Shown here: one piece after another, positions 1-64,000 of the stretch
Position numbering within the stretch: position 1 is the first letter of the stretch
Layout: every line of letters starts with the position of its first letter
Assembly: GCA_021234155.1 (NCBI GenBank)
Contig: JAJEKV010000002.1
Span: 774,295 to 838,294, forward strand
Length of the DNA stretch: 64,000 nucleotides
Reading direction: 5' to 3'
From: Isoetes taiwanensis
Taxonomy: Eukaryota > Streptophyta > Lycopodiopsida > Isoetales > Isoetaceae
Program-made: the position numbers and the translations under genes
The notes under the pieces: generated by a model
The model's database searches: none
The model's input: the letters and a program-made list of their open reading frames with translations, nothing else
What the model was told of the DNA's origin: nothing

Positions 1-234
1 CAACAATGGAAGCAAACCTATTGGCAACAACAACCAGTAGAAACTAATTGACCGATTAAGTTCTTAACCAATATACATAATATACTAAGCTATATATGAT
101 AGCTGCACCAATGTATACATACAGTTTGTAGAAAATACTTAATAATGCTGGCAATAACTGTTCGTTATGTCTATCGATATGTTTTATAATGTTAAATGGA
201 TTGCCTTGTTTGTTTTTTCATATGGTGGTTTATT

Positions 235-308
235 GCACAGTGGCTATGGTGCGAAACTACAATACACGACTACACAAACTTCAACATCTTTCGCACCGTG
301 GCCACAAT
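235..308. repeat. Palindrome-family repeat, locus 1 (HP1)
   Basis: Two half-sites, one reading TATGGTGCGAAAC and the other TTTCGCACCGTGGCCACAA, lie about 50 bp apart. They belong to the family whose best copy is at 15257-15284. The locus is about 90 bp beyond the stop codon of the 408-residue gene that ends at 399 on the minus strand. A comparable cluster lies just 3' of the decayed paralogue near 15.2 kb. Function is unknown. Confidence 0.6.
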
Positions 309-398
309 GCTGACTTTGCATAAGGATCCAAGTTTTTGGTAGACAACACTAGAATTTGAACCCAGTAACACGACTGTTGTTTTATTTGTTAACTATTT

Positions 399-1625
399 TC
401 ACTTAAAGAAAGTACAACAGGAGGTATACAAAGGTTTGTGATGTACAACTCTACGTTTTCCTACTTTGACACCATCCACCAAAAAATGGAAGAAGTTTAA
501 GTCACATTCTAATTCCAAAATAATTCTTACATCAAATAAAGGCCATGCTTCTTTGACTTTTAAGATTTTAAACAATTGACCACCTTTCAAGATGGAAATG
601 TCAATGACCGCAGAGTGGGTACCATCAGCATCGTCTTGTTCCAGCGGAACCCATGTCCATCTACGTCCTTCTTTTAGTTGCCTCCATCTTCTATACTTGA
701 AGGTAATGTACATCGTTTGCTTTCGAATACAATACCTGATTCGAACGCTTTCCTTCTTTATCCTGCAATCTACTTTCTCAACTCCTTCATGCAGCCAGGA
801 CGACCAATCTTCACATAAAATGTTATCCAAAAACAATTGACAATCATTTACGGTAAACATTTTTGACGTCTTCTTGACATTATCGACATCCTTGAACAAC
901 GCAATAAACATATCGACATTCTCGACATCCTTGAACAACGAAATAGACATATCGATGGCTACATTTACCTTCACGTGTCCACATACTCTGCCTTTCTCCT
1001 TCAAAGCAGTGAAAATTTCATGTGATAATTTCATCTTGGCAAGAAATACAGAACTGGAATCCATTGGGCAGGAGCTAAGCTGTGATATTGGGGGCAATGG
1101 TAAGTCCATAATTTTGCTTTTCCGAGGGTAATATCCATATCTTAGGAACCAAATCCCTCTTTCCCGCAGCTGCACTTCCGTTTCACCTTCAAATAGCAAT
1201 GATCCAATATCATAATAGAAAGCATGGAAGATGCTTGTTATGGAGCTCGATGGCTCTAGGTCCAGCACATCCGAAATACAGAGCCCTGAGATACCAAAAA
1301 CCCAATTAGTTGATTTTACAAATAAATAGTGAAAGACAGATTGAAAATCACAATTAGCACGTAGCTCAGGAAAATTGCATCGACCTCTTATTTTTTCTTT
1401 TTTTTCAATGTCTGTGGGTGTATATAGGTGCCTCACTTGGATATATACTTCCCCTCTAACCTCAAATCTGACAACAATAGCCTTCCAATGGAATGAAATT
1501 ATATTTCTTCTGCCTTTGATCACACGGCGAGGACCTCTAAATGGCGTCCAAATTGTAATGAAGCTACCAAGAGATATATTAAAGCAGCCAAAATCATTCT
1601 CAACTGTAATAGAGCTAATCGCCAT
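399..1625 (-). CDS. Intronless 408-residue protein of unknown function
   Basis: This is an uninterrupted frame starting MAISSITVEN. I do not recognise the family. Visible features are a basic, aromatic-rich N-terminal third (HWKAIVVRFEVRGEVYIQVR), an imperfect internal tandem of about 15 residues near 232-254 (LFKDVENVDMFIALFKDVDN, coded around 875-950), and a basic C-terminal third with VRIRYCIRK and TFKYRRW. There is no signal peptide or clear membrane segment. The start is supported by a near-full-length decayed copy at 13876-15045 that also begins MAISSIT and aligns in short blocks to the end. A TATA-like box lies 112 bp upstream. The frame could be a host gene, a recently silenced member of a small family, or cargo of a mobile element, given the palindromic repeats next to both copies. 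It is certain as an open frame; its function is unassigned. Confidence 0.6.
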   Translation of the reverse strand: MAISSITVENDFGCFNISLGSFITIWTPFRGPRRVIKGRRNIISFHWKAIVVRFEVRGEVYIQVRHLYTPTDIEKKEKIRGRCNFPELRANCDFQSVFHYLFVKSTNWVFGISGLCISDVLDLEPSSSITSIFHAFYYDIGSLLFEGETEVQLRERGIWFLRYGYYPRKSKIMDLPLPPISQLSSCPMDSSSVFLAKMKLSHEIFTALKEKGRVCGHVKVNVAIDMSISLFKDVENVDMFIALFKDVDNVKKTSKMFTVNDCQLFLDNILCEDWSSWLHEGVEKVDCRIKKESVRIRYCIRKQTMYITFKYRRWRQLKEGRRWTWVPLEQDDADGTHSAVIDISILKGGQLFKILKVKEAWPLFDVRIILELECDLNFFHFLVDGVKVGKRRVVHHKPLYTSCCTFFK

Positions 1626-1736
1626 CTAAAAGGAACCTGAACAACCTGAATTTTATGAAATCAAAGAACTAGAATAGATTGAGAGCAAAATGGGAGAGAG
1701 AGACGCGAAAAGCCGGGCAGCTTGGGGAGATGGAAA

Positions 1737-1744
1737 TATTTATA
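1737..1744 (-). promoter_or_regulatory. Candidate TATA box of the 408-residue gene
   Basis: On the minus strand this reads TATAAATA, in a TA-rich context, 112 bp before the ATG at 1625. Transcription would be expected to start about 30 bp downstream, leaving a leader of about 80 nt rich in GAGA on the plus strand (CTCTC in the transcript). Only the motif and its spacing support this. Confidence 0.4.
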
Positions 1745-2019
1745 CATACCCCATACATTTAGGCGGTAATTCAGGGCAGGAATAATTTGTAATTATTGCT
1801 TCCGGCCCACCGAACCTCCAGGGTAGGCAGGTAAGGAAAATGCCGAACTTGTACCTTGACGACACCTGGCATGGATGAAGAAAAGCATGTACACGCTCGC
1901 ATTTTGATTGACCGCGCGATTTCCACTGTGGCATCAAGTTTAGGACAATAAGCAATCCCACCAAACCTCTAATGCTACAAGACAGACGACCCTCACTGCC
2001 CGTGCAATTACCAGACCAC

Positions 2020-3629
2020 CATGGTCAATTCACTGTCTTGCAAAATATTGGCTGACATTCTCGAGCTACAGTTGACGATGTGGGCACATGAAGCAAAGAT
2101 GTTGGCTCTTACACAAGTAGGATTTAGGCCCCAACACTCAATTGTGGTTTAAGACAACAAAAATCCTCAGCAGGACTTGTACTAATGCGTTGATGATTTC
2201 ACAAAGCCTTTCGACATTGTACCTTGGTAATGATTTACAAAATGCAATATATAGGTTGTATGTGGTATGTTCAGGACTACTAGCAGTCAAAACAACATGT
2301 CATCAGTAGTTTTAGAGTTTGCCAAGGATACTTAATCTCTTCAACAATGTTTGACAAATATATTGATGAGTTGGAAGGTTGGCTTATTGAACACAGACTA
2401 GTGAGAGCTAGGTAGCTCATATACGCCAACGATGTGGACCTTTTATCCTACATTCCAGATGACATGCAATGCCATTTAGATGCCCTGGATACTTTCTACC
2501 AGGCCATTGGAATGTAAGTTAACTTGATCAAGACTAAGGTGTTGTTCGTCGTCTCATCCTCGTGCTAGCCAAAGGTCTCCCTTCTTCATTTACCAGGGTC
2601 AAAATGTGAGGTGGCATCCACTTACAAGTATTTAAGAGTGGAGTTTCCTTCTACCACATACTGTGACACTTCCATCCGGAAGGCACTGTATGTCATGCAG
2701 AACAACAATTATAAAGCAGAGTTGTATGACTAGGCCCATCAATCGCACTTGTTTTGGGCTCTAGTAGAGGCTATTTATCTATACAAGATCGAGGTTTGGG
2801 ATTCGATGGTATCCCTGGCCACAGCAGGAGACTGGTTTTTACCTCTTGACATGGCTGCACTAGACCGCGACATCATCTACTTTTATAGGTGGTCAGTATG
2901 GGCGTGCTTGTCTCTCTAACCTTGCTTATGTCATGGCACTAGATCTACAACGTCCTAAAGCCTATTTGAAGAAAGAAACGAGCGCAGTGGTTCTCCAGAT
3001 GGAATGTGCGTGAAGAAGATCACCATCACTTGAAATAGTACCTTGATGCTTGCTTCCTTAGCAAATGCTAGGATATGGATGTCCTAGAACAAATTAAAAC
3101 AACACACTACCAGCAACAGATTAATCCTATGCTCACATGAGGTCCACAATTGTATACAATTGTAGCTTCCATTCGCACGGGTGCGCATTGCCTCCACATT
3201 GGGACATGTAGATGAATTCGGGAGGCACGCGAGAACATGCTATGACAGTGCTACCAACTAGGAGTCATTGAGGATGAATGCCACGCCCTTCAAAATTCTG
3301 GCGTCCAACCATATCCGAGCACGCTATGTTGAGTTGTTTCTGCCTAACCAGCTACTATATATGTTGTTAGACACAGCAGCATGGGGCTTACTGGGATCAT
3401 ATTTTCAAAAGATCATGGATATGCACACTCAGATATGTCCTCCCGCTATGATATTGAAACAGATTTTTGATCATTGTATATTTTGTCAGCATGCTTATTA
3501 CTACCAAGATTTTTCCCTCGAAAACACTTTGAGGCAGGGATTTTTTAGTCCTGACTGTAACACGCTTGTTGTCCTATAGGCCAATTGATCTCCGTGGATG
3601 AAATACATTAATTCATTCATTCATTTATC
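2020..3629 (+). pseudogene. 5'-truncated, decayed LINE reverse transcriptase
   Basis: Reverse-transcriptase blocks are recognisable across several frames on the plus strand. Around 2040-2150 there is ILADILELQLTMWAHEAKML followed by QVGFRPQHS, the QxGFRPxHS block of LINE polymerases. Around 2190-2220 a degraded DDFTKPFDIV block matches the usual DFxKAFD motif. Around 2370-2500 IDELEGWL is followed by YANDVDLLS, the catalytic YADD box with one Asp lost, and then a VNLIKTK block. A 103-residue open stretch at 3268-3579 is the C-terminal region. The element ends in an ATTC-type tail (TTAATTCATTCATTCATTTA, 3609-3628). Several stops and frameshifts and the damaged catalytic box make it inactive. 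It differs clearly from the LINE at 51.8-54.6 kb. Confidence 0.7.
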
Positions 3630-4022
3630 ATGCATTCGCAAGAGAATATGCTCTTAATGAAAATACTAAAATACAATGTGTTGAAGATTCGAGGAACTTG
3701 GAAGATATAATGATATCGTTGAACAGATGCGACGGAGCAGGGTCCGATACATAGATGAGATGTGATGCATTTGAGATGCTCTTTGAGATGCAAAATAAAA
3801 TTACTTTTGAAGTACGAAATCCGATTACTGCATTTCGTTACGAGACATGAGTATGGAAAACCCTTCCAATAAAAAGAGGGGAGGGACATGCATTTCGGAT
3901 TGTATGGTATAGTTTAGATGAATAGCCAAGCACCAAAGATGCTGCATGAAGAGCTGCAAACAAGAACTTTATCCTCCAAAAGAGTTCTTCCAAAATAGTT
4001 GCATGCATTGAATTGTCTAAAA
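3630..4022. other. Intergenic, no recognised feature
   Basis: AT-rich sequence between two LINE-type 3' ends. Short frames on either strand have no recognisable domain. It may be the body of a very short LINE remnant whose tail follows at 4023-4080, but nothing inside proves that. Confidence 0.4.
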
Positions 4023-4080
4023 TTCATTGGTCTCCGTGGACGATAAAATCATATTCTATTATATTCTATTCTATTATTGA
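4023..4080 (+). mobile_element. LINE 3'-end remnant
   Basis: The sequence GGTCTCCGTGGACGATAAAA followed by an ATTCT-type tail closely resembles the 3' end of the LINE that finishes at 3629 (GATCTCCGTGGATGAAATAC plus ATTC tail). It is probably the 3' tip of a second, strongly truncated member of the same family. Confidence 0.45.
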
Positions 4081-4562
4081 TGGATGTCGTCCATCAAAAA
4101 ATTCTCATTATTTCACAAACCCTTATGGGCGTTAACATAGATTACCCGTCCTGGTTTCAAGGAAATTTGTTCTATGCTGAAGCCTGGAAGGGTTTCCAGT
4201 TTAAGGATTTTAACCCAAATCGAGTTGGGAGTTTGGGCGTGTAGTAGTGGTGATGATTGGTATCTAGGTGGGGATTGCCTTCCAGATTAAGAGATGTTGT
4301 TTAACGTTGGTTAGGGGTAGGGCAACCTTGTTGCCTGAATCAGTTGTGCTTAGGTCTCTGTCGCTGCACTCTGCCCCACATTTTCCAGGATTTCATGCTG
4401 AAAAGTTCAGGATGCAATATTTATTTGATTTTGCCAATGGTTTTTGCTTCTGTATTTATTTTGTAAACATACGCAGCTGAGGTGTATTTTTTCTTGGCCC
4501 TTGATCTGGCATATTCTCATAGGATCCAATGATCCAAAAAAGACCCGTAAAAAAGACTCATG

Positions 4563-4693
4563 TTTAGGGTATCGCAAACATAGGTTAAGATTTAGGCGTC
4601 AGATTTTATTCCGGCGGCATTCTTGGGCATTTTTCGTCTCCCGTTATCAGCCAGGGCAGCAAAGGTTAAAGATTTAGGGCTCGCAAAACCCTA
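4563..4693 (+). promoter_or_regulatory. Telo-box motifs in the RPL19 promoter/leader
   Basis: TTTAGGG occurs at 4563-4569 and 4673-4679, and AAACCCTA at 4686-4693, 35 bp before the ATG. Telo boxes are a known feature of plant promoters for ribosomal protein and other translation genes, where they act with proliferation-linked factors. No clear TATA box is seen close upstream, which also fits this class. The transcription start is not determined. Confidence 0.55.
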
Positions 4694-4727
4694 TCCTTTC
4701 TTCCAGCGGTCGACGGAGGCTGCAGAG

Positions 4728-5820
<1,093 letters not shown>

Positions 5821-6480
5821 AACTCCTGGTGAGAAAACCAAGATATTTTTATCTTTGTCTTATGTTCTAATGAGAACCACAGTTTACGTATTCATTATAC
5901 AAGGTCTTTCTTGTGTTTTTGCATATGAGCCAGAAATATGTTGGGGTTTGTGTTATTTAGTTTGGGTCATAGATAAAAGGCTGGGTTAGCACATTATCAG
6001 TTCATTTTGGTGCGGATGTCAAAATTGGATGTGTTGTCATAACTCGCTCTGCACTGCACGTTATTCTTCTGTATCAAATATCTGCATTGTGCACCAAATT
6101 TTCAGTAGGGTAATAATGTTAAAAGGAATTTCAAAAGGCTTACATAAAATCACTATTTAAAGCACCAACACTAAAGCTACCAAAAGTCCAAGCTTCATGT
6201 ACGTGTAGATTAGCTTTTACCAGTCTATTTAATACGGTGAGTGTCACTACACTGCAAGCTTGTTATGCACCGAAATTTTAGCGAAAACTCTATAACAGGG
6301 ATGTTACCACATTTCTAGTGAAGTTAGCTAAAGGGTCTATTTCCATACTTTATGGGTGACCATTGATTAGGTGAATATTCCTCGATTTATGCCAGATCAA
6401 TTATAGATTTTTCATCAAAAAGTAGTGTTTTAACTTTTAACAGTGCAAGCAATAAAATTATAATTTATTGCCATAAGTTA
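5821..6480. other. RPL19 3' flank, no further gene seen
   Basis: AT-rich DNA that should contain the RPL19 3' UTR and polyadenylation region. No strong poly(A) signal can be singled out, and no coding frame or repeat is evident. Confidence 0.5.
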
Positions 6481-7882
6481 GCGAAGGCTGAGAAGGAAAA
6501 GAGTTCAAGTCGGCTGTGGCCACGTCGTGAAATTTGCGTGGAATGGCATGTTGGAATGTATGGGGGGAAGGAAATCGGGACCCGCGAGTGGATGGGGGGC
6601 CCCGCCCGGCGACGGTAGCAGTCCCCCTGCCCACTGCGGAAGGGGGGACCGATTTGCTTCTCCCCACAACATGGAAGATGGGAGCTGCGTTTTTTTTACC
6701 GATTCTTGTTCCTGATTGCACCGGCTTGATCTTGATCTTCACCGGCTGAGCGGAATGGCAGCCCCTCTTTCCATTCCGGAGTGTAGGGGACTGCCACATG
6801 GCAGCACTAGGATGATTCCGGCGACCCATCTTCCATGTTGTAATCGGCTGCCCTCCACACCAGAAAAACGAAAAAAAAAGGGAGAAGAAATGTTAAGAGG
6901 CATCGCCACCAAGGAATGTAGCATGATAGCCAACCCCTAAGTAAACCCTGCTTGGAAGCCTTGCCTTGCCAAGTCCAAAGGCTGAAACAATTTCCTTCTT
7001 TCAGGAAATGGAGCCAGATCCTTCCTAGAAGCAAAAGAATTAAAATCATAGTGGGATTTGAACCTACGAATAGCTAGGCAGGTTTTGAAGGATTCTAAGC
7101 TCTGCATTTTCCCAAGAATAGAGCCAAATGATTCGAAGAAGCAAAGAAATTGAAGCCCACAGTGGGTCCCACAAATGCCCAGATATCAGTCCCACTATAG
7201 TCATCTGCCAATGCTCTTGCGACATAGAAATAGAGAGATCTTCTACATGTGTGAATCATCATGTAAGAGGCCAAATTGGCTTTGAATACTTCACGCTAGA
7301 GGCCAAATTGGCTTTGAATACTTCACGCTGGCTTAAATACTCCCCAAAAAAAAAAAGGCAGAAAGGTGCAACATGAGGCGTGGGCAGTATTATGCTTGGA
7401 TGCCTCTATTCTCAATTCAATTTAACACCAAGTCTTTTCTAGCCCCATGGGTCTAGCCGGTAGTAACAATTCTGTAGTGTCGAATGCTTCTCTCTAATCA
7501 TTTATCTTCATTCAAGCAATCCTAATGCTTCTATTCCCAATTCAATCTTCTTATAGCTATGTTTTTGTGCTTATCGAACGTTTTTTTTTAATTAACTTGC
7601 TCTTGAACTCAAACCACTCAATCTCATACTAGGAAAACTAAGACCTTACCAACATATCAAGATTAGTTTTTTTTTGTTTCCTTGTTTTGTTAGGTTTAAA
7701 GTGGTTAGGTTTCCAACAGTATTTGTCTCCTTATTTTAGATGCTACCTTCTCAAAACTTGCCCCCCTTGGTTTAATGTTTAAGGCAAATTATTCTAATTT
7801 TCTCAAGGCCAAGGTTCAAGGGTCCAAACCTTCTTTATGTTATTATATCCCTTATTGTATCAAACCTTCTTTATTATGTTCG
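6481..7882. other. Non-coding stretch with a small inverted repeat and a 32-bp tandem pair
   Basis: A perfect 16-bp inverted repeat (CAACATGGAAGATGGG at 6667-6682 against 6825-6840) encloses 142 bp of GC-rich DNA. A perfect direct duplication of a 32-bp unit (7266-7297 and 7298-7329) contains AGGCCAAATTGGCTTTGAAT. Frames here overlap on both strands and have no recognisable domain, so no gene is called. Confidence 0.5.
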
Positions 7883-8890
7883 TTATGTCAAGGGTTGGAT
7901 AGGGGAACCGAGCTCCTGGAGGATGGCCATTCGCATACGGCCCCCCTGCGGAGAGCTGCCAGGAAAGGCTGTATTGGGAACTTTTTTGGTGTCCGCCTCT
8001 TGGGGTAGGGACTCTCTCCTCTGTTGACGTGGTCGTGCAAAGTCTTGGCCTTGTTTGACTTGGGGAAGGTTGCTAGCTTGGCTACCCAACAATAGGCTGC
8101 CTGGACCGTTCTAATGCTAACTCTTTGATCTAAACCTTATCCAGAAATTCGAAAAATTGGTATGCGGGTGATGACTTAGGAAGCCAGCTAACAAAAAATC
8201 AGAATTTAATTTTATACTATGCATTAATTTTGAATTTATGAATGTCTTGCTCCTGCAAAAGTGGCCCTTGACTTTTAATTGCCATAACGGGAGGAGGACA
8301 GATTCAAACTCCATTACCTCAGTTCCCCTTGCATCGCGTTTTCAACTGCAACTTCTCGGCCATATCCCAGGTGCAAAAAAACACAACTCGGCATCCAAAA
8401 TGCAAACTCTTCAAGAACCTGGCAACTCACGAGGTTTACGTTTCAGAGGCCCTATCCTTGTCAGATTCGACCAGGGCCTTGTGCCGTGTCTTGACATAGA
8501 GGAGGATGTTGACACCAGAGCACGGACCCTAAAAACGCCTCGGAAGCAGCTTGCCCCAAAAGTCCTCTCCCGAAGGCTCTAGAGAAGAAGAAGAAGAAGA
8601 AGAAGAGATTTTAACGTCACGCCACAAGGCAGCGTCCTATCGGACATGTGACACTTTATAACACACCCAGATGGGTCCTGCCCCCACCACTTTACATTGC
8701 TGAAGTGGGTCCTTCCCCCACCAACTTTACATTGCATGGCCACTTTCACAACGAGGCGTTGAACCCGTGACCTTGGGTATGGCAGTTTAAAGGACGATCA
8801 ACTTCCCCTCTCCAGAACTGTGATTTGGCTCTGCCAATGGACTCAGAACATCGACATTGACTTCGAGATTCGCTGAAAACAAGGGGAATG
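7883..8890 (+). repeat. Dispersed repeat R, copy 1 (interrupted)
   Basis: The sequence from GGTTGGATAGGGGAACCGAG through CTTGTTTGACTTGGGGAAGG, GATGACTTAGGAAGCCAGC and GGTTTACGTTTCAGAGGC matches, in the same order, the ~1.1-kb units repeated inside the CACTA element at 40.8-46.0 kb. It is interrupted at about 8584-8798 by an unrelated insertion. R has no conserved reading frame across its copies, so it is treated as a non-coding repeat of unknown origin. Confidence 0.65.
8584..8798 (-). mobile_element. SINE-like insertion in repeat R
   Basis: About 215 bp absent from the other R copies lies between GAAGGCTCT and the resuming CAACTTCCCC. Read on the minus strand it contains GGTCACGGGTTCAACGCC, similar to a Pol III B box. 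It also has an internal near-duplication around GTAAAGT(T)GGTGGGGG and ends in a (TTC)n run (8583-8608 on the plus strand as GAA). These are SINE-like traits. No clear A box or target duplication was found. Confidence 0.35.
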
Positions 8891-9329
8891 CGAGGTGGAC
8901 GGTTGGGCGGAAGCGGCTAGAGCAGGCGGCCACCTCCCTTTCTTGCCGCTCTAAACCACCAGATTATGGTGCAAACCAGCAAGGATCTGGGTGCTAGCAG
9001 GACTTGGATTTGTTCCCCCTTCTTAAGAACAGTCATCGGATTTGCTGGTTGTTTGCGTAACCTTCCTTCTTTCAGGCGGCCATAATCGGTTGTTTCAGAT
9101 AATCCACTAACGTGGCAACTTCCTTTGGTAGCATACAAGTTCTTTGGTTGTATGCCCACTATGTCTCTTCTAGACACGTTGAAAGGGTAAACCCAGCAGA
9201 TTGGGATATTGGCCTATAAAGCGAAGGGGATAGAAACTCCAGATTATGTAAAGTAGGATTTGGATATGCAAATTCTAGCTGGAAATATCATACGCTATTT
9301 TTTTGAAGAAAACTTTTCAAGCCCGTTTA
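8891..9329. other. Non-coding, no recognised feature
   Basis: Sequence following repeat R. Short frames only, with no recognised domain and no clear repeat match elsewhere in the window. Confidence 0.4.
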
Positions 9330-9985
9330 GCTTCTTTCCTTGCTAGTAGGAAGCATCAGTTATTTGGCAGAGGCAGTTCAAGAGACATGTGACTTATTCT
9401 TCATATCGATGCTGAGCAATCACTTTTTTCTTGTATGTATCAAGGATGCAGTCGAGGATAATCCTGACAATGCTGCATTGATTAGAGCGCATGATACATT
9501 CAGAGGTATGGGACTCGTTGGTATATCAAGTTCTCTAAATTGTGCATGCTAGGAATTTAAAATGTTTCAAGTACTGCTATGCTTGAACATTTTTTATATG
9601 GATACTGATATCCAATCATATGCTCAAGTACTGATATGCTTGCATCACTTTAGACCAGGTTCTGATATGTCTGTGTCAAGCTCAAGTACTAAGCTTGAGG
9701 GCACCTAGGGGACTAATATATCTCAGCCAGCATTTTGCAATCCTTTGCTTACATGTCTAAAACTGGTTGCAAAAAGTTTTTGTGAAAAGTATTTGTTATC
9801 TGTTAATTGTACTTTCTCATCAGATGCTGATGTAAGAAAGCTTTTTGAGTGTATTATGTATCAGGCCAGCATGGTTTCACTGTGCCTATTCTTCCTATCT
9901 GATCTTTTGAGATCAACATTGTAACATCTTCTATATTAATAGAAAACCACCTTACCTTAAAAAAAAAGAAAAAAAAAAAGCCCGG
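9330..9985 (+). other. Possible poly(A)-ended retrosequence remnant
   Basis: A short coding-like stretch (DAVEDNPDNAALIRAHDTF, about 9450-9505) is followed by AT-rich DNA. That DNA ends TTAATAGAAAACCACCTTACC and then an A-rich run (9957-9980). The end resembles plant LINE 3' ends. There are too few conserved residues to name the source. Confidence 0.3.
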
Positions 9986-11654
9986 AAATAACTAGTACAG
10001 GCAACAACCCTACTAGCAGTTCAAGCTATATCAGTCAATCCCTCAGTAGCCTTATCATTCCGTACATTTGATCGAGCAGATCAAAAGATGGTGCATCCAA
10101 CCATGGTCAAAACATTCCAGTACTTTAGTCTTTTATACATCTTTCCTACATTATGTTCTATGGTCACAATTTCCAATCATTAAACATTTTTGTTCCTTTT
10201 CCAACTCGTATCATTTACTGCGCATGTTCCATAAACCAACCTTTTGACATTACCACATGCACTTGCATGTGCATCTTTTACATGCAAACATGCATGTCTG
10301 CCATATGCACAAGAGTCTTTATTAGGAACATCTTTTCATAACAAAGATCTGTTTTAAGTTCCTATTGTTGCATCATATAAATCTATTTCCCTTTCGTTAG
10401 GGACTAGAAAAGGATCTTCCTACCGTTATATTCATAGCATCCACAATGAGGAGATCTTATCCTTAAAGTTCTTTCCCTTATGTGCTATAGATATAGTCGT
10501 TTGAACTCGGATCAATTTTCTAGTCATTTATCCTATGCAACTATGCATTGTAAGTATGCCTATTTTTTCCAAGTTTCATATGCCTGAAACCAAGTTATTA
10601 CTACATGTATTTGCTACAGTACACTCATAGGATTTAATGTCAATCCCGTTCACATATTGGACAAAATTAAGGAAAATATTTCGTTACATGCTTCATAAAC
10701 TGTTTTTTGTATTCAATATGAATGCAAAAACATGTTTACGGTTCTTTTCTGGAAAACTCATGTATATTCACCACTGTTCCCATGTGTTAGACAACTTTAT
10801 ATCATTATCTAAGATTTCAACCATTTTACATCATTATCTCAAATTTCTTAAGCAAGATAGAGAAGCCATAAATTATTACTATAGCACCATCTTCTAAGCT
10901 GAAAAATTGCTACAGAAGTAGGCATAATTTTGAGGCCAAAAGTACCTATTTTTTGTAGATCTCCAAACATATATATGGTCTGCAATATTATCCTACTAAA
11001 TAGCAGAAAATTGTTTCTTATGCCTACAACATCGTTTCCATTCAAAATTTGATGATGATAGAAGATAAACAGAAATTCAACTTCCTAAAAAATATCTTGT
11101 AGCCTTAAAGTACACCATTTGTGCAAGAAAACAGGCCTGAATGTGCACTCCATTCCATTAAGCCTTTTTGTTTGATCGATGAAGTCATTTTTGCTAACAC
11201 ACACCATAGCGACAAAGCAAGGCACAATGGGAGCAGAATACCATGTACCTGGAGCCAAACAAGTACACATTAGCGATAGACTCGGTAAAGGTACAAGGGC
11301 CAAAAGGTACTTAGGGTGATTTTGGGCTCTTCGCCCTTCACCTATTGTACCCTTTGCTCTTGATTAGTAAAAACATAATAAAACAGCAAACATCAAACCA
11401 AAAAGATTTGTCAATCAGGAAATAACATTCTTATTACCATCAAGATGCATTTCCAGGACCTCTTATGCAGATATATGATCATTTCAATCTTGAAAATAGA
11501 GTAGAAATCTGAAAATCGCATTGCTCTTAGACACGGAGCACAATATGAACTAAGAGCTAAGCTTTAGCATGTGTCCAGAATTAGCCAGGTATCATTGTGT
11601 CCTACTATAAGAAGAGCTTTGCCTTATTTCCATGTTGTTATTAACATAAAAAAA
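9986..11654. other. Intergenic, nothing recognised
   Basis: About 1.7 kb of AT-rich DNA with only short unconserved frames. No repeat, domain or RNA gene is evident on either strand. Confidence 0.5.
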
Positions 11655-12290
11655 AAAAAGAGAGAGAGCGTCGACATTGCCCTGGGGACCAAGTTTCTTG
11701 GCCGGAAGACCTCTCCTTCTTGAAGAAGTGCCAACTAGCTCGTGTCCAACACATTCGTAGTCCAACACATTCGAGGTGGCTGCTGAATATTGCCATATAG
11801 GATGTAAGTGTTTCTTTCTTTGACAAAACTGGCTGTCTAACTTGGTCCATGGGTAATTTCACAATTCTGGACGACCTCCATAATGCCCGAACAATAAAAT
11901 ACTTGGGTTTCTACATGGTCGCCCTCAGAACGCTTCACGATTTGATATGTTTCCCCAGACTGATCTTCGATTTTTTTGTACTTGCTAGAAGGAGGATCCT
12001 TGAATGCAGGATTGAACGGTTGGATAGGGGAATCGAGCTCCAAAAGGTTGGGGATTAGCGTATGCCCCCTCGGAGGAGCGCTGCCAGGATAGGCTGCCTC
12101 GGGAAGTTTTTTGGGGTCCGTCTTCTGGAGTTCTTACTCTTCTCTTCGGTGAGGCACCCCCAGAAAGTCTTCGACTAGGACCTTGCACCGTATCTTGACG
12201 TAGAAGGAGAGGGGGGAGGGGGAGTGTTGACACTAGAGCACGAACTCCCCCCCGAAAATAGCTTGCCCAAAAAAGTCCTCTCACGATGGC
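11655..12290 (+). repeat. Dispersed repeat R, partial copy 2
   Basis: Blocks in R order are present. GACCAAGTTTCTTGGCCGGA is followed by a GCCAACTAGCTCGTGTCCAA block, GGTTTCTACATGGTC, GATTTGATATGTTTCCCC, then GGTTGGATAGGGGAATCGAG, GGCTGCCTCGGGAAG and AGCACGAACTCCCCCC. These correspond to the segments between about 41.27 and 42.24 kb. The copy is degenerate and incomplete at both ends. Confidence 0.55.
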
Positions 12291-12958
12291 CCTGGCGATG
12301 GATGGGCAATTTGCCCTTAGCAGCAACAATCTTACTTGCTAGGCAAGAAATACTTTGAGTATATCTTCTCTCATTCTCCACCTTTGCTCCTTTTTCATGT
12401 CCTTAAAAAGTCGTGATATTAACTTGATAGGTTGGACTCAAGTCAATAAATTTCAATATGTCCTTATGGTCATTTTGAAGTTGATGGGTCGGACTCGTCC
12501 ATGGACTATGTGGCGATTCAAGAAGTTGATGGATTGGAGTCGACTCAATGAACTTTAATATATATATCCCTAAAGTGGTGTTTTTGAAGTCGATGGGGCG
12601 GGCTTACGTCCGTGACTTCTTACTAATGAATTGTTTTCTTACTCTTTAGGTTTGAGTAAAAAACTGACAGGGATGGGCTTCATGAACCCAAAGTTTTAGA
12701 AGATACTCCCATCAAGGAGTCGGACCATCGAGGGGCCCTCCAAGAACCTAGAAGTCTGCATCTAGTTGGGTTGGGCATGGTGATGGAGATGACATGAATG
12801 ATATGGAGGAGGTTGAAAATGATGCAAACAAGCTAGACGAATATGATAGGCCAGATGGAAGCAACTTAGAAACACAAGAGAATGTATTATTACAAATCCA
12901 TGTGTTCATAGGAAACTATTAATTAGGCCTTAATGGAGTTTTTTTCTATTTGTGACAG
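12291..12958. other. Upstream region of the phosphatase fragment
   Basis: Contains degenerate short repeats of the type GAAGTTGATGGGTCGGACTC (about 12470-12720). A weak acidic frame at about 12790-12925 reads DDMNDMEEVENDANKLDEYD and could be a decayed upstream exon of the phosphatase. No DxDG-type catalytic motif is present. A pyrimidine tract and acceptor (TTTGTGACAG) end the interval. Confidence 0.35.
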
Positions 12959-13300
12959 AAAGGACGTGTGCCCATCAACTATATGTCGCTTATCGAGAAG
13001 AAAATGAGGCATATATTTTTGTGCCCTCGAGTTTTTGACTTCTACACATGTTTAAAAGTTTTTGATGTGGCTATTTGGTCAGTTCAGGACTTGGAAAGTA
13101 TCAGATCAACTCTAACTGCATTTCTTCCAGATTCAATCATAAAATCCTTTGCTTTTATTTGGTCACAGACTGAGTGCATTGGATCCTCTATTCCCCTTAA
13201 GTATGGAAATACATTATTATATATTAAAACCTTGGAGAAGGTTTATGATAAGTATTTTAGCAAATATGGCTTAGAAAATACATTTATAATTGACAACTAG
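12959..13300 (+). pseudogene. FCP1/NIF-type phosphatase domain, partial
   Basis: An open exon-like stretch follows a good splice acceptor at 12957-12958. Its translation has the order expected of the second half of an FCP1/SCP-like (HAD) phosphatase domain. FLCPRVFDFYTCLKVFDVAIW matches the RPxxxxFLxxCxxxFxVGIWS region, FAFIWSQTECI matches the FxWDQxxC region, and TLEKVYDKYFSKYG followed by NTFIIDN matches the final LIDD block. Here the family's second Asp is Asn and a stop follows at once. The DxDGT nucleophile motif of this family should lie in an upstream exon, and none is visible. As it stands the fragment cannot encode an active enzyme. It is either a broken gene or an exon of a gene whose other exons lie outside or have decayed. 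Confidence 0.55.
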
Positions 13301-13875
13301 CTTATAAGTTGTGTTACTAAAACTTGAATAATGCTTGGTTTGCAGAACCATATTTGGTAAATAATTAATTATATGGCAGATGTTTATCTGATGGGCGAGT
13401 TGTTGCCAAAGTTACAGATTGTAAGTCTTGTGGATGCTTTGGCATCTTTTCCATAAACATTAGAGTTTTTTTGAGATCATATAAGGGCCCTTACTCGATG
13501 CCACGTCAAAAAGCTCGCGGCCAATGGGGAGCCGAGCTTGTACGTAACTTTTATCGAGCCTTGGTTTCGCCTTTCGTGTGTCAACTGCGACGTAGCTTCG
13601 TAATATCCGTGCCTCTAGCTTCGGTGTCGATACACACGCGGGCAATTATAACCGTTAGCTCAGCCCTCAATTCCCCGCCGTGTGTTTTCCTACAACCGTG
13701 AGTTTGCGCTGAAGATCGATTGTTCGCGCCAAAGGGAGCTTTGGTTCACTGAACCGCTGCCGACTGCGCTAAAGGGGAGTTTCGACCACGTAAAAACTTC
13801 GATCAAGGTAAAATCGTGAGCCTTTCCTAGTATTTCGATTCCGCCCACATTCTCGATTTGAATTTCGCGGACTAG
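13301..13875. other. Upstream flank of the decayed paralogue
   Basis: No recognised gene. From about 13470 the base composition becomes more GC-rich. Frames at 13460-13960 overlap on both strands and look like shadows. It does not resemble the promoter region of the intact 408-residue gene in any obvious way. Confidence 0.4.
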
Positions 13876-15045
13876 ATGGCTATAAGCTCTATCACGTCGG
13901 AAATGAGTTTGAAAGCTTCGTGGTGTCGCCGGGAGCTTTGTTACACTCCAACCCCGCAATGCGAGGTGAATGGCGAGTCAAAAGATGCAGGAGAAATGAT
14001 GTTTACGCACATTGGAAGGCTTTGGTGGTCGGTTTGATCGGGCAAAGAGATATTTGTACAAGTAAGGCATGTATACACTCCAACGGATATGGCAAAAGAA
14101 AAATAAGCAAGCTGATTTAACTTCCCAACGGTTAGAAGCAAATTGTGAGTATGTAATTCTATGCAATCCATATTCAAATTAGTTCGAGTTACTTATCCCG
14201 GTTCATTCCTATTCTCTCGTGTTTGTGTATATCCGATGTGGAGAACACCGCCTCTTCACACTCGATAAGATAAGTGTTTTCTATTGCTTTCACCAAGATA
14301 TGGGCCGCTTGTTGTTTGAAGGTAGCACACCAAAGATGCTCGGAGAAAGGGTATATGGTTTCGAGGTATGAATACTCTCCACTTAAGATCCAAGCTAACC
14401 GAGCTTCCATTGCCCAAATTTTGTCCGGTTATACCGCCGCAGACCGGATGCCACTTCTATCTTATTAGCAACGAGTAAGTTGTCGCAGAAATGTTCCACG
14501 GCATTGAAGGAGAAGGGAGGGAGTTCATGGGCATGTGAAGATAAATTTAGGAATTGATCTGTTCATTGCCATATTCAAGAGCCTGGACAAACAATGTAAA
14601 GAAGACCTTGAAGATGTTTACGTTCAAGAGTCATGGATAGTTTTTAGATAGTGTATTTCTTGAAGGTTGGAGTGCTCGACTTCCGCGATGGAGCTGAATG
14701 TAATTGAATGCGGGGATAAGTCGAGACACGGTTGGGTCAGATATTGCATTCGAAGCAAACCCTCAGATGTCACTTTTAAGTATAGGAGATGGCATTAAAT
14801 GTCCGTGAAGGAAGAAAGTACGCCCGATTCCTGTTTAACAAGATGACAATGATGGCACTCATTCCGTTGTCATAGACTTGAACATTCATAAGGATGTCTG
14901 AGAGCGGAGAGCGAGTGGTCTCTATTCGATGTTCGGTGGCAATTGGAGTTTGAGACAGACTTAAACAAACTTCTTCCATTTCATGATAGATGGCCAGAAG
15001 GTGGGAAAGCGCAGAGAAGAATGCTATAAATTGGGGTCATGCATG
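13876..15045 (+). pseudogene. Decayed paralogue of the 408-residue gene
   Basis: It begins MAISSITSEM (ATG at 13876) and follows the intact gene at 399-1625 block by block through several frames. Matching blocks are HWKALVVG, VQVRHVYTPTDMAKEK, CISDVENT, GRLLFEGST, STALKEKG, VRYCIR, TFKYRRWH, VKEGRKYA, and finally NFFHFMIDGQKVGKRR near the 3' end. Total length is close to the intact copy (about 1.17 against 1.23 kb). At least five frameshifts or stops break it, so it is a near-full-length pseudogene in inverse orientation relative to the intact copy. Like that copy it has no introns and is followed within 250 bp by palindrome-family repeats. Confidence 0.8.
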
Positions 15046-15198
15046 CCACCCAAAGTCATATCTGTATATGAATCTATCTAATATAAATATAAGTGATTGT
15101 TAACTGGAGATCTATTGTATATTAATTGCAAACATTTGCTTTCATTGGGATATAAGACTTAAAGTAGCCATGTTATGTACAACTCTGATTGTGGATGT

Positions 15199-15290
15199 GT
15201 TTTCACACCGTACTTACGGTGCAAAATTGTGGCTCTCATAAAATATGGAAGGGCCATTTTCGCACCGTAGCCACGGTGCGAAAATGTGCA
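15199..15290. repeat. Palindrome-family repeat, locus 2 (HP2)
   Basis: Two units about 60 bp apart. The second is a perfect palindrome with 12-bp arms, TTTTCGCACCGT (15257-15268) and ACGGTGCGAAAA (15273-15284), around a 4-bp centre. The first (TTTCACACCGTACTTACGGTGCAAAA) is degenerate. Confidence 0.75.
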
Positions 15291-15395
15291 TAGCATAAAA
15301 AACGAAAGGGGTATAGGGCAAAAGTATGCTGGTGGGTAGCAAATAAACGCGATGCAGCACCCAGCACTTTCCAGCACTTTTTTTGTTTTGTTTTG

Positions 15396-15669
15396 TTTGG
15401 GTGCATATTCACACGGGGGGTTACTCCGGGCAACGAGAGCTGTCGGATGGGCATATTTGCCCTTTATTCCAAGATCTGGACCGTACATAGCGATCCTCAT
15501 TTGTGGGGTATGCATGTACAAGTTTTTGTATACTGTATATTAAGGCTTGCAAAATACTATAAGGTTTTAGAGAATGTACTTAATGGTATTAATTTTGTAC
15601 ATGTATTGTAAATATATTTTTAGAGCTCTCGCTGCCCTACGTAACCCCCCGTGTGAATATGCACCCAAA
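15396..15669. mobile_element. Fold-back DNA element (MITE-like), 274 bp
   Basis: Terminal inverted repeats of about 46 bp begin TTTGGGTGCATATTCACACG on the left and end with its complement at 15669. They agree at nearly every position, including a GGGGGGTTAC block. The AT-rich interior has no coding capacity. No target duplication could be fixed, so the superfamily is not assigned. Confidence 0.7.
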
Positions 15670-16705
15670 CCAAAGGGGGTTTAAGGGGGATTTTAATTTA
15701 AATGTGTTAAATGCAATGGTTTGTGTTAATAATGTTAATGGTAGTTGTGTGTTGATTGTTATATCAAAAATTTTTTTGGGCCCTTCGGGCCCTAACAAAA
15801 AGAAAAATAGAGAAACTTTAAGGGCGTAAATATTAATTATTAATTCAAGAGATTGTATAAAACATCAAGGACATTACATTACAGTTTCATTTAATACAAT
15901 GCATTTTTAGTTGAAATAGTTTGTTGAAATGTGACCATTCATCTGGATATGACAATGTTTTATGTTAGAAACATTTGAAATGCACAAATGGCCATCCAAC
16001 GAGTCCATAGCAAGAATGATGCGGCCATCCAGCGGGTATATACCATGAGTGGTATTTGCCTTTTTAGTTTCTTAAAAAATAAACATTTAACATTAAAATG
16101 AAATAAGAATCAATTCAGGTTAAAATATTGACTGCTTTGCATAAAGGATCTCGGTAAATATCCGGGCACTTCTCATATCTATGCCAGAATGATTTGGCTT
16201 TGAAAGCATCGCTACAACTCATCTACTTTTGCAATGTAGCAGAAAGAGACGAATTTCTCACGGTTAACTTTTATCAATCTAGCTTGATTGAAGAGAAAAC
16301 GTGAGTGCACAAATAAATAGAAAGAGGTTAGGAACCCAATAAATTGTCTCCCCTTGCAAGCATTATGGCAAATACCATCATGAGGGAGTATCCAACATAG
16401 AGGATTAGAGATGGCCTACTTAAGCTAAACACCACAAGAAGAAATTCAAAGACATAGTATACACGACCCATCCATATACTGGACATAATGAAGAAAAGCT
16501 CAATGAAGAGGGTCCCAAAAGCAGAGTTTCAGCTCCTAAAACAAGCAACCAAGAAGGATATTCTTGAACTGGAATTTCCTAGGGATCCGGTTAGTCCTCA
16601 CAGGGATAATGGATAGGTTACGCTTTTAAGGCGCTAAATATCCTCCCAAAAGAGTTAAATGGCACTGATATGCAAAACCAAAGTGCTATAAGGATGAAGA
16701 ACAGG
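15670..16705. other. Intergenic, nothing recognised
   Basis: AT-rich DNA without a significant frame or repeat match in the window. Confidence 0.5.
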
Positions 16706-16904
16706 CACTACTACAAAAATAGGTAGAAATGGCACAAAAGTGACATTTATCCTCCGCCCTTTTACCGCGTATAAACGTCACTTTTGTGCCATTTGGGGAG
16801 CACAAACGTTATAAATGGCACAAAAGTGACGTTTATACGCCGGTAAAGTATGCGGAGGATAAATGTCACTTTTTGTGCCATTTCTACCTATTTTTGTAGT
16901 AGTG
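16706..16904. mobile_element. CACTA-type MITE, 199 bp
   Basis: A near-perfect fold-back begins CACTACTACAAAAATAGG and ends with its complement TTTTTGTAGTAGTG. The arms continue inward through GAAATGGCACAAAAGTGACA and TTATCCTCCGC. It is flanked by a 3-bp direct duplication AGG (16703-16705 and 16905-16907), as expected for CACTA transposition. A second, inner copy of GGCACAAAAGTGACGTTTAT gives a nested palindrome. It has no coding capacity and would depend on a CACTA transposase in trans. Confidence 0.85.
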
Positions 16905-18197
16905 AGGGATATTGGCATGGCACCTGTGCTGTTACTACTCCAAAGCAGGAAATTGAGCATAGCGAGTATAAAAATGTTATACCAGAAAGAAATATGCAAG
17001 TTTGAAGTTACCGATCTCCAACCCTTGGCATCACCCAACTCCACGGTCGCCATAATCGCTTTGCCACATAACCAGCAGCAATACTCGTGAAAAGATAGAG
17101 CGTAAACCATTCCCGTGGAGCAACATGCCCCTTGAGAGAAAAAACAGCTTGAAATTTCTATAATGGCCACAATGTGGCAGCTACAGATCCAAAACTCGTT
17201 TCTCGTTTTCCGCTATGCTTCCGAGCATCCGCATTCATATCTCACATTACTATTTACTTTTTTTCTTTCACTTGTTTCTTCGCTTTTTACCATCACGCTT
17301 TATTCGAACCCCGGTGCATGGGCATCTATCCCGTTTAAATACGCTTTGATTTCGTGTATTCCCCGATCCTGCGACCTACGGGTTCTATATATGTGCATAT
17401 TGCCGATGAGAAATGAACAAGCCCCATATTGATCCCCTCGTAAAAATTTCAAACGCAGCCCAAGATGTCAGACTGTGATACACTAGATTTTGAGCATGTA
17501 ATTCAGTTAAAAATTTGATACTCGAAATCGCCCGATCGACAAACCCACGAAGTTACAATTGGTACATAAGCTTGAGGGATCTTGCTCAGTAAACAACCAA
17601 ACATGTGAGAGGCCTACACTTTTTGATCTGCAAGCGCCAATTCCGAGGAGCCCATTCGAAAAACGCTTAGACTTGAGCTTTCAATCTTCCATTGGGCAAG
17701 GTGAGCCAAGGTAATCGACGGTTGCAGTGCGTCCCCTCGTGATTCCTCGTGATCATGCTCATAGCCCCGAGCAAACGATCTAGACCGGTCGAGCCCCAAG
17801 ATCAAACCCTATCTTTGCACCATTGCAAAATTTTGCAAAGCCATTGCCGGCAACCGGGCTTTCACCTTAACAAATCCCACCGGACTCGACTAAGGAGTTC
17901 ATCTTTGCCTTCACCTGCCGATCCTGCAACAATAAAATAGAATCGAAGGAATAAAACCCTAAAATGGTTTTTTCGATGCTTCACGAGGCTTGCATATTCA
18001 GCCCCTAAAGAGGGCTTTTGTTGTGAGCCCTTGGATGTTGGACCATTGAAAAAAAAAAGCTAAATCAACGACTAAAAAATGATGCACTCTAGATGTACGC
18101 ATTAGTACATCTATTCGAACACGCCATGAAATCTTAGGAAAACCTTTGTGAAAAGCGTACAAAAACACAAAAAAAACCCCCCTGTTATTATGCTACA
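16905..18197. other. Intergenic, nothing recognised
   Basis: Frames up to 89 residues are present on both strands, but none has a recognisable domain or a clear start context. Confidence 0.45.
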
Positions 18198-18690
18198 TAT
18201 TCGGCCATGCAATTCGATCATACATGCAAAATTTCAGGGCCTAATTTGGGATATTGAGTGAGCAATTAGAGAAAACCCATTTCTGCAGAACAGAACAAAA
18301 TTTCTTAATTCAGCCCAAATTAAGCTAAATTAGATGGGGCTTTTCAGATTTTCATAATCGGCCATGCACCCATATCCTACGTGCAAAATTTCAGAACCTA
18401 ATTTGGGATATTGTGTGAGCAATTAGAGAAAACCATTGCCGCAGCCAGCTTTGGTACGATTGAAGAATTTTTTAATTCAGCCCAAATTAAGCTAAATCAG
18501 TCGGGCTTTTCAGATTTTCATAATCGCCATGCACCCATATCCTATGTGCAAAATTTCAGTTCCTAATTTGGGATATTGAGTGAAAAATTAAAGAAAAACC
18601 ATTCTTGCAAACAGTTTTTGTAAAACAAAGGAGAAATCTCTTAAGTCACCCAATTTAAGCAAAATTAGATGGGGCTTTTTAGGGTGAATA
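18198..18690. repeat. Tandem repeat, about 160-170 bp unit, three copies
   Basis: Three consecutive degenerate units share the anchors GGCCATGCA, TGCAAAATTTCAG, CTAATTTGGGATATTG, GAGCAATTAGAGAAAA and CAGCCCAAATTAAGCTAAAT. They start near 18205, 18359 and 18527. The unit is AT-rich and non-coding. Confidence 0.75.
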
Positions 18691-19019
18691 TGGTCGAAAT
18701 GACAATCCTACCTTGGTGGATAAGTTTTATGAAAAGATATGATGGATTGAGCAACTAATTTGAGATTCACATGCCAATTTGGAGTTTGGGTCATTTCACA
18801 AGACTAGTCGGACTCAATCTAATGAAATCGATGCTAATCGATGACAAATTCGGAGCAATGTGGAACGATTCTTGGCTGAAGAATCCTCTTAACAAATGAA
18901 GGGTGTAAAAAAACGAACCCACGAGCACCCACCAGACCCAAAAAAGCAAGAAGGGGTGCTAAAAGCATGCGTCGGGACGTGCTTTTGCACCCCACTAGCA
19001 TACTTTTTATATTTATATT

Positions 19020-19272
19020 AGCCACCGAGCCACGGTGCGGTTATACATACAATAAGATATTGAAGGGGTTGTTTTTCGCACCGAAAGCCACGGTGCGAAA
19101 AATGTGCAATGAAATAAAAATGGAATGGGTATTTTCGCACCGTGAGCCACCCGCGGCTAAATTGTGAATAGAATAACTTATCGAAAGTCTTGTTTTCGCG
19201 ACCGTAGCCTAGTGCGGCGTAATTTGTGCATAGCATAAATTAAGGAAGTGTTATTTTCGCATCATTGCCACG
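19020..19272. repeat. Palindrome-family repeat, locus 3 (HP3)
   Basis: Four to five units at 60-61 bp spacing. The TTTTCGCACCG arms start at about 19073, 19132, 19193 and 19254, with matching CCACGGTGCG arms in the first units and increasingly degenerate ones later. Confidence 0.7.
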
Positions 19273-20067
19273 TTCTTAGTCTCTATTGCAATGCAAATCA
19301 AGCCGCTACAAAGGCGCCACATTCTAAGTGTCATAAATCGAGAGGCTCCACGAGAATGGCAAATAGCGGTCGATAAGGCATGTGAGTTGTTTGAAGCGAT
19401 GGTATGACAAAATAGTGGAGAAAGAACGGATTTTCGTCGAAGCATCCCGAAGAGTTCGAGGAGGAGCTAGAGGAGCCAGTGGATGCAACCCACGTGTATA
19501 ATAATTTTGCCCGAGCATAGACATTATGGCGAGTGTAACAGTTTATCGATGCATATGGCGGCATCCTTCATAGCTTCATGGTCGGAGCTGGTCCGACGTG
19601 AAACCATGTCCTGGATGCTTTTGCCTTCACTAAGCATCCAAGCTTTTCTTAAGATGTTTCAAACCCGATCATGACCGAATTAGAAGGTTCTTGAAGAAAC
19701 TACCGAGCTAATGCGGGCAAGAGGGGAAGGAGTTTTTTAGGCCTAGATATCATGTTCAAGACATACATGATTTACACTAAGCCAAGCAAAGATGCAGTTC
19801 TTCTTCAAGTGCACGTCGCCAAAAGCAACGCCCGCCTACCAAAGAGAGGAGCCGATAGATCGAGGAAGAGAAGCTCGTCTTGGGGAAAATGAGGAGATCT
19901 TGGTTGTGGAAGAGGAGGTCTCCGAGAAAAGTTGTCTACTTGGGGGCTATGAAGCATATCCCATCCATGTAGGTGGGAAACCATACTTATTGCCTTGGGA
20001 CATATCCGGGCGAGGGGTTGAGAGAAGACGCAGATATCGGGCGGATATATGCCCATGTTGTAGGCCC
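19273..20067 (+). other. Coding-like remnant, unidentified
   Basis: A plus-strand frame at 19792-20082 (96 codons) contains an acidic-basic stretch ending EEILVVEEEVSEKSCLLGG. It is followed in another frame by a segment that continues into the duplicated hypothetical fragment. Upstream (19273-19790) short frames have no recognisable domain. The 5' border of the large segmental duplication is at about 20068, so this part is present only in copy 1. Confidence 0.3.
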
Positions 20068-20700
20068 AGGAGGACTTATTGAGACCGATGTCCCCTGGAC
20101 AAATGATGGAGGTCATGGACTTATGATGGATCCTCAATACCTCCGGAGGATGCATTTGAAATTGTCATGCACGACAAAGGAAGCGGGGTATGAAGCGATG
20201 AAAGATGTCAAATTTGAAGCCGCGAGCTCTTCAAACACCGCTTCTCAATTCATAGAACGAGCCGTCGAAGTCCTCTTTCAAAATAACAAAACCAAATTTG
20301 TTGTCGAACGGGACAAAAGAGAGGTATTTATCTGGTTTCATTTTCTATTTCTTCTTGAATCTGATGTTTCTTTTATGCAGGAGTTATTTATTGATGACTT
20401 CTGTGCAAGGCATCAGAGAGTCACCCTAGGTAGGGACGCCAGTATTGCACATTATATGGGCTACCTTCACAAGGGGGAAATTATTGTGTTTCACAATAAA
20501 TATAGTCCATCCGAGTATGTGAGGAGGTCCTCAAGCTTAAGGGCTCATTAGTCGCGGCAACCATGTGCCCCTAGCCTCAAACTATGATCGAGTGGTAGCA
20601 GTAGATAGGGCTATCGCAATGTATGTCTTCGGGGGCTTCAAAATGTACTCTGTCCTTGCAAATAAACACACTGACCCCAATTTTTGGTCCACAGTTGTTT
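20068..20700 (+). pseudogene. Hypothetical coding fragment, copy 1 (frameshifted)
   Basis: Visible protein blocks are FEAASSSNTASQFIERAVEV, VVERDKRE, ELFIDDFCARH, VTLGRDASIAHYMGYLHKGE and IIVFHNKYSPS. The frame then breaks, and the GNHVPLASNYDRVVAVDRA block follows in another frame. Between KRE and ELFIDD lies a 57-bp piece with GT (20324) and a pyrimidine-rich TTTTATGCAG end (20380). It could be a very short intron, though it is also open in frame. I do not recognise the family. The equivalent region of copy 2 keeps the 3' half open. Confidence 0.45.
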
Positions 20701-23700
20701 TTTAGTTGTACGGAAGTGTTGTTTTATGTAAAAAACAATAGCAAAATGGCCCCAAAGTCCACGTGGCCCGTTTATCCGGATTTGCACAAAGAGACAGTGG
20801 TTTTTTGGTAAAAATTTCCCACGGTGGTTTTGGCACCTTTTTGTTTTTGGTCAACGTGTCCTCTCTTTCACTTTGTTGTTTTTTAGCGATTTTTGTCAAC
20901 GTGTGTTTTTTTCTTGACTATTGTTTTGGAGGAGCCAATCGTTGTTTGTCTTCTAAATAACACATCTAGATTTGAATATTCTTACATGTGGAAAACTAAA
21001 AGCACAAGTTGTTTTTCCTTTTTCTATCGTTGTTTTTTTTTTCTCTACTTGCGTTTTTAAGTTGACATTATTTTCCCTAAAAACATACATAATTTTTCAA
21101 GAAATCCACATGAAAAACTAAATTACAACGCGTGAAGAATTAAATTACAATGCTATAAATGAAAGTGTGTAAAAAAAAAAAAGAACACGTAGAAAATAAA
21201 AAGCGGCGTTGAGAAGTGTTGTTTTTATCAACAAAAGACACGTTGTTTCAAGTGTTATTTTGCAAAAAAAATAAATAAAACTACCTATGGCCTTTTTTCA
21301 ATTTACTAACAATACATAGTTTTTTTTAAATTAATTAAAAACAATAGTGGTTAAAAAATAAACCACATTCTAAAAGTCAATATATTAAATATTTTTGTTT
21401 CTCATATAACTTCAATATCATTGAATTCTTGATTGCTCATATTTATTTTAGAAAAGCCTTTTTGGGAATCGAACCACTCAAGGCCATAAAAGGCATTGTA
21501 AGTTGCAATCCAAATTTTGACTCAGTTTCACTGGTTTAACTTAGGCAAAAACATTTAAAGTTCAAAACATTTTAAGATTATTTTCGGGGGAACCAAGGTT
21601 TCCCTTAAGGTTCAAAACATCAACTTAAATTGATTTCAAAAGTTTTAAAACATTAAATCAAGTGGAATATCACTTTAACATCAATTTGATTTGCAACTGC
21701 TTTCAATTAGCCGTGGTATTGACCCCGACTTTTGTGCTGGTCGGCTTCCTTGAATGCTCGATCTCGAGCTATTCCTTCCACTAAAATATGTTGTGCTATC
21801 CAAATATATGCAAGCCATACCCGAATGCCCTGATCATTCATTGTGGAATCTTAGTTCTCCAAGAAAATTTTGGCTTCAAAATGAAAAGGACAAGGCACAT
21901 AAGACAAAAAGTGAAATAAAGAACAAGAAAACAAAAATAGTATTACACGAGAATAATAGCTAGAAGCTAAGGTTGCAGCCATGGGGAGTCTGCGGCGGGC
22001 AAGGTTGCATCGAATCAGCAGGCTACGCCTAGAAATAGCCCGTCTAGCCCAGGGAAATGCAAAATGAGCACCTTAGCATTCCATATCCGAGTTTCAAAGG
22101 CATGCAGATCGGCTGGCATTTCTGCCATAAAGGATATCCACCATAGCCAATCCGCCAGCATTTTCAAGTAAAATAAAATCCAGGGAGCTTCTGCATTGGA
22201 CATAAGAGGCACCAAATCACACGATCATATGTAAACAAATACAGAATCAAACAGACAAAAAACTTCCTTACTTTCTTACAATCGTATGTCTGGTTTAGCA
22301 ACATGATCCTCCTCGCTGCGGTGCGCCCCAATGAAGATTAAAGCCAAGCATAATAAAACTTCAGCGAGCCAATTTTAGGCTGGATCTAAATATCGAAAAG
22401 AAACTCATCGAGCCATACTAGGTCGGGAGGCGACTTCATGAAGTGAATAGCGGCCAGATGGCGCTTTGCCCTTCTTACCGGATACATGCATCATTTCCGA
22501 GCTAGGTTTTGCGTAAAACCTAAGAGCTCCCACAAACAAGCGAATAAAGATCTTGATTGTCGCAAGGGATTGCCCGGATTTTGCTAAGCAAATGGAAAAG
22601 ATGGACATGAACGGACCCGGATGCATAGTCTAAATGCAAAGGCCGAATCTGATTGGAAGATCCGCCTGAGGTGCCTAAATGTTGTTATTTCAAATCCCAT
22701 CCCGCGCTAAATATGGCCTCGTGCATATCATCTCAGGGAGATATGCCGGTTCTGAATTAAACAAGCATGCCGGATTTACTTGATGGAACCCGAAAACATG
22801 TTGGAAGACGGATCAGTATGTTCGCTTGGGCATCTAGAGCGGTGTCCGATTCATCTTTATTTTTGTAAACAATCAAAGCTTGCCATCGCCATAGCGGCTC
22901 GGCCGGATTTTTGAGCAAAGGAAAAGATAGGCGGCCATCACCATAGCCGCCTATTGAGTAGGAGCATGCATGCAAACTAGGGGTGAGGGGAAAAAAAGAA
23001 TAGCGGCCATCGCCATAGCCACCCATTGCATAAGGCGGGAAAGAAAACGGTGACCGGCTGGGCCCGATTAATGGCAAACCAATAGGATGATAGGGCCTAG
23101 ATCGCAATCTAGGCCGTTCATCTCGCCCCATCACGACCGTTAAATAGGATGCTTTCTTTATTGCTTTTCATCGAAAATATACAATATAGGTTTATTATTT
23201 TTTGTAATCAAGCCAATGCTAGACTTAAGTGTGACGGTTAAATTGCAAAGCTAGACATGTAATCAAGCCAAAGCTAGACTATGCAAATCGTCCATCCAGC
23301 TTTGCAATTTAACCGTCCCGCATGCCAAATTGTCAGTTCTCGTTCTGTCCAAGAAATCAAGATTTCGGATTCTGACCGACACGATTTTCCTCAACCGGAA
23401 TTTATAGGTCTTTGTAGGTCTTTATGAAAGTGAAGAAAAATAGGGTCTGTGCTATGGAATGTGTGCTCTGAAGATTTTGAATGTTTACGGCCACCGTCGT
23501 TGCATGATCCAGTTAACTCATGCATCATATTTTTTTCTCGAGACAGACCTGGTGTGGAAGTAGACAATCATTAGTCGTTTTGAACAGGATCTTGCATAGT
23601 ATCATCACTTAGAGAGACGCCAGAAGACGGACCCTTAACACCTTTTGGAAAGTAGTTTGTCTCAAATGTCCTCTCCATATGATCCTGGCAACGAATGGGC

Positions 23701-23750
23701 ATCTCCCGCAATCCATAAATTGGCTCTTCTAATAGACTCAGAACATCAAC
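20701..23750. other. AT-rich non-coding part of the duplicated segment
   Basis: Poly(T)-rich DNA with many short TGTTTTTT runs, no conserved frame, and then a more GC-rich stretch from about 22000. Around 22870-23060 three degenerate copies of a GGCCATCGCCATAGCCGCC motif occur. The final 520 bp (23228-23750) form the border of the minisatellite and recur at 47.25-47.80 kb and 55.67-56.18 kb. Confidence 0.6.
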
Positions 23751-25165
23751 TTAGGTGGCATGTTGGAGCCTAGGTGGCATGTTTGAGCCACCTTGGCATG
23801 TTGGAGCCTTGGTGGTATGTTGGAGCCTAGGTGGCATGTTGGAGCCTAGGTGGCATGCTTGAGCCTAGGTGGCATGTTGGAGCCTGCGTGGCATGTTTGA
23901 GGCACCTTGGCATCTTAGGTGGCATGTTGGAGCCTAGGTGGCATGTTGGAGCCCTTGTGGCATGTTTGAGCCACCTTGGAATGTTTGAGCCAACTAGTTG
24001 GCATGTTGGAACCCATGTGGCATATGCATGTTTGGGCCACCTTGGCACGTTGGAGCCTAGGTGGCATGTTGGAGCCCACGTGGCATGTTTGAGCCACCTT
24101 GGCATATTTGGGCCTAGGTGGCATGTTGGAGCCTAGGTGGCAAGTTGGAGACTATGTGGCATGTTGGAGCCTAGATGGCATGTTCGAGACTATGTGACAT
24201 GTTGGAGACTAGGTGGCATGTTTTAGCCACCATGGCATGTTTTAGCCTAGGTGGCATGTTGGAGCCCACAGGCATGTTTGAGCATGTTGGAACCTAGGTG
24301 GCATATTTGAGCCACCTTGGCATGTTTTAGCCTAGGTGGCATGTTGGAGCCTCTGGCGGCATGTTTGAGCCACCTTGGCATGTCTGAGCCTAGGTGGCAT
24401 GTTGGAGCCTAGGTGGCATGTTGGAGCCTAGGTGTCATGTTGGAGCCTAGGTGGCATGTTGGAGCTCGCGTGACATGTTTGAGCCAACTAGGTGGCATTT
24501 TGGAACCCACGTGGCATGTTTGGGCCACCTTGGCACGTTGGAGCCTAGGTGGCATGTTGGAGCCCACGTGGCATGTTTGAGCCACCTTGGCATATTTGGG
24601 CCTAAATGGCATGTTGGTGCCTAGGTGGCACGTTGGAGCCTAGTTGGCATGTTGGAGCCTACGTGGCATGTTGGAGCATAGGTGGCATATTTGAGCCACC
24701 TTGGCACGCTTGGGCCTAGGTGGCACGTTGGAGCCACCTTGGCATGTTGGAGCTCACGTGGCATGTTGGAGGCATGTTAGAGCCTAGGTGGCATGCTAGG
24801 TGGCATGTTGGAGCCTACGTGGTATGTTGGAGCGTAGGTGGCATGTTGGAGCCTACGCGGCATGTTGGAGCCTAGGTGGCATGTTTGAGCCACCTTGGCA
24901 CGCTTGAGCCTAGGTGGCATGTTGGAGCCCAGGTGGCACGTTGGAGCCAAGGTGGCATGCTAGAGCTCACGAGGCATGTTGGAGCCTAGTTGGCATGTTG
25001 GAGCCTACGTGGCATGTTGGAGCCTACGTGGCATGTTGGAGCCTAGGTGGCATATTTGAGCCACCTTGGCACGCTTGAGCCTATGTGGCACGTTGGAGCC
25101 ACCTTGGCATGTTGGAGCTCACGTGGCATGTTGGAGCTCACGTGGCATGTTGGAGCCCAGGTGGC
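23751..25165. repeat. 19-bp minisatellite, block A left part
   Basis: Tandem 19-bp units of three main kinds: GGCATGTTGGAGCCTAGGT, GGCATGTTGGAGCCCACGT and GGCATGTTTGAGCCACCTT. The array continues at 30146 after the copia insertion, so it was about 1.9 kb before the insertion. Long frames on both strands here are products of the repeat. Confidence 0.9.
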
Positions 25166-25497
25166 TGTCAAGGTTGCACCAAGAAAGGGAGAGAAGGGGA
25201 TGCACACCAATATCCGAGAGCGCAAGCTCCCAAAACAAAGGCAAATAGGAATTGTATTAATCGTAAGTATGAATACAAGATATAAAAAGGCGATAATAAT
25301 CGCGCTCCAAGTTACCAACCACACATAATTATGCCGTGAACTAATTAAGGCAAGTCGGGTGCCGTGAAGCTAATTAAGGCAAGTGGGTGGGCTGGTGTAG
25401 GTGCCGATGAAGTGCCGATTCAAGATATAGACAAGAGTCTTTGTCGTGTCTTGCCGTCAAGCGACAAGATGGTGATCTCGATATCATATATCTCGAC
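25166..25497 (-). repeat. Copia 3' LTR (left copy)
   Basis: About 331 bp matching 29798-30145. On the plus strand it begins TGTCAAGGTTGCACC and ends ATATCATATATCTCGAC. The terminal CA seen in the other copy is replaced at the junction with the interior. The minus-strand interior next to it is purine-rich (AAGGAGGAGG), as expected of a polypurine tract. Confidence 0.9.
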
Positions 25498-26209
25498 CTC
25501 CTCCTTGATGAGAGAGGTCACCATCTCCATGCTCAACCTCCTCCTCCACGGAGATGAGATCTGGAATCTATCAAGACCAATACCAAGTCGATGTCGCTCA
25601 AAGAGCTCACGAGCCAAAGGCTTAGTCAAGAGATCCGGTATTGTCCCGATGTAGGAACATGCTCAATAACGAACCCGCTTATCAGCCACAAGGTCCTTTA
25701 CAAAATGATAATGCTTGGGAACATGCTTAGATTTTGGATGTCGAACTTCACCGAGCACCAATCAATGCCACCTTTGTTATCCATGAGCATCCTTGCTGGT
25801 CCAGAGTGCATTGCCCAATGCCGGCAAGAAAGTCCTTGAAACTAATGATCTCACACCTGCCGTAGATGCCGCAACATACCGCTTCGAGTGGATGAAAGAG
25901 ATACATGCCCTTGTTTCTTGCTGATCCAAGCAATGGCAGCATTGGAAAGCGAAAACAAATGGGATGTGGACTGGAGTTGTCTATCACATCGCTAAGTGAG
26001 GAATCACTATATGTCAAGAATGAAAAAGCATCACTATTGCCGCGATATGTAAGGCCATAGTCACAGGTACCCTTTAAGTAGCGGAGAATGTGCTTGGCCA
26101 TTTCCCAATGCTTATGACCTGGATCCGCTGAAAATTGGCGAAAAGAGCTATAATAAAGCAAATGCAATATCAGGTCTGGTGCAAACCATGCAACACATGA
26201 GGCTGCCAA
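25498..26209 (-). pseudogene. Copia RNase H region, frameshifted
   Basis: Blocks on the minus strand are HWEMAKHILRYLKGTCDYGL and FLTYSDSSLSD (the conserved copia RNase H start with its Asp). A broken middle follows, then HVPTSGQ and finally TKPLARELFERHRLGIG near 25575-25625, the usual C-terminal end of copia polyproteins. At least three frame changes separate the blocks. It follows directly after the open RT frame ending at 26210. Confidence 0.8.
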
Positions 26210-27142
26210 TCAATTGCCGAAATGGATAGAAAGACGTTCAGCATCTTTCTTAGTGAGAAGAGTACCTGGAGTCATAGGAACTTTAGATGGATTGCAATCA
26301 GCCATGCCAAAGCGCTCAAGCATTTCTTCAATATACTTCTTTTGAGAGATATGAAGAATCCCATTGTTCCGGTCTCTTGCAATTTGCAAACCCAAACAAT
26401 AGCGAGCTTCACCCAAGTCTACCATTGGAAACTTAGCAGCAAGCCTTGTCTTGAATTCAGCAATGTGCTCATTATTGTTGCCTATGAGCAAGGAATCATC
26501 CACATACAAAGCAATGATGAGTAAGAACTTGCCTTGACGACGGATGTAGACATTAGAATCAGCCTCAATAGGCTGGAATCCTTGGTCTTTGAAGAAAGAA
26601 TCTATGGTCTTGTACCAAGCACGTGATGCTTGCTTTAACCCATAAAGTGCCTTCGTCAATTTGCATACTAAATGCTCAGCACCAGCTTTGACATAACCCT
26701 GAGGTTGCTTCATATATATTTCTTCATCAAGTTTGCCATTAAGAAATGCTGTTTTGACATCTGTTTGATGAACCTCAAGATTATAATGAGCAGCAAATGC
26801 AAGAAGAATGCGAATGCTCATCATCTTGACCACTGGAGAAAATGTTTCCAAGTAATCAATGCCATATTCTTTGGTTGAAACCCCTCGTGCAACCAAGCGT
26901 GCTTTGTAGCTGCTGATGGTGCCATCAGGATGGAGCTTGCATTTGTAGACCCATTTGTTACCAACGACCTTCCTATCATGAGGAAGAGAAACCAAATCCC
27001 AAGTGCCATTTTGAACAATAGAATCCATTTCGTGGTCCATTGCCTGCTGCCAATGAGGTGCAGCAGCACATGAAATAGCTTCATGATAGCTGGTGGGTTC
27101 ACTGATAATAGCAGCACCACAAAACTCCATAATGCTGGGCAT
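26210..27142 (-). CDS. Copia reverse transcriptase domain, open
   Basis: A 310-codon open stretch is part of the pol polyprotein, not a separate gene, so its first Met is arbitrary. It holds the full copia RT signature. WQQAMDHEMDSIVQNGTWDL and GNKWVYKCKLHPDG are followed by YKARLVARG, YLETFSPVVKM, QTDVKTAFLNGKLDEEIYMK, ALYGLKQASRAWY, the catalytic box LYVDDSLLIG and GEARYCLGLQIARD. The RT would copy the element's RNA in cytoplasmic particles. It is the best preserved part of the element, with all catalytic aspartates present. Confidence 0.9.
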   Translation of the reverse strand: MPSIMEFCGAAIISEPTSYHEAISCAAAPHWQQAMDHEMDSIVQNGTWDLVSLPHDRKVVGNKWVYKCKLHPDGTISSYKARLVARGVSTKEYGIDYLETFSPVVKMMSIRILLAFAAHYNLEVHQTDVKTAFLNGKLDEEIYMKQPQGYVKAGAEHLVCKLTKALYGLKQASRAWYKTIDSFFKDQGFQPIEADSNVYIRRQGKFLLIIALYVDDSLLIGNNNEHIAEFKTRLAAKFPMVDLGEARYCLGLQIARDRNNGILHISQKKYIEEMLERFGMADCNPSKVPMTPGTLLTKKDAERLSIHFGN

Positions 27143-28440
27143 AATTTCAGCATAGAAAGCAAACCTTTGAGGAGGAAAACGTTTCCTTTTGCCTCGACCA
27201 AGTTCTTCTTCAACTCCTCCTTGATCAGGATGATCAAAATCACCTCCTGGATCAGATGGGTCAAGATCTCCTCCTGGATCGGATGTGTCAAGATCCTGCC
27301 GTGATCGTGAAAGCGAAGTCTGGGTAAAGCAGTCTTTAGGACAGCCGGACCGGGCCGGAGATGCCGAACTGCGCAGTCTTTGGAATATCGTAAACCGAAG
27401 TTCGATGGATTGGAAGCTATGGCGTCATCTGTTATCCATGCAGAGATATCAATAAATTCCACATTAGGAGTTTTTGAACCTTGCTGAAATGCCGAAACAT
27501 CTTCATGGAAAATAACATCGCGACTAACACAAAGCTTTTTGGTATCCGGATCAATCAGCCTATAACCATGCTTGCACTGGTCAGAGAAACCGACAAAAAT
27601 CATTTTCTTGCTGGTATGCTCAAGTTTCTTTGCGATTTGCTTTGGGAATAAGCATGAAGGCAAAGACATCCAAAGACATAAGCTAGACAAATTTGGCTTT
27701 ATGCCGGTGAAAGCTTGTTCAGAGTCTGATTTTTCAAAGAACATGGGCAATCTATTGAGAAGGTAAACCGAAAGTACCTTTATCGTCAGCCCAATATTGA
27801 ATGGGTGCCGAGGATTGAGCGAGCAAGCAACGTGCCATGTCAACAATGCTGCGATTCTTCCGTTCAAAGAACGCCATTATGTTGTGGAGTATGAGGCTCC
27901 CGGTATGTTGGCGCCAATACCATGATCGCCACAAAAATGGTTGAATGCTTGACCGGTAAATTCTCCACCATTATCGATCTCGAGCTTCTTAATCCGATGG
28001 GCTACTTGGTTCTCAACAAGCGCTTTCCATTCTTGGAAATGGGCAAATGCATCAGATTTCCGCTTCAAGAAATAGACCCATGTTTTCCTGCTCAAATCAT
28101 CAATGAATGTCAGAAAATAATAAGCACCCGAGAGAGAAGGAACATGAGTTGGACCACAAAGATCCGTGTGTACTAGTTCAAGAAGAGCAGTAGCACGAGA
28201 GCCAATGAGAGTAAAGGATCTGTGGTGCTGTTTGCCCAATGCACAAGCCTCACAACTTGCAAGAGTAGGGTGCTGATGAAGATCAAAACCGTCTACAAGT
28301 TGAGGCAGCTGGTTGAGTGCTTTTAGACCGATGTGTCCAAGCCTCTTATGCCATTGGATCACGCGGGTACCATTACCAGCAGCTACAAGAACAACTTGGT
28401 CAGCATATTCTTGGCCCAAATGGTAGAGATTACCCGTCAT
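27143..28440 (-). pseudogene. Copia GAG-pre-integrase and integrase, frameshifted
   Basis: The stretch 28440-27877 is open. It contains the pre-integrase zinc region (WHKRLGHIGLKALNQLP, CEACALGKQHHRSF), then the integrase core with HTDLCGP (first Asp), FIDDLSRKTWVYFLK and IDNGGEFTGQ (second Asp). The third acidic residue lies in FERKNRSIVDMAR near 27865 in another frame. The C-terminal part continues in yet another frame (FVGFSDQCKHGYRLIDPDT, VSRDVIFHEDVSAF). At least two frameshifts therefore separate the core from the C-terminal domain. Integrase inserts the cDNA and makes the 5-bp duplication seen here. Confidence 0.85.
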
Positions 28441-28586
28441 TTAATAGCACGAAAGCAAGGCTCTTTCCCCGTAACTTTGTCTGCGAACAATGCGTCGCCA
28501 CTATCAAAGATGACTTTTGTGCCCATATCGAGAAGGCGCAACAGAAATTAGATCTTTACGCAAAGTAGGAGCATACATTACCCCTT

Positions 28587-29746
28587 TTAGAGTGAAATTA
28601 CCAAGACTTGTGGGTACTTGAATGTCACCCATTCCGCAGATTTGATGCTCACTATTGTGCCGATTTGAACAATGTGATTGGAAGAGGTAGGTCTGAAATT
28701 TTCAAACCAATCTTTGTGCCAACTAATATGAGCTGTAGCACCGTAATCCATGATGAATTTGATAGAGCGAGGGGCTGCCACTTGTTTACAAAGATAAACA
28801 TAATCCGGGCTGCAAGGAACCACATTGGCTACACTTACTTCTTCAACAATTTGGGCCACATTGGCTGAAGCTTTGTTTGTCTCCAAAGCTTTCAGTTTGT
28901 GCTCAAGATCCTTCATCTTCTTCCTACATTCTGCTGCGGTATGATTGCCTTTCTTGCAATAGTGGCAGACACTATTTGCTTGGATCTGGTGGCCTTTCTT
29001 TGTCAAGACCCTTTGAAGCATTAAAACCATTGTTATTCTTCTTTTTCTTAGCTTTTTCATTCCCTTTGGCATAGGATTTAGGCTCAGAATGGCCTGCAAA
29101 GAAAGCATTATGCTCGTCTTTGATGATCCCAGCATCCTTCCTCATCATAATCTCCTCCTTGACGGAAGTGATTGCACGATTGAGATCCACGTCGGCAATT
29201 TGCATGAGATTGCTGCGCAAAGCATGGAAAGAATTGGGTAAGGATCTAAGAAAGAAGAATAATTGCAATGAAGGAGAGATCTTATTCTCTTCTCCAGAGG
29301 CTTCAATCTGCCGAAAGGTGTTCTTCATGCAATCTGCGAATTTGTCAAGACTCTCGGTCTCTTCCCAAACAAGATATTCACCACTTCAAAGATACAAATG
29401 CCCAATTTGTGTATGGGTCTTCTTTCATGCTCTTGGATGAGAGCATTCCATAAATCATGGCTGTTCTCCCTCCAACCTCATCAAGAAGAGATTCAGCAAC
29501 AGAAAGCCCAATCGTAGCCATAGCCTTGTCATCCCGGCGCTGCCAAGCATCAAGAACAGATTTATTCTTGCCATCTGCTGCAAGCTCGGGTGCTGGTTCT
29601 TGGCCACTAACAATTCCCCAAACTCCTTCAGCCTTAAGAATGAGAGTCATTCTTCTCTTCCATTGCTGGAAACCTGTGCCATCGAAGATTTGAATCACAC
29701 GACCGCCAGGGAAGGTAATCTGGTTGTAGCTTGCATCCTTCTCCAT
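28587..29746 (-). pseudogene. Copia gag with zinc knuckle and start of protease, frameshifted
   Basis: The start at 29746 (MEKDASYNQITFPGG) lies 51 bp after the 5' LTR. The N-terminal gag block includes FDGTGFQQWKRRMTLILKAE. The frame changes near 29380 and again near 29000. The zinc knuckle CHYCKKGNHTAAEC has exact C-x2-C-x4-H-x4-C spacing (about 28926-28967). The protease active-site region reads FIMDYGATAHIS at about 28720-28755, where copia proteases have DSGA. One base change (TAC for TCC) would explain the Tyr. Together with the frameshifts this predicts no functional polyprotein. Confidence 0.85.
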
Positions 29747-29784
29747 TCTTTGTGTTGATCTTGAATCAATCTCAAAGACATCTA

Positions 29785-29797
29785 GAGCTCGATACCA
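29785..29797 (-). other. Primer-binding site of the copia element
   Basis: Directly inside the 5' LTR the minus strand reads TGGTATCGAGCTC. It pairs with the 3' end of plant initiator tRNA-Met (expected TGGTATCAGAGC) except for one missing A. The same one-base loss occurs in the PBS at 61857. Confidence 0.85.
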
Positions 29798-30145
29798 TGT
29801 CAAGGTTGCACCAAGAAAGGGAGAGAAGGGGATGCACACCAATATCCGAGAGCGCAAGCTCCCAAAACAAAGGCAAATAGGAATTGTATTAATCGTAAGT
29901 ATGAATACAAGATATAAAAAGGGGCAGTAGATAATAACTGCTCCCGTTACCAACCACACATAATTATGCCGTAACTAATTAAGGCAAGTCGATTGCGTGA
30001 GCTAATTAAGGCAAGTGGGTGGGCTGGTGTAGGTGCCTGATGAAGTGCTGATTCAAGACATAGTCAAGACCTCTCAGGCTTTGAGTCTTTGTCCGAGTCT
30101 TTGCCAAGCAGCAAGATGGTGATCTCGATATCATATATCTCGACA
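29798..30145 (-). repeat. Copia 5' LTR (right copy)
   Basis: 348 bp with TG...CA termini on the plus strand (TGTCAAGG...CTCGACA). It matches 25166-25497 except for about 15 small differences, several being indels at CTG or CAG. Confidence 0.92.
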
Positions 30146-30639
30146 GTGGCATGTTGGAGCCTAGGTGGCATGCTAGGTGGCATGTTGGAGCCCGCGTGGC
30201 ATGTTGGAGCGTGGGTGGCATGTTGGAGCCTAGGTGGCATGTTTGAGCCACCTTGGCACGCTTGAGCCTAGGTGGCATGTTGGAGCCACCTTGGCATGCT
30301 GGGGCCCAGGTGGCATGTTGGAGGTGGTGGCACGTTGGAGCCTAGGTGGCATGCTAGAGCTCGCGAGGCATGTTGGAGCCTAGTTGGCGCGTTGGAGCCC
30401 ACTGTGGCATGTTGAAGCCACCTTGGCATGTTGGAGCCTAGGGGTGGCATATTTGAGCCACCTTGGCATGCTTGAGCCTAGGTGGCGCGTTGGAGCCAAC
30501 TTGGCATGTTGGAGCTCACGTGGCATGTTGGAGCCCGGTGGCATGTTGGAGCCTAGGTGGCATGCTAGGTGGCATGTTGGAGCCAGTGTGGCATGTTGGA
30601 GCCTAGGTGGCATGTTATAGCCTAGGTGGCGGAACCCGT
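30146..30639. repeat. 19-bp minisatellite, block A right part
   Basis: Continuation of the array interrupted by the copia element. It starts at the second target-duplication copy GTGGC and ends at TATAGCCTAGGTGGC, just before AACCCGTGAGAC, the same border as at 49626 in copy 2. Confidence 0.9.
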
Positions 30640-33543
30640 GAGACGGACATCACAAAGGTTACCGAGTATGGGCTTTCCTACGGTGCTCCTCAGGGAGGGC
30701 AAATGCAGTGCCTCCCTTAAAACCCAGTTATCCAGGCCATTGAATTCTCCATTCAAGTAACTTGCGCCGGCGCAGCAAAAAAAAATTCAAGATCCGGTAG
30801 GAGAACATATCAAACCGCCAAAGTGTCCCTGATGCCGAGTGTAGAAACCCAAGTGTTTTGTCGTTTCGGGCAAGCATAAAGACTCGGGAATGGAGATTTG
30901 ACTTAGCCTTTTGTTGCCAAACAGCGAAATTACCTAGGGGCCCAAGTTACACGGTCATTTTTGCAGCAAAGAACCACGAACCCTCTACATGGCGGTGATT
31001 CTCGCGACCTCCGCTAAGGCCAATTCACTACGAGCGTGTTGGGCGTGAGCTACTTTGGCTTTAGGGGCAGGGGTGGTCTTCGCCCGCTAAACTTGGTCTC
31101 GGGGTAATGTCAACGTTTGAGTTCGTTGGCGAGTCGGATCACAGCGAGGGGTGGGAGAATTGCCCGCCCTGCGTGGCCGGGGACCCTCTAGAGAGGACCT
31201 TTGGGTCGAAGGCCCTCGAAGGTTTTAGGGCTCCGTCTTTGTGCATCAACGCCTCCCACTACCTCTTGACATTGGTGCAAGATCCTGGTCCAATCTAGCT
31301 AGGGTATGGCCTCCAAAACGCGAAACCCCGTGGCCTTGCCGGGTTATTGTAGGGTTTACGTTATGGAGGTCAAACGTGGTCGGATTGCACTTGGGACCTG
31401 GTGTACCTTTTTCGAACATGCATGCGAGCCATGGCAACCGAAATAATGAGACTTTGGATCTATTGGTGATCCCAATCATTCCAAAAAATTTGCTACTACA
31501 AAATGTGTTCTTGACTTCTAATTGCGACCTTTGGGAGGAGGATAAATCCAAACCCCATTTCAGGGGTTTCTATTGCTTCTTGTTTTCAAGCTGCGGCTTC
31601 TCGACCATGTCTAGGGGGTGCAACCGAATAAAACTCGACCTCCATAACGTAAACCCTACAATAACCTAGCATTGCACAGGGGTTTATGTTTTGGAGGCCA
31701 TACCCTAAGCTTGATTGGACCAGGATCTTGCACAATGTCATGAGGTAGTGGGAGGGCATTGGCCTTGAAGAAAGGCGAGTCCTAAAACCTTCCGAAGAAG
31801 AAGTTCGACCCAAAGGTCCTCTGGAGGGTCCTCGCCACTGACGGGCAACTATCCCATCCCGAATCGCGGATCGACCCGCCAACGGACTCCAAACATCGAC
31901 ATTACCACGGAGACCAAGTTTCGTGGGCGTAAGACCATCCCCGCTCCCTAAGCGCCAAAGTAGCTCATGTCCAACATGTTCGTAGTGAATTGTCCTTAGC
32001 GGAGGGTGCGTAAGTCCGCCATGTAGAGGGTTAGTGTGTTTCTTTATTTTTGCAAAAATGACCGTGTAACTTGGTCCCTAGGGTAATTTATTTGTTTGGA
32101 CGACATGGCGGTTAAATCTCCATTTTGAACCTTTATGTACCGACAAAACAAAACTTGGGTTTCTACACGATCGATTGCGGGACACTTTTGCGGTTTGATA
32201 TGTTCTCCGTCTGGATCTTGAATTTTTTGAGATTGCTCGAAGCAAGTTACTTGAATGGAGAATTCAACTGGCCGGATAGGGAAACGGGACTTTCGGGAAG
32301 GGAGGCCGCGGCATTTGCCCTCCTGAGGAGCACGGTAGGAAAGCCTTGCCTCGTAAAATCAAACCCCATTTAAAACGGTTTCTATTGCTTCTTGTTTTCA
32401 AGCTGCGACTTCTCGACCATGTCTCAGGTGCAAGCCCGAATAAAACTTCGAGCTCCATAACGTAAACCTTACAATAAACCTAGCAACGCAAAGGGTTTAC
32501 GTTTTGGAGGCCATACCCCAGCCGATTGGACCAGGATCTTGCACAATGTCATGAGGTAGTGGGGGGCGTTGGCGCTAAGAGAAAGGCGAGCCCTAAAACC
32601 TTCCGTAGCGATTCGACCTAAAGGTCCTCTGGAGGGTCCCTCGCCCGCGGAGGCGGGCAACTCTCTCATCCGGGAATTGATCTTACTGCGCCTAAAGCGG
32701 ACTCGAAACATCGGCATTACCTTGGAGACCAAGTTTGGTGGTGTAAGACCACCCCGCCTCAGGAGGCCAAAGTAGCTCATGTCCAACATGTTAAGTAGTG
32801 AATCGCCCTAGTGGAGGTGCGCACATCGCCATGTAGAGGGTTCGTGTTTCTTTGCGGCAAAAATGACCGTGTAACTTGGTCCTAGGGTAATTTCGCTATT
32901 TGGGGACGACATGGCTAAGTCAAATCTCCATTAGAGCCTTTGTCTTTGCCCGAACGACAAAACACTTGGGTTTCTACACGATTCATTGCGGAGGACACTT
33001 TGCGGTTTGATATGTTCTCCCGGACAGATCTTGAATTTTTTTGAGCCTGCTCGAAGCAAGTTACTTGAATCATTCAAAGCAGGTTTCCCTATCCGGCCGT
33101 TGAATTCTCCATTATGGAGAATTCAACTGCCGGATAGGGAAACCGGTTCCGGAAGGGAGGCATTGGCATTTGCCTTCGGGAGGAGCACCGGTAGAAAAGC
33201 CGCCTCGGTAAATCCAAACCCCATTTCACGGGTTTCTATTGCTTCTTGTTTTCTACTGCAGCTTCTCGACCATGTCTCAAGTGCAACTGAATAAAACTCA
33301 ACCTCCATAACGTAAACCCTACAATAACCTAGCAACGCACAGGGTTTATGTTTTGAAGGCCAAAACGTGGTCGACTTCTTTGATAACTAGGTGGACCATT
33401 TCTAAACATGCATGGGGAGCCATGAGAACTGAAATAACAGAGTTTCGATCTGGTCGCCAATCCGAGTGACCCCAAACAATTTTGCTACTGCATAAGGCGC
33501 TCTACACTAGGAGGAGAATAAATCAAAATCCCATTCTTGCACA
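30640..33543. repeat. R' inverted-repeat region, copy 1
   Basis: Arms of about 640 bp (30735-31375 and 31635-32273) are reverse complements separated by about 260 bp. For example, TTGTAGGGTTTACGTTATGG near 31344 pairs with CCATAACGTAAACCCTACAA near 31645. A further direct copy follows at about 32280-33340. R' is a divergent relative of the R units (shared GTTTGATATGTTCTCC, GGCAACT, GACCAAGTTT and AACATG blocks in the same order). No frame is conserved among copies. Confidence 0.75.
33082..33144. repeat. Long local hairpin in R'
   Basis: GGTTTCCCTATCCGGC and GTTGAATTCTCCA are followed after TTA by their complements, giving a stem of about 30 bp with one mismatch and a 3-nt loop. It looks like a head-to-head junction of two R' ends. 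Confidence 0.8.
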
Positions 33544-35975
33544 CGTGGCATGTTTGAGCCTAGGTGGCATGTTGGAGCCTAGGTGGCATGTTTGAGCCCA
33601 CCTTGGCATGTTTGAGCCACCTCGCATGTTTGAGCCTAGGTGGCATGTTGGAGCCTAGGTAGCATGTGGGAGCCACCTTGGCATGTTTGACCTTAGGTGG
33701 CATGTTTGAGCCACCTTGGCATGTTTGAGCACGTTGGAGCCTAGGTGGCATGTTTGAGCCACCTTGGCATGTTGGAGCCACCTTGACATGTTGGAGTCTA
33801 GGTGGCATGTTGGAGACCACGTGGCATGTTTGAGCCCACCTTGGCATGTTTAATCCTAGGTGGCATGTTGGAGCCTAGGTGGCATGTTGGAGCCACCTTG
33901 GCATGTTTGAGTCTAGGTGGCATGTTTGAGCCACCTAGGAATGTTGTAGCCTAGTTTGCATTTTGTAGCCCACGTGGCATTTTTGAGCCACCTTGGCAAG
34001 TTGGAGCATAGGTGGCATGTTGGAGCCATTTTGTCATGTTGGAGCCCAGGTGGCATGTTTGAGCCACCTTGGCATGTTTGAGCCTAGGTGGCACGTTGGA
34101 GCCACCTTGGCATGTGGGTGCCACCTTGGCATGTTTGAGCCTAGGTGGCATGTTTGAGCCACCTTGGCATGTTGGAGCCCACATGGCATGTTGGGCCTAT
34201 GTGGCATGTTGGAGCCCGTGGCATGTTTGAGCCACCTTGGCATGTTTGAGCACGTTGGAGCCTAGGTGGCATGTTTGAGCCACCTTGGCATGTTGGAGCC
34301 TAGGTGGCATGTTGGAGACCACGTGGCATGTTTGAGCCACCTTGGCATGTTAGAGCCTAGGTGGCATGTTGGAGTCTGCGTGGCATGTTTGAGCCACCTT
34401 GGCATGTTGGAGCATAGGTGGCATGTTGGAGACCACGTGGCATGTTTGAGCCACGTTGGCATGTTAGAGCCTAGGTGGCATGTTGGAGCCTGCATGGCAT
34501 GCTTGAGCCACCTTGGCATGTTGGAGCATAGGTGGCATGTTGGAGCCAGCGTGGCATGTTTGAGCACGCGTTGGAGCCCTAGTTGGCATGTTTGAGCCAT
34601 TTTGTCATGTTGGAGCCTAGGTGGAGCCCACGTGGCATGTTGGAGCCCACGTGGCATGTTTGAGCCACCTTGGCATGTTGGAGCCTAGGTGGCATGTTGA
34701 AGCCCATGTGGCATGTTTGAGCCACCGTGTCATGTTGGAGCCTAGGTGGCATGTTTGAGCCACCTTGGCATGTTGGAGCCTAGGTGGCATGTTGGAGCCC
34801 CCGTGGCATGTTTGAGCCACCTTGGCATGTTTGAGCCTAGGTGGTATGTTAGAGCCACGGTGGCATGTTGGAGCCTAGGTGGCATGTTTGAGCCAACTTG
34901 GCATATTTAAGCCTAGGTGGCATGTTGTGAGCCACCTTGGCATGTTGGTGCCTAGGTGGCATGTTTGAGCCACCTTGGCATGTTGGAGCCTAGGTGGCAT
35001 GTTGGAGCCTAGGTGGCATGTTTGAGCCCACCTTGACATGTTTGAGCCACCTAGCATGTTTGAGCCAACGTGGCATGTTGGAGCCTAGATGGCATGTTTG
35101 AGCCACCTTGGCACGTTCGAGCCTAGGTGGCATGTTGGAGCCACCTTGGCATGTTGGAGCCTAAGTGAGCCTGCATGGCATGTTTGAGCCATTTTGTCAT
35201 GTTGGAGCCTAGGTGGCATGTTGGAGCCACCTTGGCATGTTTGAGCCTATGTGGCATGTTAGAGCCACCTTGGCATGTTGGAGCCCACGTGGCATGTTTG
35301 AGCCACCTTGGCATGTTGGAGCCTAGGTGGCATGTTGAAGCCCATGTCGCATGTTTGAGCCACCTTGTCATGTTGGAGCCTAGGCGGCATGTTTGAGCCA
35401 CCTTGGCATGTTGGAGCCTAGGTGGCATGTTGGAGCCTAGGTGGCATGTTAGAGCCACCTTGGCATGTTGGAGCCCACGTGGCATGTTTGAGCCACCTTG
35501 GCATGTTGGAGCCTAGGTGGCATGTTGAAGCCCATGTGGCATGTTTGAGCCATCTTGTCATGTTGGAGCCTAGGTGGCATATTTGAGCCACCTTGGCATG
35601 TTGAGCCTAGGTGGCATGTTGGAGCCCACGTGGCATGTTTGAGCCAATTTGGCATGTTTGAGCCTAGGTGGCATGTTAGAGCTACGGTGGCATGCTGGAG
35701 CCTAGGTGGCATGTTTGAGCCAACTTGGCATATTTAAGCCTAGGTGACATGTTGTGAGCCACCTTGGCATGTTGGAGCCTAGGTGGCATGGTGGAGCCCA
35801 CGTGGCATGTTTTGCCTACATTGGCATATTGGAGACTGCATGGCATGTTAGAGCCCGCGTGGCATGTTGGAGCCACCTTGGCATGTTGGAGCAACCTTTG
35901 TGGCATGTTTGAGCCACCTTGTGTATGTTTGAGCCACCTTGGTGGCATGTTTGAGCCACCTTGGCATGTTTGAGC
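33544..35975. repeat. 19-bp minisatellite, block C (largest)
   Basis: About 2.4 kb, or roughly 125 units of 19 bp. In 34262-34657 the three unit types alternate so regularly that a 57-bp higher-order unit appears. On the minus strand it reads as a 19-residue repeat, MPRWLKHATWAPTCHLGSN, and on the plus strand as MACLSHLGMLEPRWHVGDH. These frames exist because 57 is a multiple of 3, and they are not called as genes. Confidence 0.92.
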
Positions 35976-36040
35976 TGATTGGGACCTGAGATCATGTGCA
36001 TATGCTCAAAAAATGGATTTGAGGCATAAAAAAGCAAAAC

Positions 36041-36043
36041 ACA

Positions 36044-36098
<55 letters not shown>
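36041..36098. repeat. CT microsatellite
   Basis: An AC start followed by about 27 CT dinucleotides. It lies in the unique spacer between minisatellite block C and segmental copy 2. Confidence 0.95.
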
Positions 36099-36102
<4 letters not shown>

Positions 36103-36237
36103 CGGACGGGTGCTAGGGTTTTCGCCGTGGAACTTTAAAGCCATATCTCTCACATAATGATGTCGATTACCTTGGGGTTGGTCTCGTTGGAAAGCTTATT
36201 CCGAGCTCTTTCCAACGGTGAATAACATCGAAGGACT

Positions 36238-36873
36238 GGGAGGACTTATTGAGACTGATGTCCCCAGACAAATGATGGAGGCTGTGACTTATGATGGATC
36301 CTCAATACCTCCGGAGGATGCATTTGAAATTGTCATGCGCAAAAAAAGTTTTTGAGCGAGGGTATGAAGCGTTGAAAGATGTCAAATTTGAAGTCGCTAG
36401 CTCTTCAAACTCCGCATACAATTCATAGAACGTGAGTCAGTCAAGTCCTCTTTCAAAATAACAAACCCGGTATTGTCGAGCAGGACAAAAGAGAGGTATT
36501 TATCCTGGTTTCATTTTCTATTTCTTCTTGAATCGATGTTTCTTTTATGCGGGAGTTATTTATTGATGACTTTTGCAAGGCATCGAGAGTCACCCTAGGT
36601 AGGGACGCCAGTATTGCACATTATATGGGCTACCTTCACAAGGGGGAAATTATTGTGTTTCACAATAAATATAGTCCATCTGGAGTACAGGAGGTCCTCA
36701 AGCTTAAGGCTCTGTCATTAGCTGGCAACCATGTGCCCCTAGCCTCAAACTATGATCGAGTGGTAGCAGTAGATAGGGCTATCGCAATGTATGTCTTCGG
36801 GGGCTTCAAAATGTACTCTGTCCTTGCAAATAAACACACTGACCCCAATTTTTGGTCCACAGTTGTTTTTTAG
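36238..36873 (+). CDS. Hypothetical coding fragment, copy 2
   Basis: The 5' part is frameshifted (PEDAFEIVM, YEALKDVKFEVASSSNS). From 36547 a 108-codon stretch is fully open: ELFIDDFC, VTLGRDASIAHYMGYLHKGE, KLKALSLAGNHVPLASNYDR, VVAVDRAIAMYVFGGFKMYS and a final DPNFWSTVVF. The stop at 36871-36873 lies just before the poly(T)-rich DNA. The first Met of that stretch is inside the possible short intron, so it is not a trusted start. The family is unknown. Conservation of the same frame between both segment copies suggests descent from a real gene or a mobile-element gene. Confidence 0.4.
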
Positions 36874-38778
36874 TTGTACGGAAGTGTTGTTTTATGTAAA
36901 AAACAATAGCAAAATGGCCCCAAAAGTCCACGTGGCCCGTTTATCCGGATTTGCACAAAGAGACAGTGGTTTTTTGGTAAAAATTTCCCACGGTGGTTTT
37001 TTGGCACCTTTTTGTTTTTTGGTCAACGTGTCCTTTTTTTCACTGTTGTTTTTAGCAGATTTTTGTCAACGTGTGGTTTTTTCTTGACTATTGTTTTTGG
37101 AGGAGCCAATCGTTGTTTGTCTTCTAAATAACACATCTAGATTTGAATATTCTTACATGTGGAAAACTAAAACAGACAGTTGTTTTTTCCTTTTCTATGC
37201 GTGTTGTTTTTTTTTTCTCTACTTGCAGTTTTTTAAGTTGACATTATTTTCCCTAAAAAACATACATAATTTTTCAAGAAATCCACATGAAAAACTAAAT
37301 TACAACACGTGAAGAATTAAATTACAATGCTATAAATGAAAGTGTAAAAAAAAAAAGAACACGTAGAAAATAAAAAGCGACGTTGAGAAGTGTTGTTTTT
37401 ATCAACAAAAGACACGTTGTTTCAAGTGTTATTTTGCAAAAAAATAAATAAAACTACCTATGGCCTTTTTTTCAATTTACTAACAATACATAGTTTTTTT
37501 TTTAAATTAATTAAAAACAATAGTGGTTAAAAAAAATAACCACATTCTAAAAGTCAATATATTAAATATTTTTGTTTCTCATATAACTTCAATATCATTG
37601 AATTCTTGATTGCTCATATTTATTTTAGAAAAGCCTTTTTGGGAATCGAACCACTCAAGGCCATAAAAGGCATTGTAAGTTGCAATCCAAATTTTGACTC
37701 AGTTTCACTGGTTTAACTTAGGCAAAAACATTTAAAGTTCAAACATTTCAGAAGATTATTTTCAGGGGAACCAAGGTTTCCCTTAAGGTTCAAAACATCA
37801 ACTTAAATTGATTTCAAAAGTTTTAAAAACGTTAAATCAAGTGGAACATCACATTAACATCAATTTGATTGCAACTGTTTCAATTAGCCAGGGTATTGAC
37901 CCGATTACTTTGTGCTGGTCGGCTTTCTTGAATGCTCGATCTGGAGCTATTCCTTCCACTAAAATATGTTGTGCTATCCAAATATATGCAAGCCATACCC
38001 GAATGCCCTGTTCATTGTGGAATCTTAGTTCTCCAAGAAAATTTTGGCTTCAAAAATGAAAAGGACAAGGGCACGCATAAGACAAAAAGTGAAATAAAAA
38101 AACAAGAAAACAAAAATAGTATTACGAGAATAATAGCTCAAGAAAGCTAAGGTTGCGACCATGGGAGTCGCAGCGAGGCAAGGTTACCGAATCAATCAGC
38201 TGACTCCTAGAAATAGCTCGTCTAGCCCATGGAAATGCAAAATGAGCACCTTAGCATTCCATATCCGAAGTTTCAAAGGCATGCGGTCGGTGGCATTTCG
38301 CCATAAAGGATATCCACCATAGCCAATCCGGGCCAAAGACATTTTCAAGTAAAATAAAATCCGGGGAGCTTACGCATTGGACATAAGAGGCACCAAATCA
38401 CACGATCATATGTAAAACAAATCTGTAATCAAAGCAGACAAAAACTTCCTTACTTTCTTACAATCGATAAACCGGGTTTAGCAACATGATCCTCTGTTGC
38501 CGAGCTCCCAATGAAGATTAAACAAAGATAATAAAACTCAAGCAGAGCCATTTTAGGTCGGATCTAAATATCGAAAAGAAACTCGCCGAGCCATACTAAG
38601 AAGCCGAGGCTTACTTCATGAAGTGAATAGCGTTAGCAGTATGGCGTTTGCCTTTCTTACCGGATACATGCATCATTTTCGAGCTAGGTTTTGCGTAAAA
38701 CCTAAGAGCTCCCACAAACAACTGAATCAAAGATCTTGATTGTCGTAAAGGCCTGCCGGATTTGCTAAGCAAATGGAA
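36874..38778. other. AT-rich non-coding part of duplicated segment, copy 2
   Basis: Counterpart of about 20705-22585. No conserved frame is present. Confidence 0.6.
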
Positions 38779-39189
38779 CACTACAAAAATTAAAGCCCCA
38801 TTACGTATCGCCTATTACGGCGTCCGGGCGTCGCTTAGGCGTCGATGATCGACGTCAAAACGTCGATAAACGACGCCTATTTCGGCGTCGGGCGCCGATA
38901 AACGACCTTTATGCGTCGCTATACGGCGCCGCAATCGCGCTGGCTTTAAAGCGGACGACGGCGTCGTTCAACGACGCCATCGCGACGTGGCTTACGCCGC
39001 CGGTACGGGCGGCGGCGTGGCGAAGCCAGTTTTGCCGACGTGGCGACCACGTGTTTGACGTCGTTTAACGACGCCACGCAAACGCGGCGACTTGGCCGCC
39101 GGCCGGCCGGCGCAAATGGCGTTACCCGACGTTGGTTTGATTTGGCAACCCGCTTAACGACGTCGTTTACGGCGTTGCTATTAATTTTT

Positions 39190-40330
39190 TTTTTTTTTTA
39201 ATTTTTTTTTTTTTATAAATTTAAAAAAATACACATTTATTATGAATGAATTTAATAAATTTAATTTAAAGAATATAAAATTAATTTAACAAATAAAAAA
39301 ATATAAGATTTTAACGTCATTAAATGATGTCGCTTAAATATATTAAAAAAATACAAAAATAAATGAAGCCCCAATTTTTTTAGCTAAATACATTAATCAA
39401 TAAATTAAGCTAAATACATTAATCAATACATTAAACATATTGAAAATTAAATGCTTACCCGGCATTAAGAAGTAAAGTTGTTTTGCACAAACAACGCATT
39501 TGCTAGGAGTGTACATGCAAAACAATAAATTCAATGATTAGTAAAATATTAGTATAAATAAACAACTTAAAGAAAAAAAATATGGAAAATCAATGGGGAG
39601 GGTGGTTTCAATGACGCCCCTTCTTGGATAACAATTTAACCTAAATAAAGCATTAGTATTTTATTAGCGTATTGAAAAAAAATTAAATCCTTACACGGAA
39701 GAGGTGCCAACTTGTTTTGTAAGAACAACACATTTTGCTAGGAGTGTACATGCAAAACAAAAAATTCAATGATTAGAAAGAAATAGTATAAAACAACTAA
39801 TAAGGAAAAATTTTGGAAAGAAGAAGGGTCTGTCTTTTAACGACGCCTTCTTTAGATGGGAAAAAAATTAGAAGAAGAATGGAAGAATTCAAGAAGAAAA
39901 GGCTAAGAAGAAGAGGAGGAACCCGAAAATAGGGGAGGAAGAATCTGTAAGAAGATGAAGCGCAAGAGGAGGATTAAGAGTAAGAATTTGAATAAGAGGA
40001 GGAAGAAGTAGTATAGAGGAGGAAGAATCAAGAAGAAGATGACAAAGGGAATGGAAGAATATGTATGGAAGAAGGATGCAAGAATGGAAGAAGAAGAATG
40101 AAGGTTGAAGGAAGAACAAACAACAAATACAAAAAAGCCCTAAATCTACCCAAAAACAAGTTTAGATTCAAAAAAAACGAGTTGGTTGATCCGTGCACAT
40201 ACCTTAAGAAGCTTGTCTTACACTTAGAATAGACCCCAAAGTAGATCCTACCGAAAATCGCCTCAAAAACGCTCCTCCATAAGCTTTGCTTGCTCGAAAA
40301 TAATAAGCGCGGGATTGCCGCCGTTTTCGA
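39190..40330. other. AT-rich and purine-rich interior of the CACTA element
   Basis: Contains T and A runs, a near-duplicate pair around TTTGCTAGGAGTGTACATGCAA (39455-39620 and 39690-39850), and a GAAGAAGAGGAGG-rich purine tract (39860-40110). No transposase motif is present. Confidence 0.6.
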
Positions 40331-40797
40331 TTTAAATCACAAAGTCGTCGTTTAACGACGTCGTGGACGACGTTTAACGACGCTTTTTTCTGACGACCGG
40401 AAAAAAAAAAAAAAAAGTATAGAATGCATGTACACTTGATACATGGGTTTATTTAACCGGATAGGGTTTATTTGACTTGCTACACCGATTAAAGTTATGA
40501 AATATACCACCATGAAAATGTTCAATGTTTTGTGGTACATCCGTTGAGCTATGAGGTATATAATATGATGATGATAACTAGTAATACCTTACCGCACGAC
40601 GATAACTAATACCTTACCAACATGCAAAGATGTAGTTTATCTTAAAATTTTATTTTGTTAGATTTAAAAGGTTAGGTTTCCACCAATAGTACATATATAT
40701 ATATATATATTTATTTTTTTAATTTTGTCCCCTGCTATGAGAACTAATACCCTACCAACATGCGAAGATGTAGTTTATCTCAACAAGCTAGCTGACT

Positions 40798-43700
40798 TAG
40801 GAAGCTAGCTGACAAAAAATCAGAATTTAAGTCCGTACTATGCATTAATTACTTAATTTACGTGCAAAAGCGGGCCTTGACTTCTAACCGCCACAACGGA
40901 GGAGTACAGGTCCAAACTCCATTCCTCCGGGGCCCGCTTGCTTCGTTCTCAACTGCATGTGATTGGCCACGTCCCAAGTGCAAAAGACCAAAACTCGGCA
41001 CCCAAAACGCAAACCCTGCTAGAACCTGGCAACTCATAGGGTTTACGTTTCGGAGGCTCTATGCTTGTCAGATTTGACTAGGACCTTGCGCCGTGTCTTG
41101 AGGTAGAGGGGGGTGTTGGCCTTGAGCACGGACCTAAAAACCACCGGGAAGCAGCTTGCCCCCAAAATTCCTCTCCAAGGCCTCGGGCGGACAGACGCAA
41201 CTTCCCTCTCCGGAACTGATCTGCTCCTCGCCAATGGACTCTTGAACGTCGACATTGCCCTAGGGACCAAGTTTTGTGGCCGAAGCCCACCCCTTCGGAA
41301 GAAGCCAAACTATCTCATGTGCAACACACTCGTAGTCAATTGGCCTAGTAGGTGGTCTGGCGAATCTTTAATGTAATGTAAGTGTTTCTCTCTTTTGCAA
41401 AACCGAGTGTAACTTGGTCCCTAGGGTAATTTTGGCATTCCGGACGATGTGGCGAAGTCGGATCGGCATTTGAAACCTCCGCAATGTCCGGAACGACAAA
41501 ACACTTTGGTTTCTACTAATCGTCGCCTTCAGACGCCAGGGGTTTGATATGTTCTCCGGACGGATGTTGGATTTTTGGACCTTCTCGGACCAGGTTCCCG
41601 GAACAAAGGATTCAACGGGTCGGATCACGGAACCGAGATCCGGAGTGTGGTCTTTAGCGTCGCCCGGCGGGCGTTTGCGCCAGAAAGACCTCGGGAAGCT
41701 TTTGGGGCTCGCCTCCCGGGTTGGACTCCCCCCTCTAATAAGGAGGCCTTGCGGTCCTGGCCTTGTTTGACTTGGGCAAGTGTGCGGCCGGCTGCCCAAC
41801 AACAACAGCCGCCGGACCGTTCTAGTGCAAACTATTTGATCTAAAACATATCCAAAATTTTTGAAAGTTGGCCACGTATGTTGGCGATGACTTAGGAAGC
41901 TAGTGACAAAAATCAGAATTTAAGTCCGTATTTCTATGCATTAATTACGAATTTCTGAATGTCTTGCTACCACAAAAGCGGCCCTTGACTTCTAACCGCC
42001 TGGGCGGGAGGAGTACAGGTCCAAACTCCATTCCGTCGGGCTTGCTTGCAGCGTTCTCAAGCGCATGTGATCGGCCACGTCCCAAGTGCAAAAGACCAAA
42101 ACTTCGGCACCCAAAATGCAAACCCCGCTAGAACCTCGCAACTCATAGGGTTTACGTTTGGAGGCTCTATCCTTGTCGATTTTGACTAGGACCCATGCCG
42201 TGTCTTGAGGTAGAGGGGGGCTGTTTGACGCCGAGCACGGACCCTAAAAACCACCCGGAAGGCTTTTGCCCCAAATTCCTCTCGAAGGCCCCGGCGACGG
42301 ACGGGCAACTTCCCTCTCCCGAACCAAGTGATCTGTCTCGCCAATGGACTCGAACGTCGACATTGCCCTAGGGACCAAGTTTTGTGGCCAGAAGCCCACC
42401 CCTTCTCGAAGAAGCCAAACTATCTCATGTGCAACACACCTCGTAGTCAATTGGCCTAGGAGGTGGGGTCAAGGAATCTTGCGAATGTAGGGCGTAAAGT
42501 GTTTCTTTCTTTTGCAAAACCGACCGTGTAACTTGGTCCCTAGGGTAATTTTGCATTCGGACGATGTATGCTAAGTCGGATCACGGCGACCCGAATGTCC
42601 GAACGACAAAACACTTTGGTTTCTACACTCGTCGCCTGAGACGCCAGCGGTTTGATATGTTCTCCCGGACGGATGTTGGATTTTTTGGACCTTCTCGGAC
42701 CAGGTTCCCGGAACAAAGGATTCAATGGTCGGATACGGAAGAAGAGATCCGAAGTGTGGTCTTTAGCGTACACCCCGGGCGAGGCCGCCAGAAAGGCCTC
42801 GGGGAAGCTTTTTTTTGGGGCTCGCCTCTGGGGGTTCGGACTCTCCTCTAATGAGGAGGCCTTGCAAGGTCCTCCGACTTGTTTGACTTGGGCAAAGTGT
42901 CTTGGCTCCAAAAAAACAACAAAGCCGCCTGTTGTTCTAATGCAAACTATTTGATCTAAACCTTATCCAAAAATTTTTGAAAGTTGGCTCAGATGTTGGC
43001 GATGACTTACGAAGCTAGTGACAAAAAATCAAAATTTTTGTCCGTACTATGCATTAATTAGGAATTTCTGAATGTCTTGTTATCGCAAAAGCGCCCTTGA
43101 CTTCTAACCGCCACAACGGAGGAGTACAGGTCCAAACTCCATTCCGCCGGGTTCCCCTTGCTAGCGCTTCAAGCGCATGTGATCGCCACGTCCCTGTGCA
43201 AAAGACCAAAACTTCGGCACCCAAAACGCAAACCCCCGCTAGAACCCGGCAACTCATAGGGTTTACGTTTGGGGAGGCTCTATCCTTGTCGATTTGACTA
43301 GGACCTTGCGCCGCGGTCTTGAGGTAGAGGGCGGGTGTTGGACGCCAATGAAGCGTGGACCCTAAAACCACCCGGAAAGCAGCCTTTGCCCCAAAATTCC
43401 TCTCCCGAAGGCCACGGCGACGGACGGGCAACTTCCCTCCCGGGAACCGCGGATCCGCCTCGCCAATGGATGTTTAACGCCGACATTGCCCTAGGGACCA
43501 AGTTTTGTGGCCAGAAGCCCACCCCCTTCCTCGAACAAGAAGCGATGCCAAACTATCTCATGTGCAAACACACCTCGTAATCAATTGGCCTAGGAGGTGG
43601 TGGTCCAATATCGCAATGTAGGCCCAAAGTGTGTCGCGTTTTTTGCAAACCGATCCGTGTAACTTAGTCCATAGGGTAATTTTGGCATTCCAAACGATAA

Positions 43701-46030
43701 GTGACGCCAGATTAATTTTTTTTAAGCTTCGTTTTTTTTTTCCCAAAAAAAAAAAAAAAAAAAGTGACGTCGTTAAACGACGTTGTTTACGCGGGCGCTC
43801 AGATTCGACAATAGCGTGGCGCGGACGATGTCGGCCACGCCGGGCGTAAACCGCCGCCACGCCGATATTCTAGGCGTTTTAACGACGCCACGCCGACGAT
43901 GGCAGGGACACTTTGGCGTGCCGGCTGGCATGTCGACAAGCCCGGGGTCACGCGTCAGATTTTTAGTCGCCATTCAACGACGCCATGTCGACGCGGCGTA
44001 ACGACGGTGGCGTGCCACTGGCATGTCGCCAGGCTTACCGCTGGCCGGATGTGCCACGCCGGATCCACGAGACGGCGTTAAACGACGTTTGTGCATCGCG
44101 GCACGACACGCACGCCTTACCCGGGTAGCAGCGCATTTCATGCCACGCGATGCCAATCCCCACATCGATACCTTTCGAAACGCCGTTGAACGACGCCGCT
44201 GATCTAAACCATATCCAAAATTTTTGAAAGTTGGCCTGTATGTTGGCGATGACTTAGGAAGCTAGTCGACAAAAAATCAGAATTTAAGTCCGTACTATGC
44301 ATTAATTACGAATTTATTTAATGTCTTCTCTTGCAAAAGCGGCCCTTGACTTCTAACTGCCACAACGGGAGGAGTAAAGGTCCAAACTCCATTCCGCTGG
44401 GCCTGCTTTGCTTCTTCAATCGCATGTGATCGGCCACGCCCCAGTGCAAAAGACCAAAACTTCGGCACCCAAAATGCAAACCCCGCTAGAACCTCGGCAA
44501 CTCATAGGGGTTTACGTTTCGAGGCTCTATCCTTGTCCGGTTGACTAGGACCTTTGCGCCGTGTCTTGAGGTAGAGGGGGCTGTTGACGCCAGAGCACGG
44601 ACCCTAAAACCACCGAAGTAGCTTGCCCCAAAATTCCTCTCCCCGGGCTTCGGCGGCCGGACGGCAACTTCCCTCTCAGAACAGTGGATCCGCCTCTGCC
44701 AATGGACTCGGAACGCCGACATTGCCCTAGGGACCAAGTTTTGTGGCCGTAAGCCCACCCCTTCTCGAAAGAAGCCAAACCATCTCATGTGCAACACACT
44801 AAGAGTCAATTGGCCTAGGAGGTGGTCATTTGAACCTGAAATGTAGGGCGTAAGTGTTTCTTTCTTTTGCAAAACCACCGTAACTTGGTCCCTAGGGTAA
44901 TTTTGGCATTCCGGACGATGTATTAAGTCGGATCGGCATTTGAACCTCCGCAATGTCCGAACGACAAAACACTTTGGTTTCTACTAACCGCCGCCCGCAG
45001 ACGCTGCCATGCGGTTTGATATGTTCTCGGGGCGGATGTTGGATTTTTTGGACCTTCTGGACCAGGTTTACGGAACAAAGGATTCAATGGTCGAATCGAA
45101 CCAGATTCTCGGAAGTGTGGTCTTTAGCGACACCCCCCCGGGTAGCCATTTGCAGAAAGGCTGCCTCGGGAAGCTTTTTGGGCTCGCCTCCCGGGTTCTG
45201 GACTCTCCCCTCTAAAGGAGGCCTTGCAAGTCCCCGACCTTTGTTTGACTTGGGCAAGTGTGCGGCTCGGCTGCTAACAAAGTGCCGGTTGACTGTTGTA
45301 GTGCAAACTATTTGATCTAAACCTTATTCAAAATTTTTGAAAGTTGGCACGTATGTTGGCGATGACTTACGAAGCTAAATGACAAAAAAATCAGAATTTA
45401 AGTCCGCACTATGCATTAATTACGAATTTATTTAATGTCTTGCTACCGCAAAAGCGGCCCTTGACTTCTAACCGCCCATAACGGGAGGAGTATTGGTCCA
45501 AACTCCATTCCGTCGGGCTCGCTTTGCTTGGCGTTCTCAACCGCATGTGATCGCCACGTCCCAAAGTGCAAAAGACCAAAACTTCGGCACCCAAAATGCA
45601 AACCCCGCTAGAACCTCGGGCAACTCATAGGGTTTACGCTTCGAGGCTCTATCCTTGTCGATTTAACTAGGACCTTGCGCCGGTGTCTTGAGGTAGAGGG
45701 GGCTGTTGACGCCCAGAGCAGGGACCCTAAAAAACCACCCGGGCGGCTTGCCCCAAAATTCCTCTCCGGCCTTCCGGGCGACGACGGGCAACTTCCCCTC
45801 TCCTGGGAACCGTGGATCGTCTCGCCAATGGACTCTGAACGCCGACATTGCCCTAGGGACCAAGTTTTGTGGCCGTAAGCCCACCCCTTTCGAAGAAGCC
45901 AAAACTATCTCATGTGCAAATACACTCATTAGTCAATTGGCCTAGGAGGTGGTCTTGAACATCAACGAATGTAGGATGAATGGATTTTTTGCAAACCCTA
46001 CCGTGTAATCCTTAGTCCATAGGGTAATTT
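40798..46030 (+). repeat. Tandem array of R units inside the CACTA element
   Basis: The marker (C/A)TAGGGTAATTTTG recurs at about 41421, 42540, 43671, 44892 and 46019. Complete units are therefore 1.12-1.13 kb, and the longer 1.22-kb step includes a CGACG-rich cassette. Each unit contains GACTTCTAACCGCC, AAACTCCATTCCG, AGGGTTTACGTTT, GCCAATGGACTC and TTTGATATGTTCTCC in the same order. The same unit occurs singly at 7.9-8.9 kb. Confidence 0.85.
43761..44198. repeat. Internal copy of the CACTA right subterminal region
   Basis: AAAGTGACGTCGTTAAACGA through CGCCGTTGAACGACGCCG matches 46103-46534. The last ~109 bp including the terminal TTGTAGTG are missing. The element therefore contains [R units + subterminal cassette] twice in tandem. 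Confidence 0.8.
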
Positions 46031-46643
46031 TGGCATTCCAAGCGATAAGCGGCGCCGCCAGATTTTTTTTTTCATGACGTTTTTTTTTTTTCCAAAAAAA
46101 AAAAAGTGACGTCGTTAAACGACGTTGCTTACGTGGCGCTCCGTTTTAATAGCGTGGCGCTGACGATGCCGCCACGCCGGCTTCTTTGCCGCCACGCCGA
46201 TATTCTAGGCGTTCGCTTAACGACGTCATCGCCGACGCGGCGGTGACACTTTGGCGTGCGGCCCGCATGTCGGCAGCCAAAAGCCTGACCGGGTCACGTC
46301 GTTTTTAGTAGCCGTTCAACGATGTCATAATGTCGACGTGGCGAAACACGATGGCGTGCCCGACCGCATGTCGCCAGTTTCCGCTTGGCCGGATGTGCCA
46401 CGCCGATCCATGAGACGACGTTAAACGACGCTTTGTGCACGTGGCACGACGACTTGCCGCCTTTGGCAGCGGCAGTACATGCCACGATGCCAATCCGACA
46501 CGCCGCCCCCGAGAAACGCCGTTGAACGACGCCGAACGACGTTGTCGCCGTTGAACGACGATGTCGCCGATATTCGACGACGAATTCCGTCGTTTTTCGA
46601 CGTCGCGCTGGACGCCGTTGGACGTCGACTATGCCTTGTAGTG

Positions 46644-47800
46644 GAAAAGATGGACATGAACGACCGGATGCATAGTCTCCAAATGCGCGTCGATAGTGGA
46701 AGATCTGGCCGAGGTTTAAATGTTGTTATTTCAAATCCCATCCCGCTAGGGGAATATGGCTGTATATCATCTACGTGAGATATGCGCCGGTTACGTAATA
46801 AACAAGCATGCCGGATTTACTTGATGGAACCCGAAAACATGTTGGAAGATCTGACCAGATATGTTCGCTGGGCATCTAGAGCAAAGGTCCGATTCATCTT
46901 TATTTTGTAAACAATCAAAGCTTGCCATCGCCATAGTCGTCACGGATTTGCCGAGCAAAGGGAAAAGATAGGCGCCATCACCATAGCCGCTTATTGAGTA
47001 GGAGCACCGTGCAAAACCAGTATGAAAGAAAACGTGATAGCCGGCCATCGCCATAGCCACCCATTGCATAAGCGGAAAGAAAACACGAAATCGGGTCGCT
47101 GGCTAATGGCAAACCAATAGGATGATAGGCCTAGATCGCAATCTAGGCCGCTCATCTCTAAGCCCCATCACGACAATTAAATAGGATGCTTTCTTTATTG
47201 CTTTTCATCTAAAAAAATATACAATATAGGTTTATTATTTTTGTAATCAAGCCAATGCTAGACTTAAGTGTGACTGTTAAATTGCAAAGCTAGACATGTA
47301 ATCAAGCCAAAGCTAGACTATGCAAATCGCCCATCCAGCCTTTGCAATTTAACCGCCCCACATGCCAAATTGTCGGTTTTCTCGTTCATCCCACTTAAAT
47401 CAAGATTTCGGATTTCGACCGCATTACACGATTTTCCTCAACCGGAATTTATAGGTCTTTGTAGGTCTTTATGAAAGTGAAGAAAAATAGGGTCCGCGGC
47501 TATGGAATGTGTGCTCAAGATTTTGAATGTTTATGGCCACCGCCGTTGTAATGATCCAGCTTAACTCATGCATCATATTTTTTTTCTCGAGATGCACTGG
47601 TGTGGAAGTAGACAATCATTAGTCGCTTTGGAACGTGATCTTGCATAGTATCATCACTTAGAGAGAGACTTTAAGATCGGACCCTTAACACCTTTTGAAA
47701 GTAGTTTGTCTCAAATGTCCCTCCATATGATCCCCGCAAACTTAATGGGCATCTCCCGCAATCCATAAATTGGCTCTTCTAATAGACTCGTAACATCAAC
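46644..47800. other. Duplicated segment copy 2, satellite border
   Basis: Counterpart of about 22585-23750, including the 520-bp border block before the minisatellite. Non-coding. Confidence 0.7.
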
Positions 47801-49626
47801 TTAGGTGGCATGTTGGAGCCTAGGGTGGCATGTTTGAGCCACCTTGGCATGTTGGAGCCTTGGTGGTATGTTGGAGCCTAGGTGGCATGTTGGAGCCTAG
47901 GTGGCATGCTTCTGAGCCTAGGTGGCATGTTGGAGCCCTCATGGGCATGTTTGAGGCACCTTGGCATCTTAGGTGGCATGTTGGAGCCTAGGTGGCATGT
48001 TGGAGCCCTCAGGCATGTTTGAGCCACCTTGAATGTTGGAGCCAACTAGTTGGCATGTTGGAACCCATGTGGCATATGCATGTTTGGGCCACCTTGGCAC
48101 GTTGGAGCCTAGGTGGCATGTTGGAGCCCACGCAGATGTTTGAGCCACCTTGGCATATTTGGGCCTAGGTGGCATGTTGGAGCCTAGGTGGCACGTTGGA
48201 GACCATGTGGCATGTTGGAGCCTAGATGGCATGTTCGGAGACTATGTGACATGTTGGAGACTAGGTGGCATGTTTTAGCCACCATGGCATGTTTTAGCCT
48301 AGGTGGCATGTTGGAGCCCACGTGCATGTTTGAGCATGTTGGAACCTAGGGGTAGATATTTGAGCCACCTTGGCATGTTTTAGCCTAGGTGGCATGTTGG
48401 AGCCTCAAGGGGTAAGATGTTTGAGCCACCTTGGCATGTCCGAGCCTAGGTGGCATGTTGGAGCCTAGGTGGCATGTTGGAGCCTAGGTGTCATGTTGGA
48501 GCCTAGGTGGCATGTTGGAGGTGGCACCGGGATATGTTTGAGCCAACTAGGGTGGCATTTTGGAACCCACGCATAAGTTTTGGGCCACCTTGGCACGCTG
48601 GAGCCTAGGTGGCATGTTGGAGCCCACGTAGGCATGTTTGAGCCACCTTGGCATATTTGGGCCTAAATGGCATGTTGGAGCCTAGGTGGCACGCTGGAGC
48701 CTAGTTGGCATGTTGAGCCCACGTGGCATGTTGGAGCATAGGTGGCATATTTGAGCCACCTTGGCACTTTGGGCCTAGGTGGCACACGGAGCCACCTTGG
48801 CATGTTGGAGCCACGGTGGTTGGAGGCATGTTAGAGCCCAGGTGGCATGCCAGGTGGCATGTTGAGAGCGGTATGCTAGTAGGTGGCATGTTGGAGCTTA
48901 CGCGCACGTTGGAGCCTAGGGTGCCAGTTGAGCTACCTTGGCACGCTGAGCCTAGGTGGCATGTTGAGTTCGTGTGGCACGCTGGAGCCCAGGTGGCATG
49001 CTAGAGCTCACGAGGCATGTTGGAGCCTAGCTGGCATGTTGGAGCCTACGTGGCATGTTGGAGCCTAGGTGGCATATTTGAGCCACCTTGGCACGCTTTG
49101 AGCCTATGTGGCACGCTGGAGCCACCTTGGCATGTTGGAGCTCACGCGGGCATGTTGGAGCCCACGTGGCATGTTGGAGCCCGTGGCATGTTGGAGCCTA
49201 GGTGGCATGTTGGAGCCCACGCGGCATGCTGGAGCCGTGAGGTGGCATGTTGGAGCCTAGGTGGTGATGTTTGAGCCACCTTGGCACGCTTTTGAGCCTA
49301 GGTGGCATGTTGGAGCCACCTGGCATGTTGGAGCCGAGGTGGCATGTTGGAGCCCAGGTGGCACGCTGGAGCCCAGGTGGCATGCTAGAGCTCACGCAGG
49401 CATGTTGGAGCCTAGTTGGCACGCTGGAGCCTACGCAGAGATGTTGAAGCCACCTTGGCATGTTGGAGCCTAGGTGGCATATTTGAGCCACCTTGGCATG
49501 CTTGAGCCTAGGTGGCACGCTGGAGCCAACTTGGCATGTTGGAGCTCACGGCATGTTGGAGCCCGTGGCATGTTGGAGCCTGTGTGGCATGTTGGAGCCT
49601 AGGTGGCATGTTATAGCCTAGGTGGC
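47801..49626. repeat. 19-bp minisatellite, block B
   Basis: Same order of variant units as block A without the copia element. Many units are irregular (losses or insertions of 1-5 bases such as CACGCAGATG), often where block A has CTG or CAG. Confidence 0.9.
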
Positions 49627-51785
49627 CGTAACCCGTGAGACTGACATCACAAAGGTTACCGAGGCAAAGCTTTCCTACAAGCAGCCTCCCGGAGGGCAAA
49701 TGCTGCCTCCCTTCCTAAAACCCGGTTTCCATATCCCACCATTGAATTTTCCATTCAAGTAACTTTGCCGAGCAGCTCAAAAATTCAAGATCCGTCCGGA
49801 GAACATATCAAACCGCAAAGTGTCCCGCAATGACCCGTAGAAACCCAAGTGTTTTGTTGTTCGGGCAAAGACAAAGACGAATGGGAGATTTGACTTCGCC
49901 TTTGTTGTCCAAACAAATAAATTACCCTAGAGCCCAAGTTACACCTGGCCATTTTTAAAAAGAAAAGAAACACTAACCCTCTACATGTAAGATTCTCGCA
50001 CCCTCCGCTAAGGCCAATTCACTACTTAACGTGTTGGATGTGAGCTACTTTGGCGCCTCGAGCCGGGCGCGGGTCTTCAGCCTGAAACTTGGTCTCAGGG
50101 TAATGCCAACGTTTCGAAGTTCGTTGGGTGAGTCGCATCACGCCCGGTGGGAGAATTGCCCGGCCGCGCCGTGTGTGGGACCCTAGAGAGGACCTTTGGG
50201 TCGAATCGCTCGGAAGGTTTTAGGCTCCGCCTTCGGGCATCAACACCCTCCCACTACCTCATGACATTGGTGCAAGATCCTGGTCCAATCTAGTTAGGTA
50301 TGGCCTCCAAAACGCAAACCCTCGCCTTGCCGTGTTATTGTAGGGTTTACGCTATGGAGGCCAAAACGGGTCGGGCTGCACTTGGGACCCGTGTACCTTT
50401 TTCGAACATGCATGCGGAGCCATGGCAACCGAAATAATGTACTTTGGATCTATTGGCGGGCATCCCGAATCATTCCAAAAAAATTTGCTACTACAAAATG
50501 TGTTCTTGACTTCTAATTGTGATTAATCGGGAGGAGGATAAATCCAAACCCCATTTCGCCGCTTATTGCTTCTTGTTTTCAATCGCAGCCTTCTCGACCA
50601 TGTCTCGTGTGTAATCGAAAAAACTCGACCTCCATAACGTAAAACCCTACAATAACCTAGCATTGCACGTGGTTTATGTTTTGGGAGGCCATACCCCAGC
50701 CGATTGGACCGTGGATCTTGCACAATGTCATGAGGTAGTGGGAGGGCATTGACGCTTTAAGATCGAGTCCTAAAACCTTCCGAAGAAGTTCGACCCAAAG
50801 GTCCTCTCTCGAGGGTCCTCGCCACGGACGGGCAACTATCCCACCCCCGAACTCTGATCCGACTCGCCAACGGACTCCAAACATCGACATTACCCCTCGA
50901 GACCAAGTTTCGTGGGCGAAGACCATCCCCGCCTCCCCTAAGCCAAAGTAGCTCATGTCCAACATGTTCAGAGTGAATTATCCTTAGAGGAGGGTGCGAT
51001 CATCGCCATGTAGAGGGTTCGTGTTTCTTTTCGCTGCAAAAATGACCGTAACTTGGTCCCTAGGGTAATTTCGTTGTTTGGAATATGACATGGCTAAGTC
51101 AAATCTCCATTTCTGAGCCTTTTGTACCGTCCGAACGACAAAAACACTTGGGTTTCTACACTGGCCGACCGCAGACACTTTGGCGTTTGATATGTTCTCC
51201 GCATTGATCTTGAATTTTTGAGATTGCTCGAAGCAAGTTACTTGAATGGAGAATTCAACGGTCTGGATAGGGAAACCGGGCCCGGAAGGGAGGCACTGCA
51301 TTTGCCTCCCGAGAGGAGCACTGTAGGAAAGCTGCCTCGGTAAATCCAAACCCCATTTCGCCGGGTTTTATTGCTTCTTGTTTTCAACCGCAGCTTTCGA
51401 CCATGTCTCAGGGTGCAATCAATAAAACTCGACCTCCATAACGTAAACCCTACTAACAACCTAGCAACGAAAGGGTTTACGCTTTGGAGGCCACCCCAGC
51501 CGATTGGACCGTGATCTTGCACAATGTCATGAGGTAGTGGGAGGGCGTTGACTTTAAGACTTAAGACGAGCCCTAAAAACCTTCCGTAAGGCCGACCCAA
51601 AGGTCCTCTCCGGAGGTCCCCGCCACGGACGGGCAACTCTCTCATCCCGGAATCTGTGATCTTACCGCCAACGGACTAAAACATCGGCATTACCCCTGAG
51701 ACCAAGTTTGTTGGGCAGAAGACCACGCCCCTGAAGCGCCAAAGTAGCTCTTCACGCCCAACACGCTCAGAGTGAATTGGCCAAC
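49627..51785. repeat. R' inverted-repeat region, copy 2
   Basis: Same palindromic arrangement as 30640-32820. TTGAATTTTCCATTCAAGTAA at about 49743 pairs with its complement at about 51236, centred near 50500. Confidence 0.75.
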
Positions 51786-51787
51786 AC

Positions 51788-54717
<2,930 letters not shown>

Positions 54718-55019
54718 CAGGATCTTATAGACTTGTTGGTTCCCATGGATGTTAAAGTTAAATTGAGTTCAATTCAATTTTGGGATCTTCATAATGCCTT
54801 TGCATTCTAGTTTCTATAAGCATGGGGGTAAGCGGACAATAGATGAGATATTGCATTTTTTGCACCGGTCCCTGCACCCCTCAAGGAATACAAATCAAAT
54901 TCTTGATGGTTTTGTTATGCAAAAATAGGTGTTAATTAATTGAAGTAGTTGAAGTAACTTGTCTTACATGGAATACTAGTATAAGGACATGATGGATCGC
55001 ACGCGCATCACATGTAGCA

Positions 55020-55510
55020 AATCAAGTACTCTGTCCTACCACTATAAAGACCCGTGATATGGAAGGATAGGACATGTACGTAATCAAGTATTCTTTCCTA
55101 CTTCTATAAAGACATGTGACAATAGAAGTATTACACATGTCGTAATTCATGTATTCTTTTCCTACAATGCCTTAGCAACAAAGTACTTGTCTTACTACTA
55201 TAAAGACATGTGACATGGAAGCATATGACATGTAGAGAATCAAGTATTCTTTTCTACTTCTATAAAGACATGTGACAATAGAAGTATTACACATGTTATA
55301 ATTCATGTATTCTTTCCTACAATGCCTTAGCAAATAAAGTACTCTGTCCTACTACTATAAAGACATGTGAATGGAAGTATAGGATATGTAGAGAATCAAA
55401 TATTCTTTCCTACATCTATAAAGACATGTGACAATAGAATTATTAGACATGTAGAAATTCAAGTATTCTTTCCTACAGTGGATTGTATTATAAAATGACA
55501 TGTCACAATA
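55020..55510. repeat. Tandem repeat, about 155-bp unit with half-unit similarity
   Basis: The word CTATAAAGACATGTGA recurs about every 60-95 bp, and GTACT(C)TGTC(C/T)TAC recurs at about 55027, 55183 and 55337, giving a ~155-bp period of two related halves. Non-coding. Confidence 0.7.
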
Positions 55511-55672
55511 GAAGAAACTACAAAACAACAGTGGATGTTTTAGTCCACTGAAAAAAGAACACCATTATCGAACAAAACCATACCTCCACAAATCCACATG
55601 TAGGATTCTTTGAAAACAGGACATGTACCTACCAAAACTGATGTTTTCAACAGTGGACCAAAAACCGGGGTG

Positions 55673-56204
55673 AGTGTGACGGTTAAATTGCAAAGCTAGA
55701 CATGTAATCAAGCCAAAGCTAGACTATGCAAATCGTCCATCCAGCTTTGCAATTTAACTGTCCCGCATGCCAAATTGTCAGTTCTCGTTCTGTCCAAGAA
55801 ATCAAGATTTCGGATTCTGACCGACACGATTTTCCTCAACCGGAATTTATAGGTCTTTGTAGGTCTTTATGAAAGTGAAGAAAAATAGGGTCTGTGCTAT
55901 GGAATGTGTGCTCTGAAGATTTTGAATGTTTACGGCCACCGTCGTTGCATGATCCAGTTAACTCATGCATCATATTTTTTTCTCGAGACAGACCTGGTGT
56001 GGAAGTAGACAATCATTAGTCTTGCATAGTATCATCACTTAGAGAGATGCCAGAAGACGGACCCTTAACACCTTTTGGAAAGTAGTTTGTCTCAAATGTC
56101 CTCTCCATATGATCCTGGCAACGAATGGGCATCTCCCGCAATCCATAAATTGGCTCTTCTAATAGACTCAGAACATCAACTTAGGTGGCATGTTGGAGCC
56201 TAGG
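55673..56204. repeat. Third copy of the minisatellite border
   Basis: Matches 23228-23774 with only a few substitutions and one deletion of about 15 bp near 56020. It includes the first minisatellite unit and a half (TTAGGTGGCATGTTGGAGCC). It ends abruptly inside the second unit. Confidence 0.9.
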
Positions 56205-56473
56205 CATGTAGAGGAGGTTGTCCTTATAGAAGACTTCGGGCAAACCCTTGGAAATGTCGTCCACACTATTAATAATAGTGTGGACGAATATTTCGAAAAC
56301 CTGACCGTGCTTCCTAGTCGGGTCACCTTCTTTGGCTGGTAAGGTTGTTGGGGAAGGATTTTCGCAGGACGCCACCGGCTCGCCACAATATTCCATTCGA
56401 GATGATCAGTATTGTGGTAGCAAAGTGGACACGACTCTGATCCAACAGGCCAAACCGCCAGTTCCCCACCCAC
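56205..56473 (-). pseudogene. Unidentified coding-like fragment with CPLC..NTDHLEW motif
   Basis: On the minus strand CPLCYHNTDHLEWNIVASRW continues with RPAKILPQQPYQPKKVTRLG. In the next frame comes HGQVFEIFVHTIINSVDDIS, then KGLPEVFYKDNLLYMP. The CxxC...H arrangement recalls the zinc-binding C-terminal segment of plant LINE polymerases, but the rest does not clearly fit. One frameshift is present. It abuts the third copy of the satellite border. Confidence 0.35.
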
Positions 56474-57600
56474 AGGCGGAGGACATTGGAGGAAGCCGCC
56501 GCCGGGTCATAACGTCAGGTGGCCGGGGTTGATGTCATCCATGTCCCACACAGGAGTCCTCGCCATTCCAGTTCTTGTGTAATGAGCCTGGATTACACGC
56601 TGAAACCCAGGAGGGGGTTCTACACACGCCAGTGCTTTGGCCTATTGGACCAGGCCATGGTGCCCAGTGGCTCATGAATCAGGCTATCTCCTCGCCTCGG
56701 ACGCTGGGACCACTCATTGCATTCCCAAACGCTTGGCGGTGGTGGGGGGAGGAAGAACCGCAGACTATGGAAGTGCAAGATGATGACCGGCACCGGGTCC
56801 AAAGATGATCAGCAGGATCGACGGGCGGAAGATCACATCACCGGTCCAAAGAAGATTAGTAGGATCAGCCACCTGACAGATCATCATCAGTGGACTCAAG
56901 ATGTTGATCCCGAAACCTAGTTCGGAAGGGAAAACAGTAATAGGAAGCCCGAAAAGCTGAAATCCAGCCGAAGAAACTGAGCCCTAAAAGCCTCCTAGGG
57001 CTTGTTCCTTGCGCGACAAGCCGGAGAGATGCGTGCAAGGAGACCGGGATAAGCTTGGTAATGTTTAAGCCTAAGGAAGGGGAGCCTAGTGTTAGATATG
57101 GTGGCCCCGAAGATGAAGGGTGCTCCTCCCGCACTCAAGGGGAGATTAGGGTAGCACGCACTCACTCCATTCCCAAGCTTGCCTTCGCTAGAATGGTCGC
57201 CTTGAGATGCGTGAAATTATTGAGAGGAGGAAGGAATCAAGGAGGAAGAGGAGGATAGAGCACCCTTATCGGGCCCGGATGGTGGGAGGAGGAGGTGAAT
57301 AGAATCCAAGCAGCAGGCCTTGGACATAGTAATCCGCAAGAGGCGCTCGAGGCTCATCTAATTAGCCTCTTTGAGGACGGTGTCCGTTGTGTTGTGCATG
57401 AGGACGCAGCCATCGTGGTGGCAAACGATTATGCCTTAGCTAGATACTTCCATGGATGCCTCCCCTTAGCATCCTTTTGTAACACTTTTTGTTTGTTAAT
57501 ATATGAGTGTTTTAGTATTTATCGATGATGAGTGTTTTATATTTATCCGTAATTATTTGCTATTCTATTTATTGTGGCTGTGCATTTATCTACTAGTGTT
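56474..57600. other. GC-richer stretch with short unassigned frames
   Basis: Plus-strand frames at 56575-56808, 56717-56920, 57055-57258 and 57295-57528 may be pieces of one decayed gene (for example EALEAHLISLFEDGVRCVVH). None contains a domain I recognise. No intact gene is called. Confidence 0.3.
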
Positions 57601-57800
57601 GGGATCGGGGCCAATGGGTGCGAAAATGACTATTCCACATTCTCGCGGGAAGCCCTATTTCGCGACCGCCGCCACGGGTGCTTGGTAAAATGACTATTCC
57701 ACATTCTTTGGGAAGGTTTATTTCGCATCGCGGGCCACGGTGCAAAAAATAGTGGTTCCAAAGTTTTTGAGCGCAATTTCGACCGCGACTACGGGTGCAA
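57600..57800. repeat. Palindrome-family repeat, locus 4 (HP4)
   Basis: About three degenerate units with a ~60-bp step share ATGACTATTCCACATTCT and TATTTCGC(A)..CGCCACGG(G)TGC. The palindromic core is recognisable but mutated in each. Confidence 0.6.
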
Positions 57801-58720
57801 CAAAACGCACTATTCCACACATTGGTAAGAGAATGCTGAATCAATTTAGAATCTACACGTAAAGGAAAATGGCCAAGAGCTTTCCAAATTGAAAATGTGC
57901 GGTAAATAGACGGATCACATGTATCACTTATGGTTACATACTTATAACTCATATAAGAGGCATAGCATGTACATAGAACTCATATAAGAGGCATAGCATA
58001 CATGAATGAAGAAGCTTTATTCGCGATCGGGATCATCATGAAAAAGGTAGTTGAGTGATGCGATTAATCTCATACACGCCACGCTTTGGAACCCTCCAAA
58101 GGTGGATAACAACACGATAACACCCTCCGGAAGAACGATTTCGGCCCTCTGCTACTCCTTCCAGCCCGGGGATCAAGGGGGATACCCTCCGAGAACATCT
58201 ATAAAGATCATTATATGTCATAGTGCAAGTAATAGAGTCCATATCTTGGGACGAGGAGGTAGAGACATAGCAAATGGATGCCTTCGCATTGAGTGGAACA
58301 TGCTTATATCGAAACAAAATTATTGACATGCAAACGAGCAACATTATTGGTTATACATACGAGCATAATGTACAAAATACACATGTATATAATGTATGTA
58401 TATACGTATATACACATCGAGTATTGATTTAAAGGGACTCTTCGAAGTCATTGTCATTTAAGGGTGCACCCCGGTGATCTTTTCTATCATGTACAATTGA
58501 TGCTCTCTATTCCATATTAGATGGATGATAACATCGAAGGGATCGGGATAATAGCGACGATTGAGAGGCGCTGGTCATCCGTCTTCCATGGGTATTTCTC
58601 GCCGCGGACATCGCTTGAAATTTTCGTGATTCATCTTGCGGGTAATGGAATCACGTTGGGACCTCTAATGAGACCACATGGCTGGCGGAGGCCAATATTG
58701 CTGCATTCGGCAATTTGATG
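57801..58720 (-). pseudogene. Two related coding-like remnants in tandem
   Basis: Segments at about 58036-58340 and 58520-58720 resemble each other at DNA level (around CATCTATAAAGATCAT and CATCGCTTGAAATTTTCGTG, each followed by GTAATRGA). On the minus strand one reads SITCTMTYNDLY and the other ITKISSDVRGEKYP. A faint similarity of the latter to the EVRGEVYI block of the 408-residue gene is noted but not relied on. Adjacent minus-strand frame 57593-57952 contains FSIWKALGHFPLRVDS. All are broken. Confidence 0.3.
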
Positions 58721-59070
58721 TATATTTATACCCACCAAAATTTACGATGGTATATACCCACCAAAATTATTGATGGTATATACATAGAAATTATTGATGG
58801 TATATACATACCAAAATTATTATCATATACATACTTGTATGGTACTTTCAGATGCTACATGAGCTACAATATATAAATATAATGTGCATTATATAGCATA
58901 TATACCTGATTTCTCTTTAAATAGGTATCTATGCCTTCATTGTCTTTGTTCCGCTTCTTGTTTGCATGCTTCTTGCCTCCCTCGTCCGCTTCTTGTTGCT
59001 CTTTGCCTACCCTCCGCTCCACTAGTTGTTCCTTATGCCGCTCCACTAGTTTCTTGCAAATGGTAACTTT
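58721..59070. other. AT-rich, short TATA-type repeats
   Basis: Three degenerate copies of ATTGATGGTATATAC(CC)A at 58730-58825. No gene seen. Confidence 0.5.
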
Positions 59071-59079
59071 GCAAGAACA

Positions 59080-59620
59080 TCCTCGGCCGGGCTGATCCTA
59101 ATACCCGCAAGCATGCGGCAGAAGTTAATTATGCGCACTTTGATGATTGTTTTAACAACTTTTGGGATCGATGGGCCACGGTCCAACCACGAGTTTGCAA
59201 GGCAAACTGATCAACTTCATTATTGATCGCTATACTGTCATCTCCCTCCACCGGAGGAGATGAATTCGAGTCAAGCAAGGTTCACTCTAAGTGCTTTTGG
59301 GACTTTTGAACCCCTCAGATTTAGAAGATAGGCTGAAACGCTTGAAGGACATGCTTTTCCATGGTTTCATGGCCTACTCCTGATCGTAAGATGTGCCTCC
59401 GGTCATTCCTACTAATGAGAAGAATAGGATTTATATCCTCATTGAACTTTACGACTTCCATTACAAATCTTTTGTGGATATTGGTAAGCTCCTATTCCGT
59501 TCCCTTGACTTCAACATCCTGTGGTTACTGTCTAGATTCCCCACCTGGGATACAATTCCTTGGAATACACGTGACCTATGGCTACATAGCACACAGCACA
59601 TAATAGGTACATATCACGGG
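59080..59620 (+). pseudogene. Unidentified decayed coding region
   Basis: Coherent peptide blocks in changing frames are ADPNTRKHAAEVNYAHFDDC (about 59095), LINFIIDRYTVISLHRR, PSDLEDRLKRLKDMLFHGF, VIPTNEKNRIYILIELYDFH, and finally FPTWDTIPWNTRDLWL near 59545. They look like one protein broken by four or more frameshifts and stops. I do not recognise it. Confidence 0.35.
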
Positions 59621-60130
59621 TGAAGATACTCCACTGGACTGGTATAAAGATTTTCATAGAAATTAAGTATATAAGCGGGTGAAAGCATGTTAGGGCCTAC
59701 ATAAAAAATTACCAAAAAGGTACTTTTCTGTGTACTTCTGTGCAAGTACATAATTGTATTTTAAAGTACCTAGACTACAAGATTGACTAAAAGAAATTGT
59801 GTTATGTTCAAGAGTAGTAGTACATACATGTTGTAAGGTACTTTGTGATGTCAAGAAGATGTTAAGAACTCAAATATATCATCATCTTTGACTACCCAGA
59901 GTATTTTCCAGGTAGTTTCCAAAACATGTAGGCCCTAACATGCTCTTACCCAAGCAAGTGATTTCCGTGTAATTAAGTAACATCCTCATATTATCATGTA
60001 TTATCTTGGCAATCTTACACTTTTAGTGTAATTGAATGGTTTCTTCTACCATTTTCCTTGTATTTTCTCATGTGAATGTTTTATTTGTGGTCATATTCGA
60101 CAAGGCCACCTGCTTAAATCGCCTCGGTTA
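59621..60130. other. Intergenic, nothing recognised
   Basis: AT-rich DNA with a weak inverted similarity between TGTTAGGGCCTACAT (59688-59702) and ATGTAGGCCCTAACA (59926-59940). It may be a small fold-back element of about 250 bp, since the ends are perfect over 15 bp. Confidence 0.45.
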
Positions 60131-60235
60131 AAATTATTGAAGGGCCTATTTCGCGACCGTGGCTACAAAGGCGAAAAATACGTGGATCCAGCTTTTAGTT
60201 ACGGGCCCATCTTCGCCACCACCAAAGGGGTATAA
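60130..60235. repeat. Palindrome-family repeat, locus 5 (HP5)
   Basis: Two degenerate units: GGGCCTATTTCGCGACCGTGGC followed by AAGGCGAAAAATACG, then GGGCCCATCTTCGCCACC. This is the most decayed locus of the family. Confidence 0.45.
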
Positions 60236-60299
60236 TACTTCAGCATTATTGGTATTATTCTTCAACTTTCTTGGTATTATACTTCAACAAGATTAGTAT

Positions 60300-61853
60300 T
60301 GTGGCGTTCCCAACGTATTTATAATGGTCTACTATAATGACACGCATAAATACAAAGCACGTCCTCCCCCCAAGGGTACCATGGGGGTAAGGATTAAATT
60401 AGCTATGCTAATTTAACACATTAATAATAATAACCTATAACCTAGGAAATTAGGCTAATTACCATTTGGGAAGGCACCACCCAATCGATTGGGCGGCATG
60501 GGGATTGCCAAGTTTGGATGCCAACTTGACCCCTATCCCGGGATTGACTCCCTCAAGATCGACCAAGGAAGGCCGGGAGAGTCATCGCCATCGGACTGCT
60601 TAAGATCACCATATCGCCCCCTCGCGGAAGTAACAATGAATTCTCAACTCTCGTAAGATGGAGGCCCCATGGAACGAGTCCGGCCAGGTAATTCAGGTAG
60701 GTGGCTATGTGAATTCTAGTTAACACTTGGTTGTGTCCGCCTCTCGTTTCTCTTTGTAAATCAATCATAGAAACTAACCCTTGATTGTACAAACAAGTTC
60801 TCTTTATATTCAATTGGTTCTTACTCGAAAAAGGATGGATTGTTAGTTCTTTGTTTAATCGACTCCAAACGGGATTCACGGGGTAGAGGCCTCCGGAACT
60901 GTATTGTAGTATGCTCCTAGATAGCTCGTAGAGTCCCATTAAATTGCGGCCAGGCACAAGAACCCACCGGTCCTAGATGCTATGGTCCGGCTTAGCACCG
61001 CATAAGGAAACAGTTGGTGACATGAGGGGTGGGGTCTTGCATGAGCATACAAGGCTCCACGGAGACTCCTACATGGGCTAGGGCGATAGCCGTCACGCGT
61101 TGAGGGGAGGGCATGGGTCCGACACTCCCCGGGTGTAGTGGTGTGATCCGTATGGAGCACCATGCACTTTGAGTAGATTTAGGGTGAGTAAGATGCACGG
61201 ATGCGGGTCGCCGATGCGCACGTATTCTCTAGCTCACCCATGAAACCACCGTGGATTCTGGAAGGGGACGCTTCCCCCGACCGCCTCATCGGACCAGCGG
61301 CCATGAACCCGGAGTAGGCTCAGAGGGTGATGCCCGAAGTCTGCGTCTCCGGAAGGCTATAAGCCGGCCATAGCATGAATTGACCCATCGCAAAGTGTGC
61401 ACGGGGAGGGGCGGATGGAGTGGACAACCCTAGCCAATGTTCCACGCCACCCAACGCCATGCCAAGACTTCGGTCTCACGATTCTCTTGAGGCCCGGCCG
61501 TCGATGATCGATCCTCATGGAAGTCCGAGCGGGGTAGAACCCGGGGTTTGGGTGTTTTCTTAGGATTAGATGCATATTCTATGCCGTTGGTATTTTGATG
61601 GATCGCCACCCTTCGTGGGTGGTTATTTATGTATATTCGTGGTTGCGGTGCTAACCCTTGTATTCATGCTTCCCGACGTAGGAGTCCCATTGAAGGCGGG
61701 CGAATGACCCCTTCAGTGTCCTTCTTCGGGCCTCATTTCATAGATGGCCCGAAACAGACGGAGGGCCCCCCGCTCATGGTGAGATGATCGCCATGGAGGG
61801 GAAAAGTCCCCATGTATACGTCCGGTGGTCGATTATATATTCCTAGGGAGCCA
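60300..61853 (+). mobile_element. Candidate long LTR (Ty3/gypsy-like)
   Basis: It begins TGTGGCGTTCCCAACG, similar to starts of many plant gypsy LTRs, and ends GGGAGCCA three bases before a primer-binding site. The ~1.55-kb stretch has no conserved frame. No second LTR or pol domain is inside the window, so the 3' part is missing or beyond the edge. The evidence is the ends plus PBS only. Confidence 0.45.
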
Positions 61854-61856
61854 CGG

Positions 61857-61868
61857 TGGTATCGAGCC
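61857..61868 (+). other. Primer-binding site for initiator tRNA-Met
   Basis: TGGTATCGAGCC corresponds to the expected TGGTATCAGAGCC with one A missing, the same deviation as in the copia element. It supports an LTR ending just upstream and an interior running rightwards from about 61869. Confidence 0.65.
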
Positions 61869-62159
61869 GTGATTTCGGTTGCTCAAAATCATAGCATGGC
61901 CAAACACTAACTTCGTATACGGTAGTTAGGAGGAGGCTAAGTCAATGTGTCGTTAGTTCTCTTTGTTGTTTGGCTTGGTGTTAGGTTAAGTTAAGAAATT
62001 GTAGCTTTGAAGTGGAGGGGCCAAGATTGGAGGCCTAACAGGTGTCAGTGGGTAGCTCAAATGAACGAAGGGGATGGTTTCCTTGGATCGGGCGTACTTA
62101 AATTACCCTAGAACAGTCAACTCCAGGCGAAAAATAGTCAAGGGCAGGCCCAAAAACGA
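61869..62159. other. Probable retroelement leader, non-coding
   Basis: Sequence directly after the PBS with no frame of note. It would be the untranslated leader if the LTR call is right. Confidence 0.35.
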
Positions 62160-62345
62160 ATTCGGGCGCCGCTTGCTTTTTGTCGCTTTGCAGTCGAGTT
62201 GGAAGCGCCCGAAATGCTGTCGGCGCCCGACCCGTCAGACTCGAGTCAACGCGGGCCCGCCAGGTCAACTCGGGCGCCGCTTGCATTTCGACGACACCCA
62301 GTCGAGGCAGAAATCCATATAATGCCATCGGCGCCCGACCGTATG
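62160..62345. repeat. GC-rich tandem repeat, 107-bp unit
   Basis: TCGGGCGCCGCTTGC recurs at 62162 and 62269, and CGGCGCCCGACC recurs at about 62221 and 62331. Frames across it are open on both strands because of composition, so no gene is called. Confidence 0.65.
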
Positions 62346-62622
62346 TGGCGCGTATTTCCGCCGTATAATTTTTTTAATAATAAAATTTTGAAGTTAATAA
62401 GAAAAAAAAAAAATTTTGAAATTTTAAAAGTTAATTGGCCGTTTAGCAAACCATTTCCTGTCATTTGCTTTTGCTTCCGCGCCTCCAACCGCCTGAGCCG
62501 CCCTCCGCCATCGCCGCCAGACCAGACCTTGCTCCTGCGCCCTTGTGCCTTGTGCATCTTAGCGCCCCCTTTGCCATCCTCTTCGCCGCCAGCGCCTCAC
62601 TATTCCCTATGGCCATCTGTTG
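62346..62622. other. AT-rich then CCGCC-rich spacer
   Basis: An A-rich run (62401-62412) is followed by a pyrimidine-rich GC stretch ahead of the 518-bp tandem repeat. No gene recognised. Confidence 0.4.
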
Positions 62623-63140
62623 GTGTTTGGGGTTCTTGGCATCACCTTGCAGCAGCAGTCCATGACTGCCGGATGCCACAAGGCTGCCACAAATGCTCAT
62701 GGATCAACAAAAGAAGATGGGAAGAACTCCAAGAACAAGAACAAAGCAAAGAATGAACAAAACAGAATCATATTGATGCTCCAAAAGGAGGTGCTCCAAA
62801 ACGTGAGCAAAAACCTAAACAATGAGAGGAAATGCTCTCTCTAAATAGTAGAGCAAAACCCTAACCCTAAATGATATCTCACCCTCCACAGATCTAGGCT
62901 AAATCTGGGCCATAGATTGTGGGGTCCAATATGACAAATACATGTGGCATATGCCACCTACCATATATATGGGCTAAATCTGGGCCCTAGATCAAGTGGT
63001 CCAATGTGATGAATACATGTGGCCTATGCCACTCATATATATGTTTAGCCCAAAGGGCTAACACTCCCCCCCACCACACCAAACTATGTAGAACCTTTAT
63101 AACATCAGGTTAAACATTTACAACAGTGGCAAAAGTGAGG
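62623..63140 (+). repeat. 518-bp tandem duplication, unit 1
   Basis: Identical to 63141-63658 at every position I compared. It holds a short open frame to 62844 (ITLQQQSMTAGCHKAATNAH, then a Lys/Asn-rich stretch). It also has a double telomere-like motif AAACCCTAACCCTAAA (62856-62871) and a ~93-bp internal tandem around CTAAATCTGGGCC. Confidence 0.95.
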
Positions 63141-63658
63141 GTGTTTGGGGTTCTTGGCATCACCTTGCAGCAGCAGTCCATGACTGCCGGATGCCACAAG
63201 GCTGCCACAAATGCTCATGGATCAACAAAAGAAGATGGGAAGAACTCCAAGAACAAGAACAAAGCAAAGAATGAACAAAACAGAATCATATTGATGCTCC
63301 AAAAGGAGGTGCTCCAAAACGTGAGCAAAAACCTAAACAATGAGAGGAAATGCTCTCTCTAAATAGTAGAGCAAAACCCTAACCCTAAATGATATCTCAC
63401 CCTCCACAGATCTAGGCTAAATCTGGGCCATAGATTGTGGGGTCCAATATGACAAATACATGTGGCATATGCCACCTACCATATATATGGGCTAAATCTG
63501 GGCCCTAGATCAAGTGGTCCAATGTGATGAATACATGTGGCCTATGCCACTCATATATATGTTTAGCCCAAAGGGCTAACACTCCCCCCCACCACACCAA
63601 ACTATGTAGAACCTTTATAACATCAGGTTAAACATTTACAACAGTGGCAAAAGTGAGG
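63141..63658 (+). repeat. 518-bp tandem duplication, unit 2
   Basis: Perfect second copy, including the same short frame (to 63362), the AAACCCTAACCCTAAA motif at 63374-63389 and a seven-C run. The downstream unique DNA begins GGAAATAATG at 63659. The identity points to a very recent event or an assembly effect. Confidence 0.95.
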
Positions 63659-64000
63659 GGAAATAATGATAATGTCGCCGAAAATTCTTGACCCAAAAAT
63701 GCAAATGTCGATGAAGTACAGAAATCATGAGAGGTTGAGAAGGCTGTCACCACTTCTCTTGAGCTTGCCACAAGCTCCTTTAATGCCATAGAAGTTGAAT
63801 CTAATGTTGAGAAGGCTGTCACCACTTCTCATAGAGCTTGCCACTTAGCTCCGAATACATGCGCCAATCAAAGTGTGTTGTAATGTGTTGAACAAAAATT
63901 TGGAAAGAAAAATTGTTGAAGGGGCGAAAGGTCCTAAGGTCGGTGTTGAACTTGAAAAGTTGTCAGGAGTTGAAACTGATGGAAGGGCGGAAGGCAAGTC
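63659..64000 (+). pseudogene. Coding-like remnant at the window edge
   Basis: One frame reads NNDNVAENS, then VEKAVTTSLELATSSFNAIE, then a second VEKAVTTS, with stops between. The repeated VEKAVTTS block (63738-63760 and about 63810) suggests a short protein repeat. The rest runs off the window. Unidentified. Confidence 0.3.

Follow-up and report, generated by a model that had tools for sequence, protein, structure and literature searches.

Copies of a repeat may disagree because they have mutated or because the assembly miswrites them, and this question is raised by the whole stretch of DNA analysed here (the window), 64,000 nucleotides of Isoetes taiwanensis (GCA_021234155.1, contig JAJEKV010000002.1, positions 774,295 to 838,294, forward strand). 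The initial annotation read the discordances as nanopore errors at CHG-methylated sites, and most of the tests possible on sequence alone favour that reading, with platform and methylation presumed. The discordances between repeat copies are very probably, for the most part, nanopore consensus errors at CHG-methylated sites and at some CG sites, judging from sequence context, the block pattern of the damage, the wrong letters, independence from age and similar scrambles in 5S rDNA, all of which can be seen directly in the letters. The repeat copies concerned are the following:

20069..22597, + strand: segment copy A1, whose first 599 bp are a high-copy repeat (CAG/CTG of the repeat damaged at 18/26)
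36239..38778, + strand: segment copy A2, with 91.8% identity to A1 (CAG/CTG of the repeat damaged at 16/26)
22593..23751, + strand: satellite border copy at 23 kb, its 3' part clean as judged from agreement with the 55.7-kb copy
46642..47801, + strand: satellite border copy at 47 kb, damaged (CAG/CTG 9/12 in the part common to three copies)
55673..56181, + strand: third border copy, clean, with 2 mismatches and 1 gap against the 23-kb copy
25166..25497, + strand: LTR copy 1, as named in the initial annotation, which alone labels it copia
29798..30144, + strand: LTR copy 2, paired with LTR copy 1
30146..32803, + strand: repeat copy C1, its non-satellite part starting at 30640
49166..51777, + strand: repeat copy C2, its non-satellite part starting at 49640
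40793..46534, + strand: copies of a repeat of about 1.1 kb that has many matches in the genome (CAG/CTG damaged at 49/60 in two window copies, over the 1-kb part tested)

All ten strings quoted in the initial annotation were found by exact search. Among the border copies, TTCTGACC at 23370 and 55815 corresponds to TTCGACC at 47414 (a frequent string, present at 8 places on the plus and 4 on the minus strand), GGTCTGTGCT at 23444 and 55889 to GGTCCGCGGCT at 47491, and ATCCTGGCAAC at 23682 and 56112 to ATCCCCGCAAAC at 47730. Likewise, GCTGGCATTTCTGCC at 22112 stands against GGTGGCATTTCGCC at 38289 and AAGCAGCAAG at 30106 against AAGCGACAAG at 25459. The two LTR copies align with 88.9% identity, 16 mismatches and 16 gaps. 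The columns in which one border copy differs alone number 66 for the copy at 47.3–47.8 kb (10 of them counted only because its start was trimmed in the alignment), 13 for that at 55.7 kb and 0 for that at 23.2 kb, and the three-copy alignment shows CAG/CTG disrupted at 9/12 sites in the 47-kb copy.

The claim that differences concentrate at CAG/CTG (CWG) is borne out by a table of word contexts, in which this word comes top over four repeat pairs of the window, with 172 of 228 occurrences disrupted, the rate over all words being 0.272. Three pairs, A, C (C1 versus C2, 53/59) and D, have it in first place, and pair B has it second (22/30, after ACG/CGT with 30/38). The CpG words CGC, CCG, CGA and ACG are also disrupted in these four pairs (0.49–0.62), partly because CpG is a product of the damage. 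Gaps for which neither copy has a CAG/CTG within 3 bases amount to 35/92 in pair A, 37/57 in B, 95/138 in C and 113/159 in D; this is expected if both copies are damaged, which is not proof, and such gaps also speak for some other sequencing or assembly error, for instance noisy long reads left uncorrected, miscounted homopolymers or haplotype collapse, in which case composition would produce the CWG enrichment. Homopolymer gaps, which would fit the same alternative, make up 20/92 in pair A, and homopolymer error was rejected as the chief cause. The description of the differences as mostly small indels or scrambles needs a correction: where copies are heavily hit, changes that keep the length and gain CpG (108/244) outnumber all gaps (38 gaining CpG and 35 not).

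The same context recurs across the genome, in copies chosen by their similarity to the damaged query from among the matches listed. In 40 such copies of the 599-bp repeat that starts at 20069, disruption falls most often on CAG/CTG (319/1038, against 0.092 overall; the remaining words together give 1881/22766, an odds ratio of 4.9), and the per-base difference falls from 0.156 inside CWG to 0.052 within 3 bases and 0.026 farther away. A second repeat family, that of about 1.1 kb, likewise has CAG/CTG as its most disrupted word, in the two window copies and also in 16 genome copies (153/480).

Damage at CAG/CTG comes in all-or-none blocks. Of 197 sites with both neighbours damaged, 187 are themselves damaged, against 38 of 545 with both neighbours intact, and adjacent damaged pairs number 231 against 155 +/- 5 expected from 200 margin-preserving shuffles of the copies with 3–22 damaged sites. 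The edges of the blocks differ from copy to copy, and the damaged runs (35) have a median length of 100 bases. Such blocks, together with the mosaic units of 5S rDNA described below, might be explained by real mosaicism, in which young intact copies and a degenerate older subfamily would have undergone gene conversion, leaving damaged and perfect blocks side by side. This is extremely unlikely, because the wrong letters do not derive from one donor haplotype, two damaged copies sharing an identical wrong 5-mer in just 618 of 3076 comparisons, and because a donor decayed at 95% of its CWG should show decay elsewhere too, whereas away from CWG damaged blocks carry barely more substitutions per base than clean ones (0.016 versus 0.013). 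The pooled 618/3076 means that a site has several wrong forms, and at particular sites the same wrong 5-mer nevertheless recurs in separate copies, with, e.g., 11/15 and 8/11 identical; thus, GCTGC in AAGCTGCTA becomes GTCGC in 11 of 15 damaged copies.

Damage is also independent of the evolutionary age of a copy as gauged by its substitutions: per 334 other sites, 17 badly hit copies carry 3.8 substitutions and 22 lightly hit ones 4.6, and no correlation is found between damage and other substitutions over the 39 copies (rho -0.22, p 0.18). This bears on the alternative that methylated repeats have truly mutated, 5-methylcytosine being deaminated in CHG and CG contexts and small indels perhaps being added by faulty repair. 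Plant repeats are commonly CHG-methylated, and active demethylation by excision of the DME/ROS1 type, followed by error-prone repair, is a possible source of indels. However, damage that arose by deamination would not be expected in all-or-none blocks with copy-specific edges, to recur with the same letters in separate copies, or to be unrelated in amount to other substitutions.

The wrong letters themselves are informative. CTG, for example, is written as TCG or CCG, and CpG is gained in 171/352 changed 5-mers at CWG versus 174/1206 with no CWG nearby. In runs of at least three damaged sites, CpG is gained in 156 of 257 changes and C-to-T or G-to-A accounts for only 42 of 257, whereas among isolated changes the proportions are 4/39 and 21/39. 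Natural decay of 5-methylcytosine involves the same CHG and CG sites, but it yields isolated transitions to TpG and CpA, unlike the blocks of CpG-gaining scrambles and gaps seen here. Real deamination, which the isolated transitions and even the minority within damaged runs would suit, is thus very improbable as the source of the bulk of the damage.

Words that do not touch CWG are also affected inside damaged blocks, most of all those bearing CpG: in damaged versus clean blocks, CCG is disrupted at 6/9 versus 5/56, CGA at 16/38 versus 10/189, ACG at 13/45 versus 14/149 and CGC at 1/4 versus 0/30, while several CpG sites are mostly intact inside damaged blocks. Non-CpG words are raised as well (ACT/AGT 8/63 versus 4/226; CAA/TTG 12/173 versus 8/523), and the frequency of gaps away from CWG in damaged blocks (15/2453) is about 3.6 times that in clean ones (15/8744), which is in keeping with a more general sequencing error. 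Nevertheless, random or homopolymer error would neither damage 95% of CWG in blocks, with most other words staying close to their clean-block rate, nor favour the writing of CpG, and GWC, of the same composition as CWG, does not show the same depletion; such an origin is therefore highly unlikely.

The CWG:GWC ratio serves as an index of damage along the window, which places it at about 12–26 kb and 30–62 kb and leaves 1–12, 26–29.8 and 62–64 kb looking clean:

1..12000, no strand: stretch without the damage signature (CWG:GWC 1.26)
12001..26000, no strand: damaged stretch (CWG:GWC 0.43–0.83 in measured pieces), with clean blocks and a satellite array inside
30000..62000, no strand: damaged stretch (CWG:GWC 0.30–0.76 in measured pieces), with clean blocks and satellite arrays inside

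Four random background stretches give 1.01–1.73, two further ones having been masked as N and dropped. The clean blocks inside the damaged stretches, at 23.2–23.75 and 55.67–56.18 kb, agree with each other. The satellite array within 12001..26000 is CWG-poor in itself.

Scrambles resembling those of the repeats are found in 5S rDNA, for which the reference form is a recurrent exact unit, while for the repeat families it is the majority. The two 5S arrays (65 units) contain 258 gap openings, differ at 144 of 260 CWG and show C-to-T or G-to-A in 306 of 886 substitutions; ten units outside the arrays have 1 gap opening, 5/40 CWG differing and 49/67 such transitions. Within many array units, perfect and scrambled stretches form a mosaic, and scrambled units adjoin perfect ones, which again argues against deamination. 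CAG/CTG ranks third here (0.53 versus 0.24 overall), with GCC/GGC (114/176) and AGA/TCT (50/88, overlapping a CAG) ahead of it and TAA/TTA at 87/176. From the isolated CWG changes and the transitions in 5S copies outside arrays, deamination does seem to be active in this genome, and real C-to-T decay appears to be visible apart from the damage.

Organelle-derived copies give a view of true divergence. Two full-length rbcL-like copies, both open, are 89.5% identical over 1454 columns with 150 mismatches and 2 gaps, so that about 10% divergence in this coding region brings few gaps. Real divergence can also run higher at CWG than elsewhere, a point in favour of deamination, as CWG differs at 21/43 in this truly divergent pair and other words at 388/1406. 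In two rbcL-like fragments, CWG differs at 0/5 and 4/7. As a control, these copies weigh neither for nor against methylation dependence.

Consensus error at methylated sites would account for these patterns as follows. Native plant DNA with 5-methylcytosine at symmetric CHG sites, chiefly CAG/CTG, and at CG sites would have been read by nanopore, and a basecaller with little CHG training and a prior towards CpG may take the methylated-cytosine signal for CpG, so that CTG/CAG would be written as TCG, CCG, CGG, CGA or CG. With both strands methylated, reads of either strand would err alike and the consensus would give no help. Polishing at a later stage, probably with short reads, as the block length alone suggests, would have corrected sites to which reads could be mapped, and repeats would keep unpolished error blocks ranging from tens of bases to a few hundred.

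Bacterial Dam and Dcm motifs are known for methylation-dependent nanopore basecalling errors. Like those, the errors proposed here would lie at methylated motifs, be systematic and survive consensus since they are common to all reads; unlike those, they concern plant-type symmetric CHG (CAG/CTG) and some CG sites in a plant nuclear assembly, and their product is mostly spurious CpG. An altered substitution profile at methylated bases in nanopore reads is described in a passage of PMC8486125. In passages of PMC7501810 and PMC9749173, lower nanopore accuracy in plants is attributed to models without plant training data, and the latter suggests plant methylation as a cause of the loss and species-specific models as a means of raising accuracy; the cause proposed here, native plant methylation absent from training, is the same. 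Those passages name no sequence context of the errors, and CHG, CTG and CAG are absent from the main text of PMC9749173. The titles and abstract openings searched, which cover few subscription papers, do not name errors from CAG/CTG to CpG in nanopore assemblies of plants, and it is not claimed that such errors are unpublished. The error type is already known in kind.

The suspicion that frameshifts in the window may be unreal is strengthened by the 599-bp repeat, in which the longest frame reaches at least 180 codons in 8/22 lightly hit and 1/17 heavily hit copies; a Pfam search with its open frame returned only a match below the cut-off (PF01995, 16 bits versus a curated 25). Among the copies examined, about one third of CAG/CTG in the two repeat families (319/1038; 153/480) and more than half in the 65 5S units (144/260) differ from the reference form, and most of these sites lie in blocks that have the look of error. 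Tentatively, the letters of the assembly might even be an imprint of the methylome, with about 95% of CAG/CTG in unpolished blocks miswritten, mostly as CpG words, through the 5-methylcytosine signal being taken for CpG; a FASTA file alone would then map, through its CWG:GWC ratio and spurious CpG, both failed polishing and CHG methylation in the sequenced tissue, and would flag other public plant assemblies. A test that requires no reads is offered by the CWG:GWC ratio with CpG excess and runs of damaged CWG, 5S rRNA being a natural yardstick. In such stretches, calls of pseudogenes, dates of LTR insertions and estimates of satellite divergence, CpG content or 5S rDNA variation would be wrong, and the broken genes and repeat ages of this window are not to be trusted pending accurate reads.

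Differences between the copies of the four repeat pairs (A to D) taken from self-comparison of the window, the same pairs as in the initial annotation, are concentrated in CAG/CTG (CWG).

Repeats of the window and their relatives in the assembly
22593..23751, 46642..47801, 55673..56181: three copies of a satellite border (at 23, 47 and 55 kb)
20069..22597: segment copy A1
20069-20667, and L011:576-1598 (minus strand; a stretch fetched from the same assembly): high-copy 599-bp repeat contained in an open frame of 340 aa that runs off one end of the stretch
40793-46534, and C1030:9537153-9543736: repeat in ~1.1-kb tandem steps, 49 match rows in the assembly
23752-25165, 30146-30630, 33543-35975, 47802-49626: a single 19-bp satellite in variant forms, arrayed at four places adjoining or inside duplicated segments
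62897-63043 and 63415-63561: 75-bp unit arranged as two tandem pairs, 518 bases apart, with equal score and consensus start; probably a recent local duplication

When each trinucleotide was scored as disrupted if the aligned copy failed to reproduce it, in both directions and with strands merged, CAG/CTG was not reproduced in 172 of 228 cases, against 0.272 for all words together, ranking first in pairs A, C, and D and second in B. The next most disrupted words were CGC (229/369), CCG (262/478), CGA (222/450), and ACG (179/367), and many gaps lay away from CAG/CTG. The 23- and 55-kb border copies are 2 mismatches and 1 gap apart over 524 columns, and scrambles are confined to the 47-kb copy, where they include 9 of 12 CAG/CTG. 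Therefore, the initial annotation, whose ten quoted strings are all present in the window, was right that copy differences cluster at CAG/CTG, although CpG words have to be added and many gaps fall elsewhere.

The same preference extends across the assembly (1.66 Gb, 1110 contigs). The segment at 20 kb opens with a high-copy 599-bp repeat that has at least 40 matches there, both window copies included, and in an alignment of 38 assembly and 2 window copies CAG/CTG was again the top word (319/1038 versus 0.092 overall), with per-base difference rates of 0.156 inside CWG, 0.052 up to 3 bases away, and 0.026 beyond. This repeat possibly codes for a protein; a Pfam search of its open frame gave no match above cut-off. 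In a second repeat (1 kb, window 42001-43000), sampled as 16 of 49 match rows plus two window copies, CAG/CTG was the top word both in the window copies (49/60 altered) and in the other 16 (153/480). A Pfam search of three frames of L091, a fetched stretch with the ~1.1-kb repeat, gave no match.

Damaged CAG/CTG range from 0 to 20 of 26 per 599-bp copy, and leaving out the partial copy L042, damage is unrelated to substitutions away from CWG (rho -0.22, p 0.18), which number 3.8 per 334 positions in the 17 copies with at least nine damaged sites and 4.6 in the 22 others. Within any one copy, damage switches almost completely on or off from block to block: a site is damaged in 187/197 cases when both neighbours are damaged and in 38/545 when both are intact, and the 35 runs of at least three damaged sites span 28-316 bases (median 100). 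Copy L025 reads 14 damaged, 6 intact, and 6 damaged sites, and A1 reads 14 damaged, 6 intact, 4 damaged, and 2 intact, the block edges varying from copy to copy. Such blocks are not expected from ordinary mutation, whereas a consensus that is a patchwork of polished and unpolished parts would yield them.

The letters differ as well. Isolated damaged sites are C-to-T or G-to-A in 21/39 cases and gain a CpG in 4/39, versus 42/257 and 156/257 for sites in runs; therefore, real decay and artefact are separable within the same alignment. Altogether, CpG is gained in 171/352 changed 5-mers at CWG versus 174/1206 with no CWG near. Wrong forms recur by context, with GCTGC inside AAGCTGCTA becoming GTCGC in 11/15 damaged copies and TCTGG inside CATCTGGAG becoming TCCGA in 8/11, and two damaged copies have the same wrong 5-mer in 618/3076 pooled comparisons. 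The change of CTG to TCG sets cytosine beside G, as would be expected of a model that had learned that methylated C precedes G. Among words not touching CWG in damaged blocks, those with CpG are most raised (CCG 6/9, CGA 16/38, ACG 13/45, CGC 1/4), a small sample of nine CpG in the repeat, some 2-5 bases from CWG and several mostly intact; a few CpG-free words are raised too (ACT/AGT 8/63 versus 4/226 in clean blocks). Away from CWG, gaps number 15/2453 in damaged and 15/8744 in clean blocks, and substitutions 0.016 and 0.013 per base. The two preferred targets, CWG and then CpG, correspond to the CHG and CG contexts in which plants methylate DNA, and CAG/CTG are probably the best-methylated CHG sites in plants.

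5S rRNA genes, for which near-invariance is expected, provide a yardstick. In two arrays, on contigs C13 and C907, the 65 units whose match reaches 100 bases or more comprise 9 exact copies and 258 gap openings, with CAG/CTG damaged in 144/260 and C-to-T or G-to-A making up 306/886 substitutions, and many units are mosaic, perfect to some point and then scrambled; the ten units on four other contigs comprise 2 exact copies and 1 gap opening, with 5/40 and 49/67, respectively. With looser criteria, which admitted 88 units across all eight stretches, CAG/CTG (186/352 damaged, 50 of them CAG written CG) came third after GCC/GGC (114/176) and AGA/TCT (50/88), with TAA/TTA at 87/176; therefore, 5S damage is not limited to CAG/CTG. 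Small non-array clusters of 5S copies, at L081 (C1103) and L082 (C1041), carry mostly C-to-T/G-to-A changes, likely a record of real methylation decay.

Two full-length rbcL-like copies (C840, 34.6 kb, and C1052; loci L108 and L107), whose frames stay open over 512 and 490 codons, as fits a plant, are 89.5% identical over 1454 columns and differ at 21/43 CWG versus 388/1406 other words, with 2 gaps. Thus, CWG can exceed the average in real divergence, yet far below the 95% in blocks, and practically without gaps. This identity is rather distant for a plastid gene and a recent nuclear insert of one plant; the pair may reflect an old transfer or a contaminating contig.

The CWG:GWC ratio, which sets CWG against control words of equal composition, is 1.01-1.73 in the four unmasked stretches of six fetched as background, 1.40 in sequence flanking 17 of the 22 lightly damaged 599-bp copies, and 1.26, 1.42, and 1.22 in the clean window parts at 1-12, 26-29.8, and 62-64 kb, but 0.30-0.83 in 12 pieces between these, where low values in satellite arrays, CWG-poor by their own sequence, do not count as damage. 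CpG observed/expected exceeds 0.64 in 10 of these 12, against 0.37-0.64 in background, flanks, and clean pieces. Therefore, the damaged parts of the window lie at roughly 12-26 and 30-62 kb and enclose clean blocks, a span exceeding the 20068..51785 initially proposed.

Taken from sequence, the damage is very probably consensus error of nanopore reads at cytosines methylated in CHG and CG contexts, platform and methylation both being what we infer. Such errors would persist in repeats beyond the reach of polishing, and clean blocks may be partly overwritten by reads of other copies. This kind of error is already known, and the exact context, CpG-gaining letters, block pattern, and 5S yardstick make the present case a clear member of it; a search of open-access literature by title or abstract start returned no paper describing CAG/CTG-to-CpG errors in plant nanopore assemblies, which does not prove that none exists. 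The suspicion that many frameshifts here may be unreal gains support, since the more a 599-bp copy is damaged, the shorter its longest forward frame tends to be (rho -0.64 over 39 copies), and at least 180 codons are open in 8/22 lightly hit versus 1/17 heavily hit copies. The other 14 of the 22 fall short and, therefore, hold real breaks (or residual errors) too. Frameshifts in damaged stretches are not to be trusted without accurate reads, and the pattern is useful for checking other assemblies.
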